From Hericium rajendrae (Eukaryota; Basidiomycota; Agaricomycetes; Russulales; Hericiaceae): a DNA stretch of 64,000 nucleotides. The translations under genes and the position numbers were made by a program. The notes under the pieces were generated by a model that saw nothing but the letters and a program-made list of their open reading frames with translations, searched no databases and had not been told where the DNA came from. This document shows, in pieces, positions 1-64,000 of this stretch. Position 1 is the first letter of the stretch. Each line of letters starts with the position of its first letter. The stretch covers positions 2,108,001 to 2,172,000 of the forward strand of contig CM065885.1 of NCBI GenBank assembly GCA_033439255.1, in the 5' to 3' direction.

Positions 1-2210
1 CGCGCGCCCGGCGTAGGCCCCTCGTCGCAGGGACCGAGGCGTCCCTTCGCGCTGTCCAACGGTCGCCAGGAGGTGAGAATGTCGATGGGGATGGCGCGTG
101 CCATCGTCTACTTGACGATGACGCCCTTGGCGCGGTATCGAGGCTGGCCGCCGGGGCGGAGGGACAACGGGTGTGATGCGGCGCCACGGTGGAATCAGCG
201 GGAAGATGCGCTCCGCGCTGTTTGCGCGGGAGTTACGAGACACGGCCAACGTGAGTCGCTGCGTCTTTGAGGATAGCAGTACCACTCACCATCCCCCCCA
301 CAACTCCTTTCCGTGTCTCCAATCCCCATCCCGCACCTCACGCAGCCTCGGCTTCAGCGTCCGTACGTATATGGCACGGCCAGCGCGCTGACGCAGATTT
401 GCGCAGCGCCGGCGAACGGTACGATGCCCGAAGAGCAGCCCGCTCGACGCAGGCGTCATCGTCAAGTTAAATATGCGCCGTGCATAGGCCCGTCGTCGCA
501 GCGACGGAAACGTCCCTTTTCGCAGCACCCAGCGGGTTACCACGAGGTGCGGAACGTTGTCATCTACTTGACGATGACGCCCTTGGCGCGATGAGAAGGC
601 CGGGCGCCGGGGCGGAGAAACAGGGGGCGGGATGCAGCGCTGGGGCGCAGTCGGCGGGAGCGAAAAGAAACGTTGCGAGTGGCGACGTCATGGACGGGCT
701 ATTCCACCACGCGCAAGGCGACACTGGGACGTCAAGGTGAGTTCCTATGCTCTCGAAAATGACAGTACCACTTACCATAGACCCTACAGAACCTTCGAGT
801 CCCCGTCGTACCCCGCAGATCACCTCCACCTCAGCGCTCGAACGCGCTACGCCTTCTTCGGGGATCCACCGACGTACGGGCGATCGGGCGGCGCTACGCC
901 GACCACAGGCGTCATCGTCAAGTTAGCCCGCGCCATATGACATGCCTGGAATGCCGGCGCAGACGGGACGGAGACGAGAGGACCGCGCGACCTCCATTCC
1001 GTGACGCTGAGCCATATCGACAGGGCAGGGGAGGCAGGGCGCGAGGTGACGGCGAATCGGGACGGACGACGAGCAAGCCCGCGTGACGCCGGTGTCGTCA
1101 TTAAGTCAGATGCGCCGGATGCAGGCCTGTCTCCTCTCGGCGACGGCGACGTCGCTTCCCAGCGTCCGGCGGGCGAGCAAAGTCGGCATGTGCGGGACGA
1201 AACCGAGAGGATCGCGGGACGGGCGACACATAACACCCGTCTGCCTGACGACGGGACTCTTCGCGAGGCAGCAGGGTGCAGGATGCAAGGCGATGGATTC
1301 CTGGCAGCGCGGACGGACCGACGACGAGCGAGTTAGCAAGATGCCGGCATCCTCGTCAAGTTACACTCACCGGACGCGAGCGTCTTGGTATCTCCAGCCC
1401 CGCCCGATCGCCATGCGTCCTCATGCGCCCTGTCGGCGTACTCGACGATGACGCCGTTGCGTCGTGCGGAATCACCTCTCGCCAGCGGATTCGTCTACTT
1501 GACGATGACGCCCTTGCGTCGCGGTCGCATTGTGAGGTTCTGAAGGCCGCGGGATCGATGACCGGGATGACAATCCACTCCGGGAGAGAAGGCGGATAGC
1601 TGTAGAATAATGGTAAGCAGGTGGCGATAAGCATCTGCGGCGCGACTCACCGGCGATGCAGGCACGTAGCAGCAGCGAAAACAATAGCCGCGTCGCGTCT
1701 ACTTGACGATGACGCCCTTGGGTCATGACGCAGGCATCGGGGACGGTGTGGGGAAAAGGGCCCGAGAGCAATCCAGGCGTGTCTTGTGACGGACAACGCA
1801 TCCGAGTCCTCCCCGCGCTGGATGTCCCGCGGGGTATAGCTAAAAATGAAAATGAAATGAGTTTGTAGCCTTTCGAAGGCAGCCGTAACACGTACCCGGC
1901 CTCCAGCTCCGCGCCTGAAAGCCGAACGCTGGCCCTCGCTCCATCCACGTTGGTGCCGATGGCGACCAGCGTCTGCACGCGGATTCGGGCGCCGCAGATT
2001 GACCAGAGGCGATAGTCTCGTCTACTTGACGATGACGCCCTCGGGTCGCCATCGCGTCGTGATGTTGTGGAATGCGCGGACTTGGGCAGCCGTACGAAAT
2101 GCTTGCTGCCGATGTCCGCAGAGACACGCTGACGAGCCCTTCGTCCGTCGAGCTGCGTGCTTGTGGGAGACTCCGCGAGACTACAAAAGTCGGGGAGGCG
2201 AAAACCTGCA
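1..2210. repeat. Degenerate tandem and interspersed repeat region
   Basis: No convincing gene is visible. Bases 10-140 recur with changes at 482-600, and 370-480 resemble 845-940, implying an ancestral unit of about 470 bp. A 23-base motif (TCTACTTGACGATGACGCC + CTTG) is scattered through the block. Forward copies start near 107, 563, 1439 (variant), 1494, 1698 and 2021. Reverse-complement copies lie near 452, 908, 1091 (decayed) and 1346. Short reading frames cross the block in all phases and look like by-products of high GC content. The repeat family is not recognised. Confidence 0.75.
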
Positions 2211-2229
2211 TTGGGTGACCTTGTGAGTC

Positions 2230-3520
2230 CTTCTCATTCTTGCCTCATCTCGCCGCAGACACTCACTTTGTGACGCAGAGCTCGCGCAGGGCTGCGCCCT
2301 GCGCTCGCAGGCGACGTCAGCGGAAGCCCGCTGACACAGACTCCGTAGGCTTGCTGTCCGAGCACGCTCGCCGCTCGGCGCGGGCCTCGGAACCTTGGAA
2401 ATTTAGCCGAGCATTCCTGCTTTTGGGGAACCTCGGTGAGCCCGAATTCGACTCGGCAAATTGCAAGTCGAAATGACGTACCAGTATGTGAAAGCCGCAG
2501 CGCACATGCTTCGAGGGGGCTTCGCCCCCTGTCAGCACAAGACAAGCATCGATCCGACGGAAGCTGTCGTTCTCTGATTGGATGCCGCTCGCCGCGGGGC
2601 GTCAAGTTCTGAGAAAGCGCAATGGAAGGCAGGTCAACTCGGTTAATTCTGACACAAAGCAGCTACAGATACATACCTCATGTGCCTCCGCGCGACGTGA
2701 GAGTGCGATGCGGTTTGCGAGGGATGTCGCCGGGCTGCGCCCAGCTCCAGCGCGATGTCAGCATCGACAAACGGTCGATGCTGACTTCGAGCTCGTTCTA
2801 TGGACGCGCTCGCCGCTGCCGCGGGGCACTGGATCCTGGAAAATCGGCACCTGGAAACAATCATTTCGAGGGCTTGGTGAGTTTGAATTTCACTTGGATG
2901 ATGAAGCAGCGAAGAACTTACGAAATAACTATACGCAGGTCGCAGAGCACATCTGGAACGCGATGGGTCTTGGTCCAGGCAGGAGGCGAAGGCCGTCGCC
3001 GGGCTGCGCCCAGCTCCAACGTGCGACGTCAGCATTGACGGTTTGTCGATGCTAACTTCTCCGTCTTGCTACGTACAGGCTCGCCGCTGCCGCAGGACAT
3101 TCGATCCCAGGAAAATGATGCCCGAATGAGCCTCTCTGTTGAGAGCATTGTCAGCTTAGCTAATAATCTCACAGTTCACAGCTCACCTGCTAAGTCCACG
3201 AGGCCGGAGAATAGCAGCAACACAGTAGACATCGACAATGCAAGGCGGGGAGCGGAGGCTATCGCTAGACGGCACCTGGCTTTAATGTGCGACGTCGGCA
3301 TCGGCAGTTTGTCGATGCTGACATCTCCGTCTTGCTGTGCGGGTGTGTTCGCCGCTGCCGCGGAACACTGGACCGGCAAAGCACCATCACGCAGGCTATC
3401 TGCGATGCGGCACACACTGTTGCTGGGCGGCCTCCCCACGTTTCGGCTCCTCCCACTCGCTCGCTCGCGCCTTCGATCCTGTCCCACGGATGTAAGTCTA
3501 TCCTGTTAAATCCCGCCTGA
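2230..3520. repeat. Hairpin-bearing degenerate repeat units
   Basis: Four related segments begin near 2288, 2733, 3000 and 3275. Each carries a short GC hairpin and/or a GTCAGCATCGAC-type inverted repeat, followed by a conserved CTCGCCGCTGCCGCGG-like stretch. Spacing between the last three is about 265-280 bp. There is no protein-coding signature. The repeated stem-loop suggests a decayed tandem satellite or a non-autonomous element family; the sequence alone does not decide. Confidence 0.6.
2757..2785. repeat. Perfect 12-bp inverted repeat (hairpin)
   Basis: GTCAGCATCGAC at 2757-2768 is followed by a 5-base loop and its exact reverse complement at 2774-2785. Imperfect versions of the same hairpin lie near 3025-3055 and 3292-3325, so it is a conserved part of the surrounding repeat unit. 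Confidence 0.8.
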
Positions 3521-4345
3521 CGAGAATACATACCAGGTAAATTATGTACCCGTTTACCCTCGCCTGGACTTTGTCAGCTATCCGCGCTGCGCTGGGTGAC
3601 GACGACAGCCCGTTGCTGTCCTGCGTTGGTGTCGCTGCGGCCGCATTGCAAGAGGCTGAAATCCTCGAACCCGGCCATCAACTCTATGGCCCAGAAAACG
3701 GATCAGCTGCAGGGTTCAAATCAGCAGGGTCATGGAAATAAAAGCAAGAACATACGACAATAAAGCGGAGACCACAGGTATGCGACTGGTAAGAGCGCAA
3801 CCCGTGGTGATCCACCACCATGTTTCCAACAGCGCACAGTGCCTGCCCGCTGATTGGCGACAGTTTTCTCGCCACTCGCTGCAGCGCCCGGTCCAATGGG
3901 ACCTAGAACACAAGCGCGAGCGGCTGGGGACTGCTGCGATCGGAGGCAGGTCGCAGACGTATGGCAAGTGACGAATGTGCTGTGCTGTCTGTGCCGTCGA
4001 CAGCAATAAATGAAGTATCCTGCGGCAAGGTGAGTACAAAAGCTGGAGACGGCAATCAGAAACGAACGACTTACGGTGCTAGCATTCAGACAAGCAAAAA
4101 TACCGGCGCAAGCAGCAAGGGGAAGGGGAAAAGGAGGGGACAGTCATACAAAGGCAAGCGGCCTTTATGCAGGGTGCGGGAACGGGCAAACGCCTTTCCT
4201 CCGTGGCCGGGCTGTCTCATCTCCCGGCGCTCCGTGAGTTTATCCTTGCACCTCTTACGTTCTGCGCGCAATACACCTCCCATCATACGGCAGCCTCACA
4301 GCATTTATAGCTTGCAATAATAATTATACCGGTCTGTCCATGTAT
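3521..4345. other. No supported gene
   Basis: Only short open frames without splice-consistent extension or recognisable domains are seen. The stretch lies between the hairpin repeats and the 3' end of the small gene on the minus strand. Confidence 0.5.
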
Positions 4346-5038
4346 CTAATATGTCTCCTCTTCGGAATCCTCCACCAATCTAGCAGACTTTGTGTACCGA
4401 ATCCGTTTCTGATGGCGTCCGGCCTCTCCCTTCTGCATGTAAGGCCGCAGCTCTCCTGCATCAATCCGCTGCAGTTTTGGTACGGATGGTTCCCCATTAG
4501 TGCTGCCCGACATTGGATATCGACCCCGCCGCTCAAGTACCTCAGCTTCCGAGAGTGGTCGGAAGTACGTGTGACCGAGCTCCCAAGCCTGGATGACACG
4601 CTCGAGAGGCTTCTGACGGAGGCTTTTCTGCTTGCTAAGATCCCCGAAAAGCACACCACCATCACCATCGGGCCCTGGCTCTGGCCATCCTTCAACATCA
4701 ACATGATACCGTTCAACCACTTCATCTCCGTAACGTGCCCAAGACATTTTTGCTTCCGGATCCCCGGTCACACGCACTGGAAAGGAATGGTGAGAATTCA
4801 AAGCAAATTTGACAGCAACCAGAGCAAGTCAATCTCGCACCCAAATCAGCCTGGATCAGTGCACGGAGCTTCCCGCGGAGCTTGTTTACCGGGCGTAGCC
4901 TGGGCTTTGCCGCTAAGAACCATTCCGATCTGTCAATTAGCCGATGATGCTGATGTGCGACGGACAGGATGACTTACGGTGGCATCTTTGCTTGGTCCGT
5001 TTGCGACCTTGAAGATCATTGGATGACTCTCGAAGCAT
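4346..5038 (-). CDS. Small two-exon protein of unknown function
   Basis: Function unknown. Proposed exons (minus strand) are 5038-4978 and 4776-4346, giving 163 aa. The intron starts GTAAGT and ends TTTCCAG and the phase is preserved, but at 201 nt it is longer than the 50-60 nt norm here. A TATTTAA element lies about 50 bases upstream of the chosen ATG. Residues near 30-55 read WARYGDEVVERY then EGWP, followed by a region with LERVIQAW, FRPLSEAE and a basic C terminus. I recall this WARY/EGWP layout from Agaricomycete hypothetical proteins, but that is memory and not a search. It could also be the 3' part of a longer gene whose upstream exons are lost. Confidence 0.5.
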
Positions 5039-6539
5039 ACTGACTGAATGCTCTGCCTGTTGTGTGCTGCTGCCTCTTAAATACTGCAAGGCTGATTTAA
5101 GATATTCTTCGAAACCACGACTCAGGTAAACTCAAATGTCTGTCACATTCACCGGCACACAACTCCGCTAAGTTGCTGATCATGATTTAACTGTCCGACA
5201 AACAAGTGATTCACACGATCATTTCCGCATCTGTTGCCTGGAGACACAACCGACTTTGAGTGCCGAAGGCAAGATAAAGTTCAGTTGCAGTTGTGGTAGA
5301 TGATCTCGGATAGTGCACTGTTATGGGGCATGTACGTGAGGGGCTCGTTTCATGACAAATCATCTCAGACAGATTATGCATGGCTGCAGGGTCAGGATTG
5401 TGCAGTGAGATTGTTCCGACGGGCAACCCACTAGCATCCAGATGGGCATAGCGGCAAGTATGTCTGCTCTCTCATGCGTACCTGATCCTGTTGGAAATAT
5501 GCTTGAGGTGATTCATGAGATGCCACTCGTCATGCCGTCGTGAGGGGGGGGGGAGTTCATTCGGTGAGATCTGGCCCGAAACAATCTCCGGGGAGAATGC
5601 AGATCAGGACGGATTGGGACAGAGGGTCTCTAAGTACGTGCTTCCCTCACGTTAGACTCTTCTCCGGCATCTTGGTATCGTTGCGAGCATGGCTCTGAGT
5701 GCAGCTGGACTGAATGACTGATCAGCGGAGAGATAACAGTTCGAGTCATGTTGTCATCAGGATTGTCACAGAATCAGGCACACATGCTCACCGTGGCAGT
5801 ATTGAAGTACAATGGTGTGGTCTGATGAGATGGGATGCAGGACTGGCAGAGATATCAATGAATCATGCATAGGTGCGAGTGGAACTCAAGGTCGAGTGTG
5901 AACATGTGCCGCTGCGGTGATCAGCAAGTCGAGCAACGCGCTACATACACGAACGGAAGTCCGTCAATCCATGTCGAACATTAAGCTCACTCGCAACAAA
6001 TCAAAAAATCAACTCAGTATCGTCAAATGTGCATCACAACAACTCTACTCGGTCTACAAGTAGAGTTGTACAAAATTGTTCTCAACTAGCTAGCTACGTT
6101 ATTGCTCAGTCACGATGCCGCTTGATTGTCTTCATGTTCTCGTCGATATGTTCTCAAACCCATTAGCCTGGTCGAGTGCATCAACAGGGATTCACTTGCC
6201 ATGCCCAGAGACGATGGAGAAGTCACAGGGAAGGCGCTCGTGGTTTCGAGCACAGCAGCAGTGCATGTACATGAAAACAGTGAGGTCCCAGAGCACACGA
6301 GACTTAGGGGATCGTGCCGGCCGCATTTGTGCGGGATTTGACATATGTACATCCTTCTCGCTATCTGCACCTTCTCGCGGTCCGTTTTTCCGCTGAGCCT
6401 AAACACTGGCACTAGCACCAGAGGCGGTACTCCTCGTGGTTCACCTCCCCGTCACATCAGCCATGCGCACCGCTACGTGAGGAAGGTCAGGACCCGGACT
6501 GTGAGACGGCCCAGATCACATTGCTGACGTGCTGAACGG
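5039..6539. other. No supported gene
   Basis: About 1.5 kb with lower GC than its surroundings and no long or spliced frame that I can support. It includes a poly-G run near 5545 and an AT-richer stretch around 6000-6080. Confidence 0.5.
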
Positions 6540-7010
6540 GCTTGAGAGAGGGAGTTTTGTACGGTCAACCCCCGTTGTCTGGCAGTTCATGCGGGGCATG
6601 GCACGGTCAACTCGAGGCAACGGAGACGGTGGTGTGACAAGCGCTGCGGCCGCGAGAGCAGACACAAATCTGCGAAATGGGCCCCGAGGTAGCGGTATCT
6701 GTTTCACCATCTTACAAGACCCACGGAATGGTATTCCCGCCCTCTCCGTGTCCGATGTGTTGTGCTTGTCACAGTGCCTTGGAAACAACAAGGGAAACGG
6801 GATCTTGTTTTACGAGAATGTCCCGCGACGCCGTCAGCATGAAGCAGAAGGGGAAATGGCGCGACGATCGCTGCAGCCGCGGGAGCAAGCATGAAACGAG
6901 GAGCGGGAGTCGACGTACCGAGGCCCGTTTCACTGTCCGTGCCAGGCCCGCACTCTAGTCTTCTCCGTGTCCGATCCGCTGTACTGGTCACAGTTTCTTG
7001 GAGACGGGAG
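6540..7010. repeat. Degenerate ~225-bp tandem repeat
   Basis: The segment around 6743-6785 (TCTCCGTGTCCGAT ... GTCACAGT) recurs at about 6964-7008. The segment near 6630-6662 recurs near 6857-6890. The period is therefore about 220-227 bp, with two diverged copies. No gene is supported; reading frames across the repeat differ between the copies. Confidence 0.55.
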
Positions 7011-7739
7011 GCGAGACGCGAGTTTGGATTTGCGAACGTCCCTTGGACCGACGAATCGCATGGAAGCAGGAACGGGGGAGTGGCGAACATGTACCGTGAA
7101 TGCGCGCCGTCTTTGTTCAAGCAGCCGAGTGAGTACGTACGTTCTTGCGCGCCGCGAGAATTTGACGCACTTACTGTGAGCCGATGATCCCCATCGCGTC
7201 CACTCCGCGTTCGGAAACTTGCGAGCATGCTCGTACCCAGTGCGTATAAAAGGGCGAGGGTGGGGGGGGGGTTCGTCTGTGTGTGGACGTGGGTCGGTGG
7301 GTACTTGGCGATGGTCAGGTCGAGTGAGCAGGCGGTGCGGTCTGGGATGGGAACGGGACGAGCGAGGGGTGCGACAGGTGGCAGCTCGTCGAAGAGCAGA
7401 GGGGTGCAGCTGGGAGGTGACAGCGTGGTGCGGAGATGGCAGGCGCAAGGCGCGCTGTTCAGCGCGCTGGGATAAGCCGCGTGTCGTTCCAACGGCGTTC
7501 TGGCGAGAGGCGGTGGGCGGTAAGTGGTAGAAACGGCGGCGGGCTTCCATCCGTGCTGTCTGCAGCGTGATTCGCGCACCGGTTGCGCACGCCGAAGGCC
7601 ATCATCGCGGGCATCGAGCGCGCAGAACGTAGCCTGCAAGACCACATTTGAAGGCGCACCTGCGTAGGCCGCCCAGTCGGAGCGGTGCTGCAGCGCCCGT
7701 TCTGCGTGTTCACAGGAGCCGAACGCTGGTCCGCGCACG

Positions 7740-9610
7740 TATTGATGTCGAGATCGCGGCGCAGGCGCTCGACTTCGACTTCGACCGTAGCAGCACAGGC
7801 GAGCATCCCGAGCAGAGTCGGAATGTCCAGGCATGCAGCAATTTCGTGCATCCAGGACTCCATGTAGCCGATTGCGAGCATGCAGCATGCAGCGCAGGCG
7901 CGGCTCGCCGTCGTGGTTGGAGCTGAGGGTGAAGCTCGGCGGTGCGGACGCAAACCGGTCACTCGCAGTCAGTAGACTTGAGCTTTGAACACACGGCGCA
8001 CCTGCATGAATGTGTCGTCACACACGAATAACAACACAGCCGGTGAGAACCCACTATCTCCAGCTGCTCGCCTGAGTTACTGACGCCGCGCACTGTCAGG
8101 TTCGAGAAACGAGAAACGAGACAGATGTCTCGACGCATTGCAGAGCCAAGAGCATTGGCGCAAGACGAGGAGCCCGACGTCTGCCTCGTAGTGAACGTCG
8201 AATGCGTATCATAGAGCCTGACCGCGACGTCGTGTCGTTTATCACCGATGCAGGTGGATGTCGATACGAAAGGCGCGTCGACTCGGACGGCGACTTCGAC
8301 TCGGGCGCGTCAACCACTGCTTCAAGCTTGAAGCCCCACAGTCTCACTCGTCAGGCTTCCAAATTCGAATACTAACACAATATTGTATTACCGGAATGCT
8401 ATGTACATGTTCATGTACTCTACAATATCTATGTATACTTGCATTTATTGTCCCTATTCCCGCCTTCGCTCCTTGCAAGGACCGCGTACTCACCGTATGC
8501 TATGTAAACACTGCGATAGCGGCAATGCGCCCGGCGTGTCCTCAGTGCGATCGCGTGAGCCCTGTGCTATTGAGTGGACCTCGAAAGAGAAGCCTGCGGT
8601 CAGCAACAACAGCATGCAACAGAGGATGGTAGACTCACTCGAGAATGTGGTCCCGCCAGCATCGAGAAAACGATCCCCGCAACTACGAGGAATCGACAAT
8701 GCAGCGCAGGCCCTCGACCTCGGCCGCAGCAGTATGTGCGAGCCTAGCAGAGTCACGATGTGCGGGAATGCGAAGACCCGGCACTTAAGGAATCCGCGTA
8801 TCCGAGCGTGAGCAGACAGCGCAGGCGCGGTTTGCGTCGTCGCCGTCGTGGTTGAAGGCGAGGATCAGCGGCGCGGACGAAAGCCGGTCGCCCGCAGTCA
8901 GTAGGTTTGAGCATCGAACACACGGCGCACCTGCGTGGATGTGCCGTCGCACACGAATAAAGACACAGCCGATGAGAACCCGCTATCTCCAGCTGCTCGC
9001 CCGAGTGAAGCCGTGCATCGTCAGATTCGAGAAACGAGGCGGTCATCCCCCCTGTCAGAGCCGAGAGCAAAGGCGCACGACGAAACGAGCTCGACATTGG
9101 CCTTGCAGGCATGCCAACATGTATCGCCGTTGCCGTAGAGGCCAACCTCGACGTCGTGTCGTTTGTCGTCAATGCAGATGGATGTCAATGTGAAAGGCGC
9201 GTCGACGGCGGCGCACGCTTCAGTTCGACTCGGGCGCGTCTAAGGCGCGTCAAGCACTGTATCGATCCTGAGGTCTGAGCAGCCTCGGTCTTCAAATTCG
9301 AACACCAATATTTTATCATTATGACACTATGTACATATTCGTGTGCTCTACAATATCTACGTACAAGTTGTATCTATTCTCTTTATTTCCGCCTTCGCTC
9401 CTTGTCAAGACCGCGTACTGGGAGAGCGGCAATGCGCCCGGCCTGTTCTCAGTGCTCTCGCGTGAGAGTGCGAGTTTCGTCACACGCAACGGGGGAAGCA
9501 ACGAGGTCATCGTCGACAAGCCTGCAGCAGAGGATGCCATACTCACTTCCTGCGCGCCGCGGATGGACGCGTATACCGGCATCGAGAAAAACGATCCCGG
9601 CAACTACAAG
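7740..9610. repeat. Two-copy ~930-bp direct tandem duplication
   Basis: Copy 1 (about 7740-8690) and copy 2 (about 8690-9610) share ordered blocks. Examples are 7957-8110 with 8886-9040 (CACACGGCGCACCTGC and CTATCTCCAGCTGCTCGCC), 8381-8480 with 9310-9410 (CTCTACAATATCTA and CGCCTTCGCTCCTTG), and 8622-8690 with 9530-9605 (GCATCGAGAAAA). Substitutions and indels are scattered throughout, so the duplication is not recent. Reading frames are not shared between copies, which argues against a protein gene. Bases 7010-7740 upstream hold no supported gene. Confidence 0.7.
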
Positions 9611-9779
9611 CCGCGCGCAGTGACCCCTGCCCACCGCGCGTTGCTGCGTATCGGTCTCCCGGCAGGGAATTTGAGGGAAAGCGCGCGAGCGGTCCAGCGT
9701 CGTCGCAGTCGTGCGCGGCGTATGGCTCTTTGTGGCATGGCTTAGCGTCCATCGCACCGTCCGCGCCCGCCCCGCCGCC

Positions 9780-11693
9780 CTACGCCCACGCCACCTCCGC
9801 ACGCTTCTTACACGCCTCGCACACCCGCCCGCGATGCGGCGTCCGGCTCCCCACCATCCAATCAAACCCGCCCCACGCCTCCGGGACGCCACTCCCAGCG
9901 TTGCTACTGCTCCCCGTGCTGCTCGCGCTGTCGACGTCGTCCGGGTATCGCACGCCGACGCGGTCGCCAAGCCCGCGCAGCAGATCGCGCACGAACGCAT
10001 AGTCCGGCATCTCGCCGAACTGCAGCTCGCGCGCGTATGCGTGCAGCACGCCGAACTCGCGCGGGAGGTTGTGCGTGAGCGTGCCCTGCGCGGCGATCTT
10101 CGCGTCGCGGATGATCTCCCACGTCGCGGCGACGGTCGGCGCCTTGAGCTTCCGCCAGGGCAGCGTGCCGCGCAGGAAGTAGATGAGCATGTACGACAGG
10201 GACTCGAGGTCGTCGCGCGGGGAGCACTCTGCGCGGAGACAAGTCGGTCAGTGTTATGTACGCGATAGCAATCGGATTTTGGGCGGTGTACGCACCGATG
10301 CCGAGGTGGGTGTTGAGGGATGCGAAGAGCGACGTGCCGACGCCGTGGCGCGTGTCCTGGTGGTACGGGATGTGCACGCCGGTGCGCGCGTCGCGGTACT
10401 TCTTGGCGAGGCCAAAGTCAATGACGTTGACGAGGTGGGCGGCGCGGCTGGTGCCCATGACGAAGTTGGCGGGCTTGATGTCGCGGTGGACGAGGTCGTG
10501 TGTGTGTATGAACTCGAGACGGGAGATCTGCGCAAAGGCCAAGTCAGCCTCGAAATTGAAATGGACATCCTGGTGAGTTTCCAGCTAATCACAGCCATTT
10601 ACAAATCGAAAGGCCTTCCCGAGCAAAAAGTAGACATCTTTTCGAATCGGAAAAGATCGGAAATCGCTTGCAACTGTCACGCCGTGTCCCTGCTGCCGTG
10701 CTGCCGTCACCACCGAGTGTGAGCTAGAATCAAGCTTAACCCATACTATTGGACATCCGACGGACGATCCACTTCTACCACAAGCGGCCTATCGGTTTGT
10801 AAAGGCCGTTTACAAATCCATAGGCCTTTTTTGGCAGAAGTTGATAGATATGGCAGCTTTAACGGCTTAGTTCTGCCTCGCACCCAGCGGCGAACCGGTA
10901 GCAACGGCAGCATGGCAGGAGGGGCGGGGTATGATCTGGCGCGGTCATAAGCGGTTTCCGACCTTCGCCGACTCATACCACTTGGGGCATCAATGAATTC
11001 TGGCCTGGCTGATATGCACTCAATGCAGGTTTGTGTCGACAAATTTCAGCCAACGCTTTGTTCGGAGACAAAGAGATGGCTGGAATTAGTTGGCACAAAC
11101 CCACTTCAGCGACAGCCAAGCCGAAAATGGCTGATGCCTCAGGTGAACACAACGTCTATATATCTTACGATCTCGGGAAGGCCTATTGATTTGTAAACGG
11201 CTGAAACAGCTGTAGCTGTCATGACGGTGTCATGACGCGCCAGACAGACGCCCGAATGCGCCAGGAACGGAGGGTAGGAAAATAGACGCACCAACTGGTC
11301 CGCGAGGAGCAGGACAGTCTTGAGCGAGAAGTGGCGGTTGCACATCTTGAAGAGGTCCTCGAGCGAGGGCCCGAGGAGGTCGATGACCATGACGTTGTAG
11401 TCGCCCTGCCTGCCGGACCAGATGATCCAGGGCACGCCGGGGCCGCCCATGAGCGACCTGTAGATCTTGGACTCCTGTCTGAGGGGACTGTAGACATCCT
11501 TGGTGATGACGGGCTCGACCTTGATGGCGACTTCCTTGCCCGCGACGGTGTGCACGCCGTAGAAGACGGTGCCTGTGGCGAGAAAAGGTCAGCGTTGGCA
11601 TCACGAGGGCGATGACGGGGGCAGCGACGCACCGCATCCGCCAATGGCGAGCTTCTCCTCGAGTCGATATTTACCACCGAAGGTAAAGTCCAT
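9780..11693 (-). CDS. Casein kinase 1 family serine/threonine kinase (divergent)
   Basis: Four exons on the minus strand (11693-11633, 11572-11292, 10527-10296, 10228-9780) join in phase to 340 aa. Order of motifs: glycine-rich loop GGCGTVFYG; the ATP-anchoring lysine in VAIKVEP; HRDIKPANF catalytic loop; DFGLAKKYRD; and the CK1-typical SLNTHLGI / SPRDDLESLSYMLIYFLRG / LPW block. A CK1 normally phosphorylates acidic or primed Ser/Thr sites in regulation of trafficking, ribosome maturation and division. Oddities are a loop GGCG where CK1 usually has GxGSFG, and GTSLFAS where family members have GTARYAS. The C terminus is short with a CEACKK pair. Introns 1 and 3 are about 60-67 nt, but intron 2 is 764 nt because it contains inserted repeat elements. 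An active kinase is likely, since Lys, HRD and DFG are all present. Confidence 0.9.
10594..10807. mobile_element. MITE-like element 1 in the CK1 intron
   Basis: The left end at 10594-10615 (GCCATTTACAAATC + GAAAGGCC) and the right end at 10786-10807 are imperfect inverted copies of one terminal sequence. The element is about 214 bp with no coding capacity. It sits head to tail against a second element and shares the GGCC at 10804-10807. No clear target-site duplication was found, so exact ends are provisional. Confidence 0.6.
10804..11201. mobile_element. MITE-like element 2 in the CK1 intron
   Basis: The left end near 10804-10826 (GGCCGTTTACAAATCC + ATAGGCC) matches the reverse complement of the right end at 11180-11201 (GGCCTATTGATTTGTAAACGGC is its 22-base form, with two mismatches). 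The element is about 400 bp and non-coding. Both elements together account for most of the 764-nt intron; the flanking splice sites are intact. Confidence 0.6.
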
Positions 11694-12590
11694 ACTGTTG
11701 ATAGTGTTGCAGTGGCGGCGAGACATGGAATAAACAAACAATTAGCACTGCGGGGGTCGAGTTGATTTTGGCCAAAATGAAGTGCTGTGTACCTGTACTT
11801 GATGGTGCGCTGTCTATATAAGCGTTCCTTGAGGATGAATAGGAGGCCGGTCGACGGGGTGGCATCAACACTTGCGGGCAGAGCAGAAACAAGTTGAGCC
11901 TGAAGCAAACGTGAACTCAACCGACATGGTCCTCAACTGCTGCTGACTAATCATTGTTGTTTGCCTTTTATGGGCACCCTGATATCATCTGCGCCTGTTC
12001 TGCCTCAAATGCTGCTGGTTCTCTGCTTCCCTTCACATCATGGACGTTGTGGGCACCTGCAGGCCTTCATATTCGATCTCTATGGCGACTCTGGCCCATG
12101 TAGGCACTCCTGCTCCCGCGCACGCACTTCTGCTAGTTTCACCGGCCTTCGCCGCGCGTCCAGCTAGTCCCATTCTATTCTTTCTAAAGATTATATGCAT
12201 GCGATCGTGGGACATTCTGCTCTCCCGTGCGATTCGGCTTCCTCTTCCACGTCTTTGCGTGTATTTGTTCGTTGTCGCTCCACTCTCAGTCGCACTCTCA
12301 TTCTTTCCATCTCTCATGGTTCTCATTCCTTGCTGTTTCTCAATCGTACCATTTTTGCTTTTTCGTTCACCTCTCGGGTCCTGCCATGTGTTTTGTGGGT
12401 TATTTGCAGCCCGTCTCTGTGCTTTTAACGAGACCCAATGCAGATTCGCTACATTGCGCTGGCAGTTGCTTGATCATGTTTATTTCCGTCGCTACGTCAC
12501 TTCCGCTTTTCCGTCTGTCGCTGTACTTAACTGAGCGACATCCGTCTCCTATACGCCATCGCTTTTTTTTTCCTCTGTCGTCCACCAGCA
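11694..12590. other. Intergenic region between CK1 and the Helitron block
   Basis: Upstream of the CK1 start codon no additional in-frame exon is convincing. From about 12190 to 12590 the plus strand is strongly pyrimidine-rich (runs of TCTC/TTTC), which is typical of fungal promoter regions and fits a leader for the gene starting at 12591. An open frame at 12040-12534 is of biased composition and is not supported as a gene. Confidence 0.45.
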
Positions 12591-13518
12591 ATGGCGTCGC
12601 ATGTCGTCCTTCACGGTGTCGTCTACATCTCCAAGCGCACCTCCGAAGGAAGATCACTTTATTCTTACGACGTTCACATTCCCACTTTAGGTTGCAACGA
12701 CATCATCGGCCGTGCCCATCTGTACGCCGGGGGCGGTCGCGCCGCGCCAGACGACGGATTCTACAGGGTGTCGGGACGGATTTGGTATGAGGATCTTCCT
12801 GTGCAAGGCACGGGAAATGTAAATGTCGACAATGCCGATGAAGACATGTCGCGCGATCATAGCATTTGCTGCGAACGTGGTAAACTGCATAATTCGATCC
12901 TCCATGTTCTTTTCAACGATGTGCGTCGTCTTATTTTCGATCTCCTGTGCGTACTAATGAGTTCATCATATGTAGCTTTATGCTGAGGAGGTCGGCGCCG
13001 ATCGCCTTCCCGCATCTGTCGACGTTATTGGTCGAGTTACACGACCGAGTAAAGAGACGCACTGCGCCGACATTGACGTCGCCCAGTACGGTTTGCATGG
13101 GCCAGTCAACATTCGCACCCACTGCTTTTATCCTACGGGTAATCTGCGACTGCAAAAGTCCCCCATTCCCGATCGCGACGGCCACTTATCTCTCACGACG
13201 TACATTAGCGACATGATCAACGGTCGTCTCCTGTTGCATGTCGTTGACGTCAGCCTCGGACCGCGCGCTCCGTCGTCAGGCTCCTTTCCCTCTCAACGCG
13301 CCAGCACTTCTCTCTCTGTTGAGCCATCTTCGACGCCGACTGCCTCACCTTGGACGAGGCGCGGTCAGACTTCCATCGCTACTACTTCGTCACAGCCTGA
13401 AGCAGGTTTGTCGACAGCCCCTGGCACTGCTCTTGGAGAAGAAGGCGGGTCTATGCAAGCTGAGGACAGCGAGGACAAAGAGGATATGGGTAAGGGCAAA
13501 AAGCGCAAGAAAACGTAG
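12591..13518 (+). CDS. Possible Helitron accessory protein, OB-fold-like
   Basis: Two exons (12591-12920 and 12976-13518) separated by a 55-nt GT-AG intron give 290 aa. The N-terminal ~180 residues look like a compact beta-rich domain, with short strands such as YAGGGRAAPDDGFY and RVSGRIWY, then VIGRVTRP, then LYDVDVS-like strands. The C terminus is Ser/Thr/Pro-rich and ends in a basic KGKKRKKT tail that could be a nuclear localisation signal. Many Helitrons carry an extra gene for a single-strand DNA binding (RPA-like) protein. The fold and the position make that role plausible here but unproven. It could instead be an unrelated host gene caught beside the element. Confidence 0.55.
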
Positions 13519-13624
13519 CAAATACATAGCGTGGTCTTCGTTTACTTAACATGTATTTGTATTTCGCGGCCCATAATGCTAATGGCTCCTATTTTCTTTC
13601 TACCCAATCTTTGTCTCGCCCACC

Positions 13625-16600
13625 ATGTCCGACTCTGCAAATGCTTCTCAAGCTCGCCTGCGCGAACGATATCATCGTCGCCAGCATGATCCCATCTACG
13701 CCGAACGGCGTCGAGAACGCGCACGCGATCAATATCGCCAAAGCCAACCAGCTGCTACACGTTCCATTCCTACTGCGAGCAATTGGTGGACGAAACTCGC
13801 TCTACACCCCCCTACACCGAAACCACCCGCGTCATGGAATCGTCGCTGTCCCCATTGCAATGCGTTGCTTCTATCAACCGAAGCGAATACATTCTGCTGT
13901 AACAATGGTCGCCGCAAGTTACCGACACTACAGCCCTTACCGTACTTGATGCGCACTGTCGTCGACGATTCTCGCTTCAAGAAGACGATTTCTCCCAACA
14001 GTCGTGTAATCAACAATCAGTTTTCGTTTGCTGGCATTGGCGTCAGCAATTCGTTCGTCCATTTTCAAACCGGCCCCCCCTCTGTCTGTATTTCCGGTCG
14101 GACGTATCACATTCTCCGCGACGCCGACGTCCCCAGTCATTCTCTGCATTGGTTTCTGTACGACGAGAACGACCGTCAACAGAAGGCCGAGGAATTTGGC
14201 ATACAGTCCACTGTTCTTCAAGCAGTTCGCGATTCTCTCCTGTCATGTAATCCCTACATTTCTTCTTTGCGACATGCTCATTCGACAGCTGGGCCTCAAC
14301 CTTACATGCTCGAACTACAGGAGCACACTTCTAACGAAGATTTTGCGGCACTCATCCATGCTCCGGACTCGCGAGACATACAGCCTCGCTCCATCGTCAT
14401 TCGCAACAAGTGCTCGGCAACGGGCAAGTTCATCAATATTTTTTCTCGCCACTATGAACCCCTACATTACGTTCTGCTCTTTCCTCATGGACAACCTGGC
14501 TGGGGCTTATCACCGTTGCCCAATGTCCCTCGCCTTTCACAAGTTGATTGGTATCGATCTCGACTGCTTGCAAATGACGACGACCGATTTACCATCTTCG
14601 GTCGTTTGGCCTGCGAATACTTGGTCGACATGTTCTCGCGAGTTGAGGAAGAGCGTCTGCACTACATTCAGCGGCAGCGGAATCTAGAGTCGGCCGATGA
14701 TGAAGAAAATCGTGCATCAGTCATAGCCAAGAAAGTCAGCGACGTACTAACTCGCTCTCAGATCACGATCCCGAGCCTGCCGCCGCCGACGATGCTGATG
14801 AGCAACCCGACTCACGAAAGATATCACTGCCATCCAGTTTTCTTGGTTCTCACGCATGGTGTGCAGACGAAACTGCAGATGCGATGGCCCTTGGACGAGC
14901 GAAAGGCATGCCTTCGTTTTTCACAACGGTTACCTTTAATCCGGATTGGGCAGAAGTCAAGTCACAACTGCGCCCCGGGCAAACAGCGTCGGACATTCCC
15001 GTTGTCGTCGCTCGAGTCTTCAAATCTCGACTCGAGCAAATTCTACAATTACTTCGCACGAAATTCGGCAAGAAGATCTATTTAATCAAGGTCGTGGAAT
15101 TTCAAAAACGAGGCTTCCCTCATGCCCACATCGTCTTCAAGGTCGGTTGCTTTTAAATCTTCTATTCACAACTGAAATGCAACTTCACTAGGTGCATCCT
15201 GAGGTCCCGTTCGAAGAATTGGACACAATTATCTGTGCCGAATTGCCACGCGACAATCCAGCACTGCGAGCAAAAGTGCTGAAGTACCAGATGCATGGAC
15301 GGGACCATCTCACACGTGAAGGCAGTCGCTGCAACCGAGGAGGAAAGTGCATCTACAAATTTCCGCATGCCGTCCGCCTGCGTACTTCGATTGATGAACA
15401 TGGTCGCGTTCTGTGGCGACGACGAGCCATAGAAGATGAATGGGTCTCTCCGTTCTGCCCTGCCCTGCTCAACTTTGCTGATTGTCACTTCCACTTCGAG
15501 GTCGTCTTCTCTGCACACGTCTTCACATATCTTTATCCCTATCTCTACAAAGGTCCCGACGTCAGCAAGTTCGACATCACGCAACACTCCTCTCAGAATG
15601 AAATACAGGACTATCGCAACGGTCGGTATCTCTCTGCCATCGAATCTGCATGGAGGGTCATGCAGTTCGAGATCACGCGCAAAGAGCCGCCTGTAATCTC
15701 CCTGCCCGTCCACCTTCCGTCCGAAAATCGACCGCAGTTTCACCGTACTCCCGGCCAACCAATCTCCACCACCTCCTTACTCGATTGCTATTTCCTTCGA
15801 CCCCCCCATCTCGCTCCATTGCGTTATCAAGAGTATTACTCCACCTATGTGCTCTATCCGTACCGACCGAACGACGTCCTTCGCAACAACGAGTGGTTGG
15901 AGCAGTCGAAGTTCGGTGTGCAACGTCAAAAAGTCGCCCTTCGCCAAGTCGGAGAGAAAGTCACTCGGCTCGACAGTGTGTCGCCTTCTGCCGGTGAACT
16001 ATTCTATTTTCGTCTCCTTCTGCAGCATCATGCTGCATCATCCTTCCTCGAATTCAAGCTCGCCGACGGCCACTGGCACAGCACATACCATGAAGCTGCC
16101 TCCCGCCTGAACATTGTCGAGGACCAACAAGAAGGTCAACTCGCCTTGCGTGAAGCCGTCGACTCCCTGCGCACTCCTCGCCAACTGCGCTTTCTATTCG
16201 TGCAAATCATGCTCGAAGGATATCCGGCAATGCCACTGTGGCAGGAATTTGAGACAAACCTCGCCTTCGATCACGACGACCGGCTGCAAAATTCCGTCGC
16301 GGCTCGAAATGCCACTCTCAGCGACCTCGCTGACCTCCTCGCGCACAGCAGCAATCGCCGTTTGCGTGACTTTGGTCTACCAGAGCCGTCCTCGCGCTCT
16401 GCCGAAATCGAGGCCGAACTCGGCTTCTTCGAACCCAACCTCGACCGCCTACGGCACGAGGCCATTCTCATGACTGCACAGCTCAACCACGAACAACGCC
16501 ACATCCATGACAAGATTCTGCACGCCGTCCACCACGACAGCGCGAACTCCAATTTTTTCATCGAAGGCAAGCCCGGCCGTGGCAAAACCTTCCTCACGAG

Positions 16601-17890
16601 AACGATCGCGACGTCCCTTCGTGCCTCCCAGTGCATCGTGCTCATCGTCGCCAGCAGCGCACTCGCTGCCAGTCTATACACGCGAGGACGCACGGCCCAT
16701 TATCTATTCGGCATTCCTGTTAACGATGTCAGTACCGTATCCATCGTCGTCACCGCACGCTACTAACCTCCATAACTCCTCTCTAGGAGATGACACCTCT
16801 GACATCGAAAGTCGGCCCAAACTCCGCGCGAGCCGACCTCATTCGTGAGGCAACACTCATCATCTGGGATGAGCTTCCAATGGCTCACAAGCACGTGTGG
16901 CAAGCCGTCGACGAACTATGTCGAGCATTGAAGCGTTGCAACCGACCGTTCGGAGGGATCCCTTTCGTCGGTCTCGGCGACTTCCGCCAAGTCGCGCCCG
17001 TCGTTCGAGGCGGCGGCGCTACCGAAGCGCTCGAGGCATCCGTCAAATCGTCACCTCTCTGGCGAAGTATGTCCATTTCCACGCTATCCACTCCCATTCG
17101 CACCGCCGCCGACCCCGAATTCACAACCTTCCTCGACACCATCGGCGAAGATACTTCTGGCCACACGGTCGACTGCAGCTTCCTTCCAACTGTCTCCAAC
17201 GTCGATGACGCCATCCTCTTCCTTTTCCCACCCAATGTCCTTACCAACCCAGAATTATGCATGCAACGTGCATTCATCAGCCCGCGGAACTATTTCGTCG
17301 ACCTATTCAACATCCGCCTCCTCGACATTCTCACGGGGGACGAACAAGTTAACTATAGCTCCGATGCCATCAAAGAGATCGACGAGCTCCCGGCCACCAA
17401 TCCCGAATACTCGCCCGAATATCTCGCGCAGATCAACTCTCCCAACTCTCCGCCCCATCGACTGGACCTCAAAGTCGGTGCCGTTTGTGCCGTCCAGCGC
17501 AACATGTCCGTCGAGAAAGGCTTGGTGAAAAACGCCCGCGTCTCGATCATCGCCATGCATCACCGCTTCATCGAAGTCAAGGTCGTCGGTCGCAACGACA
17601 TTCACTGCTTGCCTCGAATCACCTTCGAATTTAAACCCCACCATGGCAAGTTCACTGTCTGCCGTCGACAATTCCCTCTCAAACTCGCCTATGCAACCAC
17701 CTTCAATGGATGCCAGGGCCTCGACCTGCAAAAGACCATCATCGACCTTCGCACCGACGTCTTCGCACATGGGCAGCTTTACACCGCGCTCTCTCGAGTA
17801 CACCATCGCGACGACACGCGCCTCTTATTCACAAATCTCGACGACCGCTTCACCATAGCCAACGTAGTCTACCGTGATTTACTACTGTAG
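13625..17890 (+). CDS. Helitron Rep/helicase transposase
   Basis: Four exons (13625-14711, 14762-15141, 15192-16727, 16787-17890) join without a frame break to 1,368 aa. The N terminus is a basic region and a CPHC ... CC zinc-binding segment. Next comes the Helitron_like_N region, then LPSSFLGS and FFTTVTFNPDW (Rep motif 1), then VEFQKRGFPHAHIVF with the HAH metal-binding pair (HUH). The C-terminal half is a PIF1-type helicase: Walker A GKPGRGKTFL, Walker B IIWDELPM, GLGDFRQVAPV, then LAYATTFNGCQGLDLQ and HGQLYTALSRV. Introns are 50, 50 and 59 nt; the last has a TACTAAC branch point. The first intron is inferred from the frame change and its phase fits. All key motifs appear present, so the element could be autonomous or only recently silenced. 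Confidence 0.9.
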
Positions 17891-18012
17891 CTTACGTCAC
17901 CCACAAGAACAAAAAATTTCTATCATCTCTTTCCTCCCACGTCGAAGCGTACCCACTTGTAAGTAAGTATAACACGTTGCGACGTACACAACTCATGATC
18001 TGAGATCGTCGT

Positions 18013-18046
18013 CCCCGCAGCGCCTGCATCTCCTTCATCTGCGGGG
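18013..18046. other. Stem-loop downstream of the Helitron gene
   Basis: CCCCGCAG (18013-18020) pairs with CTGCGGGG (18039-18046) around an 18-base loop. Helitrons usually end with a short hairpin about 10-12 bases before CTRR. The long loop and lack of a clear CTRR mean this is only a candidate 3' end signal. Confidence 0.3.
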
Positions 18047-19888
18047 TACCCTTCGCGATCTACACTATTAACTTGCAGTGCAGGAGTGGTCTCGCAGCCG
18101 CGGCTGTCTGGCGATCGCTGGATCGAGCGTCGTACGGACCTAGGCAGGCTCCGGCGCTTGGGCAGGTCGCCATGCGTTCCACATGAGGCTGCTTGCCCCG
18201 TATTGGCCTGTGAATGCTGAGGGCCTGCTGTCGCACTGTAATCCAGTGCCATTTCAAGTCTTGTTTCAGTGCCGACAGTTGCACGTGAGTCCCGATTTTT
18301 TCTCCTGTATTCTGATCTTTTTTCAACTATTCGCGAGGTACATGGACGTGCGTCAATGCGTCCGAGCGCAAGCTCCACTTCATGGACTGCAATTGAGCAT
18401 GAGTGTTCATTCAACCCATAGTGAATGTCGTGTTACATGGACGGCCTCCAGCAAGCAACACTATGCATGAACGATAGGTTGGGCGCGACAACTGCATTCA
18501 CTCCAGCTGTTGGCATTGTGATCACGCCACAGGTGCACCTCCAGGGTGTCGTTTCCCGGAGCTAGGAGGGTGTATCGCATTCAAGGCCAAGAGCCGCGGA
18601 CGCGTTCGAGCCCATAGACACCGATGTGTCGAAACGCCACAAGGGCAAGTACCGGCGGATACAGCGCAAGTCTCGCGCTCGCGTGGCAATCTTTGACAGC
18701 GTTACGGACAATGCGGCCTAACACCGTTCCACTTGGATTTCGTGTCTTTCGTGCGGGCTTACAGCGATCATGAGGGACCGTATATCTTTAGAATCAAGGA
18801 TCTTGATTTATTAGGCATTGCCAAACATATGGTCTTCTGCGGCTCAAGGATGTCGATAGGACAGGCTGGTCAGATGTCGACATGGACGTGAGTGACTCAT
18901 TTATCGTCTAGATCCGTCTGATGCAATGTTTATCTCCCAGTGGAACATCTATGCATACGCCGACAAAGCGCAAGAAACTTAGCGATTATCCTTGCTCTCT
19001 CAACCAGCGAATGTTCCAGAAGAACCACGCGCGTCGTCAGTAGACAAGATCAAGTGGAGTAATAGGGCGAAGATTAAAGATCAAAAGGAAAGACGACGGG
19101 GTAAAAAAGATCATCAGAGCCAAAAAGACACCGCAGGCGAAGAGAGGGTCAATGGGCATTGAAGCGGAATCGGACGCAGAACGGTGAGTGACGGCCACGA
19201 GCTGGCATGGGAAGAGAGAATGGCCAAGAAATTGAAGAAGAGGACTGTCAGTCCAGAAATACTCGACGACGCATCTTCAAGGTTGTAGCCAATCGCAGGT
19301 GAGTGATATCTCAGCCCTAGGATATGCTGTGCTACGCTGATGTTGACGTCTTTTAGTCTAGCATTTTCTTTATTTCCTACCCCTTTCTTCGTACAAGGGT
19401 CTAATCTGTCCTGTCACAACGAGCTCTTCCATTCATGCTAGGTATATAAGCAGTCTCGACATCGGCATTATGTTGTCACTGCGGATCGAAAGCGGCTGGT
19501 GTATTGCCTGGAAAGGGGGGTAATGCCTCACGCCTCCACGCACGCCTCACCCCATCGTGACACTCGTAAGTTATTTTTGCCCGGGTGCACCATGCATCGC
19601 TTGGAGATATCCTACTACGTCTTGCTTCCTGCGCCATTGACATAGTTTTTGGACGCAGAAGGCTTTCCGTGCATATGCTTTGGAAAGTCCAGATCATCTT
19701 GGCATCCAATCGCCTCATCAAAATCAAAAACGTGTGTGGCTGCCGAAAAGCGCCATATCTTCTGACCACAGCGGCCACCGTGGTCACGCATTCCCCTTGA
19801 TATAGGAAGCGGCTGCTGTCGTCTTTTATGCCGTACGCGGACCTATAAAGCGTTGACCGTCTGCTGGAGCTTCGCCGGACTGAGTAGT
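18047..19888. other. Intergenic region without a supported gene
   Basis: Scattered short frames only. Around 18600-18720 the plus strand has a short open lysine/arginine-rich stretch, and 19020-19200 is purine-rich, but neither joins into a plausible gene. Bases 19440-19888 lead into the phosphatase gene. Confidence 0.45.
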
Positions 19889-22800
19889 ATGAGGCTGCTT
19901 ATTCTGGCTTTTTTCGGCGCTGTTGCGTCCGCGACTGCACTGCTTGACCGCAACCTGGTGTACCACTCACCTTTTCATGATCATCCGCAGGTCCGTACCT
20001 GAATCCTTCTTTTCACGTTTGATCTTGACTCGACGGTCGCAGTTTGCTCGTGACACGCGCGAACTTCACGCCCGGCACTTGAGGAACAGTCGCAGACAAG
20101 TCCAGGCTGCGAGTGCTTTCAACGACGAACATTACCCGACTTTTTATGGTGCCGACTTTAGCAACGTTAGTGGAGTAACTTGTGAACCTGGTGGTTTATG
20201 ATCTCATTCCTGTGTAGAGCCCATTTGTGTGGAATGGTGGATTGAACTTCACCCATTCCGGTATGGTTCTATTGTCTTATCTATGTGTCTCCGCAAGCTG
20301 AGGAGCGCTCATCTCCATTCAGTGGCTAGTGTGAGTGTCCTCCTCAACTTCGTAGATCCATGATATAATGATGGGGAACAGGGCGACCCGCTCGATAACT
20401 CCGTGCTTCTCTGGACGCGCGCTGTTCCTCTGACCAACGGGACTTCTCCCGGACCAGACCAAAGCGTCCCTGTCTGCGTCTCATACAAAGTGTTCCAATC
20501 TGCATCGCTTTCCGGAAGACCCGTCAATTCCGGAGAGGCGTTCACGTCCTACGACGTCGACTTCACCGTCAAAGTGGAAGCCACGGGCTTGAAGGCTGAT
20601 ACGAAGTACTGGTACTTCTTTGCAGATTGCACCAACCCTTCCAGCGTCAGCCCCACCGGGGTGACGCGGACGCTTCCGCACCCAGATAGTAAGACCCGGC
20701 CCGTGTTTTCGTTCGCCTTTTGAAAGATGATGGCTCAAGTGGAAATTGTGTAGCGCCCGCGCATCAGGTCAATGGCGGCAAGAATCTCACTTTGGCGGTT
20801 TTTTCATGCTCGCAGTACCAGCAAGGTCGGTGGCACATCGTCTCGTCTTCGATTGACGTGAGGGCGCTGTGGACGATGCCAAATCCCGAACTTTGACAGG
20901 TTACTTTAACGCCTACGGTGTCGCAGCGCACAATACAAGCGCAGATGTATTCGTGCATCTCGGTGACTACGTTAGTCCATCGTCTCAGCTGGCTTATCGA
21001 CTCTCCCACTGACGCCCTTCAGATCTACGAATCCCTTGGTAATGGGTAGGTTTTACAGACGGTAGTCTCCGACACGACCTAATGCTCGACCTTCATCAGA
21101 GCAGGCATTGGCCGACAAGTGCTTGGACGAGAGCTCGCCACGATACACGATTACCGCCAGCGCTTGAACCAGTACCGGACGGACGTCAGTCTTATTTTCG
21201 CCCATCAAAATGCGCCGTGGATTACTGTATGGTATGGACCCCTGCTGTCGCCCCTCCGCACATTCCATTGACCCTGCCATATATCTATGGACGCTTTCGA
21301 CAGGGTGAGTCTGGCGCTTAGGCGTGCCCTGCTTCTGCCTGACTGACAGCTGCACCCACGTTTCCAGGATGACCACGAGGTGCATAATTCCCGCCGCGGC
21401 CATCTTCGTACACTCACGTCCCGCGAAGGTGGCAGACAACTCATGGAAGGCAGGAACGGCTGATTCGAACGACACGGCCGTCGGGTGCGCGTTCTCGCCG
21501 TCCGGCGCGTGCTTTACGGACAGGAAGCTCGCCGCCGTGCGTGCGTATCACGAGTGGATGCCCGTGCGCCAGGTCGCCGCGGACGATAAGCTTCGCATCT
21601 GGCGGAACTTCCAGATTGGCAAGCTTCTGGTGAGGTTGTCCGAGTCTGTCGGGCTTGTTTGGATGCTGATATGCCTCTAGGATCTTACTATGTTAGACAC
21701 GCGTAGGTTCATGTACTGAAGACCCTGTCTGACGTGTTGACGATGTCGTATAGGCCAGTATGACCGGGATCTGACCGATGTGAGTAGGTTTGATATGTGG
21801 CTGCAAGCTAACGTCTGACATGCCTTTATCAGGTGTACTATAATACCGGTTTGTGATCCACTTCATGACTCTGTCTAGTCCTTTTCTCAACATTATCGAA
21901 ATAACATTTCACAGAATGTGAGCGTCGTGTCCACAATCAGAGGATCACTCTCATTACTAGGGAGTAGACGTGAACACTATCGCGGCTTACCCCAATCGGT
22001 CGCTCATGGGTTTTGATCAAGAAAACTGTATGCATCGATCCCTGACATTCCAATCCTGGTTTCTAACTTGTACCAGGGTTCTTCGACAGTCTTTCCGAGT
22101 CAAAGTCTCGAGGTGCCGTATGGCGGGTAGTTGGGTATGTCCCGCCTAACAGGGAAAGCCGCATCTAACACGTCCATTTATCCTGCCAGACAACAAATCG
22201 TGTTCACGCAGTTGAATGCGTCCGGTTCCTGTGAGTCTCCGTTCATCCTACTCATGCTCCGGTATAATGACTGACTTCCCTTCGGGACTAGTTGATCTTG
22301 TAAGCGCGCCGCACCGATGGACGTCGACTCGGACAAAGTTGATGCGAATTCACATTCTAGGACGCGTGGGACGGCTATCGCGCTAATCGCCAGCGCGTCT
22401 TGGACCACCTGTACCAGAGCAAGATTGACAACACCATTATTCTGTCCGGGGATAGCCACGCCAACTGGGTGTCCGACCTCGCTCGTACGTACCTCCATCT
22501 TCTTGTCCACCCAGCAAACAGCCTCCAACCTCCACCCTCCCACCAGACCCCAATGACACCAGGTCTGTCCCGCGTCGATCGCACACCACCTGCACGGTTT
22601 GACCCATGATTGTCTCCAGGTATGACCCCGTCACCGGCCGTGGCGCAATTGGCGTCGAGTTTGCCGGCACGGCCGTGACATCAGGCTCCTCCTTCGGCAC
22701 GAACATCCAGCCAGCTGCCGCAGACGCGATATCAGACGTGCTCGTTCAGGTGAACGACGAGCTGCAGTGGAGCGAGGGCTCGTACCGTGGCTTCTTCACG

Positions 22801-23114
22801 CTCACGATCAACCCGGACACGCTCACTGCGACGTACTACGCGATGAACAACATCAGTGAGCACTGCGCGCGCCGTTGTGTAGGGCTGCCGGATGCTAACG
22901 GGCCCGTACCAGGTTCTGCCAATCTGGATGCCTTTGCGAGTGCGCAGTTCGTGGTGCACAATGGTCAGTCGTTTGAGCTGTGTGGAATGTATTCTTGTAC
23001 TGATGGGCGGCGCGTACAGGTGCCAACAAACTCGACCGTCCTGTCGCTGGAGGAAGCGTCAACGCAGGGGTGCTCAAGAGTAGTGTGACTAATGCTACCA
23101 AGACCGAAGGTTGA
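19889..23114 (+). CDS. Secreted PhoD-type alkaline phosphatase / phosphodiesterase
   Basis: A gene of many short exons (about 14) with GT-AG introns of roughly 50-130 nt; reading through the inferred exons gives one continuous frame. Exon 1 (19889-19990) encodes a signal peptide (MRLLILAFFGAVASATA) and NLVYHSPF. Downstream are SPFVWNGGLNFTHS, VASGDPLDNSVLLWTRA (PhoD N-terminal domain), VFSCSQYQ, VFVHLGDYIYESLGNG, DDHEVADNSWKAG, DTRQYDRDL, RVVGQQIVFTQLNASG and IILSGDSHANW, all in family order. The Asp, His and Asn residues in the LGDY, DDHE and GDSH motifs are the expected metal ligands. The C terminus ends KSSVTNATKTEG. The likely job is hydrolysis of phosphomonoesters or diesters outside the cell. 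Exon limits between 21690 and 22320 are the least certain part. Confidence 0.85.
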
Positions 23115-23351
23115 CGAGGACGCGTATAGCAGAGCTCGATTTTGGACACCTTGTACTATTTTTCTGTTCTTTCTATTATCTAAGTTCCTTTCCATCTCTC
23201 TCCACAAACACCCATTTTCGCATCTACAGTAGTGTGAAAGGCTCGCGATTTGGTGTGTCTGGAGTACCATGTCATTCTTTCCTATCGACATGATCACTTC
23301 ATACCAATAGCTCATTCAACCGGGCTCATCAACAGACGACTGCATAGCAGG

Positions 23352-24583
23352 TCAAGACGACTGACCGGATGCCTGCTTACCATCGTCGGAGGCGTCGTAG
23401 AGCAACCGTAAGATCTCTGCGCCCTTGCCAGGTTTGGCAGGTTTGTCCACGTCACGGTACCACACGCGTTGGCCCCGCGCAAACAACTCGCCTTCCACCG
23501 GCACGTTCAGATTACACGTCGGCGGCACGTCGAGACGACGCTTCGGAGGCTGCAGGATCTTCAGCAGGCGCATCACCACGATGCGTCTGCCCGCGTGTTG
23601 CGGGAGGGTCGAGCGCTCCAGGCGGCACAGCGCCGACCCCGCTGCGGGAGAACGACCATGAGCGCTGCCCGCCGGACATGCAGCATCGAGAGCTCACCTT
23701 CGTGAACCAGGTACTTGTCTTTCTCCAGGTAGTATCTCAGCGGCCCGTCTGTATGGTACCGCCGGACCTGCCCCGCGACGCGCACGACAAAACTTAACGT
23801 CCGGTTCGTGAAGTCGAATATGAATGGCTGGTCGAGCACGCTCATGGAGCGCTTGAGGCGGTAGAATTCCAAACGGGATAGCGGGCGCGCCTGAAGCTGA
23901 GCGACGAGCGCGTTATCGATAAGTCCATCGCGCACGAGCATCTCGCGCAACTTGGGACTCTGCGCGGCCCTCGTGAGTGGGATGTGCCGGGTAAATCCGC
24001 TGCCGTACGTGAGGTCGTGCCCAGAACTAAAGCTCCGTGAAGGGTCGTGGTCCTGTGTGACTCGGAAGCGGATCTGCGACTGCAGCGGATTATGGGCGTC
24101 CGGGTGGAAGTAGAGGAACCCATGCGTGCCTGGCGGGAAGGGCCCGGGCACAGAGCCCTTGCTGGAAACAGTGTATGCCATGCTCAGCAAGCGCAAGCTT
24201 GAGGTGCGATCGTAGATGTGGACATAAGTGCAGCCAAAGACGTCCAGGAAGCAGCCGGAGTCGAGTCGCGCAGGGTCAAGCGTCGCGGTCGTCCGATCGG
24301 GACGACGCCGTCTTCCTGAGTATATCGGAGTCAATTCGAATGTTCTATAAGCCTGAGAATGCTGCGGTGGCGGATAGGCTCCAGTATGAGCGGCAGGATG
24401 TTCTCTTTGGTTGTTGACGAAAGATAAGTCTGCATTGACATCGCGCGACTTAGTAGATGGTTGGGATGTGGAGCTCAGACGACCAGTCTGTGAAGGCCAA
24501 AAGTCTTGTGCCCAAGATCTGCATCGCTTTGAAGGAGAAAGCAGGCCTGATGCCCGTATAAATAATTTGCCGGACATGTCCAC
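23352..24583 (-). CDS. Cassette protein B1 (unknown function, paralogue family)
   Basis: First of nine paralogues. Exons 24583-23698 and 23641-23352 flank a 56-nt intron (GTGAGC...CCGCAG) and give 391 aa. The N terminus is basic, Ser/Thr-rich and nearly free of acidic residues for about 45 residues, resembling a mitochondrial presequence. A P/S/T-rich linker with an RRRR cluster follows. The conserved core has TLDPARLDSGCFLD, GFLYFHPDAHNPLQSQIRFR, SSGHDLTYGSGF, VRDGLIDNALVAQLQA and KYLVHE; after the intron come GSALCRLER, WYRDVDKPGK and ILRLLYDAS. Its start (MDMSGK...) differs from the MRPSF start of the other copies. The convergent neighbour on its 3' side is PhoD, not an S gene. I recall similar unannotated proteins in Polyporales but no function. 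Confidence 0.75.
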
Positions 24584-24960
24584 ACGGCGCTATGATTGGA
24601 ACTCGTTCAGCTGTAAGACATACAGTGTAAAAGAACAAATAGGCTGTACCTGCCTGTGGCCGGCCTGAAACTTCAAATATGAAATGCTATTATGCGACTG
24701 TGAGCTGGGCACACAGCGACAAGGCTAACTTATGCAAAATTAGTCTCACAGGAGCAGAATAGACAGGAATCGACGCTTCGTACCTCAGGATCGTCTGTCT
24801 GTGTTTGATATAGTTGTTACTAAGTACTAGTCTCAAGTTTAAGTTCAAAAGCGAGCGCACGCACTGGATGATGATGTCGAGGGCGTTCAACACTGAAGAC
24901 AATATCCGTTCTGTGTAAGTATTGAGGAGAAGTTGACTCTGATGAGTTCAAGTCCATATT

Positions 24961-24988
24961 AGACGCCCGCCATGCATCGTGTGTCTTA
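24961..24988. promoter_or_regulatory. Conserved inverted-repeat element upstream of B1
   Basis: AGACGCCCGCCATGCATCGT followed by GTGTCTT lies between divergent B1 and T-A. It is one of seven copies of the AGACGC-spacer-GCGTCT element found upstream of B genes; here the distal arm is changed to GTGTCT. The adjacent TTACGT matches the TTACGTCAG flank of the other copies. Confidence 0.5.
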
Positions 24989-25094
24989 CGTATGTAGTAC
25001 GTACGCGAATAACTCAACCTTCCTCCTTGTTCGTACGAGATCTGGCAGCAGTGAGTATCACTCTAGGTACATTACGAGGCAAAAAAGTGTCTTT

Positions 25095-25567
25095 GTATCC
25101 TGCTCATCGACATCCTTGAGGTGAACAATGCCGGCGAATGGTCGCGTCTGACTCTGCCCCCGCGACGCCCTCCCGTCTCCCATGGAGGAACTCGACCCCA
25201 AGCTTCATCTTCTGGACTGGATCACCGAGCCACTTCTCGTTAGCAGCTCGGATATCGCAGATGAGACTTGGGTGAACCCAACTCGTACGTACCGTGGTAA
25301 CTCGCCTCTGACGCAGCCGCACACATCGCGGTACTCTTCGATGCGAGGGACGTATAATGTTGCACTCTGGGTCAGCTGAAGAAACTCCATGGGGAAGCAA
25401 ATAATGTTCACTTCGAGTCCACACATATGCATAGGTAACTTTGTATCAAGGTTGACGACTCGATCTTCACGCCGCCGCTTACTACTTCATATAGGCGATA
25501 GATGAGCGAAAACCAGAACCCCAATCGATAAAAGCCCAGCACAGACAAACAATATGCTAGGACCATG
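25095..25567 (+). pseudogene. Cassette part T, copy A (degenerate)
   Basis: This spliced unit lies upstream of, and on the same strand as, the S gene. The equivalent of the MLLVDVLK start is here ILLIDILE with ATG changed to ATC. A conserved segment reads LDPKLHLLDWITE. The donor ATAG/GTAACT near 25434 and an acceptor TATAG before GCGATAG (about 25496) bound an intron shared by all T copies. The conserved AAAGCCCAGC and CTAGGACCAT elements follow (25530-25567). The frame is interrupted, and this copy looks non-functional as a protein gene. Confidence 0.45.
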
Positions 25568-25654
25568 GAAGAGGACAGTACTCGCCGCGACATTGGTGGC
25601 ACATCTGCGGCCCAGTGGGCCTTCCACCAAAGGAAACCGGCCCTTCACCAGAAG

Positions 25655-25664
25655 ATATATAGAG
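25655..25664 (+). promoter_or_regulatory. TATA box of S copy A
   Basis: GATATATAGAGC lies about 45-50 bases upstream of the S-A start codon. The same TATA context (TATATAGAGC followed by a CGAGCGCAT-like stretch) precedes S copies B, C and E and the solitary copy. Confidence 0.55.
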
Positions 25665-25705
25665 CCTTCGGGCGCATGATGTCAACACAAAACCCATCGC
25701 GCCGA

Positions 25706-26071
25706 TTCATCAACATGAATTTGTTCGACCTTGTCCAATATCCTAAACCCAACCCAAATGTCAGGAACGAGGATGTATACCCGCACCACAAGTCAAATTC
25801 GAGTCCAGGTGATTTATCATAGAACAACTGAGGGTTTCTGGCTTGCCAACATGTCAACCCTCGCGCGTCTGTTCCAATGCCATGCTCACAACGCACTGGA
25901 CAGGGCTCAAACCTGTACGAATAATTCGAAAGTGCGGCCGCAAATTACGACTTCATGCACCTTGCCGACGGCGGGCTCCCCATCTACATGTGCGGCCGGT
26001 GTGGCTGGTATTCTCACAACCAAGAATCCAATGATGACCATATAAGAGAGCACCGCCGCATGCGAAAATAA
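25706..26071 (+). pseudogene. Cassette part S, copy A (broken zinc-knuckle gene)
   Basis: The start MNLFDLVQYPKPNPNVRNED matches intact S copies. The splice donor is lost (CACCACAAGT), and the segment encoding the middle of the protein is deleted and out of frame. The C-terminal knuckle is still readable as HLADGG ... CGRCGWYSHN, but its last cysteine is replaced by histidine (C-x2-C-x12-H-x3-H). It converges on B2, leaving about 195 bp between the stops. Confidence 0.6.
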
Positions 26072-26266
26072 TTGGGCTAGTCGGCTGCTGCTGCTCACGC
26101 CGGAAGCACCAGCAAATGAGGTTGATGCATCTATAATCTTTTATATTTTATGTCGCGTGTATTTGTTGTATCTGTGGTGTAACGTGCTATTCTGTTCTAT
26201 CTGCATGATTACTTCATGTCAATAGCTCATTTAACCGGACTCACCGATGGAGGACCGGATGGCAGG

Positions 26267-27495
26267 TCACGATGACTGGCCGGATGCCTGCTCACCATCG
26301 TTGGGGGCCTCATAGAGCAATCGTAAGGTCTCTGCGCTCTTCCCAGGTTTGTCTACATCACGGTACCACATGCGTTTATCAAACTTGAACAGCTCGCCTT
26401 CCGCCGGCACGCTCACATTACACGTCGGCGGCAGATCGGGACGAAGCTTCGGAGGCCGCACGATCTTCAGCAGGCGCATGATTATGATGCGTCGACCCGC
26501 ATGTTGCGGGAGGGTAGAACGCTCCAAGCGGCATAGCGCCGACCCCGCTGCGGCAGAAGATGCATGAGCATTTCCCGCCAGATATGCAGCATTGAGACCT
26601 CACCTGCGTAGACAAGATATTTCTTCTCACGCGCCATGAAGTAGTTCAGCGGCGTGTTTGTCTCATACCGCCGGTCCTCCCCCACCGCGCGCACGGTAAG
26701 ACACAGCATGCTCCTCTTGAACTCGAGCAGGAATGGTTGGCTGAGGGCGCTCATGCTACGCTTCAGGCGGAAAGAGCGCTTATTGGATCCCGAGTGCGCC
26801 TGTAGATGCGCGAGGAGCGCGTTGTTGATAAGCCCATCGCGCAGGAGCATATCACGCAGCGTGGGGTTCTTCGTGACGTGCGCGAGGGGGATGTGCCAGA
26901 TATAGCCGCTGCCGTACATGAGGTCGTGTCCGGATGCGAAACCACGCGCAGGGTCACTGTTCTGCGTCACACGGAATCGGATTTGCGACCCGAGGGGATT
27001 CTGCTCGTCTGGATGGAAGTACAGGAAGCCGCGCGTAGCAGGCGGGAAGCGCCTCGGCACAGTGTCCTCATAACTATAATTCATGGAAAGCACGCGCAAG
27101 TTCGAGAAGTCAGGAGCAGCGCGATAATAGACGTGGTTATAGGTGCGGCCAGAGACGTCCAGGAAGCAGCTGGTATTGAGTCGCGCAGGGTCGAGCGTTG
27201 TAATCATGCAACGTAGTGGTTTTCCAGATCTGCGCCTTTTTGGAGTTAGCTCGGTAGGTGTAACTCTTCCATTAGGCAACGAATGCTGGGGTATGGAAGA
27301 GGCTGCTGCAGGACGTGGTCCGTGTTTGATAGTGGGAGACAGGTCTGCATTGGCATCATGCGACTGCGCAGATGCTTGAGATGTGAAGGTTAAACGACTG
27401 CTACTTGTGGTCCGTGGACAGATCCTGCATCGCTTTGAAGTCGAACTAAATAGGACGCCTGACGGCCATTGAGCTCGTATAAATGATGGCCTCAT
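26267..27495 (-). CDS. Cassette protein B2 (unknown function, paralogue family)
   Basis: Exons 27495-26604 and 26547-26267 with a 56-nt intron (GTGAGG...GCCGCAG) encode 390 aa. The start MRPSFIRAQWPSG is shared with most paralogues and lies in a basic, acid-poor N terminus (about 50 residues). Core motifs in order are TLDPARLNTSCFLD, GFLYFHPDEQNPLGSQIRFR, ASGHDLMYGSGY, LRDGLINNALLAHLQA and KYLVYA, then, after the intron, GSALCRLER, MWYRDVDKPGK and TLRLLYEAPNDGE. B2 is closest to B3: both have PDEQNPLGSQ and LAHVTKNPTLRDM. It converges on broken S-A. The reading frame is whole. Confidence 0.75.
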
Positions 27496-27684
27496 GAAAC
27501 GGTATAAGTGATGGCGCTATGGTTAAATTCGTTCAGACACAACTACGGTGAAGAATGAGTCAGATTACCTGGACGCTGAAGGCGGCTACGCAGCGAGAGG
27601 CATAGGGACGGACTTGCAACAAGGTGGATGGTGGTGTCGAGGACACTGAAGACTTGCTGAAGACGTTCAGTTCAAGTTCACATT

Positions 27685-27719
27685 AGATGCCCGTAATGCA
27701 TCATGCGTCTTACGTCAGT
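27685..27719. promoter_or_regulatory. Conserved inverted-repeat element upstream of B2
   Basis: AGATGCCCGTAATGCATCAT then GCGTCTTACGTCAGT lies about 190 bases upstream of the B2 start. The right arm GCGTCT and the TTACGTCAG flank match the other copies; the left arm has one change. Confidence 0.5.
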
Positions 27720-27793
27720 AAACGCAAATATCACAACCCTCTTCCCCAAAGGCGGTCACCCTATAGGTGTGCGGTAATAGGACCTAACTGAAT

Positions 27794-28549
27794 TTGAAAT
27801 CGACCTATGTATGTAAGCAAACAACATTAAATATCGGGCCGAGAATAAGCGCCCATTCTGTCGAGGCTCGACACTTGTGCGCGTCGTCCTTGCCGGCGCC
27901 ACCGTCCATCTCCACCCTCTCACCCGCGCCTTATGCCCACGCAATGTCGCAGGCCATTGGGAACTCCACCGCGCTGGTGCTGGTGCATACGCTGCTCACG
28001 CCCACGGGCGCCCTCACATCATGCGGCGTGCACCAGGCGCCACCGTTGCCATTCACGGACGCGCAGATGTACGACGCAAACGTGACGCTCGAGTTCGGGC
28101 ACTGCAGCATGCCCGTCGCCTCGCGCGAGGATGCCGCACTGAAGGACGCGAAGGAGGACCTGCTTGCGCAGCTGTGGACAAAGCTCGGCGGGAACTGCCA
28201 CGACCTGTGCAAGTTCGACGGGCACCTCGTGCTGCTCGCGAACATCGGCGTGTACCACGAGCGTGCAGTCACGCACATCGTTGCGGCACTGCAGACGCTG
28301 CAGAGCATGAGCGGCAATATGGAGGACCTGCGCGAGCGTGTCGCGGCACCGCAGCTTGTGGGTGAGCGCATCCCGCTGGACGTGCATATGAAGAGCATAC
28401 GCAAGGGGCTGGAGAGGCTGCAGGATCGGCGTGTGCGTGCGGAGCAGCGGGCTCGGCACTGTGCAGGGCCGGCTCATGCGCTGGTGGGGCGTGCTCGGTG
28501 CGGTTGTGGAGCACGTACTACTGCTTGTGCAGGCGTGTGCACGCCTTGA
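27794..28549 (+). CDS. Fragment of a coiled-coil hypothetical protein gene
   Basis: Unknown function. An open frame of 251 codons contains a core of about 130 residues that looks genuine: TDAQMYDANVTLEFGHC, AKEDLLAQLWTKLGGN, VLLANIGVYHERAVTHIVAA, EDLRERVAAPQLVGERIPLD, then SIRKGLERLQ. It is predicted mostly helical. Residues before about 45 are of odd composition, suggesting that the true 5' part is missing. Near 28430 a switch of frame would give a more natural tail (MRWWGVLGAVVEHVLLLVQA then CARLERREQHTV), so I suspect a single frame break. The gene stands alone between B2 and T-B and interrupts the cassette order. GC-rich codon use differs from the AT-rich flanks. Confidence 0.5.
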   Translation: MKSTYVCKQTTLNIGPRISAHSVEARHLCASSLPAPPSISTLSPAPYAHAMSQAIGNSTALVLVHTLLTPTGALTSCGVHQAPPLPFTDAQMYDANVTLEFGHCSMPVASREDAALKDAKEDLLAQLWTKLGGNCHDLCKFDGHLVLLANIGVYHERAVTHIVAALQTLQSMSGNMEDLRERVAAPQLVGERIPLDVHMKSIRKGLERLQDRRVRAEQRARHCAGPAHALVGRARCGCGARTTACAGVCTP

Positions 28550-28559
28550 GCGCAGGGAG

Positions 28560-29020
28560 CAGCATACGGTCTGAAACTGATTTATTGTCAGGCGGTTGCT
28601 ACATGAATTCTACATGTACTTAGTTACATTATATATACTCAGTGATTTTCAACAAGCTTGTAATAAACTGCTCAATTAATTGTCTTTGAGAGATCCAACA
28701 TGCAATAGCATCAATTGTCAAGGTAAACTGTCAATTGAGGATCCCGATGTGTTGTAAACGAGTCTGGCAGGCTTCGCCAGCCATTGTTTACGCGGTGCTT
28801 TAGCGGAGGTGCTCGCCCAATGCAAATCCATACGCAAGCGCAACCCCTGCTGCCTCCGCCACCACCTCCCCTCCCTCCCTCTCATATTAATTAATTAATT
28901 CAATCTGCCTCCGTTTTTAGCCCACCTATAAACCTATTGCCTCCCCAAACCATTCCCATCGTTCGTACAACTACACATAACAGTGGGTATATCAGTCTAG
29001 GTAAGAGGCGAGTGATTTTG
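28560..29020. other. AT-rich intergenic spacer
   Basis: No gene is seen. Contains TTAATTAATTAATT near 28888 and pyrimidine tracts at 28855-28885. The end of the stretch (about 28985-29010) carries the TATCAGTCTAGGTAAGAGGC sequence found just upstream of several T copies. Confidence 0.5.
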
Positions 29021-29520
29021 ATGCTGCTTGTCGACGTCCTGAAGATAAGCAATGCCTGAGAGTGGTCGCATCTACCCTCCGTGGCATCCTCCCCGCGGAT
29101 GAACATGACCATAAACTTCATTTCCTTGACCGGATCACCAGGCTACTTCCCGTTAGCAGCTGAGAGTAGTGCAGATGGGACTTGGAGACGCCAGACTCGC
29201 ATGTCTTGTGCTTGCCGCGATACATGGCCTCTACCGCACTGCTAGCCTCGCAGTTTGCTCGCGATAGAGGTCAGGTATCACGGTGAACATGGAATCGATG
29301 TGAGGGACGTATGAGGCGTTGCGGATCGGCTGAAAAAATATCCTTGCAGAAATATCTCGTCTTCACCGCAAGTCCGCACACATGCGTAGGTAAGTCTTTA
29401 TTTGTGTCAACTCGGTACTCGGCTATGATGCCACGGTTTACTACTTCATTCAGGCGATAGCTATAAGTATACCGAGAGACAAAAGCCCAGCCCGGACCGA
29501 TCCTTATTATACTAGGACCG
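29021..29520 (+). pseudogene. Cassette part T, copy B (degenerate)
   Basis: Starts ATGCTGCTTGTCGACGTCCT (MLLVDVLK) and continues with a segment matching DHKLHFLDRITRLLPVSS and LCLPRYMASTA of the family. The frame has several stops. The internal intron is well preserved: donor GTAG/GTAAGT near 29391 and acceptor TTCATTCAG before GCGATAG near 29452. The AAAGCCCAGCC and ACTAGGACC elements close the unit at 29480-29520. Confidence 0.45.
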
Positions 29521-29670
29521 AGGAAGGGGAAAGAACTTGCTGCGACAGTGGTAGCGTGTCTGCAGAAACAAGATTGACCTTTCTCCTGTGTGCCAGGCAT
29601 TGTCACCAAAGGAAACCGACCATCCCAAATTACATAAAGTCTCTTCCGCTTTGTTCACCACCACCAGAAG

Positions 29671-29680
29671 GTATATAGAA
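29671..29680 (+). promoter_or_regulatory. TATA box of S copy B
   Basis: GTATATAGAACC lies about 65 bases upstream of the S-B ATG at 29739, in the same context as other S copies. Confidence 0.5.
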
Positions 29681-29738
29681 CCTTTGAGCGTGTATTACTG
29701 CCGCATGGAGTTCTCCCTTGTCCCACCGCTTCACCACC

Positions 29739-30253
29739 ATGACTTCATTTGGTCATAGGCAACATCCCAAACCCAACCCAGATGCCAGACCTGAAGACGT
29801 CTACCCCCACCGCAAGCCGTGTCCACTTCGAGCATATGGTACACCATTGGTGTTCATCTCCAGCCCTCCCTCCTCACGCCAATCCCGAAGAGACGATCCA
29901 ATGGGCATTCAAAATCCTTGACCGGTTTCTTCCCAGAGATGTCCTGTTACTGCGTGCCTTGGGGTTGTGGCCGAGTTGGGGTCTCCAACCGATAAACAGG
30001 CACTACCCTAAAGCAGACATTAGCCGCCATTATGTTCGTCAAGGCGTGCCCGCTTCAAAGCGCTGCTCACGACACACTGGACCGTGCTCAAATCCCTCGA
30101 CGAGTTCGAAATGTTGGCAGCCGCGAGTACGACGTCGTGCACCTTGCTGACGGTGGGCCCCATTCTGCATGTGCGGCCTGGTGTGGTTGGTACTCTCACA
30201 ATGAAAAATCTAATGACAACCACATGAAAGAGTGCTGCAGCAATCAGAAGTAG
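29739..30253 (+). pseudogene. Cassette part S, copy B (broken zinc-knuckle gene)
   Basis: Exon 1 (29739-29811) encodes MTSFGHRQHPKPNPDARPED and VYPH. The intron begins GCAAGC rather than GT and ends CTCCAG. Exon 2 starts at 29864 with PLPPHANPEETIQWAFKILD and then loses frame near 30030. The rest is readable in another frame (DTLDRAQIPRRVRNVG and VVHLADGG). The knuckle is altered to C-x3-C with the downstream H and C kept. It converges on B3 with about 200 bp between the ends. Confidence 0.6.
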
Positions 30254-30454
30254 TTAGACTGGTCAGCTGGTCAGCAGCAGCCGACACAGGAAGCACCAGC
30301 AAACGAAGTTAAATGCATCTATGATCTTTTGTATTTTATGTCGTGTGTATTTGGTGTGTCTGTGGCGTGTTATGCCATCCTTCTCTATCGGCATGATCAC
30401 TTCATATCAATAAATTATTCGGCTAGATTCATCAACAGAGGACTGCATACCAGG

Positions 30455-31674
30455 TCACGACGACTGGCCGGACGCCGGCTCCCCATCGTTTGGGGCATCG
30501 TACAGCAATCGTAAGATCTCTGCGCCCTTGCCAGGTTTGCCCACGTCACGGTACCACACGCGTTGGCCCCGCGCAAACAACTCGCCTTCCACCGGCACGT
30601 TCACATCACACGTCGGCGGCACGTCGAGACGACGCTTCGGAGGCCGCACGATCTTCAGCAGGCGCATCACCACGATGCGTCGGCCCGCATGTTGAGGGAG
30701 GGTGGAGCGCTCCAAGCGACACAGCGCCGACCCCGCTGCGGCAGAAGATGCATGAGCGCTGCCCGCCAGACACGCAGCATTGAGATCTCACCTGCGTAGA
30801 CAAGATATTTGCCGTACTCCGTGTAGTATGTCAGCGGCCCATTTGTCCTGTAGCACTGGTCCTTCCCCATGACGTGCACGGTAAGATACAATACGCTCTG
30901 CTTTAACTCGAGCAGGAATGGTTGGCTGAGGGCACTTATGCCACGCTTGAGGCGGCGAGGGACAGCACTCGATGGGTAGTGCGCCTGCAGCTTCCCGAGG
31001 AGTGCATCGTCGACAAGCCCGTCGCGCAGGAGCATATCGCGCAGCGTGGGGTTCTTCGTGACGTGCGCGAGGGGGATGTGCCAGACATAGCCGCTGCCGT
31101 ACATGAGATCGTGTCCGGATGCGAAGCCACGCGCAGGGTCGCTGTTCTGCGTCACACGGAATCGGATTTGCGACCCGAGGGGATTCTGCTCGTCCGGGTG
31201 GAAGTATAGGAAGCCGCGTGTGGCCGGCGGGAAGCGCCTCGGCGCAGTGCCCTTGTAAATGTATTCCATGGAAAGCAAGCGCAAGCTCGAGAAATCAGGA
31301 GCAGCGCGATCGTAGACACGATTATAGGTGACGCCAGAGACGTCCAGGAAGCAGCTGGAATCGAGTCGCGCAGGGTCAAGCGTCGTAATCATGCAGCGTG
31401 GTGGTGGTCCAGGTCTTCCCCTTTTTGGAGTCAACTGGGCAGGTGCGAATGTTCCATCAGGCGAGAAATGCCGGGGTGAGGGATGTGCGGGAGGATGTGG
31501 TCCCTGTTTGACAGCCGAAGGCGAATATGCGTTGTCATCGCGCGAATTGGTGGATACTTGAGACGTGTACTTTAGACGACCAAAGTTCTGTGGCCGAGCT
31601 CTGCATCGGCACTTTGAAATTGATTCAGAAAGCAGGCTTGACGGCCAGTGGGCCCACATAAATGATGGCCTCAT
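30455..31674 (-). CDS. Cassette protein B3 (unknown function, paralogue family)
   Basis: Exons 31674-30792 and 30735-30455 with a 56-nt intron give 387 aa from MRPSFMWAHWPSS. An upstream in-frame ATG at 31707 would add 11 residues, but the family start is preferred. Core motifs are TLDPARLDSSCFLD, GFLYFHPDEQNPLGSQIRFR, ASGHDLMYGSGY, LRDGLVDDALLGKLQA and KYLVYA, then GSALCRLER, VWYRDVGKPGK and ILRLLYDAPNDGE. Close to B2 in the core, but its 3' exon is closer to that of B1 (VPVEGELFARGQRVWYRDV), which hints at exchange between copies. The AGACGC inverted repeat is not recognisable upstream of this copy. Confidence 0.75.
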
Positions 31675-31707
31675 AGAGCGCATACACGGCGCTATGGTTG
31701 GATTCAT

Positions 31708-32065
31708 TCAGACGCGGTATAATGAAGAGCAGATTGAATGTACCTTTGCTTCAAATGTCAGATGCTACCATATGAGCTGGCTGCGCAGCAACTCGACAGA
31801 CTCGATGGCGAAGGAAGAGATGCGTTGAAATTAGCGCCCATGCAGGGACGCGTTACACTCGCGTTACTGTTATTTATTTATTTAACGTTAGGCGCTCAGG
31901 ACCTGACAGTGTTCGGGAGTTTACCGGTTTTGAACATATATATGTAACTTACCTCCCTCAATACGCTAAACAACTGTCTTCTGTGTGAGGTCAGCAACGG
32001 AGATCAGATACCTCCCAGCTAAATATTCGAACTGTTCAATTTCTCGGGCAGATTTATCTAACCGG
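31708..32065. other. Upstream region of B3; no gene
   Basis: Contains TTATTTATTTATTTAACG (about 31869) and TATATATG (31937), possible core promoter sequences for B3 or junk. No open frame is supported. The conserved inverted repeat seen upstream of other B genes is absent. Confidence 0.45.
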
Positions 32066-33156
32066 TTATATGCTATGGACGAGCAGATAAGCGTCTACTT
32101 GATCCTTCTGACCCTTGACGTCCAACAGCCATTTCCCGACCTCATTTGCCCATTCATCACCCTCCCCAGAGCCAAGGAACCAAGATAAACTGAGATGATT
32201 ATGCCCTTTCCCCTCTCTAAATCTCCAGGTTCCGTCTGCCTCGCTCCCGACCTTGTCTGTCCATAATTCCCTCCAATCCTTACCCGCCTGTTTGATCGTC
32301 GGTGGATCGAACTCCGACTCCACAAAAAACAGCGGCGGCAGCGCCTGAATAACCGCCACATTTGCGCTCTCCAACTGACCCAGGGGGTCGGTCTTCCTGA
32401 TCTCCTTGCCGTAGTACTCCTCCGCCACGCCAGGCGGTACGGCCGACGTGGCAAAACGGAAGTGGTACGGCGCGCCGAGCAGCACGGCCTTCTTGATCCA
32501 CGCGCGCTCCGCACCCCCCAGCGGGAGCACGTCTGGCGCCAGCAGCATGCCTACGACGTGATTCGCGCCCGCGGAGTGCCCCACCAAATACACGCGCTCC
32601 CAGTCGTAGTTCTTCTCATCCTGCGCGATCTGCGCGCGTCCGGACCTGCTGATCGCCCAGCGTATGACGTCGCGCACGTCCTCCGCGCCGCCGGGCCAGT
32701 GCGTCTGTGGCAGCAGGCGGTAGTCGGGAATGAGCGTCAGGAAACCCCGCGCGGCGAAGAACGCGCCGACGTTGCAGTAGATGAGCGTGTCGTCCATCTG
32801 ACGTGTACCCCCGACGAAACCGCCACCGGGGACAAAGAATAGGAGGGGGTGCGGGCCAGGCCCAGAGGCGGCGGGTGGGTAGTAGACATCGACCTGCGAC
32901 GAAAACGTATATCGCAAGCGATTAATGCAAAGTCAAATGATGTCGCACCATATGCCGCGGATCATCGCCATACCGGAACGTACGGCGTGGGATGTTCTCA
33001 ATTTCTGCTCGTTTCTGCTCGTGGAGCGCGGAGGCGGCCCTCAGTGCTGCCCCCCGCCCTCAATCACGTAGACCCATGTCAGTCCAAGATACGGTACGCA
33101 CTGGGTTCAAAGACCTTGTCGATCTGCGTTTCTTGAATAGCTGCGATGGCGTCCAT
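32066..33156 (-). CDS. Alpha/beta hydrolase (HSL/carboxylesterase-like)
   Basis: Three exons on the minus strand (33156-33102, 33046-32949, 32893-32066) join in phase to 326 aa. Exon 1 gives MDAIAAIQETQIDKVFEP and exon 2 the RTFRYGDDPRHM segment; both introns are 55 nt GT-AG. Exon 3 has VDVYYPP, FFVPGGGFVGG (oxyanion-hole GGG), PDYRLLPQTHWPGGAEDVRD, the nucleophile elbow GHSAG, an ESEFDPP loop that can supply the acid, and GKGHNHLSLSW supplying His. It should hydrolyse a carboxylic ester or lactone; the substrate is unknown. No signal peptide, so probably cytosolic. It lies beside B3 but shares no promoter with it. Confidence 0.88.
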
Positions 33157-33783
33157 GGCTTCAGGCCTCGAGATTGACGGGAGTCGGAAGGCCATTATAT
33201 ACCGGCAGGTCAACAGTGGAGATCAGGAGGGTCATGAGGTGGCTGCAAGGAAGCTTGAAGTCCGAAGATGATAATGATATTCTCGGAAGCACAAGGGTAT
33301 GACCACCAATGGTGCTCATGACTGAGTGCCATTCCATAAAGGTATGTCTCGTGGACACGGTATAGGAGGGAAGTCTCTCACAGCCAGAATCCGAACATTG
33401 AGTTCCACGGACTTACGAATAACGCCCCTGCAGGACCCTGAGTACTATCAATGACAATTGAGTCTTCGTGCCTCAAAAATGCGGGAACCATCTTGCAAGT
33501 AGCAATCATGAAGATGCGACCGCATAATCCAAGTCGCATTGCGACTTTCCGAATGCGAACGGACCAATTGGACGAGTCTATAACGGACAAAACCAGTTAC
33601 TATCCTGAAAGTTGAACATTGGTTATCCTTGTGAATGAATAAGGTTACAATCAAAATGACGGCGGTGAACGAATGCACGTCTTAGATCTATGTCACTCAG
33701 ACGGCCATCTGCGCAAGTAACCAGAAATATCAGAAAGCACGAACGGAGACAAATTTCAGGATCACTGACGCCTGTCTCTTCCG
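33157..33783. other. Intergenic region; no supported gene
   Basis: Short frames only. The 3' end of the membrane-protein gene may extend into 33623-33783 if an alternative last intron is used. Confidence 0.4.
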
Positions 33784-35788
33784 CTAGTGAAGCCTTCTGC
33801 CATCTGGAATCTTCCGGTCCATCTCTTGACTGCACTTGGTCCTGAAAAGAAGAAATGCGAATACGTCAGGAGTGCTGACTGGCCAATGGTCAGAAGTATG
33901 ACCACGCACGACATGCACTGTGACGACGGCAGGCGAGGTGCCGATCTGCCTAGATGAGCCCATAGACGACAGCGCGAAGGGCTGCTGCCGGTGCATTGTC
34001 ACTTCAGACCGCATCGCATGCCGTGTGTTCAGTCTGCGACCGAGTCAATAAGAGTAATGATGGTGACGTGGGAGAGCAGACAGACGTAGCGAGCAAAGAG
34101 TTGCAATGCACTGCAGAAAAGATGAGAAGGGCATCGCAGGCAGACAATCGGTGTAGCTTACATTTCGCCAGCATGAATGTGAAGAACATATAGTAGAAAT
34201 CATGCTGTCGCGTGATGTACTGAGGAGAGTGGTAATTTAGAGTCGATTAACAGGCATGACAATCAAACAGACTTACAACTGTGAGATCTATCAACGTGAC
34301 GATACTGATCAACAAAAGCAGGGGTGAATATCATGTTCGATGATACAAATGTAATCTACGCACCTTGTGATCAACCCAGTTGAGACGGTATACGTGATTA
34401 GCCTATTGATGAGCGTATCCGTACTGAAGCACAGTCATCAGTTGCCGTCGCAGCAAGGGCTGGGGCTAGACGCACTATGTAAACCCAGTGCGGCTTCTTC
34501 CAAGAAAATAAGACAGAGAGATTGCGATGAAAAAATCGGCTGCAACGGATACACTCAGGCCCAAGATGGCTGTAGGCTGCGGAAAATCATGGATCAATGC
34601 CATTTTACATATGCAAACCATGTTGAATTACCTCTGTCCTCTTCAACGCCTGGGCGGAGAGAACTGGCCTTTGAAGTCTGCAGAGCATTGATAAGCCAAC
34701 GTACGAGATGAATCCGACGGAACCATTACATCTGGATTGGCCACGCTTCATCGAGGCTTTGTCAAGGCTATTTGGTCAATCAATTCCCGGGCATTAGGAA
34801 CGCACCAAAATATGCTCCTAAAATTTCGGACGAAACGTGAGATTGTCTTTTCATGCTAAGATACTCTGACACGTACCAAAATCAACCAAGGCAAGTCCGC
34901 CCTGAAATGACCTTAATTTTCAATAACACATTTCCCCTGCATTAAGGGCTCGGCTTACAAGAAATATGCACAATAGACGGTTGCCTCCACTCACTTGAAG
35001 TCCGAACTGTGGAATTAGCGTGGCCATCTTTCGGAGTTACGATGCACATACACAAATAGAGCCGCCAGACGAAGAAGCTGCGGAAAGACATTGACATGAC
35101 GGACGTGATACGCCATAAGGAGGTACGGTACCTTTGTACAATGAACCCCGCAATGCCCTGCATAGATATATCGTCTGTTAGAGCTTGCATTGCTTGGATT
35201 ATAATTTCTAAAATTGCGAACGTTCAGAAAGACGGCTGACTGTCGTAAATATTCATCACAAGAGGAGCGCATAGACACAGCGAAGGCCACTCACAACGAT
35301 GCTCCTGAGATACGTTATATTGAAGACGCTGAGTCTCGTTCATTTGAAGCATAGATGATACTTACCACACAGCAGTAACGAGAGCTGTAGGATTGGCATA
35401 GTTCGATATCAAGTAGAAATACCCAGAGTGAATGAGGAAAGCTTGGTGGACCGTGTCGACGATACTGGGGAAACGAAAGGTGAGGTGTGGAAGGCCCACA
35501 GTGGAGCAACCTTACAGCGAAAGGATAACCTAGCAACAGGTTCAACATCCATATCATGACGGTTTCAAGGCAGAGACGTACTAGAACCCGTATGGCCCAC
35601 CCGTCCTTGTGCGCGGAATGGAAGTAAATGAAGGTTTGTAGGCAGGTAATACCATAGAGGCTGGCTTGCAGGTAAGTGCTAAGTAATATCGGATGAAGGA
35701 CAAGAACCGACATTGCGGAGAAAGTGATGCCAACGTAGGCGACGCCGAACGTGGGCCCCAAAGCAAAGGGCGAGGGCATGCTGGGCAT
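33784..35788 (-). CDS. Multi-pass membrane protein, DUF6534-like
   Basis: About ten short exons on the minus strand read MPSPFALGPTFGVAYVGITF, then LYGITCLQTFIYFHSAHKDG, VILSLIVDTVHQAFLIHSGY, FYLISNYANPTALVTAVW, GIAGFIVQ, SFFVWRLY, LINRLITYTVSTGLITS, YITRQHDFYYMFFTFMLAK, and HCNSLLATLNTRHAM. The first six exon joins keep phase with GT-AG introns of about 45-70 nt; middle boundaries are approximate. The LYGITCLQTF start and xCNSLLATLN end are what I associate with the Agaricomycete DUF6534 family of seven-helix membrane proteins of unknown role, often found in large paralogous sets. The tail after LATLNTRHAM is hydrophilic. Two ends are possible; I chose the TAG at 33784. Location is presumed to be a membrane. 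Confidence 0.65.
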
Positions 35789-36064
35789 GACATGACTAGC
35801 AGCTCTGCACATGAGACTTTAAGCCTATGGGTGTCTTCGAGCCAGAGTACTTCGATTCGGAACCATTTCCAGTCAGGGTGCGTGTCGTGTGAATCATCTG
35901 TTAGTAGCTGAAACTTTGAGAGCGCGGAACAATGTGAGGCTGCGCGAACTGCTTAGATGCGAGGCTACGTGTACCGCTGACATGTCAGTTTGATCGTTCC
36001 GCACACCCCAAATACGTTGATGGTCCCTACGCGGCAGAGGGGGGGTGCCGAAAGATGTGCGACG

Positions 36065-37044
36065 TTACGATGTACATTTGCTGTCATGCATGTGCAAGAA
36101 GGCTTTAGACGTCCCTGATTGGCTTTGAACTTCTTGAAAACACCACACACTCGTCCCGGGAGAATGCAAGAAGCGTCTTTCGTGTGCCCCGGAAGAAGAT
36201 CGAGGGCTCTTCCGCATGCGAAAACTTTGGATATATGCCCACCGCTTCGCTTTTAGTTCGTCCGGCTCGGGGAATCCATAATAAGCGGCGACACATAATT
36301 GAGATTCCCTGTGAAGCAGTATCCTTGTTGTCAAGATTGGAGGAACGCTGTACCACGAAGTACTAGGCAGGTCATCAAGGACATTTGTTTGAGCTGCTTT
36401 GTGTTGGCGGACGAAGGCGATATGCGTCGTAAACTTTGTGATACAAGATCTAAAGAAAGGGTTAGCAACAACTGAAAATATCAAGGGACTTGATTGTCTT
36501 CTCAAAGATGGACAAGGAGATCCCGGGAGTTTCGGGGGTAATACAGAGTCGAAGTGATATGAGAGAGAACGAGCGATCTTGATTTCACGGGTTGAAAGCA
36601 CGCAAAAGGAAAAGATACCGACATGTCGAGAGTCTACCTCGGCTAAACGCTCTGACACATAAACTGCACGTCTCGATGTCATGTCGAGCACAAGAAATAT
36701 TGACACTGTAAATCATAGATCAATAAGAATGTACAGTCGCAGAAAATCAATAAACTCCTTACCGGTCCTAACATCCTTCAACAATTCTGCTACAGGCAAG
36801 ATTGTCGTAAAAGAGAAAAGAAAAGCCCGAAGTCTATGCGTTCAACGATTCCCATCGAGAATGAAGAGATCATTCCTGCCTGGGGTAGCCAAGCCCTGAA
36901 GAAGGGAAGAACTCCATTCATAGCACACCACGGGCAATCAACATAAGCCCGAGTTGCAATATCAAACGATGTTGGGGTATTTATGAACCATGATGGTATC
37001 CAGAAAAATGCAGTGAACGACGTACTTGAGCCTCCGCCTCCCAC
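36065..37044 (-). pseudogene. Possible remnant of a second membrane-protein gene
   Basis: Minus-strand stretches such as ITKFTTHIAFVRQ, SWYSVPPILTTRILLH and FSFTTILPVAELLKDV look like pieces of a multi-exon membrane protein; VPPILTTRILLH resembles the tail of DUF6533/6534-type proteins. I could not join them into one frame. It may be a decayed relative of the upstream membrane-protein gene or a gene whose exons I could not resolve. Confidence 0.25.
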
Positions 37045-37053
37045 TCAGATGGT

Positions 37054-40000
37054 CTAGCCCACCTGTATCATAGAAGAGGCCACTACCTCGGGATAAAGCT
37101 GGGCCAGCTCCATCGCACGCCTCAACGAACCATCCTCTTCTCCCAGCTTCCGCTCCTTCGGCGTCAGTGCCTTTCTCAGCTCCCTCGCCCACTGCGCCTC
37201 CGTCTGGTACACATTCCGCCCCTCCGCAAGCTCGCTGATGCGCCGCATGAACCAGAACTCAGCCGTCTCCGTCCACTCGCCGATCCACATCCCGCTGCTC
37301 TCCCACAGCGCAATGCTAGGCCACACGCTCCCACCCGGCGTGCGCCCGATGAGCATCTCGTTCTCCTGCGCGGTCATCGCGTCGCCGATGCTCAGCACGG
37401 GGAGCTGGTGATAGCTCCCGCGGCCGAGCGTCAGCGCTATCGACGACGGGCCCTGCAACGCCACGCCCATGAGCCATGGCGGCCCGTAATGCAGCGCGAG
37501 CCGCCACGCTAATCCTCCACGGAGGAGCCACTGGCGCGCCGGCGGACGGCAAAGCAGCGATTTGATGGCATCTTGATAATCCTTTGGTGAGTTATAGTCT
37601 CCATGAAACCATCTTGTCGTCAGAGAATCGAGATGTTCAGCTGCAGGGGCGCCCAATTCCATCGGGCGGGGAACGCGCCACGTGACGGTGACTCCGCGGC
37701 TCAAAATCCACCGCAATAGATCCATGGGATGCTCACCCGGTAGTTGCTGCCTCCTCGCCGCGACGCGCAGTACACCGTGAGGTTCTAGATACAGCGTGCC
37801 ACGGGCATACCTGGATTCAAAAGCTGGTACATGGACGAAACCTCGCAAATGGGCAGTCTTCAACCATGGCGTAAATGGGGAATGGATGCTGGTGATTGCT
37901 ATAGCCAGAGTAGGACGGGACTGCACATGTTCTACGTGCGAGGGATATTGTGTTCCATTCGCAGATGTTCTAGATTGAAACAGAAGCTGAGCAGCCCCAG
38001 TGTCGTCCGACATCCTCGTAAGCAGCTTCGGTGGCGGGCCATCTATTGCGCCTTGAGAATAAGGGCCGACGTCGAGCTCTTTTCGTATCTCCTGAGTCAA
38101 CGGGGCGGTCTCCGACTCCCGTTCACGTTCACTAAGCGTATCGCTGGTGATTCGCGATTCAAGTGTCCTCCGGGGAGCCGTGACCATGGGCGCAGATCGA
38201 CTGTCATCGGAAACGGGTTTCATAGTGTACTTGAAGGAATTATCAGAAGACGAACCCGGGCGTTCCTCAGGTTGCGATGTCGTCGCTTCCGGCTGACGAG
38301 GGGGCGTGCGACGAGCAGAGGGGAGAGGAGATGCAGCACGGCGAGAAGACGAGCATGATCGCGACCGTGGCCGTGGAGAGCCGTTCTCGCGCCGTGTCCA
38401 CCGATCTGCAGGCCGGAAGCGCTCCGGGGTACGTCCGCGGCGAGAAGAGGACCGGGAACGCGACCGATACCTGGGGCGATTCCACCGGTCTGAAGGCCGA
38501 AAACGCCCCGCAGAGCGCGAGCGCGAGCGAGACCATGATGATGACCTGTGACGACTGAGAGCCGGCGAACGGCGAGGGGAGCGGGAGCGAGAGTGCACGG
38601 GCGGTCGTCCCCGCGAAGTTGCAGCTACGAAATGGTCGCGGGTGAATGCTCTGTCTGCGCGCGTCCAGCGTCCTCGTTCAGTAGGCTGCGCGCGACCGCG
38701 TCCCCGGCCGGTGTCTGTAACAGGAGACCGCCGACAGGGAACATCTGGAGGTGGGCGACTTCTCGGCCGTGACGGTAGATTTGCTGGAGCCCTTGCAATA
38801 CCCGAAGGCTGAGCCGTTTGCTGGGCTTGTTGGACGGTTTGTGAATCAGAAGACTCTGCCACAATCCGCTCGGGGACTACGGGCGACGGACCCGGTCGAG
38901 GACTCGTGCGGCGTTCCGCGCCGGCAGGAACCTGCGCGGGGGCCTTACCTTTCCCAGTTCCATCTGGTAGGGTCGTGGCTACGGGCGTGCCGCTGTTTTC
39001 CGTAGTCCCATTTTTCGGAGCAACGACAGGTTCTACGGTCTTGACCGTCGGAATAGTAGCGTTGGCTACATCTTCTTGCTTGACTATAGCATCCCCTTGT
39101 CCCGCCGCTTTCTTCGCAATATCCAGTGGTCGTTCAGAAGCAGCAATATTCGATTGCGATCCCGCTCGCTGGTTTCCTTCGGTGGGCGGCTGTAGTTGAG
39201 AAGCAGTGGTATGCGGCACAGGAGCGGTTTGCTGAGGTGGTACGGCAGCTTCGATGAACTCTGTTTTGACGGCAACATGGGGCTCTGCTATTTTCTCTCG
39301 CTTCGCAGGAGGAGGACGTTGGCGGGTGTCCGAGACCTTGCGTTTTTCAGGCTTCTTCGAACCCAAAGCATTCTTCTACGCTCAATCTGCAACGTCAGTC
39401 ATAGATCTCAGTAAATTAGAATCCTACTTACGACGAGCTCATCAGACACAAGCATGACTATATGCGCCGTCCGGCTTTGGATGTCCTTCTCGGGGAAATA
39501 CCTGTCGGATACTTCAGAAAATGTATCCCAGAACGTGCCAACGGAGGAACAGTAGAAAGAAGACGGGATCTTGGCACCGTTTTTGAATACGAAGAGCACT
39601 TTATCTCCCCTATATGCGAGTCAACAAGTCAGCAATGCCTAGTGAAAAGTGTGTGTTGCACTACCTTTCGAGCTTTCTGCCAGGATATAGCTTTGCCCAC
39701 TGGGCACTTTCCTCGTTAAAAGCCTCGACAAAGGCGTTGAGAACGTTCTCAATTGGCTGGGACACAAGTAAAGATAAATCAGCGAAGGGGGGAATAATAG
39801 AGGGATCTCGCAACCGCCCGACTCGAACCACGGGTTGGCGGATAGAGCTCAAAATTCGACTGGGAAGAACTTCTAGCGGGCCGTGGATGATCAGATGGAG
39901 CGACCGGTCAATTTATAGTCGAGCGGCTGTGAGACCTCTCCAATGCACATCAACGAACCTCATCGACGTTAAAAGCGCGCGTTTCCATGGGCACACGAGT

Positions 40001-40601
40001 CCCCACCGTCTGTCCGTCCTCCCGTTGCAGATTGAGCTCACAGAGGAACATAATCGACACAGACGATGTCTTGTCTTCTTTCGAGCTCGGCGCCATGTAA
40101 GCGTCGTCGGAAGTTCGATCCACAGCCTTGCCTTTGCCTTTTCCCGTGTCTGAGATGCTGGGCTCAGGTTCATCATCCGATGTCTCCATGTCGGACAACT
40201 CCAGCGATATCGGCTGCAACTTGCTTCCAGACGCACGCGCGTCCACGGTTTCACAGCTTATTTTGCTGCCTGGATGATGTGAGAAATGATGCGACACCGA
40301 ATTGTCAACCACGCACCGCTTGCGACAGCAGCGCCCGTCGGCTCGGGTTCGTCGTGCGCCAGAGACTGACACACCCCGCACACCGCCGTCCGCAGATACT
40401 TGTACACCATCCCACAAGAACTACATTGAGGCAGCTCCTGTACCGCTATTCAGCAAGAAGAAACCGCAGCTGAACGACAAGACTCACCTCTACAATTTCG
40501 CGGGCAGTCTTGTCCGGAGCCGCGTCGCGTCTGACGCATTTACCGCATGGATCCTTCGCGAGACGCGTGAATATGACGCCGCAGTCCGAGCATATCTTCA
40601 T
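37054..40601 (-). CDS. Large RS-rich protein with cysteine-rich N terminus, unknown function
   Basis: Exon 1 (40601-40488) starts MKICSDCGVIF ... CGKC. Exon 2 (40437-40317) adds CSSCGMVYKYL ... CGVC; together they make four CxxC pairs, likely two zinc-binding sites. Exon 3 (about 40269-39959) is acidic and Ser-rich. Further exons at about 39870-39661 and 39602-39425 encode PIENVLNAFVEAFNEES and GDKVLFVFKNGAKIPSSF. The last exon (from about 39374 to 37054, some 770 codons) has a long Ser/Arg-rich middle with many RSRS runs, then a folded C-terminal domain (TAHLRGFVHVPAF, DLLRWILSRGVTVTW, GGLAWRLALHYGPP, SVWPSIALWESSGMW). The join of exons 3 and 4 is uncertain. SR-type stretches suggest an RNA-related nuclear role, but that is an inference. 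It could be two genes. Confidence 0.6.
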
Positions 40602-40934
40602 TCGATTCGGCGGTGTGTTGTAGGTATGAGATGGAGGTAGCGGGAAGCAAGATGTTGAGCTGTGAACGACGCGAGCAAGACGCGAGGTGGGGCCTCGAGG
40701 ATGCACAATAGGCGCCCGTTGTCGGGCGGCTGCAGACCCGCCGGACGTTGGGCAGAATTAGCGCGCTGCTCTCTTTCAACTTCACTGTTGTGTCGCCGTA
40801 CGACATCTCCTGCAGACGTGCCATCGCCGTAAGATGAACTCAGGTCAGTGAATGGATTATGTTCTTAGTTAACAATCTGCAATTCTAGGCGGACGAGCGA
40901 TCGGTGTCCGGTGCCCAGACAGCAATTAACAGTA
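40602..40934. other. Intergenic region; no supported gene
   Basis: Upstream region of the RS-rich gene. No open frame with family resemblance and no repeat recognised. Confidence 0.4.
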
Positions 40935-41540
40935 TGCTAGGACCATGAATGGGGCAAAGAGGCAAGACTTGCCATGACATGTGTGGCACGGGAAATGGCA
41001 CTGAAGCTTTATCCCTCCCCTGTGCTGTGAGGCACCTCTATTCAGTGCGCACCAGATGACAAAGGCTCCAGCGATACTGCCTTGCCTGCGTGCCACCCAA
41101 TCCCAGTAAATGAACGCGGCCGTACCTCCCACTTTTTCTGTTCCCGCCTCAAGGTATATATATAGAGTGCTCGAACGCAGCATATCGACACGAAACACGA
41201 GATCCTTCAACCCTGACAAGTTCATCAACATGCAGCATAAATCTACCCTGTATACTGCAGCCAACGCGTACCTCCAGAGCATGTCTTCTCCCGCTCCCCA
41301 CATGATGCACCGCTGACCGCTATCCTTGCTCATCTACAGGCATTGCCACGAACGGCACACCTGCGCAGGGCGCGCCAAACACTCCTCCCCAAACCTCGCG
41401 AGACGACGGCCGCGGGCACGTCGTCGTTGACATCGGCGACGGAGGCGCCTCGTTCTACAAATGTCGATGTGGATGGTACTCACCCGACGAAGAATCCAGT
41501 AAGAGGCACATGAAAGAGTGCGGCGGCACTCAGAAATAAC
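40935..41540 (+). pseudogene. Solitary relative of cassette part S
   Basis: The upstream elements of S genes are present: GCTAGGACCAT at 40936-40946 and GTATATATATAGAGTGCTCG at 41154-41173. A start MQHKSTLYTAANA (41231) is followed by an intron ending CATCTACAG (41340). The last exon reads GHVVVDIGDGG then a knuckle CRCGWYSPDEESSKRHMKEC (C-x-C-x12-H-x3-C) and GGTQK, stop at 41540. No donor gives the right phase, so the gene may be broken or use a start I have not found. No B or T partner lies beside it. Confidence 0.45.
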
Positions 41541-41875
41541 CGAGCTGGACGGCTACTGATGTCTGAAGCAAACGGTGTTGATGCACTTATGACCCTTTGT
41601 ACTTTATATCGTGCAGCATCATCTATGCTCCAACGTGTATTTCCTTTCCTATCTACGTGTCAGTCCCTAATTCGATCGGAGTACGTGTACTCATGTGCAG
41701 CCTTACCAGACATATCACGAAGTAAGTAACGTGTCTTTATCATTATCGAGCCTATTGAATCCCTCGATGTTGTCAGCATAATTTTTATGCAGCGTGCGTC
41801 TTGTACATCCCATCTGATTCGCTGCTTGTCACGGCTGCTTTCAGCCGCGATTGACCTGGGTACCTGTGTTCATCA

Positions 41876-42073
41876 TCATAACTCATCCGAACTGTGCTTC
41901 TGGCTATCTTCCGGCCACGGTATCCCACGCAACTCCTCAATCAATGGCTTCATTGCAGCCCGAAGCACGGGATGGTGAATAATGGTGCGAATAATGGATA
42001 CGAACCACGCGTCAGACACCGCCAAGATGTCGAAGCCCCGCTTCAAGGCCGCTGGACCCATGCGCAACACCAC
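41876..42073 (-). CDS. Small hypothetical protein (65 codons)
   Basis: Unknown. An open frame MVLRMGPAALKRGFDILAVS ... PLIEELRGIPWPEDSQ could form one or two helices. It is divergent from the peroxiredoxin gene, and a TATATA sequence near 42163-42170 lies between them and could serve either strand. Short length and lack of recognised relatives make this tentative. Confidence 0.25.
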   Translation of the reverse strand: MVLRMGPAALKRGFDILAVSDAWFVSIIRTIIHHPVLRAAMKPLIEELRGIPWPEDSQKHSSDEL

Positions 42074-42261
42074 GCCTTGCTGATTTGTCGAACGTTCAAC
42101 CTGCTGCGAAGCCCGCGATTGCGATCTGCTCGCTCATCTTGTCACGTGCATCTTATCTTATCGTATATAGGCCGACGTCATTGACCCGTTCTCACATCCT
42201 CCCACTCCTATCGTACCATTTGTTCATACCTCCCACCGACATCCACACCGACATCCACACC

Positions 42262-42967
42262 ATGGCTTCCCTCTTTGCGAGCGTCGAGAAGACTGCCCAT
42301 GCCGCCGCTGCCTCGTTCCTCGAGAAAGCACAGATCAAGGTCGGCGAGAAGATCTCCCTCTCCGAGACCGTCAAGGAAGACAATCCCGCCGAACCCATCA
42401 AACTCACCGTCTCCGGAAAGACTTTGATCGTACGTGCCCTTCGAGTGCCGCAAAGCCGTTGAACATGCTGACGCGGCGTGCTAGCTCGGTGTGCCCGCCG
42501 CATTCTCCCCGCCCTGCAGCGAGGAGCTGCCCGGCTACATCGCGAAGTACGACGAGTTCAAGGCGCATGGCATTAGCGAGATTTACGTTGTCTCCGTGAA
42601 TGATGCGTTCGTCACCAAGTGCATATCATCGCTTCTTCATGATTTCGCATGCTGACTTGGGTGTGCAGGGCCTGGAAGGCCAAGCTCGCGCCGGAGGGGA
42701 CCCCGATCCACTTCATCGCGGACGATCGGGCCGCATTCACGGCGTCCCTGGGTCTGCTCCAGGACGCGACAGGCCTGCTCGGCTCGCCGCGCTCGAAGGT
42801 GTGTGCTCCTGTTCGTTTTGCATGTAATCGTGTTCTGATCGCCGCATGTCTGGGCACAGCGCTATGCCATCGTGACCGAGAACGATGTCGTCAAGCACCT
42901 CGTTATCGAGGAGGACTCGTCCAAAGTCGTGTCCACTGAGGCGGGCAAGATCCTTGCGCTTTTGTAG
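42262..42967 (+). CDS. Peroxiredoxin, Prx5/AhpC-TSA type (thioredoxin peroxidase)
   Basis: Four exons (42262-42429, 42485-42618, 42669-42798, 42860-42967) join in phase to 179 aa. Reduces hydrogen peroxide and organic peroxides using thioredoxin or glutathione. The peroxidatic Cys sits in GVPAAFSPPCSEELPGYI (family consensus GVPGAFTPxCS). Other matches are KYDEFKAHGISEIYVVSVND, FVTKAWKAKLAPEGTPIHF, ADDRAAFTASLGL, GLLGSPRSKRYAIV and a C-terminal TEAGKILALL. No C-terminal SKL-type signal and no obvious presequence, so probably cytosolic. All introns are 50-61 nt GT-AG. TATA-like sequence near 42163. The gene is whole and unrelated to the neighbouring cassettes. Confidence 0.95.
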
Positions 42968-43361
42968 ATGTTGGAAGAAGCAGAGCGTGTAGGACCCGTC
43001 ATTATGTATTTGTAGGCATGTGAACAACTCAACAGTGGACATATGTGTCGATGGTCCGGTCCACTGAGTTACTGACAGGACGCGATCATGCAGAATAGGT
43101 GAAAGGAAAGACATGTTATACAGCACGGATATATGATACATACATGGATACGAAGGGTTATAAATGCATCGACCTCGTTCATTTGTGCTTCGCTGTCCAG
43201 TCAAGTAACTTCCGAATTCTGTGTACTCTTTCATGTGCTTATCATTGGAATTTTAATTATAAGAGTAGCCTATTACTTAGATTGATACAACTTCTGTTGG
43301 ATATCGTAGTGCGAACGAGGGGGAGGGTTAAAACGTTTAGGGGAGGTTGTGATGTCTGCGC

Positions 43362-43408
43362 ACTGACGTAAGATGCATGATGCATGCAGAATGCATGACG
43401 GGCGTCTA
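43362..43408. promoter_or_regulatory. Conserved inverted-repeat element upstream of B4
   Basis: CTGACGTAAGATGCATGATG ... ATGACGGGCGTCT: arms AGATGC and GCGTCT around an extended ATGCA-rich spacer. The sequence AACTTGAACTGAACGTC downstream is also shared by other B copies. Confidence 0.55.
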
Positions 43409-43526
43409 ACATGAACTTGAACTGAACGTCTTATAATACTTGTCTTCGACACTATCAACCACCTCGTCGCGAGTCCGTCCCTGTCCGTCTCGCTGCGTAG
43501 CGCCTTGGACATCCAGGAGCGTCTAG

Positions 43527-43578
43527 GTACATCTAAGTCGTTCTTTACCACAGTGCGTCTGAACGAATTTAACCATAG
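43527..43578 (+). promoter_or_regulatory. Putative 5' leader intron of B4
   Basis: A donor TCTAG/GTACAT and an acceptor TTTAACCATAG flank 52 bases just upstream of the B4 ATG. B5, B6, B7 and B9 have the same GAG/GTACGT-like donor, and B4, B6, B7 and B9 the same CATAG-like acceptor. This suggests a spliced untranslated leader for the family. Confidence 0.45.
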
Positions 43579-43599
43579 CGCCATCACGTGTACCGTTCT

Positions 43600-44839
43600 A
43601 TGAGACCATCATTTATACGAGCTCAATGGCCGTCAGGCCTCCTGTCTAATTCATCTTCCAAGCGATGCAGGATCTGCCCACAAAAGTTTTGCCTCACAAG
43701 TAGGAATCGTTCAGTTTCCACATCTCAAGCATCTACGAAGTCGTACGATATCACTGCAGACTTGCCTCCCACCAATAAACAAGTATCACGGCCTGCGGCA
43801 CGTCCCGTAGCCTCTTCCCTACCCCGGCATTCCTCGCCTGATAGAACAGTCGCACCTACCGAGTCGACTCCAAAAAGGCGAAAAACTGGACCACCACGCC
43901 GTTGGACAATTACAACGCTCGACCCTGCGCGACTCGATTCCAGCTGTTTTCTGGACATCTCTGGCCACAGCGATGTCGCCATCTATGATTCCGCTGCTCC
44001 CGATTCCCCGAGCTTCCTGCGCATGACATACGCGACATCCAGCCGCGAACGTTTTCCGCCGGACACACGCGGCTTCCTCTACTTCCACCGGGACGCGCGT
44101 GATCCATTGCTGTCGCAGATCCGCTTCCGCATTGCACAGGACCAGGACCACGACCCCGCACGGAGCTTTATTTCCGGGCACGACGTCACGTATGGCAGCG
44201 GCTTCACCTGGCACATCCCGCTCGTGACTGCCGCGAAGAATCCCAAGTTGCGCGAGGTGCTTCTACGCGATGGACTTGTCGACGACGCGCTCCTCGCACA
44301 GCTTCAGGCGCGTCTGCCAGCTGACTTGGGCTCCTGTCGCCTCAAGCGCGCCGTGAGCGTACTCGACCAGCCATTCATACTTGACTTCAAGAACTGGTCA
44401 TTAGACCTTGTCGTGCGCGTCGCGGGGCAGGACCGGCGGTACCATACAGACGGGCCGCTGACGTACTACACAGGGAAGAGCAAATACCTGGTTTACGAAG
44501 GTGAGGTCTCGATGCTGCATGTGTTCGACGTGCAGCGCTCACACTCGTTGTCCCGCAGCGGGGTCGGCGCTGTGCCGCTTGGAGCGCTCGGACCTCCCGC
44601 AACATGCGCGCCGACGCATCGTGGTGATGCGCCTGCTGAAGATCCTGCAGCCTCCGAAGCGTCGCCCCGACCTGCCGCCGACGTGTGATATGACCGTGCC
44701 GGCGGAAGGCGAGATATTCACGTTGAGTCAACGCATGTGGTACCGTGATGTGGATAGACGTGGGAAGAGCGCAGAGGTCTTACGATTGCTCTACGATGCC
44801 CCCGACGACGGTGAGCAGGCATCTGGCCAGTCGTCGTGA
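43600..44839 (+). CDS. Cassette protein B4 (unknown function, paralogue family)
   Basis: Exons 43600-44500 and 44559-44839 with a 58-nt intron (GTGAGG...CCCGCAG) give 393 aa from MRPSFIRAQWPSG. Motifs: basic, acid-poor N terminus; basic cluster PKRRKTGPPRR; TLDPARLDSSCFLD; GFLYFHRDARDPLLSQIRFR; SGHDVTYGSGF; LRDGLVDDALLAQLQA; VLDQPFILDF; KYLVYE; then GSALCRLER, MWYRDVDRRGK and VLRLLYDAPDDGE. First member of the right-hand cluster. It converges on the intact S-C, with about 190 bp between stops. The pair B4/S-C is the best-preserved B-S pair along with B7-type copies lacking S. Confidence 0.78.
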
Positions 44840-45029
44840 CCTGCTACACGGTCCTCCATTGGTGCATCCGGTTCAATGAGCTATTGATACAAAGTGATCA
44901 TGCCAATGGAAAAAAGTAGCACATTACGCTACAGGTAGAAGATGCACAACATAAAGTACAAAATGTTATACATGTACTAACTTCGTTTGCCGGTGCTTCC
45001 GGCGCCAACAGCTGAGCCGATCAGTCCAG

Positions 45030-45547
45030 TTATTTTTGACTGCCATGGCAGTCTTTCATGTGATGGTCATTGGATTCTTTATCGTGAGAGTACCAACCAC
45101 ACCGGTTGCACATGTAGAACGGGGGCCCGCCGTCAGCAAGGTGCACGACGTCATACCCGCGGCCGCCGACATTTCGAACTCTTCGAGGGATCTGAGCACG
45201 GTCTAGCGCGTCATGAGCATCGCGTTGAAGCATGCGCGCCCTGGTGGACAGAACAGGGATCAACATCTGCTCTGGGGTATAGTGCCTGTTCTTGGGCTGG
45301 AGACCACAATCCAATGCAGTCTTCACGGCTTGCGATAGTAGGACGTCTCTGGAGAAACATGGGCCAAGGACGTTGTATGCCCATTGGATCGTCTCCGTGG
45401 GGTTGGCGTCAGGAGGGAGGGCTGGATGGACATCAGTGATGTACCGTATGCGCGAAGTGGATGCGACTTGCGGTGCGGGTAGACGTCCTCGGGCCTTACA
45501 CTGGTGTCTGATTTGGGTTCGTGTTGGCTATGATCAAACGAGGTCAT
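45030..45547 (-). CDS. Cassette protein S-C, CCHC zinc-knuckle protein
   Basis: Exons 45547-45472 and 45421-45030 give 155 aa. The intron begins GC (CACC/GCAAGT) and ends CATCCAG, a GC-AG intron. The protein starts MTSFDHSQHEPKSDTS, has a proline-rich PEDVYPH segment, a helical middle (ETIQWAYNVLGPCFSRDVLL, KNRHYTPEQM, DALDRAQIPRRVRNVG) and ends VVHLADGGPPFYMC then C-x2-C-x12-H-x3-C (CNRCGWYSHD ... HHMKDCH). Such a knuckle binds zinc and may contact nucleic acid or protein; the function is unknown. TATA at 45603-45612. Converges on B4. Frame whole; one of two intact S copies. Confidence 0.65.
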
Positions 45548-45602
45548 GGTGGTGAATTGGTCGGGCTTGGGTGGATTTCGTGTGGCATTATGCGCTCGAG
45601 AG

Positions 45603-45612
45603 CTCTATATAA
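45603..45612 (-). promoter_or_regulatory. TATA box of S copy C
   Basis: Reverse complement reads TTATATAGAGCTCTCGAGCG, about 57 bases before the S-C ATG, matching the context of other S copies. Confidence 0.55.
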
Positions 45613-45760
45613 CTTCTGGTAGTGACAGACAAAGCGGAAGGGGTTTTACTTTGTAGGGGTTGGTTTCCTTTGTTGATAATGCCCGGCACGCGGGCAAAAA
45701 GTCTATCTCGTTTCCGCAGACATGCCACCATATTGTCGCGGCGAGTCTTTTTTCCCCTTC

Positions 45761-46131
45761 ATAGTCCTAGCGTGGTAAGCATTTGCCTAGGCTGGGCTTT
45801 TATCCACAGCTTTGCGTTTACCTACCGCCTCATATGAACTATTAAAAGGTAGCATGACGGCTGAATAACGAGTCAATCTGGATACAATCTCACCTGTGTA
45901 TATACGTGGACTTGCAGTGAAGATGAGATACCTCCAATGGGGTCCTCCAGTCGGATCAGCGCCGCGCCCCATACGCCCGTTGCATCGAGGACTTCCCAGC
46001 CCAGTGATTCAGTCGAGGAAATGAAGCTTGTGGTCGAATTTGTCCGCGAGGAGGACGTCGTGGAGGACAGATAGGGGCAGATGTGACCATTCACTGGCAT
46101 TGCTTACCTGGAGCACGTCGACGAGCAGCAT
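45761..46131 (-). pseudogene. Cassette part T, copy C (degenerate)
   Basis: Starts at 46131 with MLLVDVLQVSNASEWSHLPL and continues VLHDVLLADKFDHKLHFLD, then a stop, then an in-frame stretch ending RYLIFTASPRIYTG at the conserved intron donor ACACAG/GTGAGA. This is the most readable T copy and suggests what the ancestral protein looked like, with only one clear stop in the first exon. The acceptor side of the intron is altered. The CTAGGACTAT form of the shared element lies at 45761-45771. Confidence 0.45.
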
Positions 46132-46228
46132 GAGAATCACTTGCCTATTGCTTAGACTGATACACAGCACTACTGTTGGTTCTCGTACTTAGTATGAACG
46201 TGGGGGAAGAGATTTTGAAAGTTGTCGC

Positions 46229-46281
46229 ACTGACATAAGACGCATGATGCATGATGTATGACGGGCTATGACGGGCGTCTA
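46229..46281. promoter_or_regulatory. Conserved inverted-repeat element upstream of B5
   Basis: CTGACATAAGACGCATGATG ... ATGACGGGCGTCTAATAT between divergent T-C and B5. The GACGGGC block is partly duplicated here (ATGACGGGCTATGACGGGCG), lengthening the spacer. Confidence 0.55.
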
Positions 46282-46458
46282 ATATAACTTGAACTGAACG
46301 TCTTCAGTGTCCTCGACACCATCATCCACCTCGTCGCGAGTCCGTCCCTGTCTGTCTCACTACGTAGCCGGCTTCGACGTCGAGGTACGTCCGATTTCCT
46401 TTTTCCCATATTATATTCAAAAAAAAATCTAATATAGCACCGCCCCATAAGACGTTCT

Positions 46459-47702
46459 ATGAGGCCATCATTGATACGAGCTCAATGGACGTCAGGCGTC
46501 CTTTTTGGTTCGACTTCAATACGATGCAGAATCTGCCCACAAAAATTTTGGTTCACAAGTAACAGTCGTTCAATCTCCACGTCTCAAGCATCTACGCAGT
46601 CGCACGATGCCAATGCAGACATGTCTTCCACCACCAAACACGGACTACGGCCTGCCGTCGGTTCTGCAGCGTCTTCCTTGCCCCAGCATTCGTCGCCTAA
46701 TGGCATAATTCCACCTACCCAGTCGACTCCAAAAAGACGAAAAGTTGGACGACCACGGGACTCCACGATTACAACGCTCGACCGTGCGCGACTCAATCCC
46801 AGCTGCTTCTTGGACGCCTCTGGCCACATCTATCTCTACATCTACGATGTTGCTGCTCCAGAAGCTCCAAGAATGTTGCGCATGACATACACAACTACGC
46901 TTACCGACAAGCAGAGGTTCCCGCCGGACACGCACGGGTTCCTCTACTTCCACCCGGACGCACACAATCCCCTCGAGTCCCAGATCCGCTTTCGCGTCAC
47001 GCAGGACCGCGACCCCACGCGTAGTTTTGCATCCGGGCATGATCTCAGGGACCCTAGTGGTTACATCTGGCACATCCCCGTCGAGCACGCCACGAAGGCA
47101 CCAACGCTGCGCGAGATGCTCCGACGCGACGGGCTTGTTGATGACGCGCTCTTCGCTCAGTTACAGGCACGCACGGGGTCCCGCACAAGACCGCGCCGCC
47201 TCAAGCGTGGAATAACCAGCCTCAGCCAACCATTCACGCTCGAGTTCAACAGGAAAACATTTCATCTTATCGTGCGCGTCGCTGAGCAAGACCGGATGTA
47301 CAAGACAGTCGCACTGCTGAGATTCTACACGAAGCACGGTCAATACCTGGTTTACAAAGGTGAGGTCTCGACGTTGCATCTCCGGCGGACAACGCTCATG
47401 GTCGTTCACCCGCAGCGGGTTCAGGGCTATGCCGCTTGGAGCGCTCGGACCTCCCGCAACATGCGCGCCGACGTATTGTGATGATGCGCCTGCTGAAGAT
47501 CCTGCAGCCTCCAAAGCTTCGTTCCGATCTGCCGCCGACCTGTGATGTGAGCGTGCCGGCGGAAGGCGAGTTGTTCACGTGGGAGTCTGGCCAACGTGTG
47601 TGGTACCGTGATGTGGATAAACCTGGGAAGGGCGCAGAGATTTTACGATTGCTCTATGATGTCCCCGACGATGGTGAGGAGGCGTTCGGCCAGTCGTTAT
47701 GA
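46459..47702 (+). CDS. Cassette protein B5 (unknown function, paralogue family)
   Basis: Exons 46459-47359 and 47416-47702 with a 56-nt intron encode 395 aa. Starts MRPSLIRAQWTSG; the basic N terminus contains RCRICPQKFW. Core: TLDRARLNPSCFLD, GFLYFHPDAHNPLESQIRFR, ASGHDLRDPSGY (where others have TYGSG), RRDGLVDDALFAQLQA, SLSQPFTLEF and QYLVYK, then GSGLCRLER (Ala changed to Gly), VWYRDVDKPGK and ILRLLYDVPDDGE. The second exon has a small insertion before the WYRD motif. Convergent with broken S-D. Frame whole. Confidence 0.75.
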
Positions 47703-47863
47703 CCTGCTATGTGGTCCTCGGTTGATGCGTCCGGTTCAACGAGCTATTGACATAAATGACATGCCAAGAGGAAATAATAACTCGTTACACTGCAGGTAGA
47801 AGATGCACGACAATAAAATACAAAAGGTTATACATGCACTAAGTTCGTTTGCCAGCTGCCCAG

Positions 47864-48433
47864 TTATTTTCGATTGCCATGGCACTCTTTCATGTGCTGG
47901 TCGTTGGATTCTTTGTCGTGAGAGTACCAACCACACCGGTTGCACATGTAGAACGGGGGCCCGCCGTCAGCAAAATGCACGACGTCGTACTCGTGGCCGC
48001 CAACATTTCGAACTCGTCGAGGGATTTGAGCACGATCCAGCGCGTCGTGAGCGGCGCTTTGAACCTTGTGCGCCCTGAAAAACAGAGCAGCGGCGAACAT
48101 CCGCTCTGGGGTATAGTGCCTGTTCTTGGGCTGGAGACCACGCTCCACTGCGCCCTTCACGCCTTGCGATATAAGGACGTCTCTGGGAAAAAATGGGCCA
48201 AGGACTTTGAATGCCCATTGGATCGTCTCGTTGGGATTGGCTTTAGGAGGGGGGCTGGACGGACATCAGCAGTGTACCATATGCGCGGAGTGGATACGAC
48301 TTACGGTGGGTAGACAGTGGGTAGACGTCCTCGGGCCTTACACTGGCGTCTGATTTCTCTTGTGTTGGCTATCTCGTTTCTGGAGACATGCCACCAATGT
48401 TTGGCAAGCCTCCGCCCCTTAAATGGTCCTAGC
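47864..48433 (-). pseudogene. Cassette part S, copy D (start and promoter deleted)
   Basis: The knuckle region is intact in frame (VRNVGGHEYDVVHFADGG then C-x2-C-x12-H-x3-C, ending HGNRK at 47864). The intron is present with a GT donor. However, exon 1 has no start codon: about 170-190 bp that hold the TATA box and ATG in S-C are missing, with CTAT at the junction (48368-48372 region). A one-base length change at the start of exon 2 also breaks the frame. Probably not expressed as a protein. Confidence 0.6.
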
Positions 48434-48755
48434 ATGGTAAGTATTTGTCTGGGCTGGGCTTTAATCCATTGGAGTACAGCTTTTCGTTCACCTATTGCGT
48501 ATGAACTGTTAGAAGGTGGCATGAGGGTGGAGTTACGAGTCGTCGACCTGGATACAAACTCACTTTTGCACATGTGTAGACTTGCAGTATCCCAGCTGTT
48601 AACGGGGAGCAGCTCGGTGATCCAGTCAAGGTCATGAAGCTTATGGTCGCGTTCAAGTTTCTCGCGGAAGGGCGTCGAGTTGTCGGTGGCAGAGTCACAC
48701 ACGACCACTTGCCGGCATCGCTTACCTTCAGGATGTCGAGCAGCACAGAACACAC
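48434..48755 (-). pseudogene. Cassette part T, copy D (degenerate)
   Basis: Starts MCSVLLDILK at 48755. A second frame reads REKLERDHKLHDLDWITELL and PVNSWDTASLHMC up to the conserved donor AAA/GTGAGT. The long NXYT-like middle segment of copies B and E is absent, so this copy is shorter. Frame switching within the first exon suggests decay. Confidence 0.45.
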
Positions 48756-48830
48756 TTGCCTCTTACCTAGACTGATACATAAATTGTTAGATCTCGTGCG
48801 AACGAAAGAAAGGAATTTGTGATATTCGCG

Positions 48831-48872
48831 TACTGACGTAAGAGAGACGCATGGTGCATGACGAGCGTCTAC
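48831..48872. promoter_or_regulatory. Conserved inverted-repeat element upstream of B6
   Basis: CTGACGTAAGAGAGACGCAT ... ATGACGAGCGTCTACT between divergent T-D and B6; arms AGACGC and GCGTCT are perfect, separated by about 14 bases. Confidence 0.6.
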
Positions 48873-49072
48873 TATGTAAGTAGTCTACATGAACTTGAAC
48901 TGAGCATCTTTCTAGTGTCCTCGACATCAACTCGACACCATCATCCATTCGTCACGAATCCGTCTCTGTCTGTCTCGCTGCATAGCCATCCAAGACGTCC
49001 AGGTACATTGAATTCATTGTTTATCATAACGTGTTCAAACGAATTTAACCACAGCGCCGTGCAAACCGTTCT

Positions 49073-50357
49073 ATGAGGCCATCATTCATACGAGCTCGGT
49101 GGCCGTCAGGCCTGCTTTCCAGTACAACTTCAAAGCGATGCAGGATTGGACCGCAAAAGTTTTGGCTCACAAGTAGCAGCCGCTTATTAAACATATCTCG
49201 CGAATCTACGAAGTCAACGCAGACTTGCCTCCCACCATCAAACAAGGATCGCGGCCTGCCGAACGTCCTGTATCATTTTCTCCATCCCAGGATCCTCCGA
49301 CCGCTGTAACAGTCGCACCCGTCGAATTTGCACCAAACAGGCGAAGACGTGGACGTCCGCTAGGATCGCTAGGATCGCGACGTTATATCACGACCCTTGA
49401 TCCTGCACGACTCGACTCCAGCTGCTTCCTGGACATCTCTGACTGTTTCAACTTCTACGTCTATGATGCCATTTTCCCCGATCGCCGGACTCAGAACTTC
49501 CTGAGAGCGCAATACAATTCCAGTGTCAACCCGCGCAGGGTTCAACTATGCTTCCCGCAGGACACACGCGGATTCTTCTACTTCCATGAGGACACACAGA
49601 ATCCGCTGCAGTCGCAGATCCGCTTTCGCATTGCGCATGACCGCGACCCCACACGTAGCTTTGCCTCCGGGCATGATCTCACGTATGGCAGTGGGTACAC
49701 TTGGAACACCCTGCTCGTGAACGCCACGAAGCGTCCCGCGCTGCGCGCGATGCTCCTGCGCGACGGGCTTGTCGACGACGCGCTCCTCGCGCAGCTACAA
49801 CCGCGCTGGGGATCTGATAAGCGCTTGCTCTTTGCGCCGAAAGCGTGTCATGAACGCCCTCGGCCACCCGATCACGATGGAGTTCAATAAAAAGTTTTTG
49901 TATTTTGTCGTGCGCGTTGCTGGTCGGGACCGGGAGTACGGGACACGTGGGCCGCTCGTGTCCCGAGAGTTTGTGTTCTACGAAGGTATGGCCTTTACCC
50001 TCTGTTTGATGGGCCTGCACTCACGCTTATCTTCCTGTAGAGGGGTCGGCGCTGTGCCGCTTGGAGCGCTCCACCCTCCCGCAGCACACGGGCAGACGCA
50101 TCGTAGTGATGCGCCTACTGAAGATACTCCATCCGCCGAAGCGTCGTCCTGAGCTGCCACCGACAGGTGGTGTCAGCATCCCGGCGGAAGGCGAATTGTT
50201 CAAGTCGTGGTGCCGGGACGTGGACAATCCTGGGAGGCGTGGAGAGACCCTGAGATTGCTCTATGATGCTCCCGGCAATGTTGAGCAGCCGTCCGATAGG
50301 TCGCCATGGCTTGCTATGCAGTCCTCCGTTGACGAATCCGGTCCAATGAGCTATTGA
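49073..50357 (+). pseudogene. Cassette gene B6 (frame-broken copy)
   Basis: Starts MRPSFIRARWPSG and follows the family pattern, but the frame is broken at least twice. A 10-base deletion relative to paralogues lies near 49209 (after STKS), and a second length change lies near 49830 before RKRVMNALGHPITMEF. All core motifs are present in pieces: TLDPARLDSSCFLD, GFFYFHEDTQNPLQSQIRFR, SGHDLTYGSGY, LRDGLVDDALLAQLQ, then past the intron (GTATGG...CTGTAG) GSALCRLER, WCRDVDNPG and LRLLYDAP. It is closest to B7. It is the only B copy without a continuous frame. Confidence 0.7.
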
Positions 50358-50509
50358 CACGAAGTGATCATGTCGATAGGAAAAAATGGCATGTTACTCC
50401 ACAGATACACCAGATATACAAGGCATAAAATACAAAAGAAAAGATTATAGATGCATCAACCTCGTTTGCCAGTGCTTCCGGTGTCAGCAGCTGCAGCCAA
50501 CCAGCCCAA

Positions 50510-51039
50510 CTATTTCCGAATGCGGTGGCATTCTCTCATATGGCTGTCATTGGATTCCTCGTTGTGAGAATACCAACCACAACGGCCGCACATGTAGACG
50601 GGCGGCCCACCGTCGGCAAGATGCATGATGTCATATCCGCGATCGCCGACATTTCGAATTCTTCGAGGGATTTGAGCCCTGTCCAACGCGTTGTGAGCAC
50701 GACTCTGGTACAGGCGCGCGAGAGTCGATAGGCCAGAGGCCCTTAGCTGCTCTGAGGAAAATCGCCTGTATTCGGGTTTGATGCCATGGACCATCTCCCA
50801 CCTCGTAGCCACGAATAGGAGGAAGTCTCTGGAGAAAAACGGGTCGAGGACTTTGAAGGCCCATTGCATCTCCTCCTCGGGTGTTGCATTAAAGGGGAGG
50901 GCTGGAAAGAAACAAGAACTGCGGTCAATGGTGCAACACCACATGCGGGAAGTGGACGTGACTTACGGTGCGGATATACGTCCTCATGCCTGACATTTGG
51001 GTTGGGTTTGGGATATTGGCCAAGGTCGAACGAACTCAT
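50510..51039 (-). CDS. Cassette protein S-E, CCHC zinc-knuckle protein
   Basis: Exons 51039-50967 and 50901-50510 with a 65-nt intron (GTAAGT...CTTTCCAG) give 154 aa. Reads MSSFDLGQYPKPNPNVRHED, VYPHPLPFNATPEEEMQWAF, KVLDPFFSRDFLLFV, LRASGLSTLARLYQS, NALDRAQIPRRIRNVG, then IMHLADGG and C-x2-C-x12-H-x3-C (CGRCGWYSHNEES ... HMRECH), ending RIRK. The knuckle and the RAQIPRR segment are the most conserved parts of the family. TATA at 51094-51104. Convergent with the broken B6, so here the S partner is whole while B is not. Function unknown; zinc binding is inferred. Confidence 0.68.
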
Positions 51040-51093
51040 GTTGAAGAATCAGCCGCTTTTGGTGGTTTCATGTCGCAATCATGCGCTCGAGGC

Positions 51094-51104
51094 CTCTATA
51101 TATC
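51094..51104 (-). promoter_or_regulatory. TATA box of S copy E
   Basis: Reverse complement reads GATATATAGAGGCCTCGAGC, about 56-65 bases before the S-E ATG. Confidence 0.6.
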
Positions 51105-51250
51105 TTCTGGTCGTGTTAGCCTGCAAAGCGGTAGGGATATCGCTTTGCAAGGGCCGGTTTCATTCGGTGGAACTGGGCGGCAGGCGGGCAAAGCGTCAAT
51201 CTCGTTGCCGCAGACGTGCCACCAATGCCGCTCCAAGTCATTTCCCCTTC

Positions 51251-51740
51251 CATGGTCCTAGCGCATACCTGTCTAGGCTAGGCTTTTATCGATTGGAACT
51301 CAGTTTTTCGCTCACCTATCGCCTGTATGAAGTAGTAAATGGCGGCGTCAAGTTACGAGTCGTCGACCTGGAGACAAACTCACCGGTGCATACGTGTGGA
51401 CTTGCAGTGAAGACTGCATACTTCCACACGGGGTTCCTCCAGCCGACCCAGCGCATCACATATACCCCATACGTCCCTTACGTCGAGGACTACCACGATG
51501 TGTGCGTTGCTTCAACTTGCGGTAGAGGCCGTGTATCACGGTAAGCACATGGCCTGCGAGTTGGGCGTTACCCACATCTCATCTGCACTAGCCCAGCTGC
51601 TAATGGGAAACAGCACAGTGACCCGGTCAAAAAATGAGGCTCACAGTGGTCGAATTCGTCCGCGGGGAGGGCGCCGCGGAAGGCAGAGTCAGATGCGACC
51701 ATACGCCGGCATTACTCACCTTCAGGATGCCGAGCAGCAT
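51251..51740 (-). pseudogene. Cassette part T, copy E (degenerate)
   Basis: Starts MLLGILKVSNAGVWSHLTLP at 51740. Later pieces read SWASADEMWVTPNSQAMCLP and KYAVFTASPHVCTG up to the conserved donor ACCG/GTGAGT; the acceptor CATACAG before GCGATAG closes the intron. Stops and a four-base length difference from copy C break the frame. The CATGGTCCTAG element (reverse of CTAGGACCATG) lies at 51251-51262. The opposite strand also has a long open frame here, but the splice signals and start support the minus strand. Confidence 0.45.
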
Positions 51741-51863
51741 GTAAAAGCACTTGCATAGACGGTCAGATAGCCTCTACCGTGTTGAATCTCGTAAGGACGA
51801 GGAGGGTTCAGTGGGAAGGATGGTTGTCATAGGTTGTTGTCATATTCGCGTACCAGTCACTGG

Positions 51864-51895
51864 TGTAAGACACATGATGTATGACGGGCGTCTAA
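51864..51895. promoter_or_regulatory. Conserved inverted-repeat element upstream of B7
   Basis: GTAAGACACATGATGTATGA then CGGGCGTCTAAT: left arm AGACAC (one change), right arm GCGTCT. A CCT microsatellite follows at about 51946-51964. Confidence 0.5.
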
Positions 51896-52157
51896 TATGC
51901 GTTTACTGAACTTGAACTTCGCGGCTTGAACATACTTATTATCTCCATCCTCCTCCTCCTCCTCCTCAACGCACAGAACGCCTGTCTTCACTGTCAGTCT
52001 CAGACGTCCCTCGACATCACCGTCCCAAGTCTTCGCGAATCCGTTTCTGTCTGTGTCGCTTCGTAGCCACCACCTGATATCGAGGTACTTACAGTCGATA
52101 TTTTTTTTGCCAGAGTGTGTCTGAACGGATCTAACCATAGCGTTATATATGCACTCT

Positions 52158-53455
52158 ATGAGGCCATCATTTATACGAATACAGTGGCCGTCAGGCCTGC
52201 TTTCTAGTACTCCAACTTCAAAGCGATGCAGGCTTGGGCCGCAAATTTTCTGGCACACAAGTGGTGGCAGTCGTTTGAACTCCACATCTCAACCATCTAC
52301 GAAGTCGCACAAAGTCAACACAGACTTACCTTCCACCCTCAAACAAGGATCGCGGCCTGCCGAACGTTCTGTAGCCTGTTCTCCATCCCAGGATTCTCCG
52401 ACCGCCGGAACAGTCGCACCCGTCGGATTGACACCAAACAGGCGAAGGGGCAAATGTCGGCGACGTCTTATCACGACGCTTGACCCTGCCCGACTCGACT
52501 CCAGCTGCTTCCTGGACGTCTCCGGCTTCAAAAATCTCCACGTCTACGATGCCGCTTTCCCGAAATCCCCGAATCCGAGCTTGCTGAGCGCGCAATACCA
52601 TTACAACCCGCACAGGGTTAAACAGTGCTTCCCGAAATCCCCGAATCCGAGCTTGCTGAGCGCGCAATACCATTACAACCCGTACAGGGTTAAACAGTGC
52701 TTCCCGCAGGACACACGCGGATTCTTCTACTTCCACGAGGACACACAGAATCCGCTGCAGTCGCAGATCCGCTTTCGCATTGCGCATGACCGCGACCCCA
52801 CACGTAGCTTTGCCTCTGGGCATGATCTCACGTATGGCAGCGGGTACACGTGGAACATCCTGCTCGTGAACGCCACGAAGCGTCCTGCGCTGCGCGCGAT
52901 GCTCCTGCGCGACGGGCTGGTCGACGATGCGCTCCTCGCGCAGCTACAGGCGCGCTCAGGATCCGGTAAGCGTTCTTCGCGCCGAAAGCGTGTCATGAAC
53001 GCCCTTGGCCACCCGATCACGATGGAGTTCAATAAAAGGACGTTGTATTTTGCCGTGCACGTTGCTGATCAGGACCGGGAGTACGAGACACGCGGGCCGC
53101 TCGTGTCCCGAGAATCTGTGTTCTACGAAGGTATGGCCTCTATCCTCCGTGTTTGATTGGCAGCACTCATGCTCGTTTTTCCGTAGAGGGGTCGGCGCTG
53201 TGCCGCTTGGAGCGCTCCACCCTCCCACAGCACGCGGGCAGACGCATCGTAGTGATGCGCCTGCTGAAGATACTCCATCCGCCGAAGCGTCGTCATGAGC
53301 TGCCACAGACGGATGGTGTCAGCGTCCCGGCGGAAGGCGAATTGTTCATGTCATGGTACCGTGATGTGGACAAACCTGGGGAGGGTGGCGAAACCCTGAG
53401 ACTGCTCTATGATGCCCCCGACAACGTTGAGCAGGTCTCCGACTGGTCGTCATGA
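52158..53455 (+). CDS. Cassette protein B7 (unknown function, paralogue family)
   Basis: Exons 52158-53130 and 53187-53455 with a 56-nt intron (GTATGG...TCCGTAG) encode 413 aa, the longest copy. An upstream in-frame ATG lies at 52149. Motifs: MRPSFIRIQWPSG, RLITTLDPARLDSSCFLD, GFFYFHEDTQNPLQSQIRFR, SGHDLTYGSGY, LRDGLVDDALLAQLQA and MNALGHPITMEF, then GSALCRLER, WYRDVDKPGEGG and LRLLYDAPDNVE. The extra length comes from an in-frame 75-bp tandem duplication (52558-52707) just before the GFFYFH motif. No S gene follows; instead its 3' flank belongs to a large inverted duplication shared with B8. Confidence 0.77.
52558..52707 (+). repeat. 75-bp in-frame tandem duplication inside B7
   Basis: CCGAAATCCCCGAATCCGAG ... 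TTAAACAGTGCTTC is present twice in a row, the copies differing by one base (CCGCACAGG versus CCGTACAGG). It duplicates 25 residues (FPKSPNPSLLSAQYHYNP ... VKQC). No other B copy has it. The near identity implies a recent event. Confidence 0.9.
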
Positions 53456-53984
53456 CCTGCTATACAGTCGACTGCATCCGAGGTTTGTGCATTTGGCTTT
53501 TATGGTCGGATAATTATGATGTCCTTCATCATTCCTGTGCCTTGATCTGTTATCCATGACCCTCAACCGCAGCCCATCCTTGATTCGCAATGCGGTTCGA
53601 AGGAGGCATCAGACAGATGATCCTGAAGTTGTTGTGCAGCTTCAATGTCTCCTCTGCCATCGGAAGACTGGCTGCGATAGGGCTGGAAGGTTTCTTCCAC
53701 AATTTTGCTGTATTCGAAGAGCTGGAGTCTTGCTTGAAAACTGTGGAGTCGGATACGCATGCGCGGTACATACCCACGATAATGCAAATGCTACAGGCCG
53801 TGCTACATATTCAACAAGGAGCGTTGTAAGCTGGCTCAAAACTAAATACTCCTGTCGAAGAATCTGTCCATGTTGACATTGTCCAGGACCAATGAAGACT
53901 GCCCGCGGCTTTGTTCCCTGCAGTAACCTTCCAAAAAGCCATCGACGATTCGGACACAATTCACACAAACACTCGACGGAACAT
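53456..53984. other. 3' flank of B7; no supported gene
   Basis: Matches, in reverse, the flank of B8 (59830-60350). Short frames on both strands are not conserved between the two arms. The first 80 bases also resemble the flank after B9 (63368-63420), so B7, B8 and B9 share a 3' flank that differs from copies with an S partner. Confidence 0.5.
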
Positions 53985-54554
53985 TCAAACAAGAGGCGAC
54001 CCGCGCGACGTGTGCAACACCGCAGGCACAGGCTCGGTACTGCGCGACACGCTTGGGGCTGGCACGCCGGAGACCAGATGCTTTCCCTGGACTTTCCACG
54101 TCCCGGTCGCCTTCGCTGAAGGTCCTCGCTCGTTGGCATTTCGCGCATGTTCGGCGCCTAACCGGGCCTTGGTGTTGCGCGTCCCCTTCTGACTTATCTT
54201 GGGCATGCCGGACAACGGCAGCTCCTCGTTGGACGGCCTGCCCTTTTCGGCCTTGCTCCGAGAGCGCTTAGGGACTGCCAGCCTGTGCTTGGCTGCGGAC
54301 GAGACGGGGTAAGCTCCCCATGGGTATTGGAGGCTGTCAGAGATGCACGCACGTTGTGGAGAAAGCCGCCTGAGTCCGTTTTCCCTGTGCGGGTCGCGAG
54401 CGTCGAGCTCGATCAAAGCGAGAAGCTTTGGCGGGGTGGGAGACCGGACGCAGATGATGGGCGTGCTATCGCTCTGCGCGGGGGAAGGAGCTTCGGGCTT
54501 CGTCTTGCGCTGCTCCTTGACAAGGGGCTGCTTGGTGTTGCGTTGAGCTGGCAT
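53985..54554 (-). CDS. Small basic protein, unknown function (left arm copy)
   Basis: Exons 54554-54353 and 54292-53985 with a 60-nt intron (GTGCGT...GTCCGCAG) give 169 aa. Lys/Arg/Ser/Pro-rich and probably disordered: MPAQRNTKQPLVKEQRKTKP, PKLLALIELDARDP, LRRLSPQ, KHRLAVPKRSRSKAEKGRPS, GAEHARNANERG. The cluster KRSRSKAEKGR could be a nuclear localisation signal. From about 54120 an alternative frame gives a cysteine-rich stretch (SIWSPACQ ... SLCLRCCTR ... CLCELCPNR), which is also present in the right arm, so the true C terminus may be reached by another splice. I do not recognise the family. Confidence 0.4.
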   Translation of the reverse strand: MPAQRNTKQPLVKEQRKTKPEAPSPAQSDSTPIICVRSPTPPKLLALIELDARDPHRENGLRRLSPQRACISDSLQYPWGAYPVSSAAKHRLAVPKRSRSKAEKGRPSNEELPLSGMPKISQKGTRNTKARLGAEHARNANERGPSAKATGTWKVQGKHLVSGVPAPSVSRSTEPVPAVLHTSRGSPLV

Positions 54555-54960
54555 GTTGCTACGGCGAAATGAGATAGGGCTGGTAGCGGGGGACGCAAGT
54601 GTATGAGATCGAGAGTCGGTAAAGAGAAGTGCGAAGAATGCACCATTCTTATAGACTGACTGTGTGGCACATGAATCTATTGTCGACGAAGGTCGCCACA
54701 ACAAAGCGTGCGGGGGCAACCGCCTCGTGTCAGAGCGCTGACTCGATCCGAGCCCCGCGATCTTGAACCACAATGGGATTCATGGCACAGCGAGGAAAAG
54801 CGATAAAGTGCTGAAACTATCAAATGTAAGACTGTATCTGCTCAGCAACAGTTGTTGTTAGTGGTCCCTCGAGCCACAAAAATGGAGCACACCTCAAAAA
54901 GCACACTTGCCGTCATCAGCCAATTTAGAAACGAAACTCAGAAATAAAACTCACTCCTTG

Positions 54961-55661
54961 GTAGCAAAAATCGGGATAGGGAATTGCGTGAACTGACTTA
55001 GACCGTAGTGTGCGGCTCACGGAAATGCTGTCGGCAATGTTCGCCGGAGTCGCATTGTCTGTTACGCGTGCCCGTCGTCTTCGAGCCTTCAAAGCACTTA
55101 CAGTAGTACTAGCTCATCAGCGCCTTTGTACTGATAATATGAAAATAAAGGCTGTTGATCGGACCTAAGAAACCATCTATGAAGAATGATAGGATGTAAT
55201 CGCGGAGTACTTACAGCTGGATGAAAAAAAAGGTGAACACTATAGTATGCTCGCACGTTGTGCAGGCTTGCGTCTAACACGATGTACTGGTGTACTGACT
55301 GTGATGTAGAAAGACGAGCAAGTCTTCGGTGCGGTAAACGTTGTAAAGTTGTAAAAAAAGTAAGCGCCTATGGGCGCTTATTGCACCACCGCGTTAGCGC
55401 CGGTAGACACTGTTGCCGTCGTCGTTGCCGTTGTCCCTTGTCGTCGTGCGCGACGGTCTGGTCGCTGTCCCGGTTTCTGTCGCTTTTCTTCATTGTCGTA
55501 GCAACAAAAGTGTCTTTCTTTGGGGCGTACATTGCCCGTCAATCCGCAAGTCCCTTCGGTCCAGGTTCCTCAATATCGGCGTTGCCGCCTTCGTCGCCGC
55601 CAGTTGTTCTCGTCGAGAGCTTGCTCGTTGTCTCAGCCGTCGTCGTTAAGTCCTCGCGGCC
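54961..55661. other. Unique spacer upstream of MID1
   Basis: Outside the inverted duplication. Short frames only; pyrimidine-rich from 55410 to 55660 on the plus strand, as expected for a promoter and leader of the following gene. Confidence 0.45.
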
Positions 55662-57145
55662 ATGCTTCCGCATAATCTCTGGCTCCTGCTGTCCGCGATC
55701 GTCTTCGCGCCGCCCGTGTATGCCCAATCCTCACAAACCCTCCCGCTCAATCTCCCGCTCCAGTTGTCGGGAAAGAACCTCACATCCGCCTCCCCGCTTG
55801 TCTTCAGCCTACCAGCAAGCAGCTCTCCTTTGTTTCTCTCTGTCGCGCTGTGCGGGACATCAACCAGTACGAATCTACAATTTTTCGTAACAAATAGCAG
55901 CGATGTGCCCGTACCAAGTGCGAGCGACATGGTGAGAGGCGATGTCTGGCAGTTGTCGTTGGGGCCAAAGGGATTCGGGAATTGGTCGGGACTGGTCGCC
56001 TCTGCAGGAGGCAGACTTGCATTATACAATGCAGGTGCCGGGGACAGCATCGAGCTCGGTGCCTCTACTTCAGGTGCATCGTGCCATACTCCATACACCT
56101 CATTTCTCTCATGCGCTGTGCAGCACCACTACATGCGCAATCAGACGATCTGCCATTCCTAGGAGACACCACCTCAAAACAAGCGCTGCTCTTCTCGCCG
56201 CCGTTCGCAGCTCCACCCCAGGTCCAACCGACCTTCCCGAACTACACCCTCCCACCCGCGAACCTGAGTGCACCTTCACCACCCACTACCTACCCCAACT
56301 TCACTCTCCTGCTCGCGCCAACAAGCGAGAATCCCACCGCGCGCCCGCAGACAGCCTGCGCCCTGCGATCATTTGCAGTAGGGACGAACAACGGGCCGAA
56401 CGTGGAAGAGGAGCAGCCCTGGCTGCGTGACGAGGATGGCTGGCGCACAGAATGGCTCGTGGGCGGCCTCACGCCCGCGACGAACTACACCGTCTACGCG
56501 ATCCAGGACGAGACGAAGCTCACCGCGCCGATCCGCATCCTCACGAAATCGGCCTCCTTCGCGTGCCCGCTCCTGCACTCCGTGCCCTTCTGCCCGCGCA
56601 CGGCCTACGCAGCGCCGCTCCCCGCGCCGCCCTTCCCGCTCACCGCCCACACGGGCGCGACGCTCCCCGACGAGTTCACACAGCCGTTCCTGAGCTACCT
56701 CACGAACCTCACGACGTCGCTGCTAACACTCGCCTGCGGGCGCGAGCTCTACTCCCCGCTACAGACCTGCGCGGACTGCCAGCGCGCGTACCGCTCCTGG
56801 CTCTGCTCGACGCAGATCCCGCGCTGCGCGGAGCCGCCGCCGTCGACGGACGCGCAGGTGCAGCCCGCGCAGGTGCCGGTGGAGGCGCAGGCGCCCGCGC
56901 GCAACGGGCTGTTCCCCGCCGCGCCGTTCGCGTACACCGCGCTGCTGCCGTGTCTGGAGACGTGTCATGCTGCGGACCGCGCGTGCCCTAACTTTCTTGG
57001 CTTCCGCTGCCCGCGCGCGGTGTTCGGCGCGAATGCGAGCTATGGCGTTGGTTATCTTGACGCGCCGGATGGGGAGAGTCCGGGCGGTGGGAGCGTGGGT
57101 GGGGCGCAGGATGTCTGGGGCGGCGTGTGGTGTAATGGGAGTTAG
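55662..57145 (+). CDS. MID1: MID1-type stretch-activated calcium channel subunit
   Basis: Two exons (55662-56073 and 56124-57145) with a 50-nt intron join in phase to 477 aa. MID1 pairs with the CCH1 pore protein in the plasma membrane high-affinity calcium uptake system. Seen here: signal peptide MLPHNLWLLLSAIVFAPPVY, many N-x-S/T sites, then the cysteine-rich C-terminal domain (FLSYLTNLTTSLLTLACGRE, YSPLQTCADCQRAYRSWLC, PFAYTALLPCLETCHAADRA, CPNFLGFRCPRAVFGANASY, GVGYLD). Cysteine spacing matches the family. It is somewhat shorter than the yeast protein. It sits alone between the arms of an inverted duplication; the 3' half is very GC-rich. A whole gene. Confidence 0.9.
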
Positions 57146-58854
57146 ATATTTAGCTGGGTGTTTGGGTATTTGGGCGGAGGGACGCGTTCACTGCTCATAA
57201 AAGGATACTTTGGATTCCGAGGCGAGTGAATGTGCGTGCTTTTGTGCGGTGTTGATGGCGCTTACTGACCGGTCTTCGTAGGTGTCGGGATGAACACATG
57301 TTTCTATTGTATATACCCATGATATCAAACTCGGGCGTGCAGATCTCAGCAGTTCCCGGCGGCACGTACCCCTAATGACGTGTGACACTTTCTTTTGTCT
57401 CTGTCCATGTGACGTTCAGTGATCAGTGACAGCACCGCAGTTAACTTCATCGCACGAGAAATGGGCTTCTATATTCTGCAGTGGACAGCAAGTAGGTCCA
57501 TCTGCTCCTGCTCAAGGGCAATCCAGACTGTCCCCCAGCTTTCAGACTTCATGTCTTAGTCAAGAGTGCCACCCACCGAGGTCCATGCGCCCTCGAAATG
57601 CCTCGTGTTCCGAGTGACAAGTGGCAAGTGGCAAGTGGCACTCTATCTCTAATCAGGAACATGTGCTCAGTGGCAAATCAGCTAGGCATGGGCTACGACG
57701 CCAGAGGTAGAGTGCCATTTGGGACACGAGGCATATAGAGGAGGCATGGGCTACGACGCCAGAAGTGCCACACGCTCCTGGGCTATATATTGTCGGGCGA
57801 CGCCTGCCTGTCAATGCGTCAACCTTCCCCACGAATCAACTCCTCGACCTTGAACGCATTGCTCAATCTCCGTGATCATCTACTCCCAATCATGGTCCCG
57901 CACACCTTATCCCACTATTTCGCGAATGATGCGCCTGTCGATTTTGCCTTCTGCGCCCGAGGCCTAATCCCATGCGTGGTGCTCGACGCATGTGCAGCTC
58001 GCAAAGCCCCTCGTTCGAAATCTGCGAACGAAGAGGACACACATTCTGCAACTTCACGATCATCTTCTCGTCGGGGCGAGTGGCTACGCTCACCGCCGGG
58101 AGAGGGCGAGAGGCTCGGTAAGCTCTATCCCATTACCAGATGCCCCCGTCTCTGAACGGTACTTCGCAGAGCCCTCGGAATTCCAATCGCAGCCGGGAGC
58201 GAAGCGGTCCCGACGGCGCAACTCCAAGAAACGCGTGCGCCACGACCCGATGCGCGGCAATCGACACGGGCAGCCGGGGTACAGCCCCGCATTGAGCAAT
58301 ACGAGCGCTCTTACTTCTGGAGATATCGAAGGATGGGTGTTGAGTGTGTCTGCCGTTACCGGTGCAGCGCCATAGAGTCCATGTAGATTCTGAAGGCGGC
58401 GCGAGGGTGTTCACTGTTGGCGACGCGTTGAGTAAATGTTGGGGCTGCGAACGCCGTCTGGTTATCTGGTTTTCTGGTGTTTCTTCCAGCCGAGTCAGCA
58501 CGGACTGTATCTGTATCTGGGCCTGAGGACGTTATCCTATTATTCACTTCGTCTTCATTCGGTGCAGGAAGAGCGCTGAATTGGGCCTTCTTGACGTTTA
58601 ATATGATTATTTTTTATTTTCTTCTCTGTAACGTTATGATCTCGACTCTACGTTTCAAACCTAGACTTGAACCACTCCATCGTGCTCTCTCCTCCCGTCT
58701 CCTCCGATTGCGGTCCTACCAATGGAAGGCTGGGAGAAGCGGGCACAGGCGACAGACAATGCGACTTGAGCGATGGGCCGCCTCTTATCGATACCTTTGA
58801 TGCGCCGCACTACCGTCTACGCCGATCATATCGTGAGTGATTCGTTCTTGTCTT
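57146..58854. repeat. Spacer with short direct repeats and small open frames
   Basis: GTGGCAA-type 8-base units repeat at about 57617-57643, and the block GCATGGGCTACGACGCCAGA occurs twice (57686 and 57745). A TATATATTG sequence at 57784 is followed by an open frame of 121 codons (57790-58155) and an overlapping basic frame of 127 codons (57992-58375, with KRSRRRNSKKR). They might be spliced together, but no convincing junction is seen. I list no gene here. Confidence 0.4.
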
Positions 58855-59231
58855 TCTTTCCGAGAAGTGAGAGCTATCTGGAACTTTCTCTAATACTGTA
58901 AATTGGCTCATGACGGCAGGTATATATTTCGAGGCATGGTTTATTTCTATGGCTCGAGGGACCACTCACAACCCGCTCTTGCTTGAGAATAGCAGGGTCG
59001 CACAAAATGGCAATCTCTACTCCTTTCGCTTCACTGAACAATGACTTTGTGGTTCAAGATCGCGGGGCTCAGGCTAGCTTGGGTCGAGTCAATGCCTTGA
59101 CAGCGTGAGGCGGTTGCCCCGTCCACGCTTTGTTGTGGTGATCTTGTCGACAATAACCAGTCTATAAGAATGCCGCATCCGTTCTGCTTCTCGATGCCAA
59201 CTCTCGCTCTCCCGCACTTACCTCTCTGCTA

Positions 59232-59821
59232 CCCATACCAATATTCCTGCTCAACGCAACACCAAACAGCCCCTTCTCAAAGAGCAGCGCAAAACGAAGC
59301 CCGAGGCTCCTATCCCTGCGAAGAACGTCAGCGAGCCCATCGTCGGTGTCCGGCCTCCCATCCCGCCAACGCTTCTCAATCTGACCGAACTCAACGATCA
59401 CAACGGCCCTCCGGGGCCCGCCGATCTGCACAGGCAAAACGAACTCAGGCGGCTTTCTCCAAAATGTGCGTGCATCTCTGACAGCCTTCAGCAGCCATGA
59501 GGAGCTTACCCCGTCTCGTCTGCAGCCAAACACAGGCTGGCAGTCCCTGAGCACTCTCAGGGCAAGGCCGAAAACGGCAGGCCGTCCAACGAGGAGCTGC
59601 CGTTGTCCGGCATGCCCGAGATAAGTCAGAAGACCAAGGAGCAACTGGGCGCCGAGCATGCGCATAATGTCAACGAGCGGGGACCTTCAGCGAAGGTGGG
59701 TGGGACGTGGAAAGATCAAGGAAAGCATCTGGTGCCCAGCGTGCGGGCCTCCAGCGTATCGCGCAGCACCGAGTCTGTGCCTGCGGTGTTGCACAAGGCA
59801 CGCGGGTCGCCTCTGGTTTGA
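59232..59821 (+). pseudogene. Small basic protein gene, right arm copy (decayed)
   Basis: Homologous to 54554-53985. The start codon is replaced (ATG to ATT, before PAQRNTKQPLLKEQRKTKPE). The first exon remains open to LRRLSPK at the donor GTGCGT near 59466, and the second exon (from about 59524) reads KHRLAVPEHSQGKAENGRPS ... SPLV with stop at 59821. The alternative cysteine-rich frame is also kept (SIWCPACGPPAYRAAPSLCL ... CVNCARIV). Loss of the start suggests an inactive copy, unless transcription starts elsewhere. Confidence 0.45.
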
Positions 59822-60350
59822 GTGCTCCGGAGCCCGCGGCGCGGTTTGTGTGAACTGTGCACGAATCGTGCGGTGTGCTATCAGAAAGTTATTTAGTTTT
59901 GATCCAACATACGCTGCTCCTCGTTGAATATGTAGCATAGCTTGTACATTTTGCATTAACCGCGCACAGGTGTCCAAGTGTAAATTTCGTGAGTAAGACT
60001 CGCTTTTTAGATAAAGTAGAGCTGTGGAAGGAAATTTGCACCATTCAAGCTTGCATATAACCATTGCATCTATTCCAATCCTTCCTGAAGTTCTAACCCT
60101 ACCGGAGCCAGCTTCCCGACTGCAGAGAAGACATTCAAGCTGCGTAACGACTTCAGGATCGTCTGTCTGATGTCTCCTTCGGACCGCGTTGCGAACCATC
60201 AATGGGCTGGGATTGGGAGTCACTGGCGTGGATAACAAATTGAGGCACAGGAATGATGAAGGATACCACAATTATCTGACCATAGAAGCCAAATGCATAA
60301 ATCTCGGATATGGGCGACTGCATAGATGGTCATGGTGACCAGTCGGACGC

Positions 60351-61548
60351 CTACTCAATGTTGTCGGGGGCATCATAGAGCAACCTGAGGGTCTCGCCAC
60401 ACTTGCCAGGTCTGTCCACATCACGGTACCACGACTTGAACATTTCGCCTTCCGCCGGGATGCTGACACCATCTGTTTGTGGCAGCTCAGGACAACGCTT
60501 CAGCGGATGGAGTATCTTCAGCAGGCGCATCAACACGATGCGTCTCCCCGCATGTTGCGGGAGGGTGGAGCGCTCCAAGCGGCACAGCGCCGACCCCCCT
60601 AAGGAAAGCGAGCATGAGTGCTGCCCGTCAAACGCGGAGGACAGAGGCCATACCTTCGTAGACCACAGACTCTCGGGACATGAGCGGCCCGCTTGTCTTG
60701 TACGCCCGGTCCTGACCAGCGACGTGCATGACAACATGCAGCTCTTTCTTGTTGAACTCCATTGTGAATGGGTGGCGAAGGGTGTTCATGACACGCTTTC
60801 GGCGTTTACCGACTCCCGAGCGCGCCTGTAGCTGCACGAGGAGCGCGTCGTCGACCAGCCCGTCGCGCAGCAGCATCGCGCACAGCGCGGGATACTTCGA
60901 CGTGGCGTTCGCGAGCAGGATGCTCCAGATGTACCCGCTACCATACGTGAGATCATGTCCGGAGGCAAAGCTACGTGTGGGGTCGCGGTCCTGCGTAACG
61001 CGGAAGCGGATCTGCGACTGCAGCGGATTCTGTGTCTCCTCATAGAAGTAGAGGAACCCGCGCGTGTCCTGCGGAAAGCGCAGGTGATCCGCACGCTTGT
61101 TGGAATAATAGTAGACTTTCAGGAGGCTCTGTTTCGGGGATTTGGGGAAAGCGGCATCGTAGACGCGGAAATTCCTGAAGCCGGAGACGTCCATGAAGCA
61201 GCTGGAGTCGAGTCGTGCAGGGTCAAGCGTCGTGATAAGATGTCGCGTCCATTTACCCCTTCGCTTGCTTAATGCCAATTCGTCGGGTCCGACTGTTCCA
61301 GCGTTTGGTGGATCCTGAGGTGGAGAAAAGGCAACAGGACGTTCGGCAGGCCGCGATCCTTGTTTGGTGGTGGGAGGTAAGTCTGAGTTGATATGGCACG
61401 ACTTCGTAGTAGACGCTTGAGATGTGGAGATTAAGCGACTGTTACTTGTAAACCAAAATTTTTGCGATCCAATTCTGCATCGATTTGAAGTTGATTTGCT
61501 AGAAAGCAGGCCTGACAGCCACTGAACTCGTCTAAATGATGGCCTCAT
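60351..61548 (-). CDS. Cassette protein B8 (unknown function, paralogue family)
   Basis: Exons 61548-60654 and 60598-60351 with a 55-nt intron (GTATGG...TCCTTAG) encode 380 aa from MRPSFRRVQWLSG. Motifs: basic N terminus, LITTLDPARLDSSCFMD, GFLYFYEETQNPLQSQIRFR, SGHDLTYGSGY, LRDGLVDDALLVQLQA and MNTLRHPFTMEF, then GSALCRLER, WYRDVDRPGK and LRLLYDAPDNIE, where it stops about ten codons earlier than most copies. It is the inverted-duplicate partner of B7 but without the 75-bp internal repeat. It is divergent from B9, sharing a 540-bp upstream region. No S or T partner. Confidence 0.77.
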
Positions 61549-61755
61549 ATAGCGTTTTACGCGGCGGCTCGCGCTATGTTTAAATTTGTTCAGACACACT
61601 ATGGTAAAGAAGGAATGGAATGTACCTGGACGTCGAAGGCTGCTACTCAGCGAGACAGACAGAGACGGATTGGTGCGTTGAATGTCGATGTCAAGGGCGT
61701 CCGACACTGAAAGACAATTATTGTATTGAGGAGAGTTCAAGTTCATATACATATT

Positions 61756-61790
61756 AGACGCCCGCCCTGCATCATGCGTCTTACGTCAGT
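61756..61790. promoter_or_regulatory. Conserved inverted-repeat element between B8 and B9
   Basis: AGACGCCCGCCCTGCATCAT then GCGTCTTACGTCAGT: perfect AGACGC and GCGTCT arms. Here the element lies between two divergent B genes rather than between T and B, so one copy may serve both. Confidence 0.6.
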
Positions 61791-62090
61791 ACTTCGACTT
61801 CAACTAACTTCATTTACTTACTCCAGAGTATACGTCGATCCTGAGGCCTTGAGGCACGAAGGTTGAGTCAAGTATCTAGTCTGCCTCTGGGAGACTACCG
61901 CAGACGTCAGAACGATTGTCTTCACTGCGGCTCTTCAGTGTCGGACACCTTCGACAAGGTTATCCAACTCGTCGCGAGTCCGTCTGCGTCTCGCTGCGTA
62001 GCCACATCTGACGTCGAGGTACGTTCAACTCTTTCTTTACCATAGTGAGTCTAAATGAATTTATCATAGCAGTGCCGAGTATTCCATTCT

Positions 62091-63367
62091 ATGAGGCCAT
62101 CATCTATACGAGCTCAGTGGCCCAGAGGCCTGCTTTCTATCACTTCAAATTCAAAGCGATGCAGGATTGGGCCGCAAAAGCTTTGGCTCACAAGTAGCAG
62201 TCATTCAAACTCCACACCTTATACTCAAGCTTCTACGAATTCGCGCGATGTCAATGCAGTATTGCGTCCGACCATCAGACAAGGATCACAGCCTGCCGCA
62301 CGTCCTGCAGCCTCTTCCCTACCTAATGGAACAGGCGCACCTACCGAGTCGACTCCAAAAAGGCGAAGAAAAGGATTACGACGACGTTGCACAATAACGC
62401 TCGATCCTGCGCGACTCAATTTCAGCTGCTTTCTGGACGTCTCTGGCATCAAATATCTCCGCATCTACGATTCCGCTGCTCCCGAATCCCGGAGCTTGCT
62501 GGACATGACATACACTTCTAGCAGGGGCGGTGTGCAACTTGTGCACGATCCCTTTCCGCCGGACACACGCGGCTTTCTCTACTTCCATGCGGACGCGCAT
62601 AATCCGCTGCAGTCGCAGATCTGCTTTCGGGTTACGCGAGACCACGACGCCGCACGGAGCTTCAGTTGCGGGCAGGACCTCACGTACGGCAGCGGCTACA
62701 CCTGGCACATCCCGCTCGTGAATGCCGCGAAGAGTCCCACGTTGTGCGAAATGCTCCTGCGCGATGGACTTATCGACGACGCCCTCCATGCGCAGCTGCA
62801 GGCGCATCCGCCATCCGCCACGGGCTCCCATCGCACAATGCGCCTCAAGCGCGCCATGAGCGTGCTCGACCAGCCGTTCATACTCGACTTCGCAAAGTGG
62901 ACATTGTATCTTGTCGTGCATGTCGCGGGGCGGGACCTGCGATACGATACAGGCGGGCCGTTGACATACCGCACGGGGAAAGGCAAGTACCTGGTTTATG
63001 AAGGTGAGATCTCGATGTTGCATGTCCCGCGGGCAGTGCTCATGCTCGTTCTCCTGCAGCGGGGTCGGCGCTATGCCGCTTGGAGCGCTCGAACCTCCCG
63101 CAACATGCGGGCCGACGCGTCGTGGTGATGCGCCTGCTGAAGATCGTGCGACCTCCGAAGCTTCATCCCGATCTGCCGCCGACGTGTAATGTGAGCATAC
63201 CGGAGGAAGGCAAGCTCTTCAAGTTTGGTGAACGCGTATGGTACCGTGATGTGGATAAACCTGGGAAGGGCGCAGAGATCTTACGATTGCTCTATGATGT
63301 CCCCAACGATGGTGAGCCGGCGTCCAGCAGGCTGTCGTGGCCTGCCATGCAGTCGGCCGCATCCTAG
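62091..63367 (+). CDS. Cassette protein B9 (unknown function, paralogue family)
   Basis: Exons 62091-63003 and 63060-63367 with a 56-nt intron (GTGAGA...CCTGCAG) encode 406 aa. Starts MRPSSIRAQWPRG. Core: TLDPARLNFSCFLD, GFLYFHADAHNPLQSQICFR, SCGQDLTYGSGY (other copies have SGHD), LRDGLIDDALHAQLQA, VLDQPFILDF and KYLVYE, then GRRYAAW replaced in the spliced frame by GSALCRLER-type sequence, VWYRDVDKPGK and ILRLLYDVPNDGE, with a C-terminal extension of about ten residues. Its core is closest to B4, but its 3' flank resembles those of B7 and B8. No S or T partner follows. Confidence 0.75.
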
Positions 63368-63649
63368 ATTTGTGGATCTGGCTTTCATAGTCAGCTAAAT
63401 GTGATATCCTTCCTCGTTCTATGCGACAATTCGCTAATCCGGGTCGGTAACTACCATCACCAGCCCGTGAAAGGCTCCAATGCGTGCCACAGCTTCGCGC
63501 CCCAAGCATAAGAACTTACCTTGGATCGCGTACTATCCCGAGCCGAAATTAGCAAGGCTATCATGGCGAAAAGCAGTCACTAATTTGCCGCATGAGATGC
63601 CTTCTGTCAAAACAGTGACATTAAAGATACGAATGAAGGATAACAACAA
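63368..63649. other. Intergenic between B9 and the NOC1-like gene
   Basis: Convergent 3' ends. The first ~60 bases match the B7/B8 3' flank; nothing else is recognised. Confidence 0.45.
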
Positions 63650-64000
63650 CTAGATAATGTCTTCCACCCCGTCGTCGATCATCTTCGCATAATCCTCATA
63701 GCTTGCAAACGTTGGGAGGGACCTTAACTTCTTCCTCTTGTCCTTCTCGCCGTCGTCCTTGCCACGCTTCCTCTTTGTTGCTGTCTCGCTTCCGAACCCT
63801 GTCCATTCTTCAGCTTCTGCATTACTGGCGTCCTCTTCGAAGTCGATGAGACCGTCAGGCGCGTCTGCATCTAGATCGATGAGGTCCTCGGCATCGGACG
63901 CTTCGACGAGTGAGAAATCGTCGGCGTCCGCGTCCGCACCATCAGCATCCTTTTCTTCGTCCTCGTCGTCTTCGGGCTCGCCTTTAGCATCCAGTTCCGG
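63650..64000 (-). CDS. C-terminal end of a NOC1/MAK21-like ribosome biogenesis factor (partial)
   Basis: A continuous minus-strand frame of 116 codons runs in from the window edge to a TAG at 63652-63650. It is strongly acidic (PEDDEDEEKDADGADADADD, LIDLDADAPDGLIDFEED), then has a basic block (KRKRGKDDGEKDKRKK) and LRSLPTFASYEDYAKMIDDG. An acidic tract, a Lys/Arg tract and a (K/R)LxxLPTFAS-x-(D/E)DYAK ending is the C-terminal pattern I know from NOC1/MAK21/CEBPZ proteins, which act in the nucleolus in 60S subunit assembly. Only the tail is visible, so the core CBF domain cannot be checked. No initiator is in the window. Confidence 0.7.
   Translation of the reverse strand, partial: PELDAKGEPEDDEDEEKDADGADADADDFSLVEASDAEDLIDLDADAPDGLIDFEEDASNAEAEEWTGFGSETATKRKRGKDDGEKDKRKKLRSLPTFASYEDYAKMIDDGVEDII

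Follow-up and report, generated by a model that had tools for sequence, protein, structure and literature searches.

The 64,000-nt stretch of DNA analysed here (the window, C8:2108001-2172000) probably covers a large part of a still-changing gene array, in which a gene assigned by us as B has been copied together with passengers in the form of tandem and inverted segmental copies. The founder would have been one member of a genome-wide B family, copied within a unit of about 2.6-3.1 kb in which two other elements happened to lie, namely S, a convergent gene bearing a zinc-finger-like motif, and T, another stretch of DNA. The unit would have spread across C8:2.054-2.191 Mb by tandem and inverted segmental copying, ectopic gene conversion between B copies would have given rise to mosaics, and S and T, as passengers, would have persisted for some time before being lost. 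Lineage-specific tandem gene arrays with ectopic gene conversion are a familiar kind of genomic locus, and the C8 array resembles them in its head-to-tail and inverted copies, its co-copied neighbours, its mosaics and its pseudogenes. It differs from them in the B family itself, for which the best matches in searches with exon 1 and exon 2 had E 0.022 in Pfam and E 0.048 among the PDB profiles of solved structures. The array is ordinary in kind, as a growing array with passengers; what sets it apart is a large family that has no name and whose mosaicism is plain to see. So understood, a single locus shows the segmental growth of a family, passengers kept and then lost, and copies that exchange parts under a fixed scaffold.

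Layout of the array

The comparison of the window with itself revealed head-to-tail blocks at 43.3-46.1, 46.1-48.6, and 48.6-51.8 kb, blocks at 23.2-31.7 kb that are in the opposite orientation to this run, and an inverted pair at 52.0-54.9 and 58.9-61.7 kb. Among the self-comparison rows of at least 300 nt, the identity between array copies is 67-88% over 0.3-2.8 kb, and this resemblance is not a matter of chance. A search of the whole genome (46.8 Mb, 19 contigs) demonstrates that the B array extends past the window, with four further B at C8:2054417-2065103 and two at C8:2188839-2191163. The region of C8:2.054-2.065 Mb carries inverted copies of window 23.3-27.6 kb (87% identity) and of window 29.7-31.9 kb (84%), as well as a third block matching at 77%, and it contains one B (L011) more than the corresponding side of the window. 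Both in the window and in the comparison with C8:2.054-2.065 Mb, homology between the array copies runs past B into its neighbours.

The first-pass annotation of the window described a single rule of arrangement, in which B and S converge, S and T are co-directional, and T and the next B diverge, and by our reading of the matches this rule holds true in all five units of the window. The nine B, five S, one solitary S relative, and five T that it counted are all present in the orientation given; the part that could not be upheld is the status of T as a gene. The orientation of B, S, and T is fixed because one unit of about 2.6-3.1 kb was copied, its orientation being kept by descent, and therefore the rule cannot be taken as evidence of function.

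Structure, selection and mosaicism of the B genes

The B genes of the window are B1 (23352..24577, minus strand; two coding exons, 389 aa), B2 (26267..27495, minus; 390 aa), B3 (30455..31683, minus; 390 aa), B4 (43600..44839, plus; 393 aa), B5 (46459..47702, plus; 395 aa), B6 (49073..50310, plus, with an approximate end), B7 (52158..53455, plus; 413 aa), B8 (60351..61548, minus; 380 aa), and B9 (62091..63367, plus; 406 aa). As was proposed initially, eight of the nine keep a full frame, their spliced frames of 380-413 aa being free of internal stops; B6 is a copy broken by frame shifts, with pieces in three frames and no long gene model. The common position and phase of the coding intron proposed at the same time is seen in 9/9 window copies (55-58 nt, phase 1), the donor being GTGAGN or GTATGG and the acceptor YAG. 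In all nine B, AGGTA is found 71-79 nt and YAG 12-33 nt before the ATG (in B3 counted from its second ATG), and a second, untranslated intron in the 5'UTR upstream of the ATG is a likely candidate feature of these genes. As candidates for a promoter element, conserved words upstream of B occur in part of the copies only (3 and 7 matches).

The selective pressure on B that was suspected in the first-pass annotation is reflected in the dN/dS values, which in 78 pairs of 13 array copies are 0.35-0.64, with a median of 0.49, and thus are not near 1. Two array copies, namely, the broken B6 and L016, in which the last base of the exon differs, were left out of this calculation as well as out of the tree and the conversion test. 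The upper limit of dN/dS was below 1 in all nine bootstrapped pairs, and only 8% of copies simulated without constraint (substitutions only, lineage divergence 0.075) remained free of stops. The median dN/dS decreases along the protein, from 0.66 in the N-terminal part, through 0.46 in the core, to 0.32 in exon 2. In sliding windows, the lowest pN/pS values are those of a scaffold, 0.26-0.29 at residues 157-205 (GFLYFH...RFRI) and 0.23-0.26 at the start of exon 2, while the variable stretches reach 0.83-0.88 in the linker (residues 46-94) and the loop (residues 118-157), and 0.94-1.05 at residues 261-296. Taken together, purifying selection acts on B; its scaffold is conserved, and other stretches are nearly unconstrained.

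Certain B copies are mosaics. B2 is the counterpart of L013 by block position; its 5' part is like L013 and L011, and its core is like B3. Its identity to L013 is 90-96% from -90 to +210 and falls to 67-75% at 330-690, a region over which B2 matches B3 at 85-96%. The identity of B3 to L015 is 83-95% in most windows but drops to 75% at 270-390 and to 57-64% at 330-510; in the last part of the 3' side it is 78%. A run test on shared sites, which is based on shuffling and ignores regional differences in rate, indicated 8 of the 78 B pairs at a global p<=0.05. Three of the eight, B1-L018, B8-L021, and B2-L013, are as judged by us positional duplicates, and their long shared runs result from descent as such duplicates. 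The swap in B2 stands independently of the run test. The mosaics of B would be best explained by ectopic gene conversion between copies.

A different view of the same features is that B represents a fast-diversifying recognition family, acting in self/non-self or parasite recognition, in which gene conversion shuffles the variable stretches. The mosaic copies and the large copy number of B would agree with it, as would the 72-nt in-frame tandem duplication in the variable loop of B7 and the pN/pS near 1 at residues 261-296 beside a strongly kept scaffold. However, no stretch is clearly above pN/pS 1 (the maximum is 1.05), Pfam searches found no known recognition domain in B, and relaxed constraint on surface loops would look identical, which makes a recognition family an unlikely explanation.

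Neighbours of B: S, T and V

Two of the five S genes are intact: S4 (45030..45547, minus) has two exons, a GC-AG intron of 50 nt, and 155 aa, and S6 (50510..51039, minus) has two exons, a GT-AG intron of 65 nt, and 154 aa. S5 (47867..48250, minus) is decayed, with an open exon 2 and no in-frame, ATG-started exon 1 seen. S2 (25715..26072, plus) and S3 (29740..30256, plus) are decayed as well, the latter by a frame shift; both give matches in two frames, and their limits are approximate. The solitary S relative (41393..41527, plus) comprises the finger region only and is one residue short between the first two cysteines. S4, S5, and S6 read C-x2-C-x12-H-x3-C-H, a spacing that fits C2HC and C2H2 fingers alike; in S4 and S6 this motif forms the end of the protein. 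The broader pattern C-x2-C-x12-H-x3-5-H or -C is found in S4, S5, S6, and S2, and the parts of S3 and of the solitary S relative that were searched do not show it. The search of the genome with S exon 2 gave at least 11 matches, all at C8 2.056-2.159 Mb, with 8 of the 11 within the window.

S was once a genuine small gene, and it carries a zinc-finger-like motif. The dN/dS of its exon 2 is 0.33 (0.19-0.52) for S4-S6, 0.34 (0.19-0.57) for S5-S6, and 0.59 (0.32-1.19) for S4-S5. The value for S4-S6 implies that S was selected across copies and therefore was not a pure bystander. The best Pfam match of S4 (E 0.051) and of S6 (E 0.11), located in the same place, is zf-MYST, in both cases below the cut-off, and the match to the MOZ finger 1m36 among PDB profiles (E 0.39) is non-significant. 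In the predicted structure of S exon 2 (mean pLDDT 79.5), a three-helix part precedes the finger, and Foldseek aligned 41-42 residues of this model to the fingers of Kaiso with rmsd 2.7-2.9 and E of at least 2.6. S is similar to the C2HC finger of the MYST family and to the C2H2 fingers of Kaiso (ZBTB33) in its motif, at whose place the weak, non-significant matches also lie, but differs from them in that the three-helix part comes first and neither an acetyltransferase nor an array of fingers follows.

The T blocks are located at 25086..25610 (T2, plus), 28990..29570 (T3, plus), 45640..46170 (T4, minus), 48369..48800 (T5, minus), and 51185..51757 (T6, minus). All five are homologous at the DNA level; within the window, the T4 DNA query matched T2, T4, T5, and T6, and the T peptide matched T2, T3, T5, and T6. 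Genome searches gave at least nine matches with T4 DNA and at least five with the T peptide, all of them in the C8 array. We considered T as a gene and rejected this assignment: the alignment of the five window blocks contains many indels whose length is not divisible by three, no shared reading frame survives in it, and stops lie inside three of the five peptide matches. On account of these indels and stops, T is treated here as remains, and it is probably no longer a gene. The faster decay of S and T as compared to B, noted already in the first description of the window, is evident: B is open in 8/9 copies, S is intact in 2/5, and T has no common frame.

In the case of B7 and B8, the convergent neighbour is not S but V. 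V1 (53985..54554, minus) is a 189-aa open frame convergent with B7, its relative V2 (59243..59818, plus) contains one TGA and is convergent with B8, and a third V piece lies beside L021. Outside the array, the pairs L040/L041 and L045/L046 share other open frames beside B. Duplications of these B copies carried different neighbours with them.

The functional unit of B, S, and T proposed in the first-pass annotation finds no support in these data, since matches of S and T are confined to the C8 array, B7 and B8 adjoin V, and there is one intact B-S unit among the five. Our comparison of the co-occurrence of B, S, and T concerned paralogues of this one genome; none of the 27 dispersed B places has an S or T match because the genome-wide searches with S and T match the C8 array only. 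A true three-gene cassette (e.g., an effector with a small regulator), whose orientation was selected and most copies of which are losing S and T, would be consistent with purifying selection on exon 2 of S4-S6, with the zinc-finger-like motif and fairly confident model of S, which could thus bind nucleic acid, and with the B4-S4 unit, in which both genes are intact. Still, B occurs genome-wide, yet S and T do not occur outside the array, S or B is broken in the other four of the five units (B6 is broken beside the intact S6, and S has decayed in units 2, 3, and 5), T lacks a conserved frame, and the orientation is that expected by descent. Selection acts differently on the parts, B being kept, S being partly kept, and T having no common frame. 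We consider such a cassette improbable and infer that S and T are passengers of B rather than its partners, although B and S of the intact B4-S4 unit might act together.

The B family in the genome and its possible nature

A single B exon-1 query gave at least 46 matches in the genome, which we merged by eye into 42 places; the counts from genome searches are lower bounds. Fifteen places belong to the C8 array (nine in the window, four at 2.054-2.065 Mb, and two at 2.189-2.191 Mb) and 27 are located elsewhere, including 13 in the last 0.31 Mb of C6. As far as homology allows us to judge, B is a genome-wide family of about 40 copies. Among other families, DUF6533, which is typical of mushrooms, has 13 matches in this genome and none in 14 control genomes. 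The presence of so many copies of one family with no convincing Pfam match in a single fungal genome offers a testable target for studies of function. The earlier supposition that B has its own role agrees with the genome-wide occurrence of the family, with purifying selection, and with frames that stay open while the neighbours decay.

The first-pass annotation could name no family with a function for B, S, or T. B has no convincing match in Pfam or among solved structures, and the zinc-finger-like motif of S has non-significant profile matches. The exon-1 model built with the eight open window copies of B (mean pLDDT 54) is of too low quality for use and had no Foldseek match at E<=1e-3. The search with the B alignment found no relative in viral_contigs and genome_contigs, which are collections without fungal genomes as such. 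Titles and the openings of abstracts contained no description of the B family, which is not proof that none has been published.

The N-terminus of B is rich in R/K and S/T. Residues 1-45 of the array copies contain 6-8 K/R per copy and in 10 of the 13 copies lack D/E; the dispersed first exons are mixed, with an acidic residue at position 23 in two of the five tried. Import of B into mitochondria is conceivable but doubtful: the N-terminal composition resembles that of a presequence, but the test for an amphipathic helix does not point to one, the helical moment exceeding 95% of shuffles in 0/13 array copies. Tentatively, B might be an intracellular protein in which a fixed scaffold, made up of the GFLYFH...QIRFRV segment plus the first part of exon 2, displays variable stretches, and many slightly different copies of it might be useful, possibly in mitochondria. 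There is little likelihood that B is an undescribed fungal scaffold family whose variable stretches, reshuffled by gene conversion among dozens of copies, constitute a diversity-generating system, possibly a mitochondrial one, and that S is an array-specific regulator that arose in the C8 array.

It is highly improbable that the copied unit is a (former) transposable element or the cargo of one and its copies are insertions: copies are numerous and found in both orientations, and a Helitron-like region is located at window 13.6-17.9 kb (Helitron_like_N, E 0.0097, below the cut-off), but the array is a head-to-tail run with inverted blocks that have common neighbours, the limits of homology around the dispersed B vary by pair with no fixed ends, and no transposase is among the Pfam matches of B or S.

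The segmental copying of a B founder with its passengers is addressed also by the structure and relationships of the dispersed copies. Twenty of the 27 dispersed places were read as loci, and homology to exon 2 is kept in 19 of them, L049 being the one with no exon-2 match. The two parts of B are in different frames in 11 of the 20 loci, with a break between residues 261 and 318, as expected from an intron at about the same place; in seven loci, the two parts are bridged in one frame, and L050 is too broken for a frame call. The tree of the B core was constructed for 13 array copies and 17 dispersed ones, that is, without B6, L016, and 10 of the 27 dispersed places. In this tree, all 13 array copies cluster together (support 96/98), which indicates that they are each other's closest relatives and presumably descend from one founder.

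B copies inside and outside the array

Besides the array in the window, the genome search revealed a second cluster of relatives of the uncharacterised spliced gene B, with at least 13 places at G000:C6:2926695-3181105, in the final 0.31 Mb of contig C6. Within the array, the variable loop of the copy B7 holds an in-frame tandem duplication of 72 nt (52557-52700), the two copies of which are identical at 71 of 72 bases.

Between the copy B2 and the DNA block T3, the copied unit is broken up by an open frame of 201 aa (27944-28549), a 175-aa part of which gave no Pfam match over the cut-off.

Other features of the window

Open frames resembling a helicase occupy 13625-17890, and the first of them (13625-15085) matched Helitron_like_N weakly in Pfam (E 0.0097, below the cut-off). 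This region is possibly a Helitron remnant.

In the window self-comparison, the stretches 7875-8559 and 8803-9466 are 71% identical to each other. An open frame adjoining the copy B1 (22606-23088) matches PhoD-like phosphatase (Pfam E 2e-7, over the cut-off), and 56111-57145 is assigned by Pfam (E 3e-45) to Mid1, a component of a stretch-activated calcium channel.
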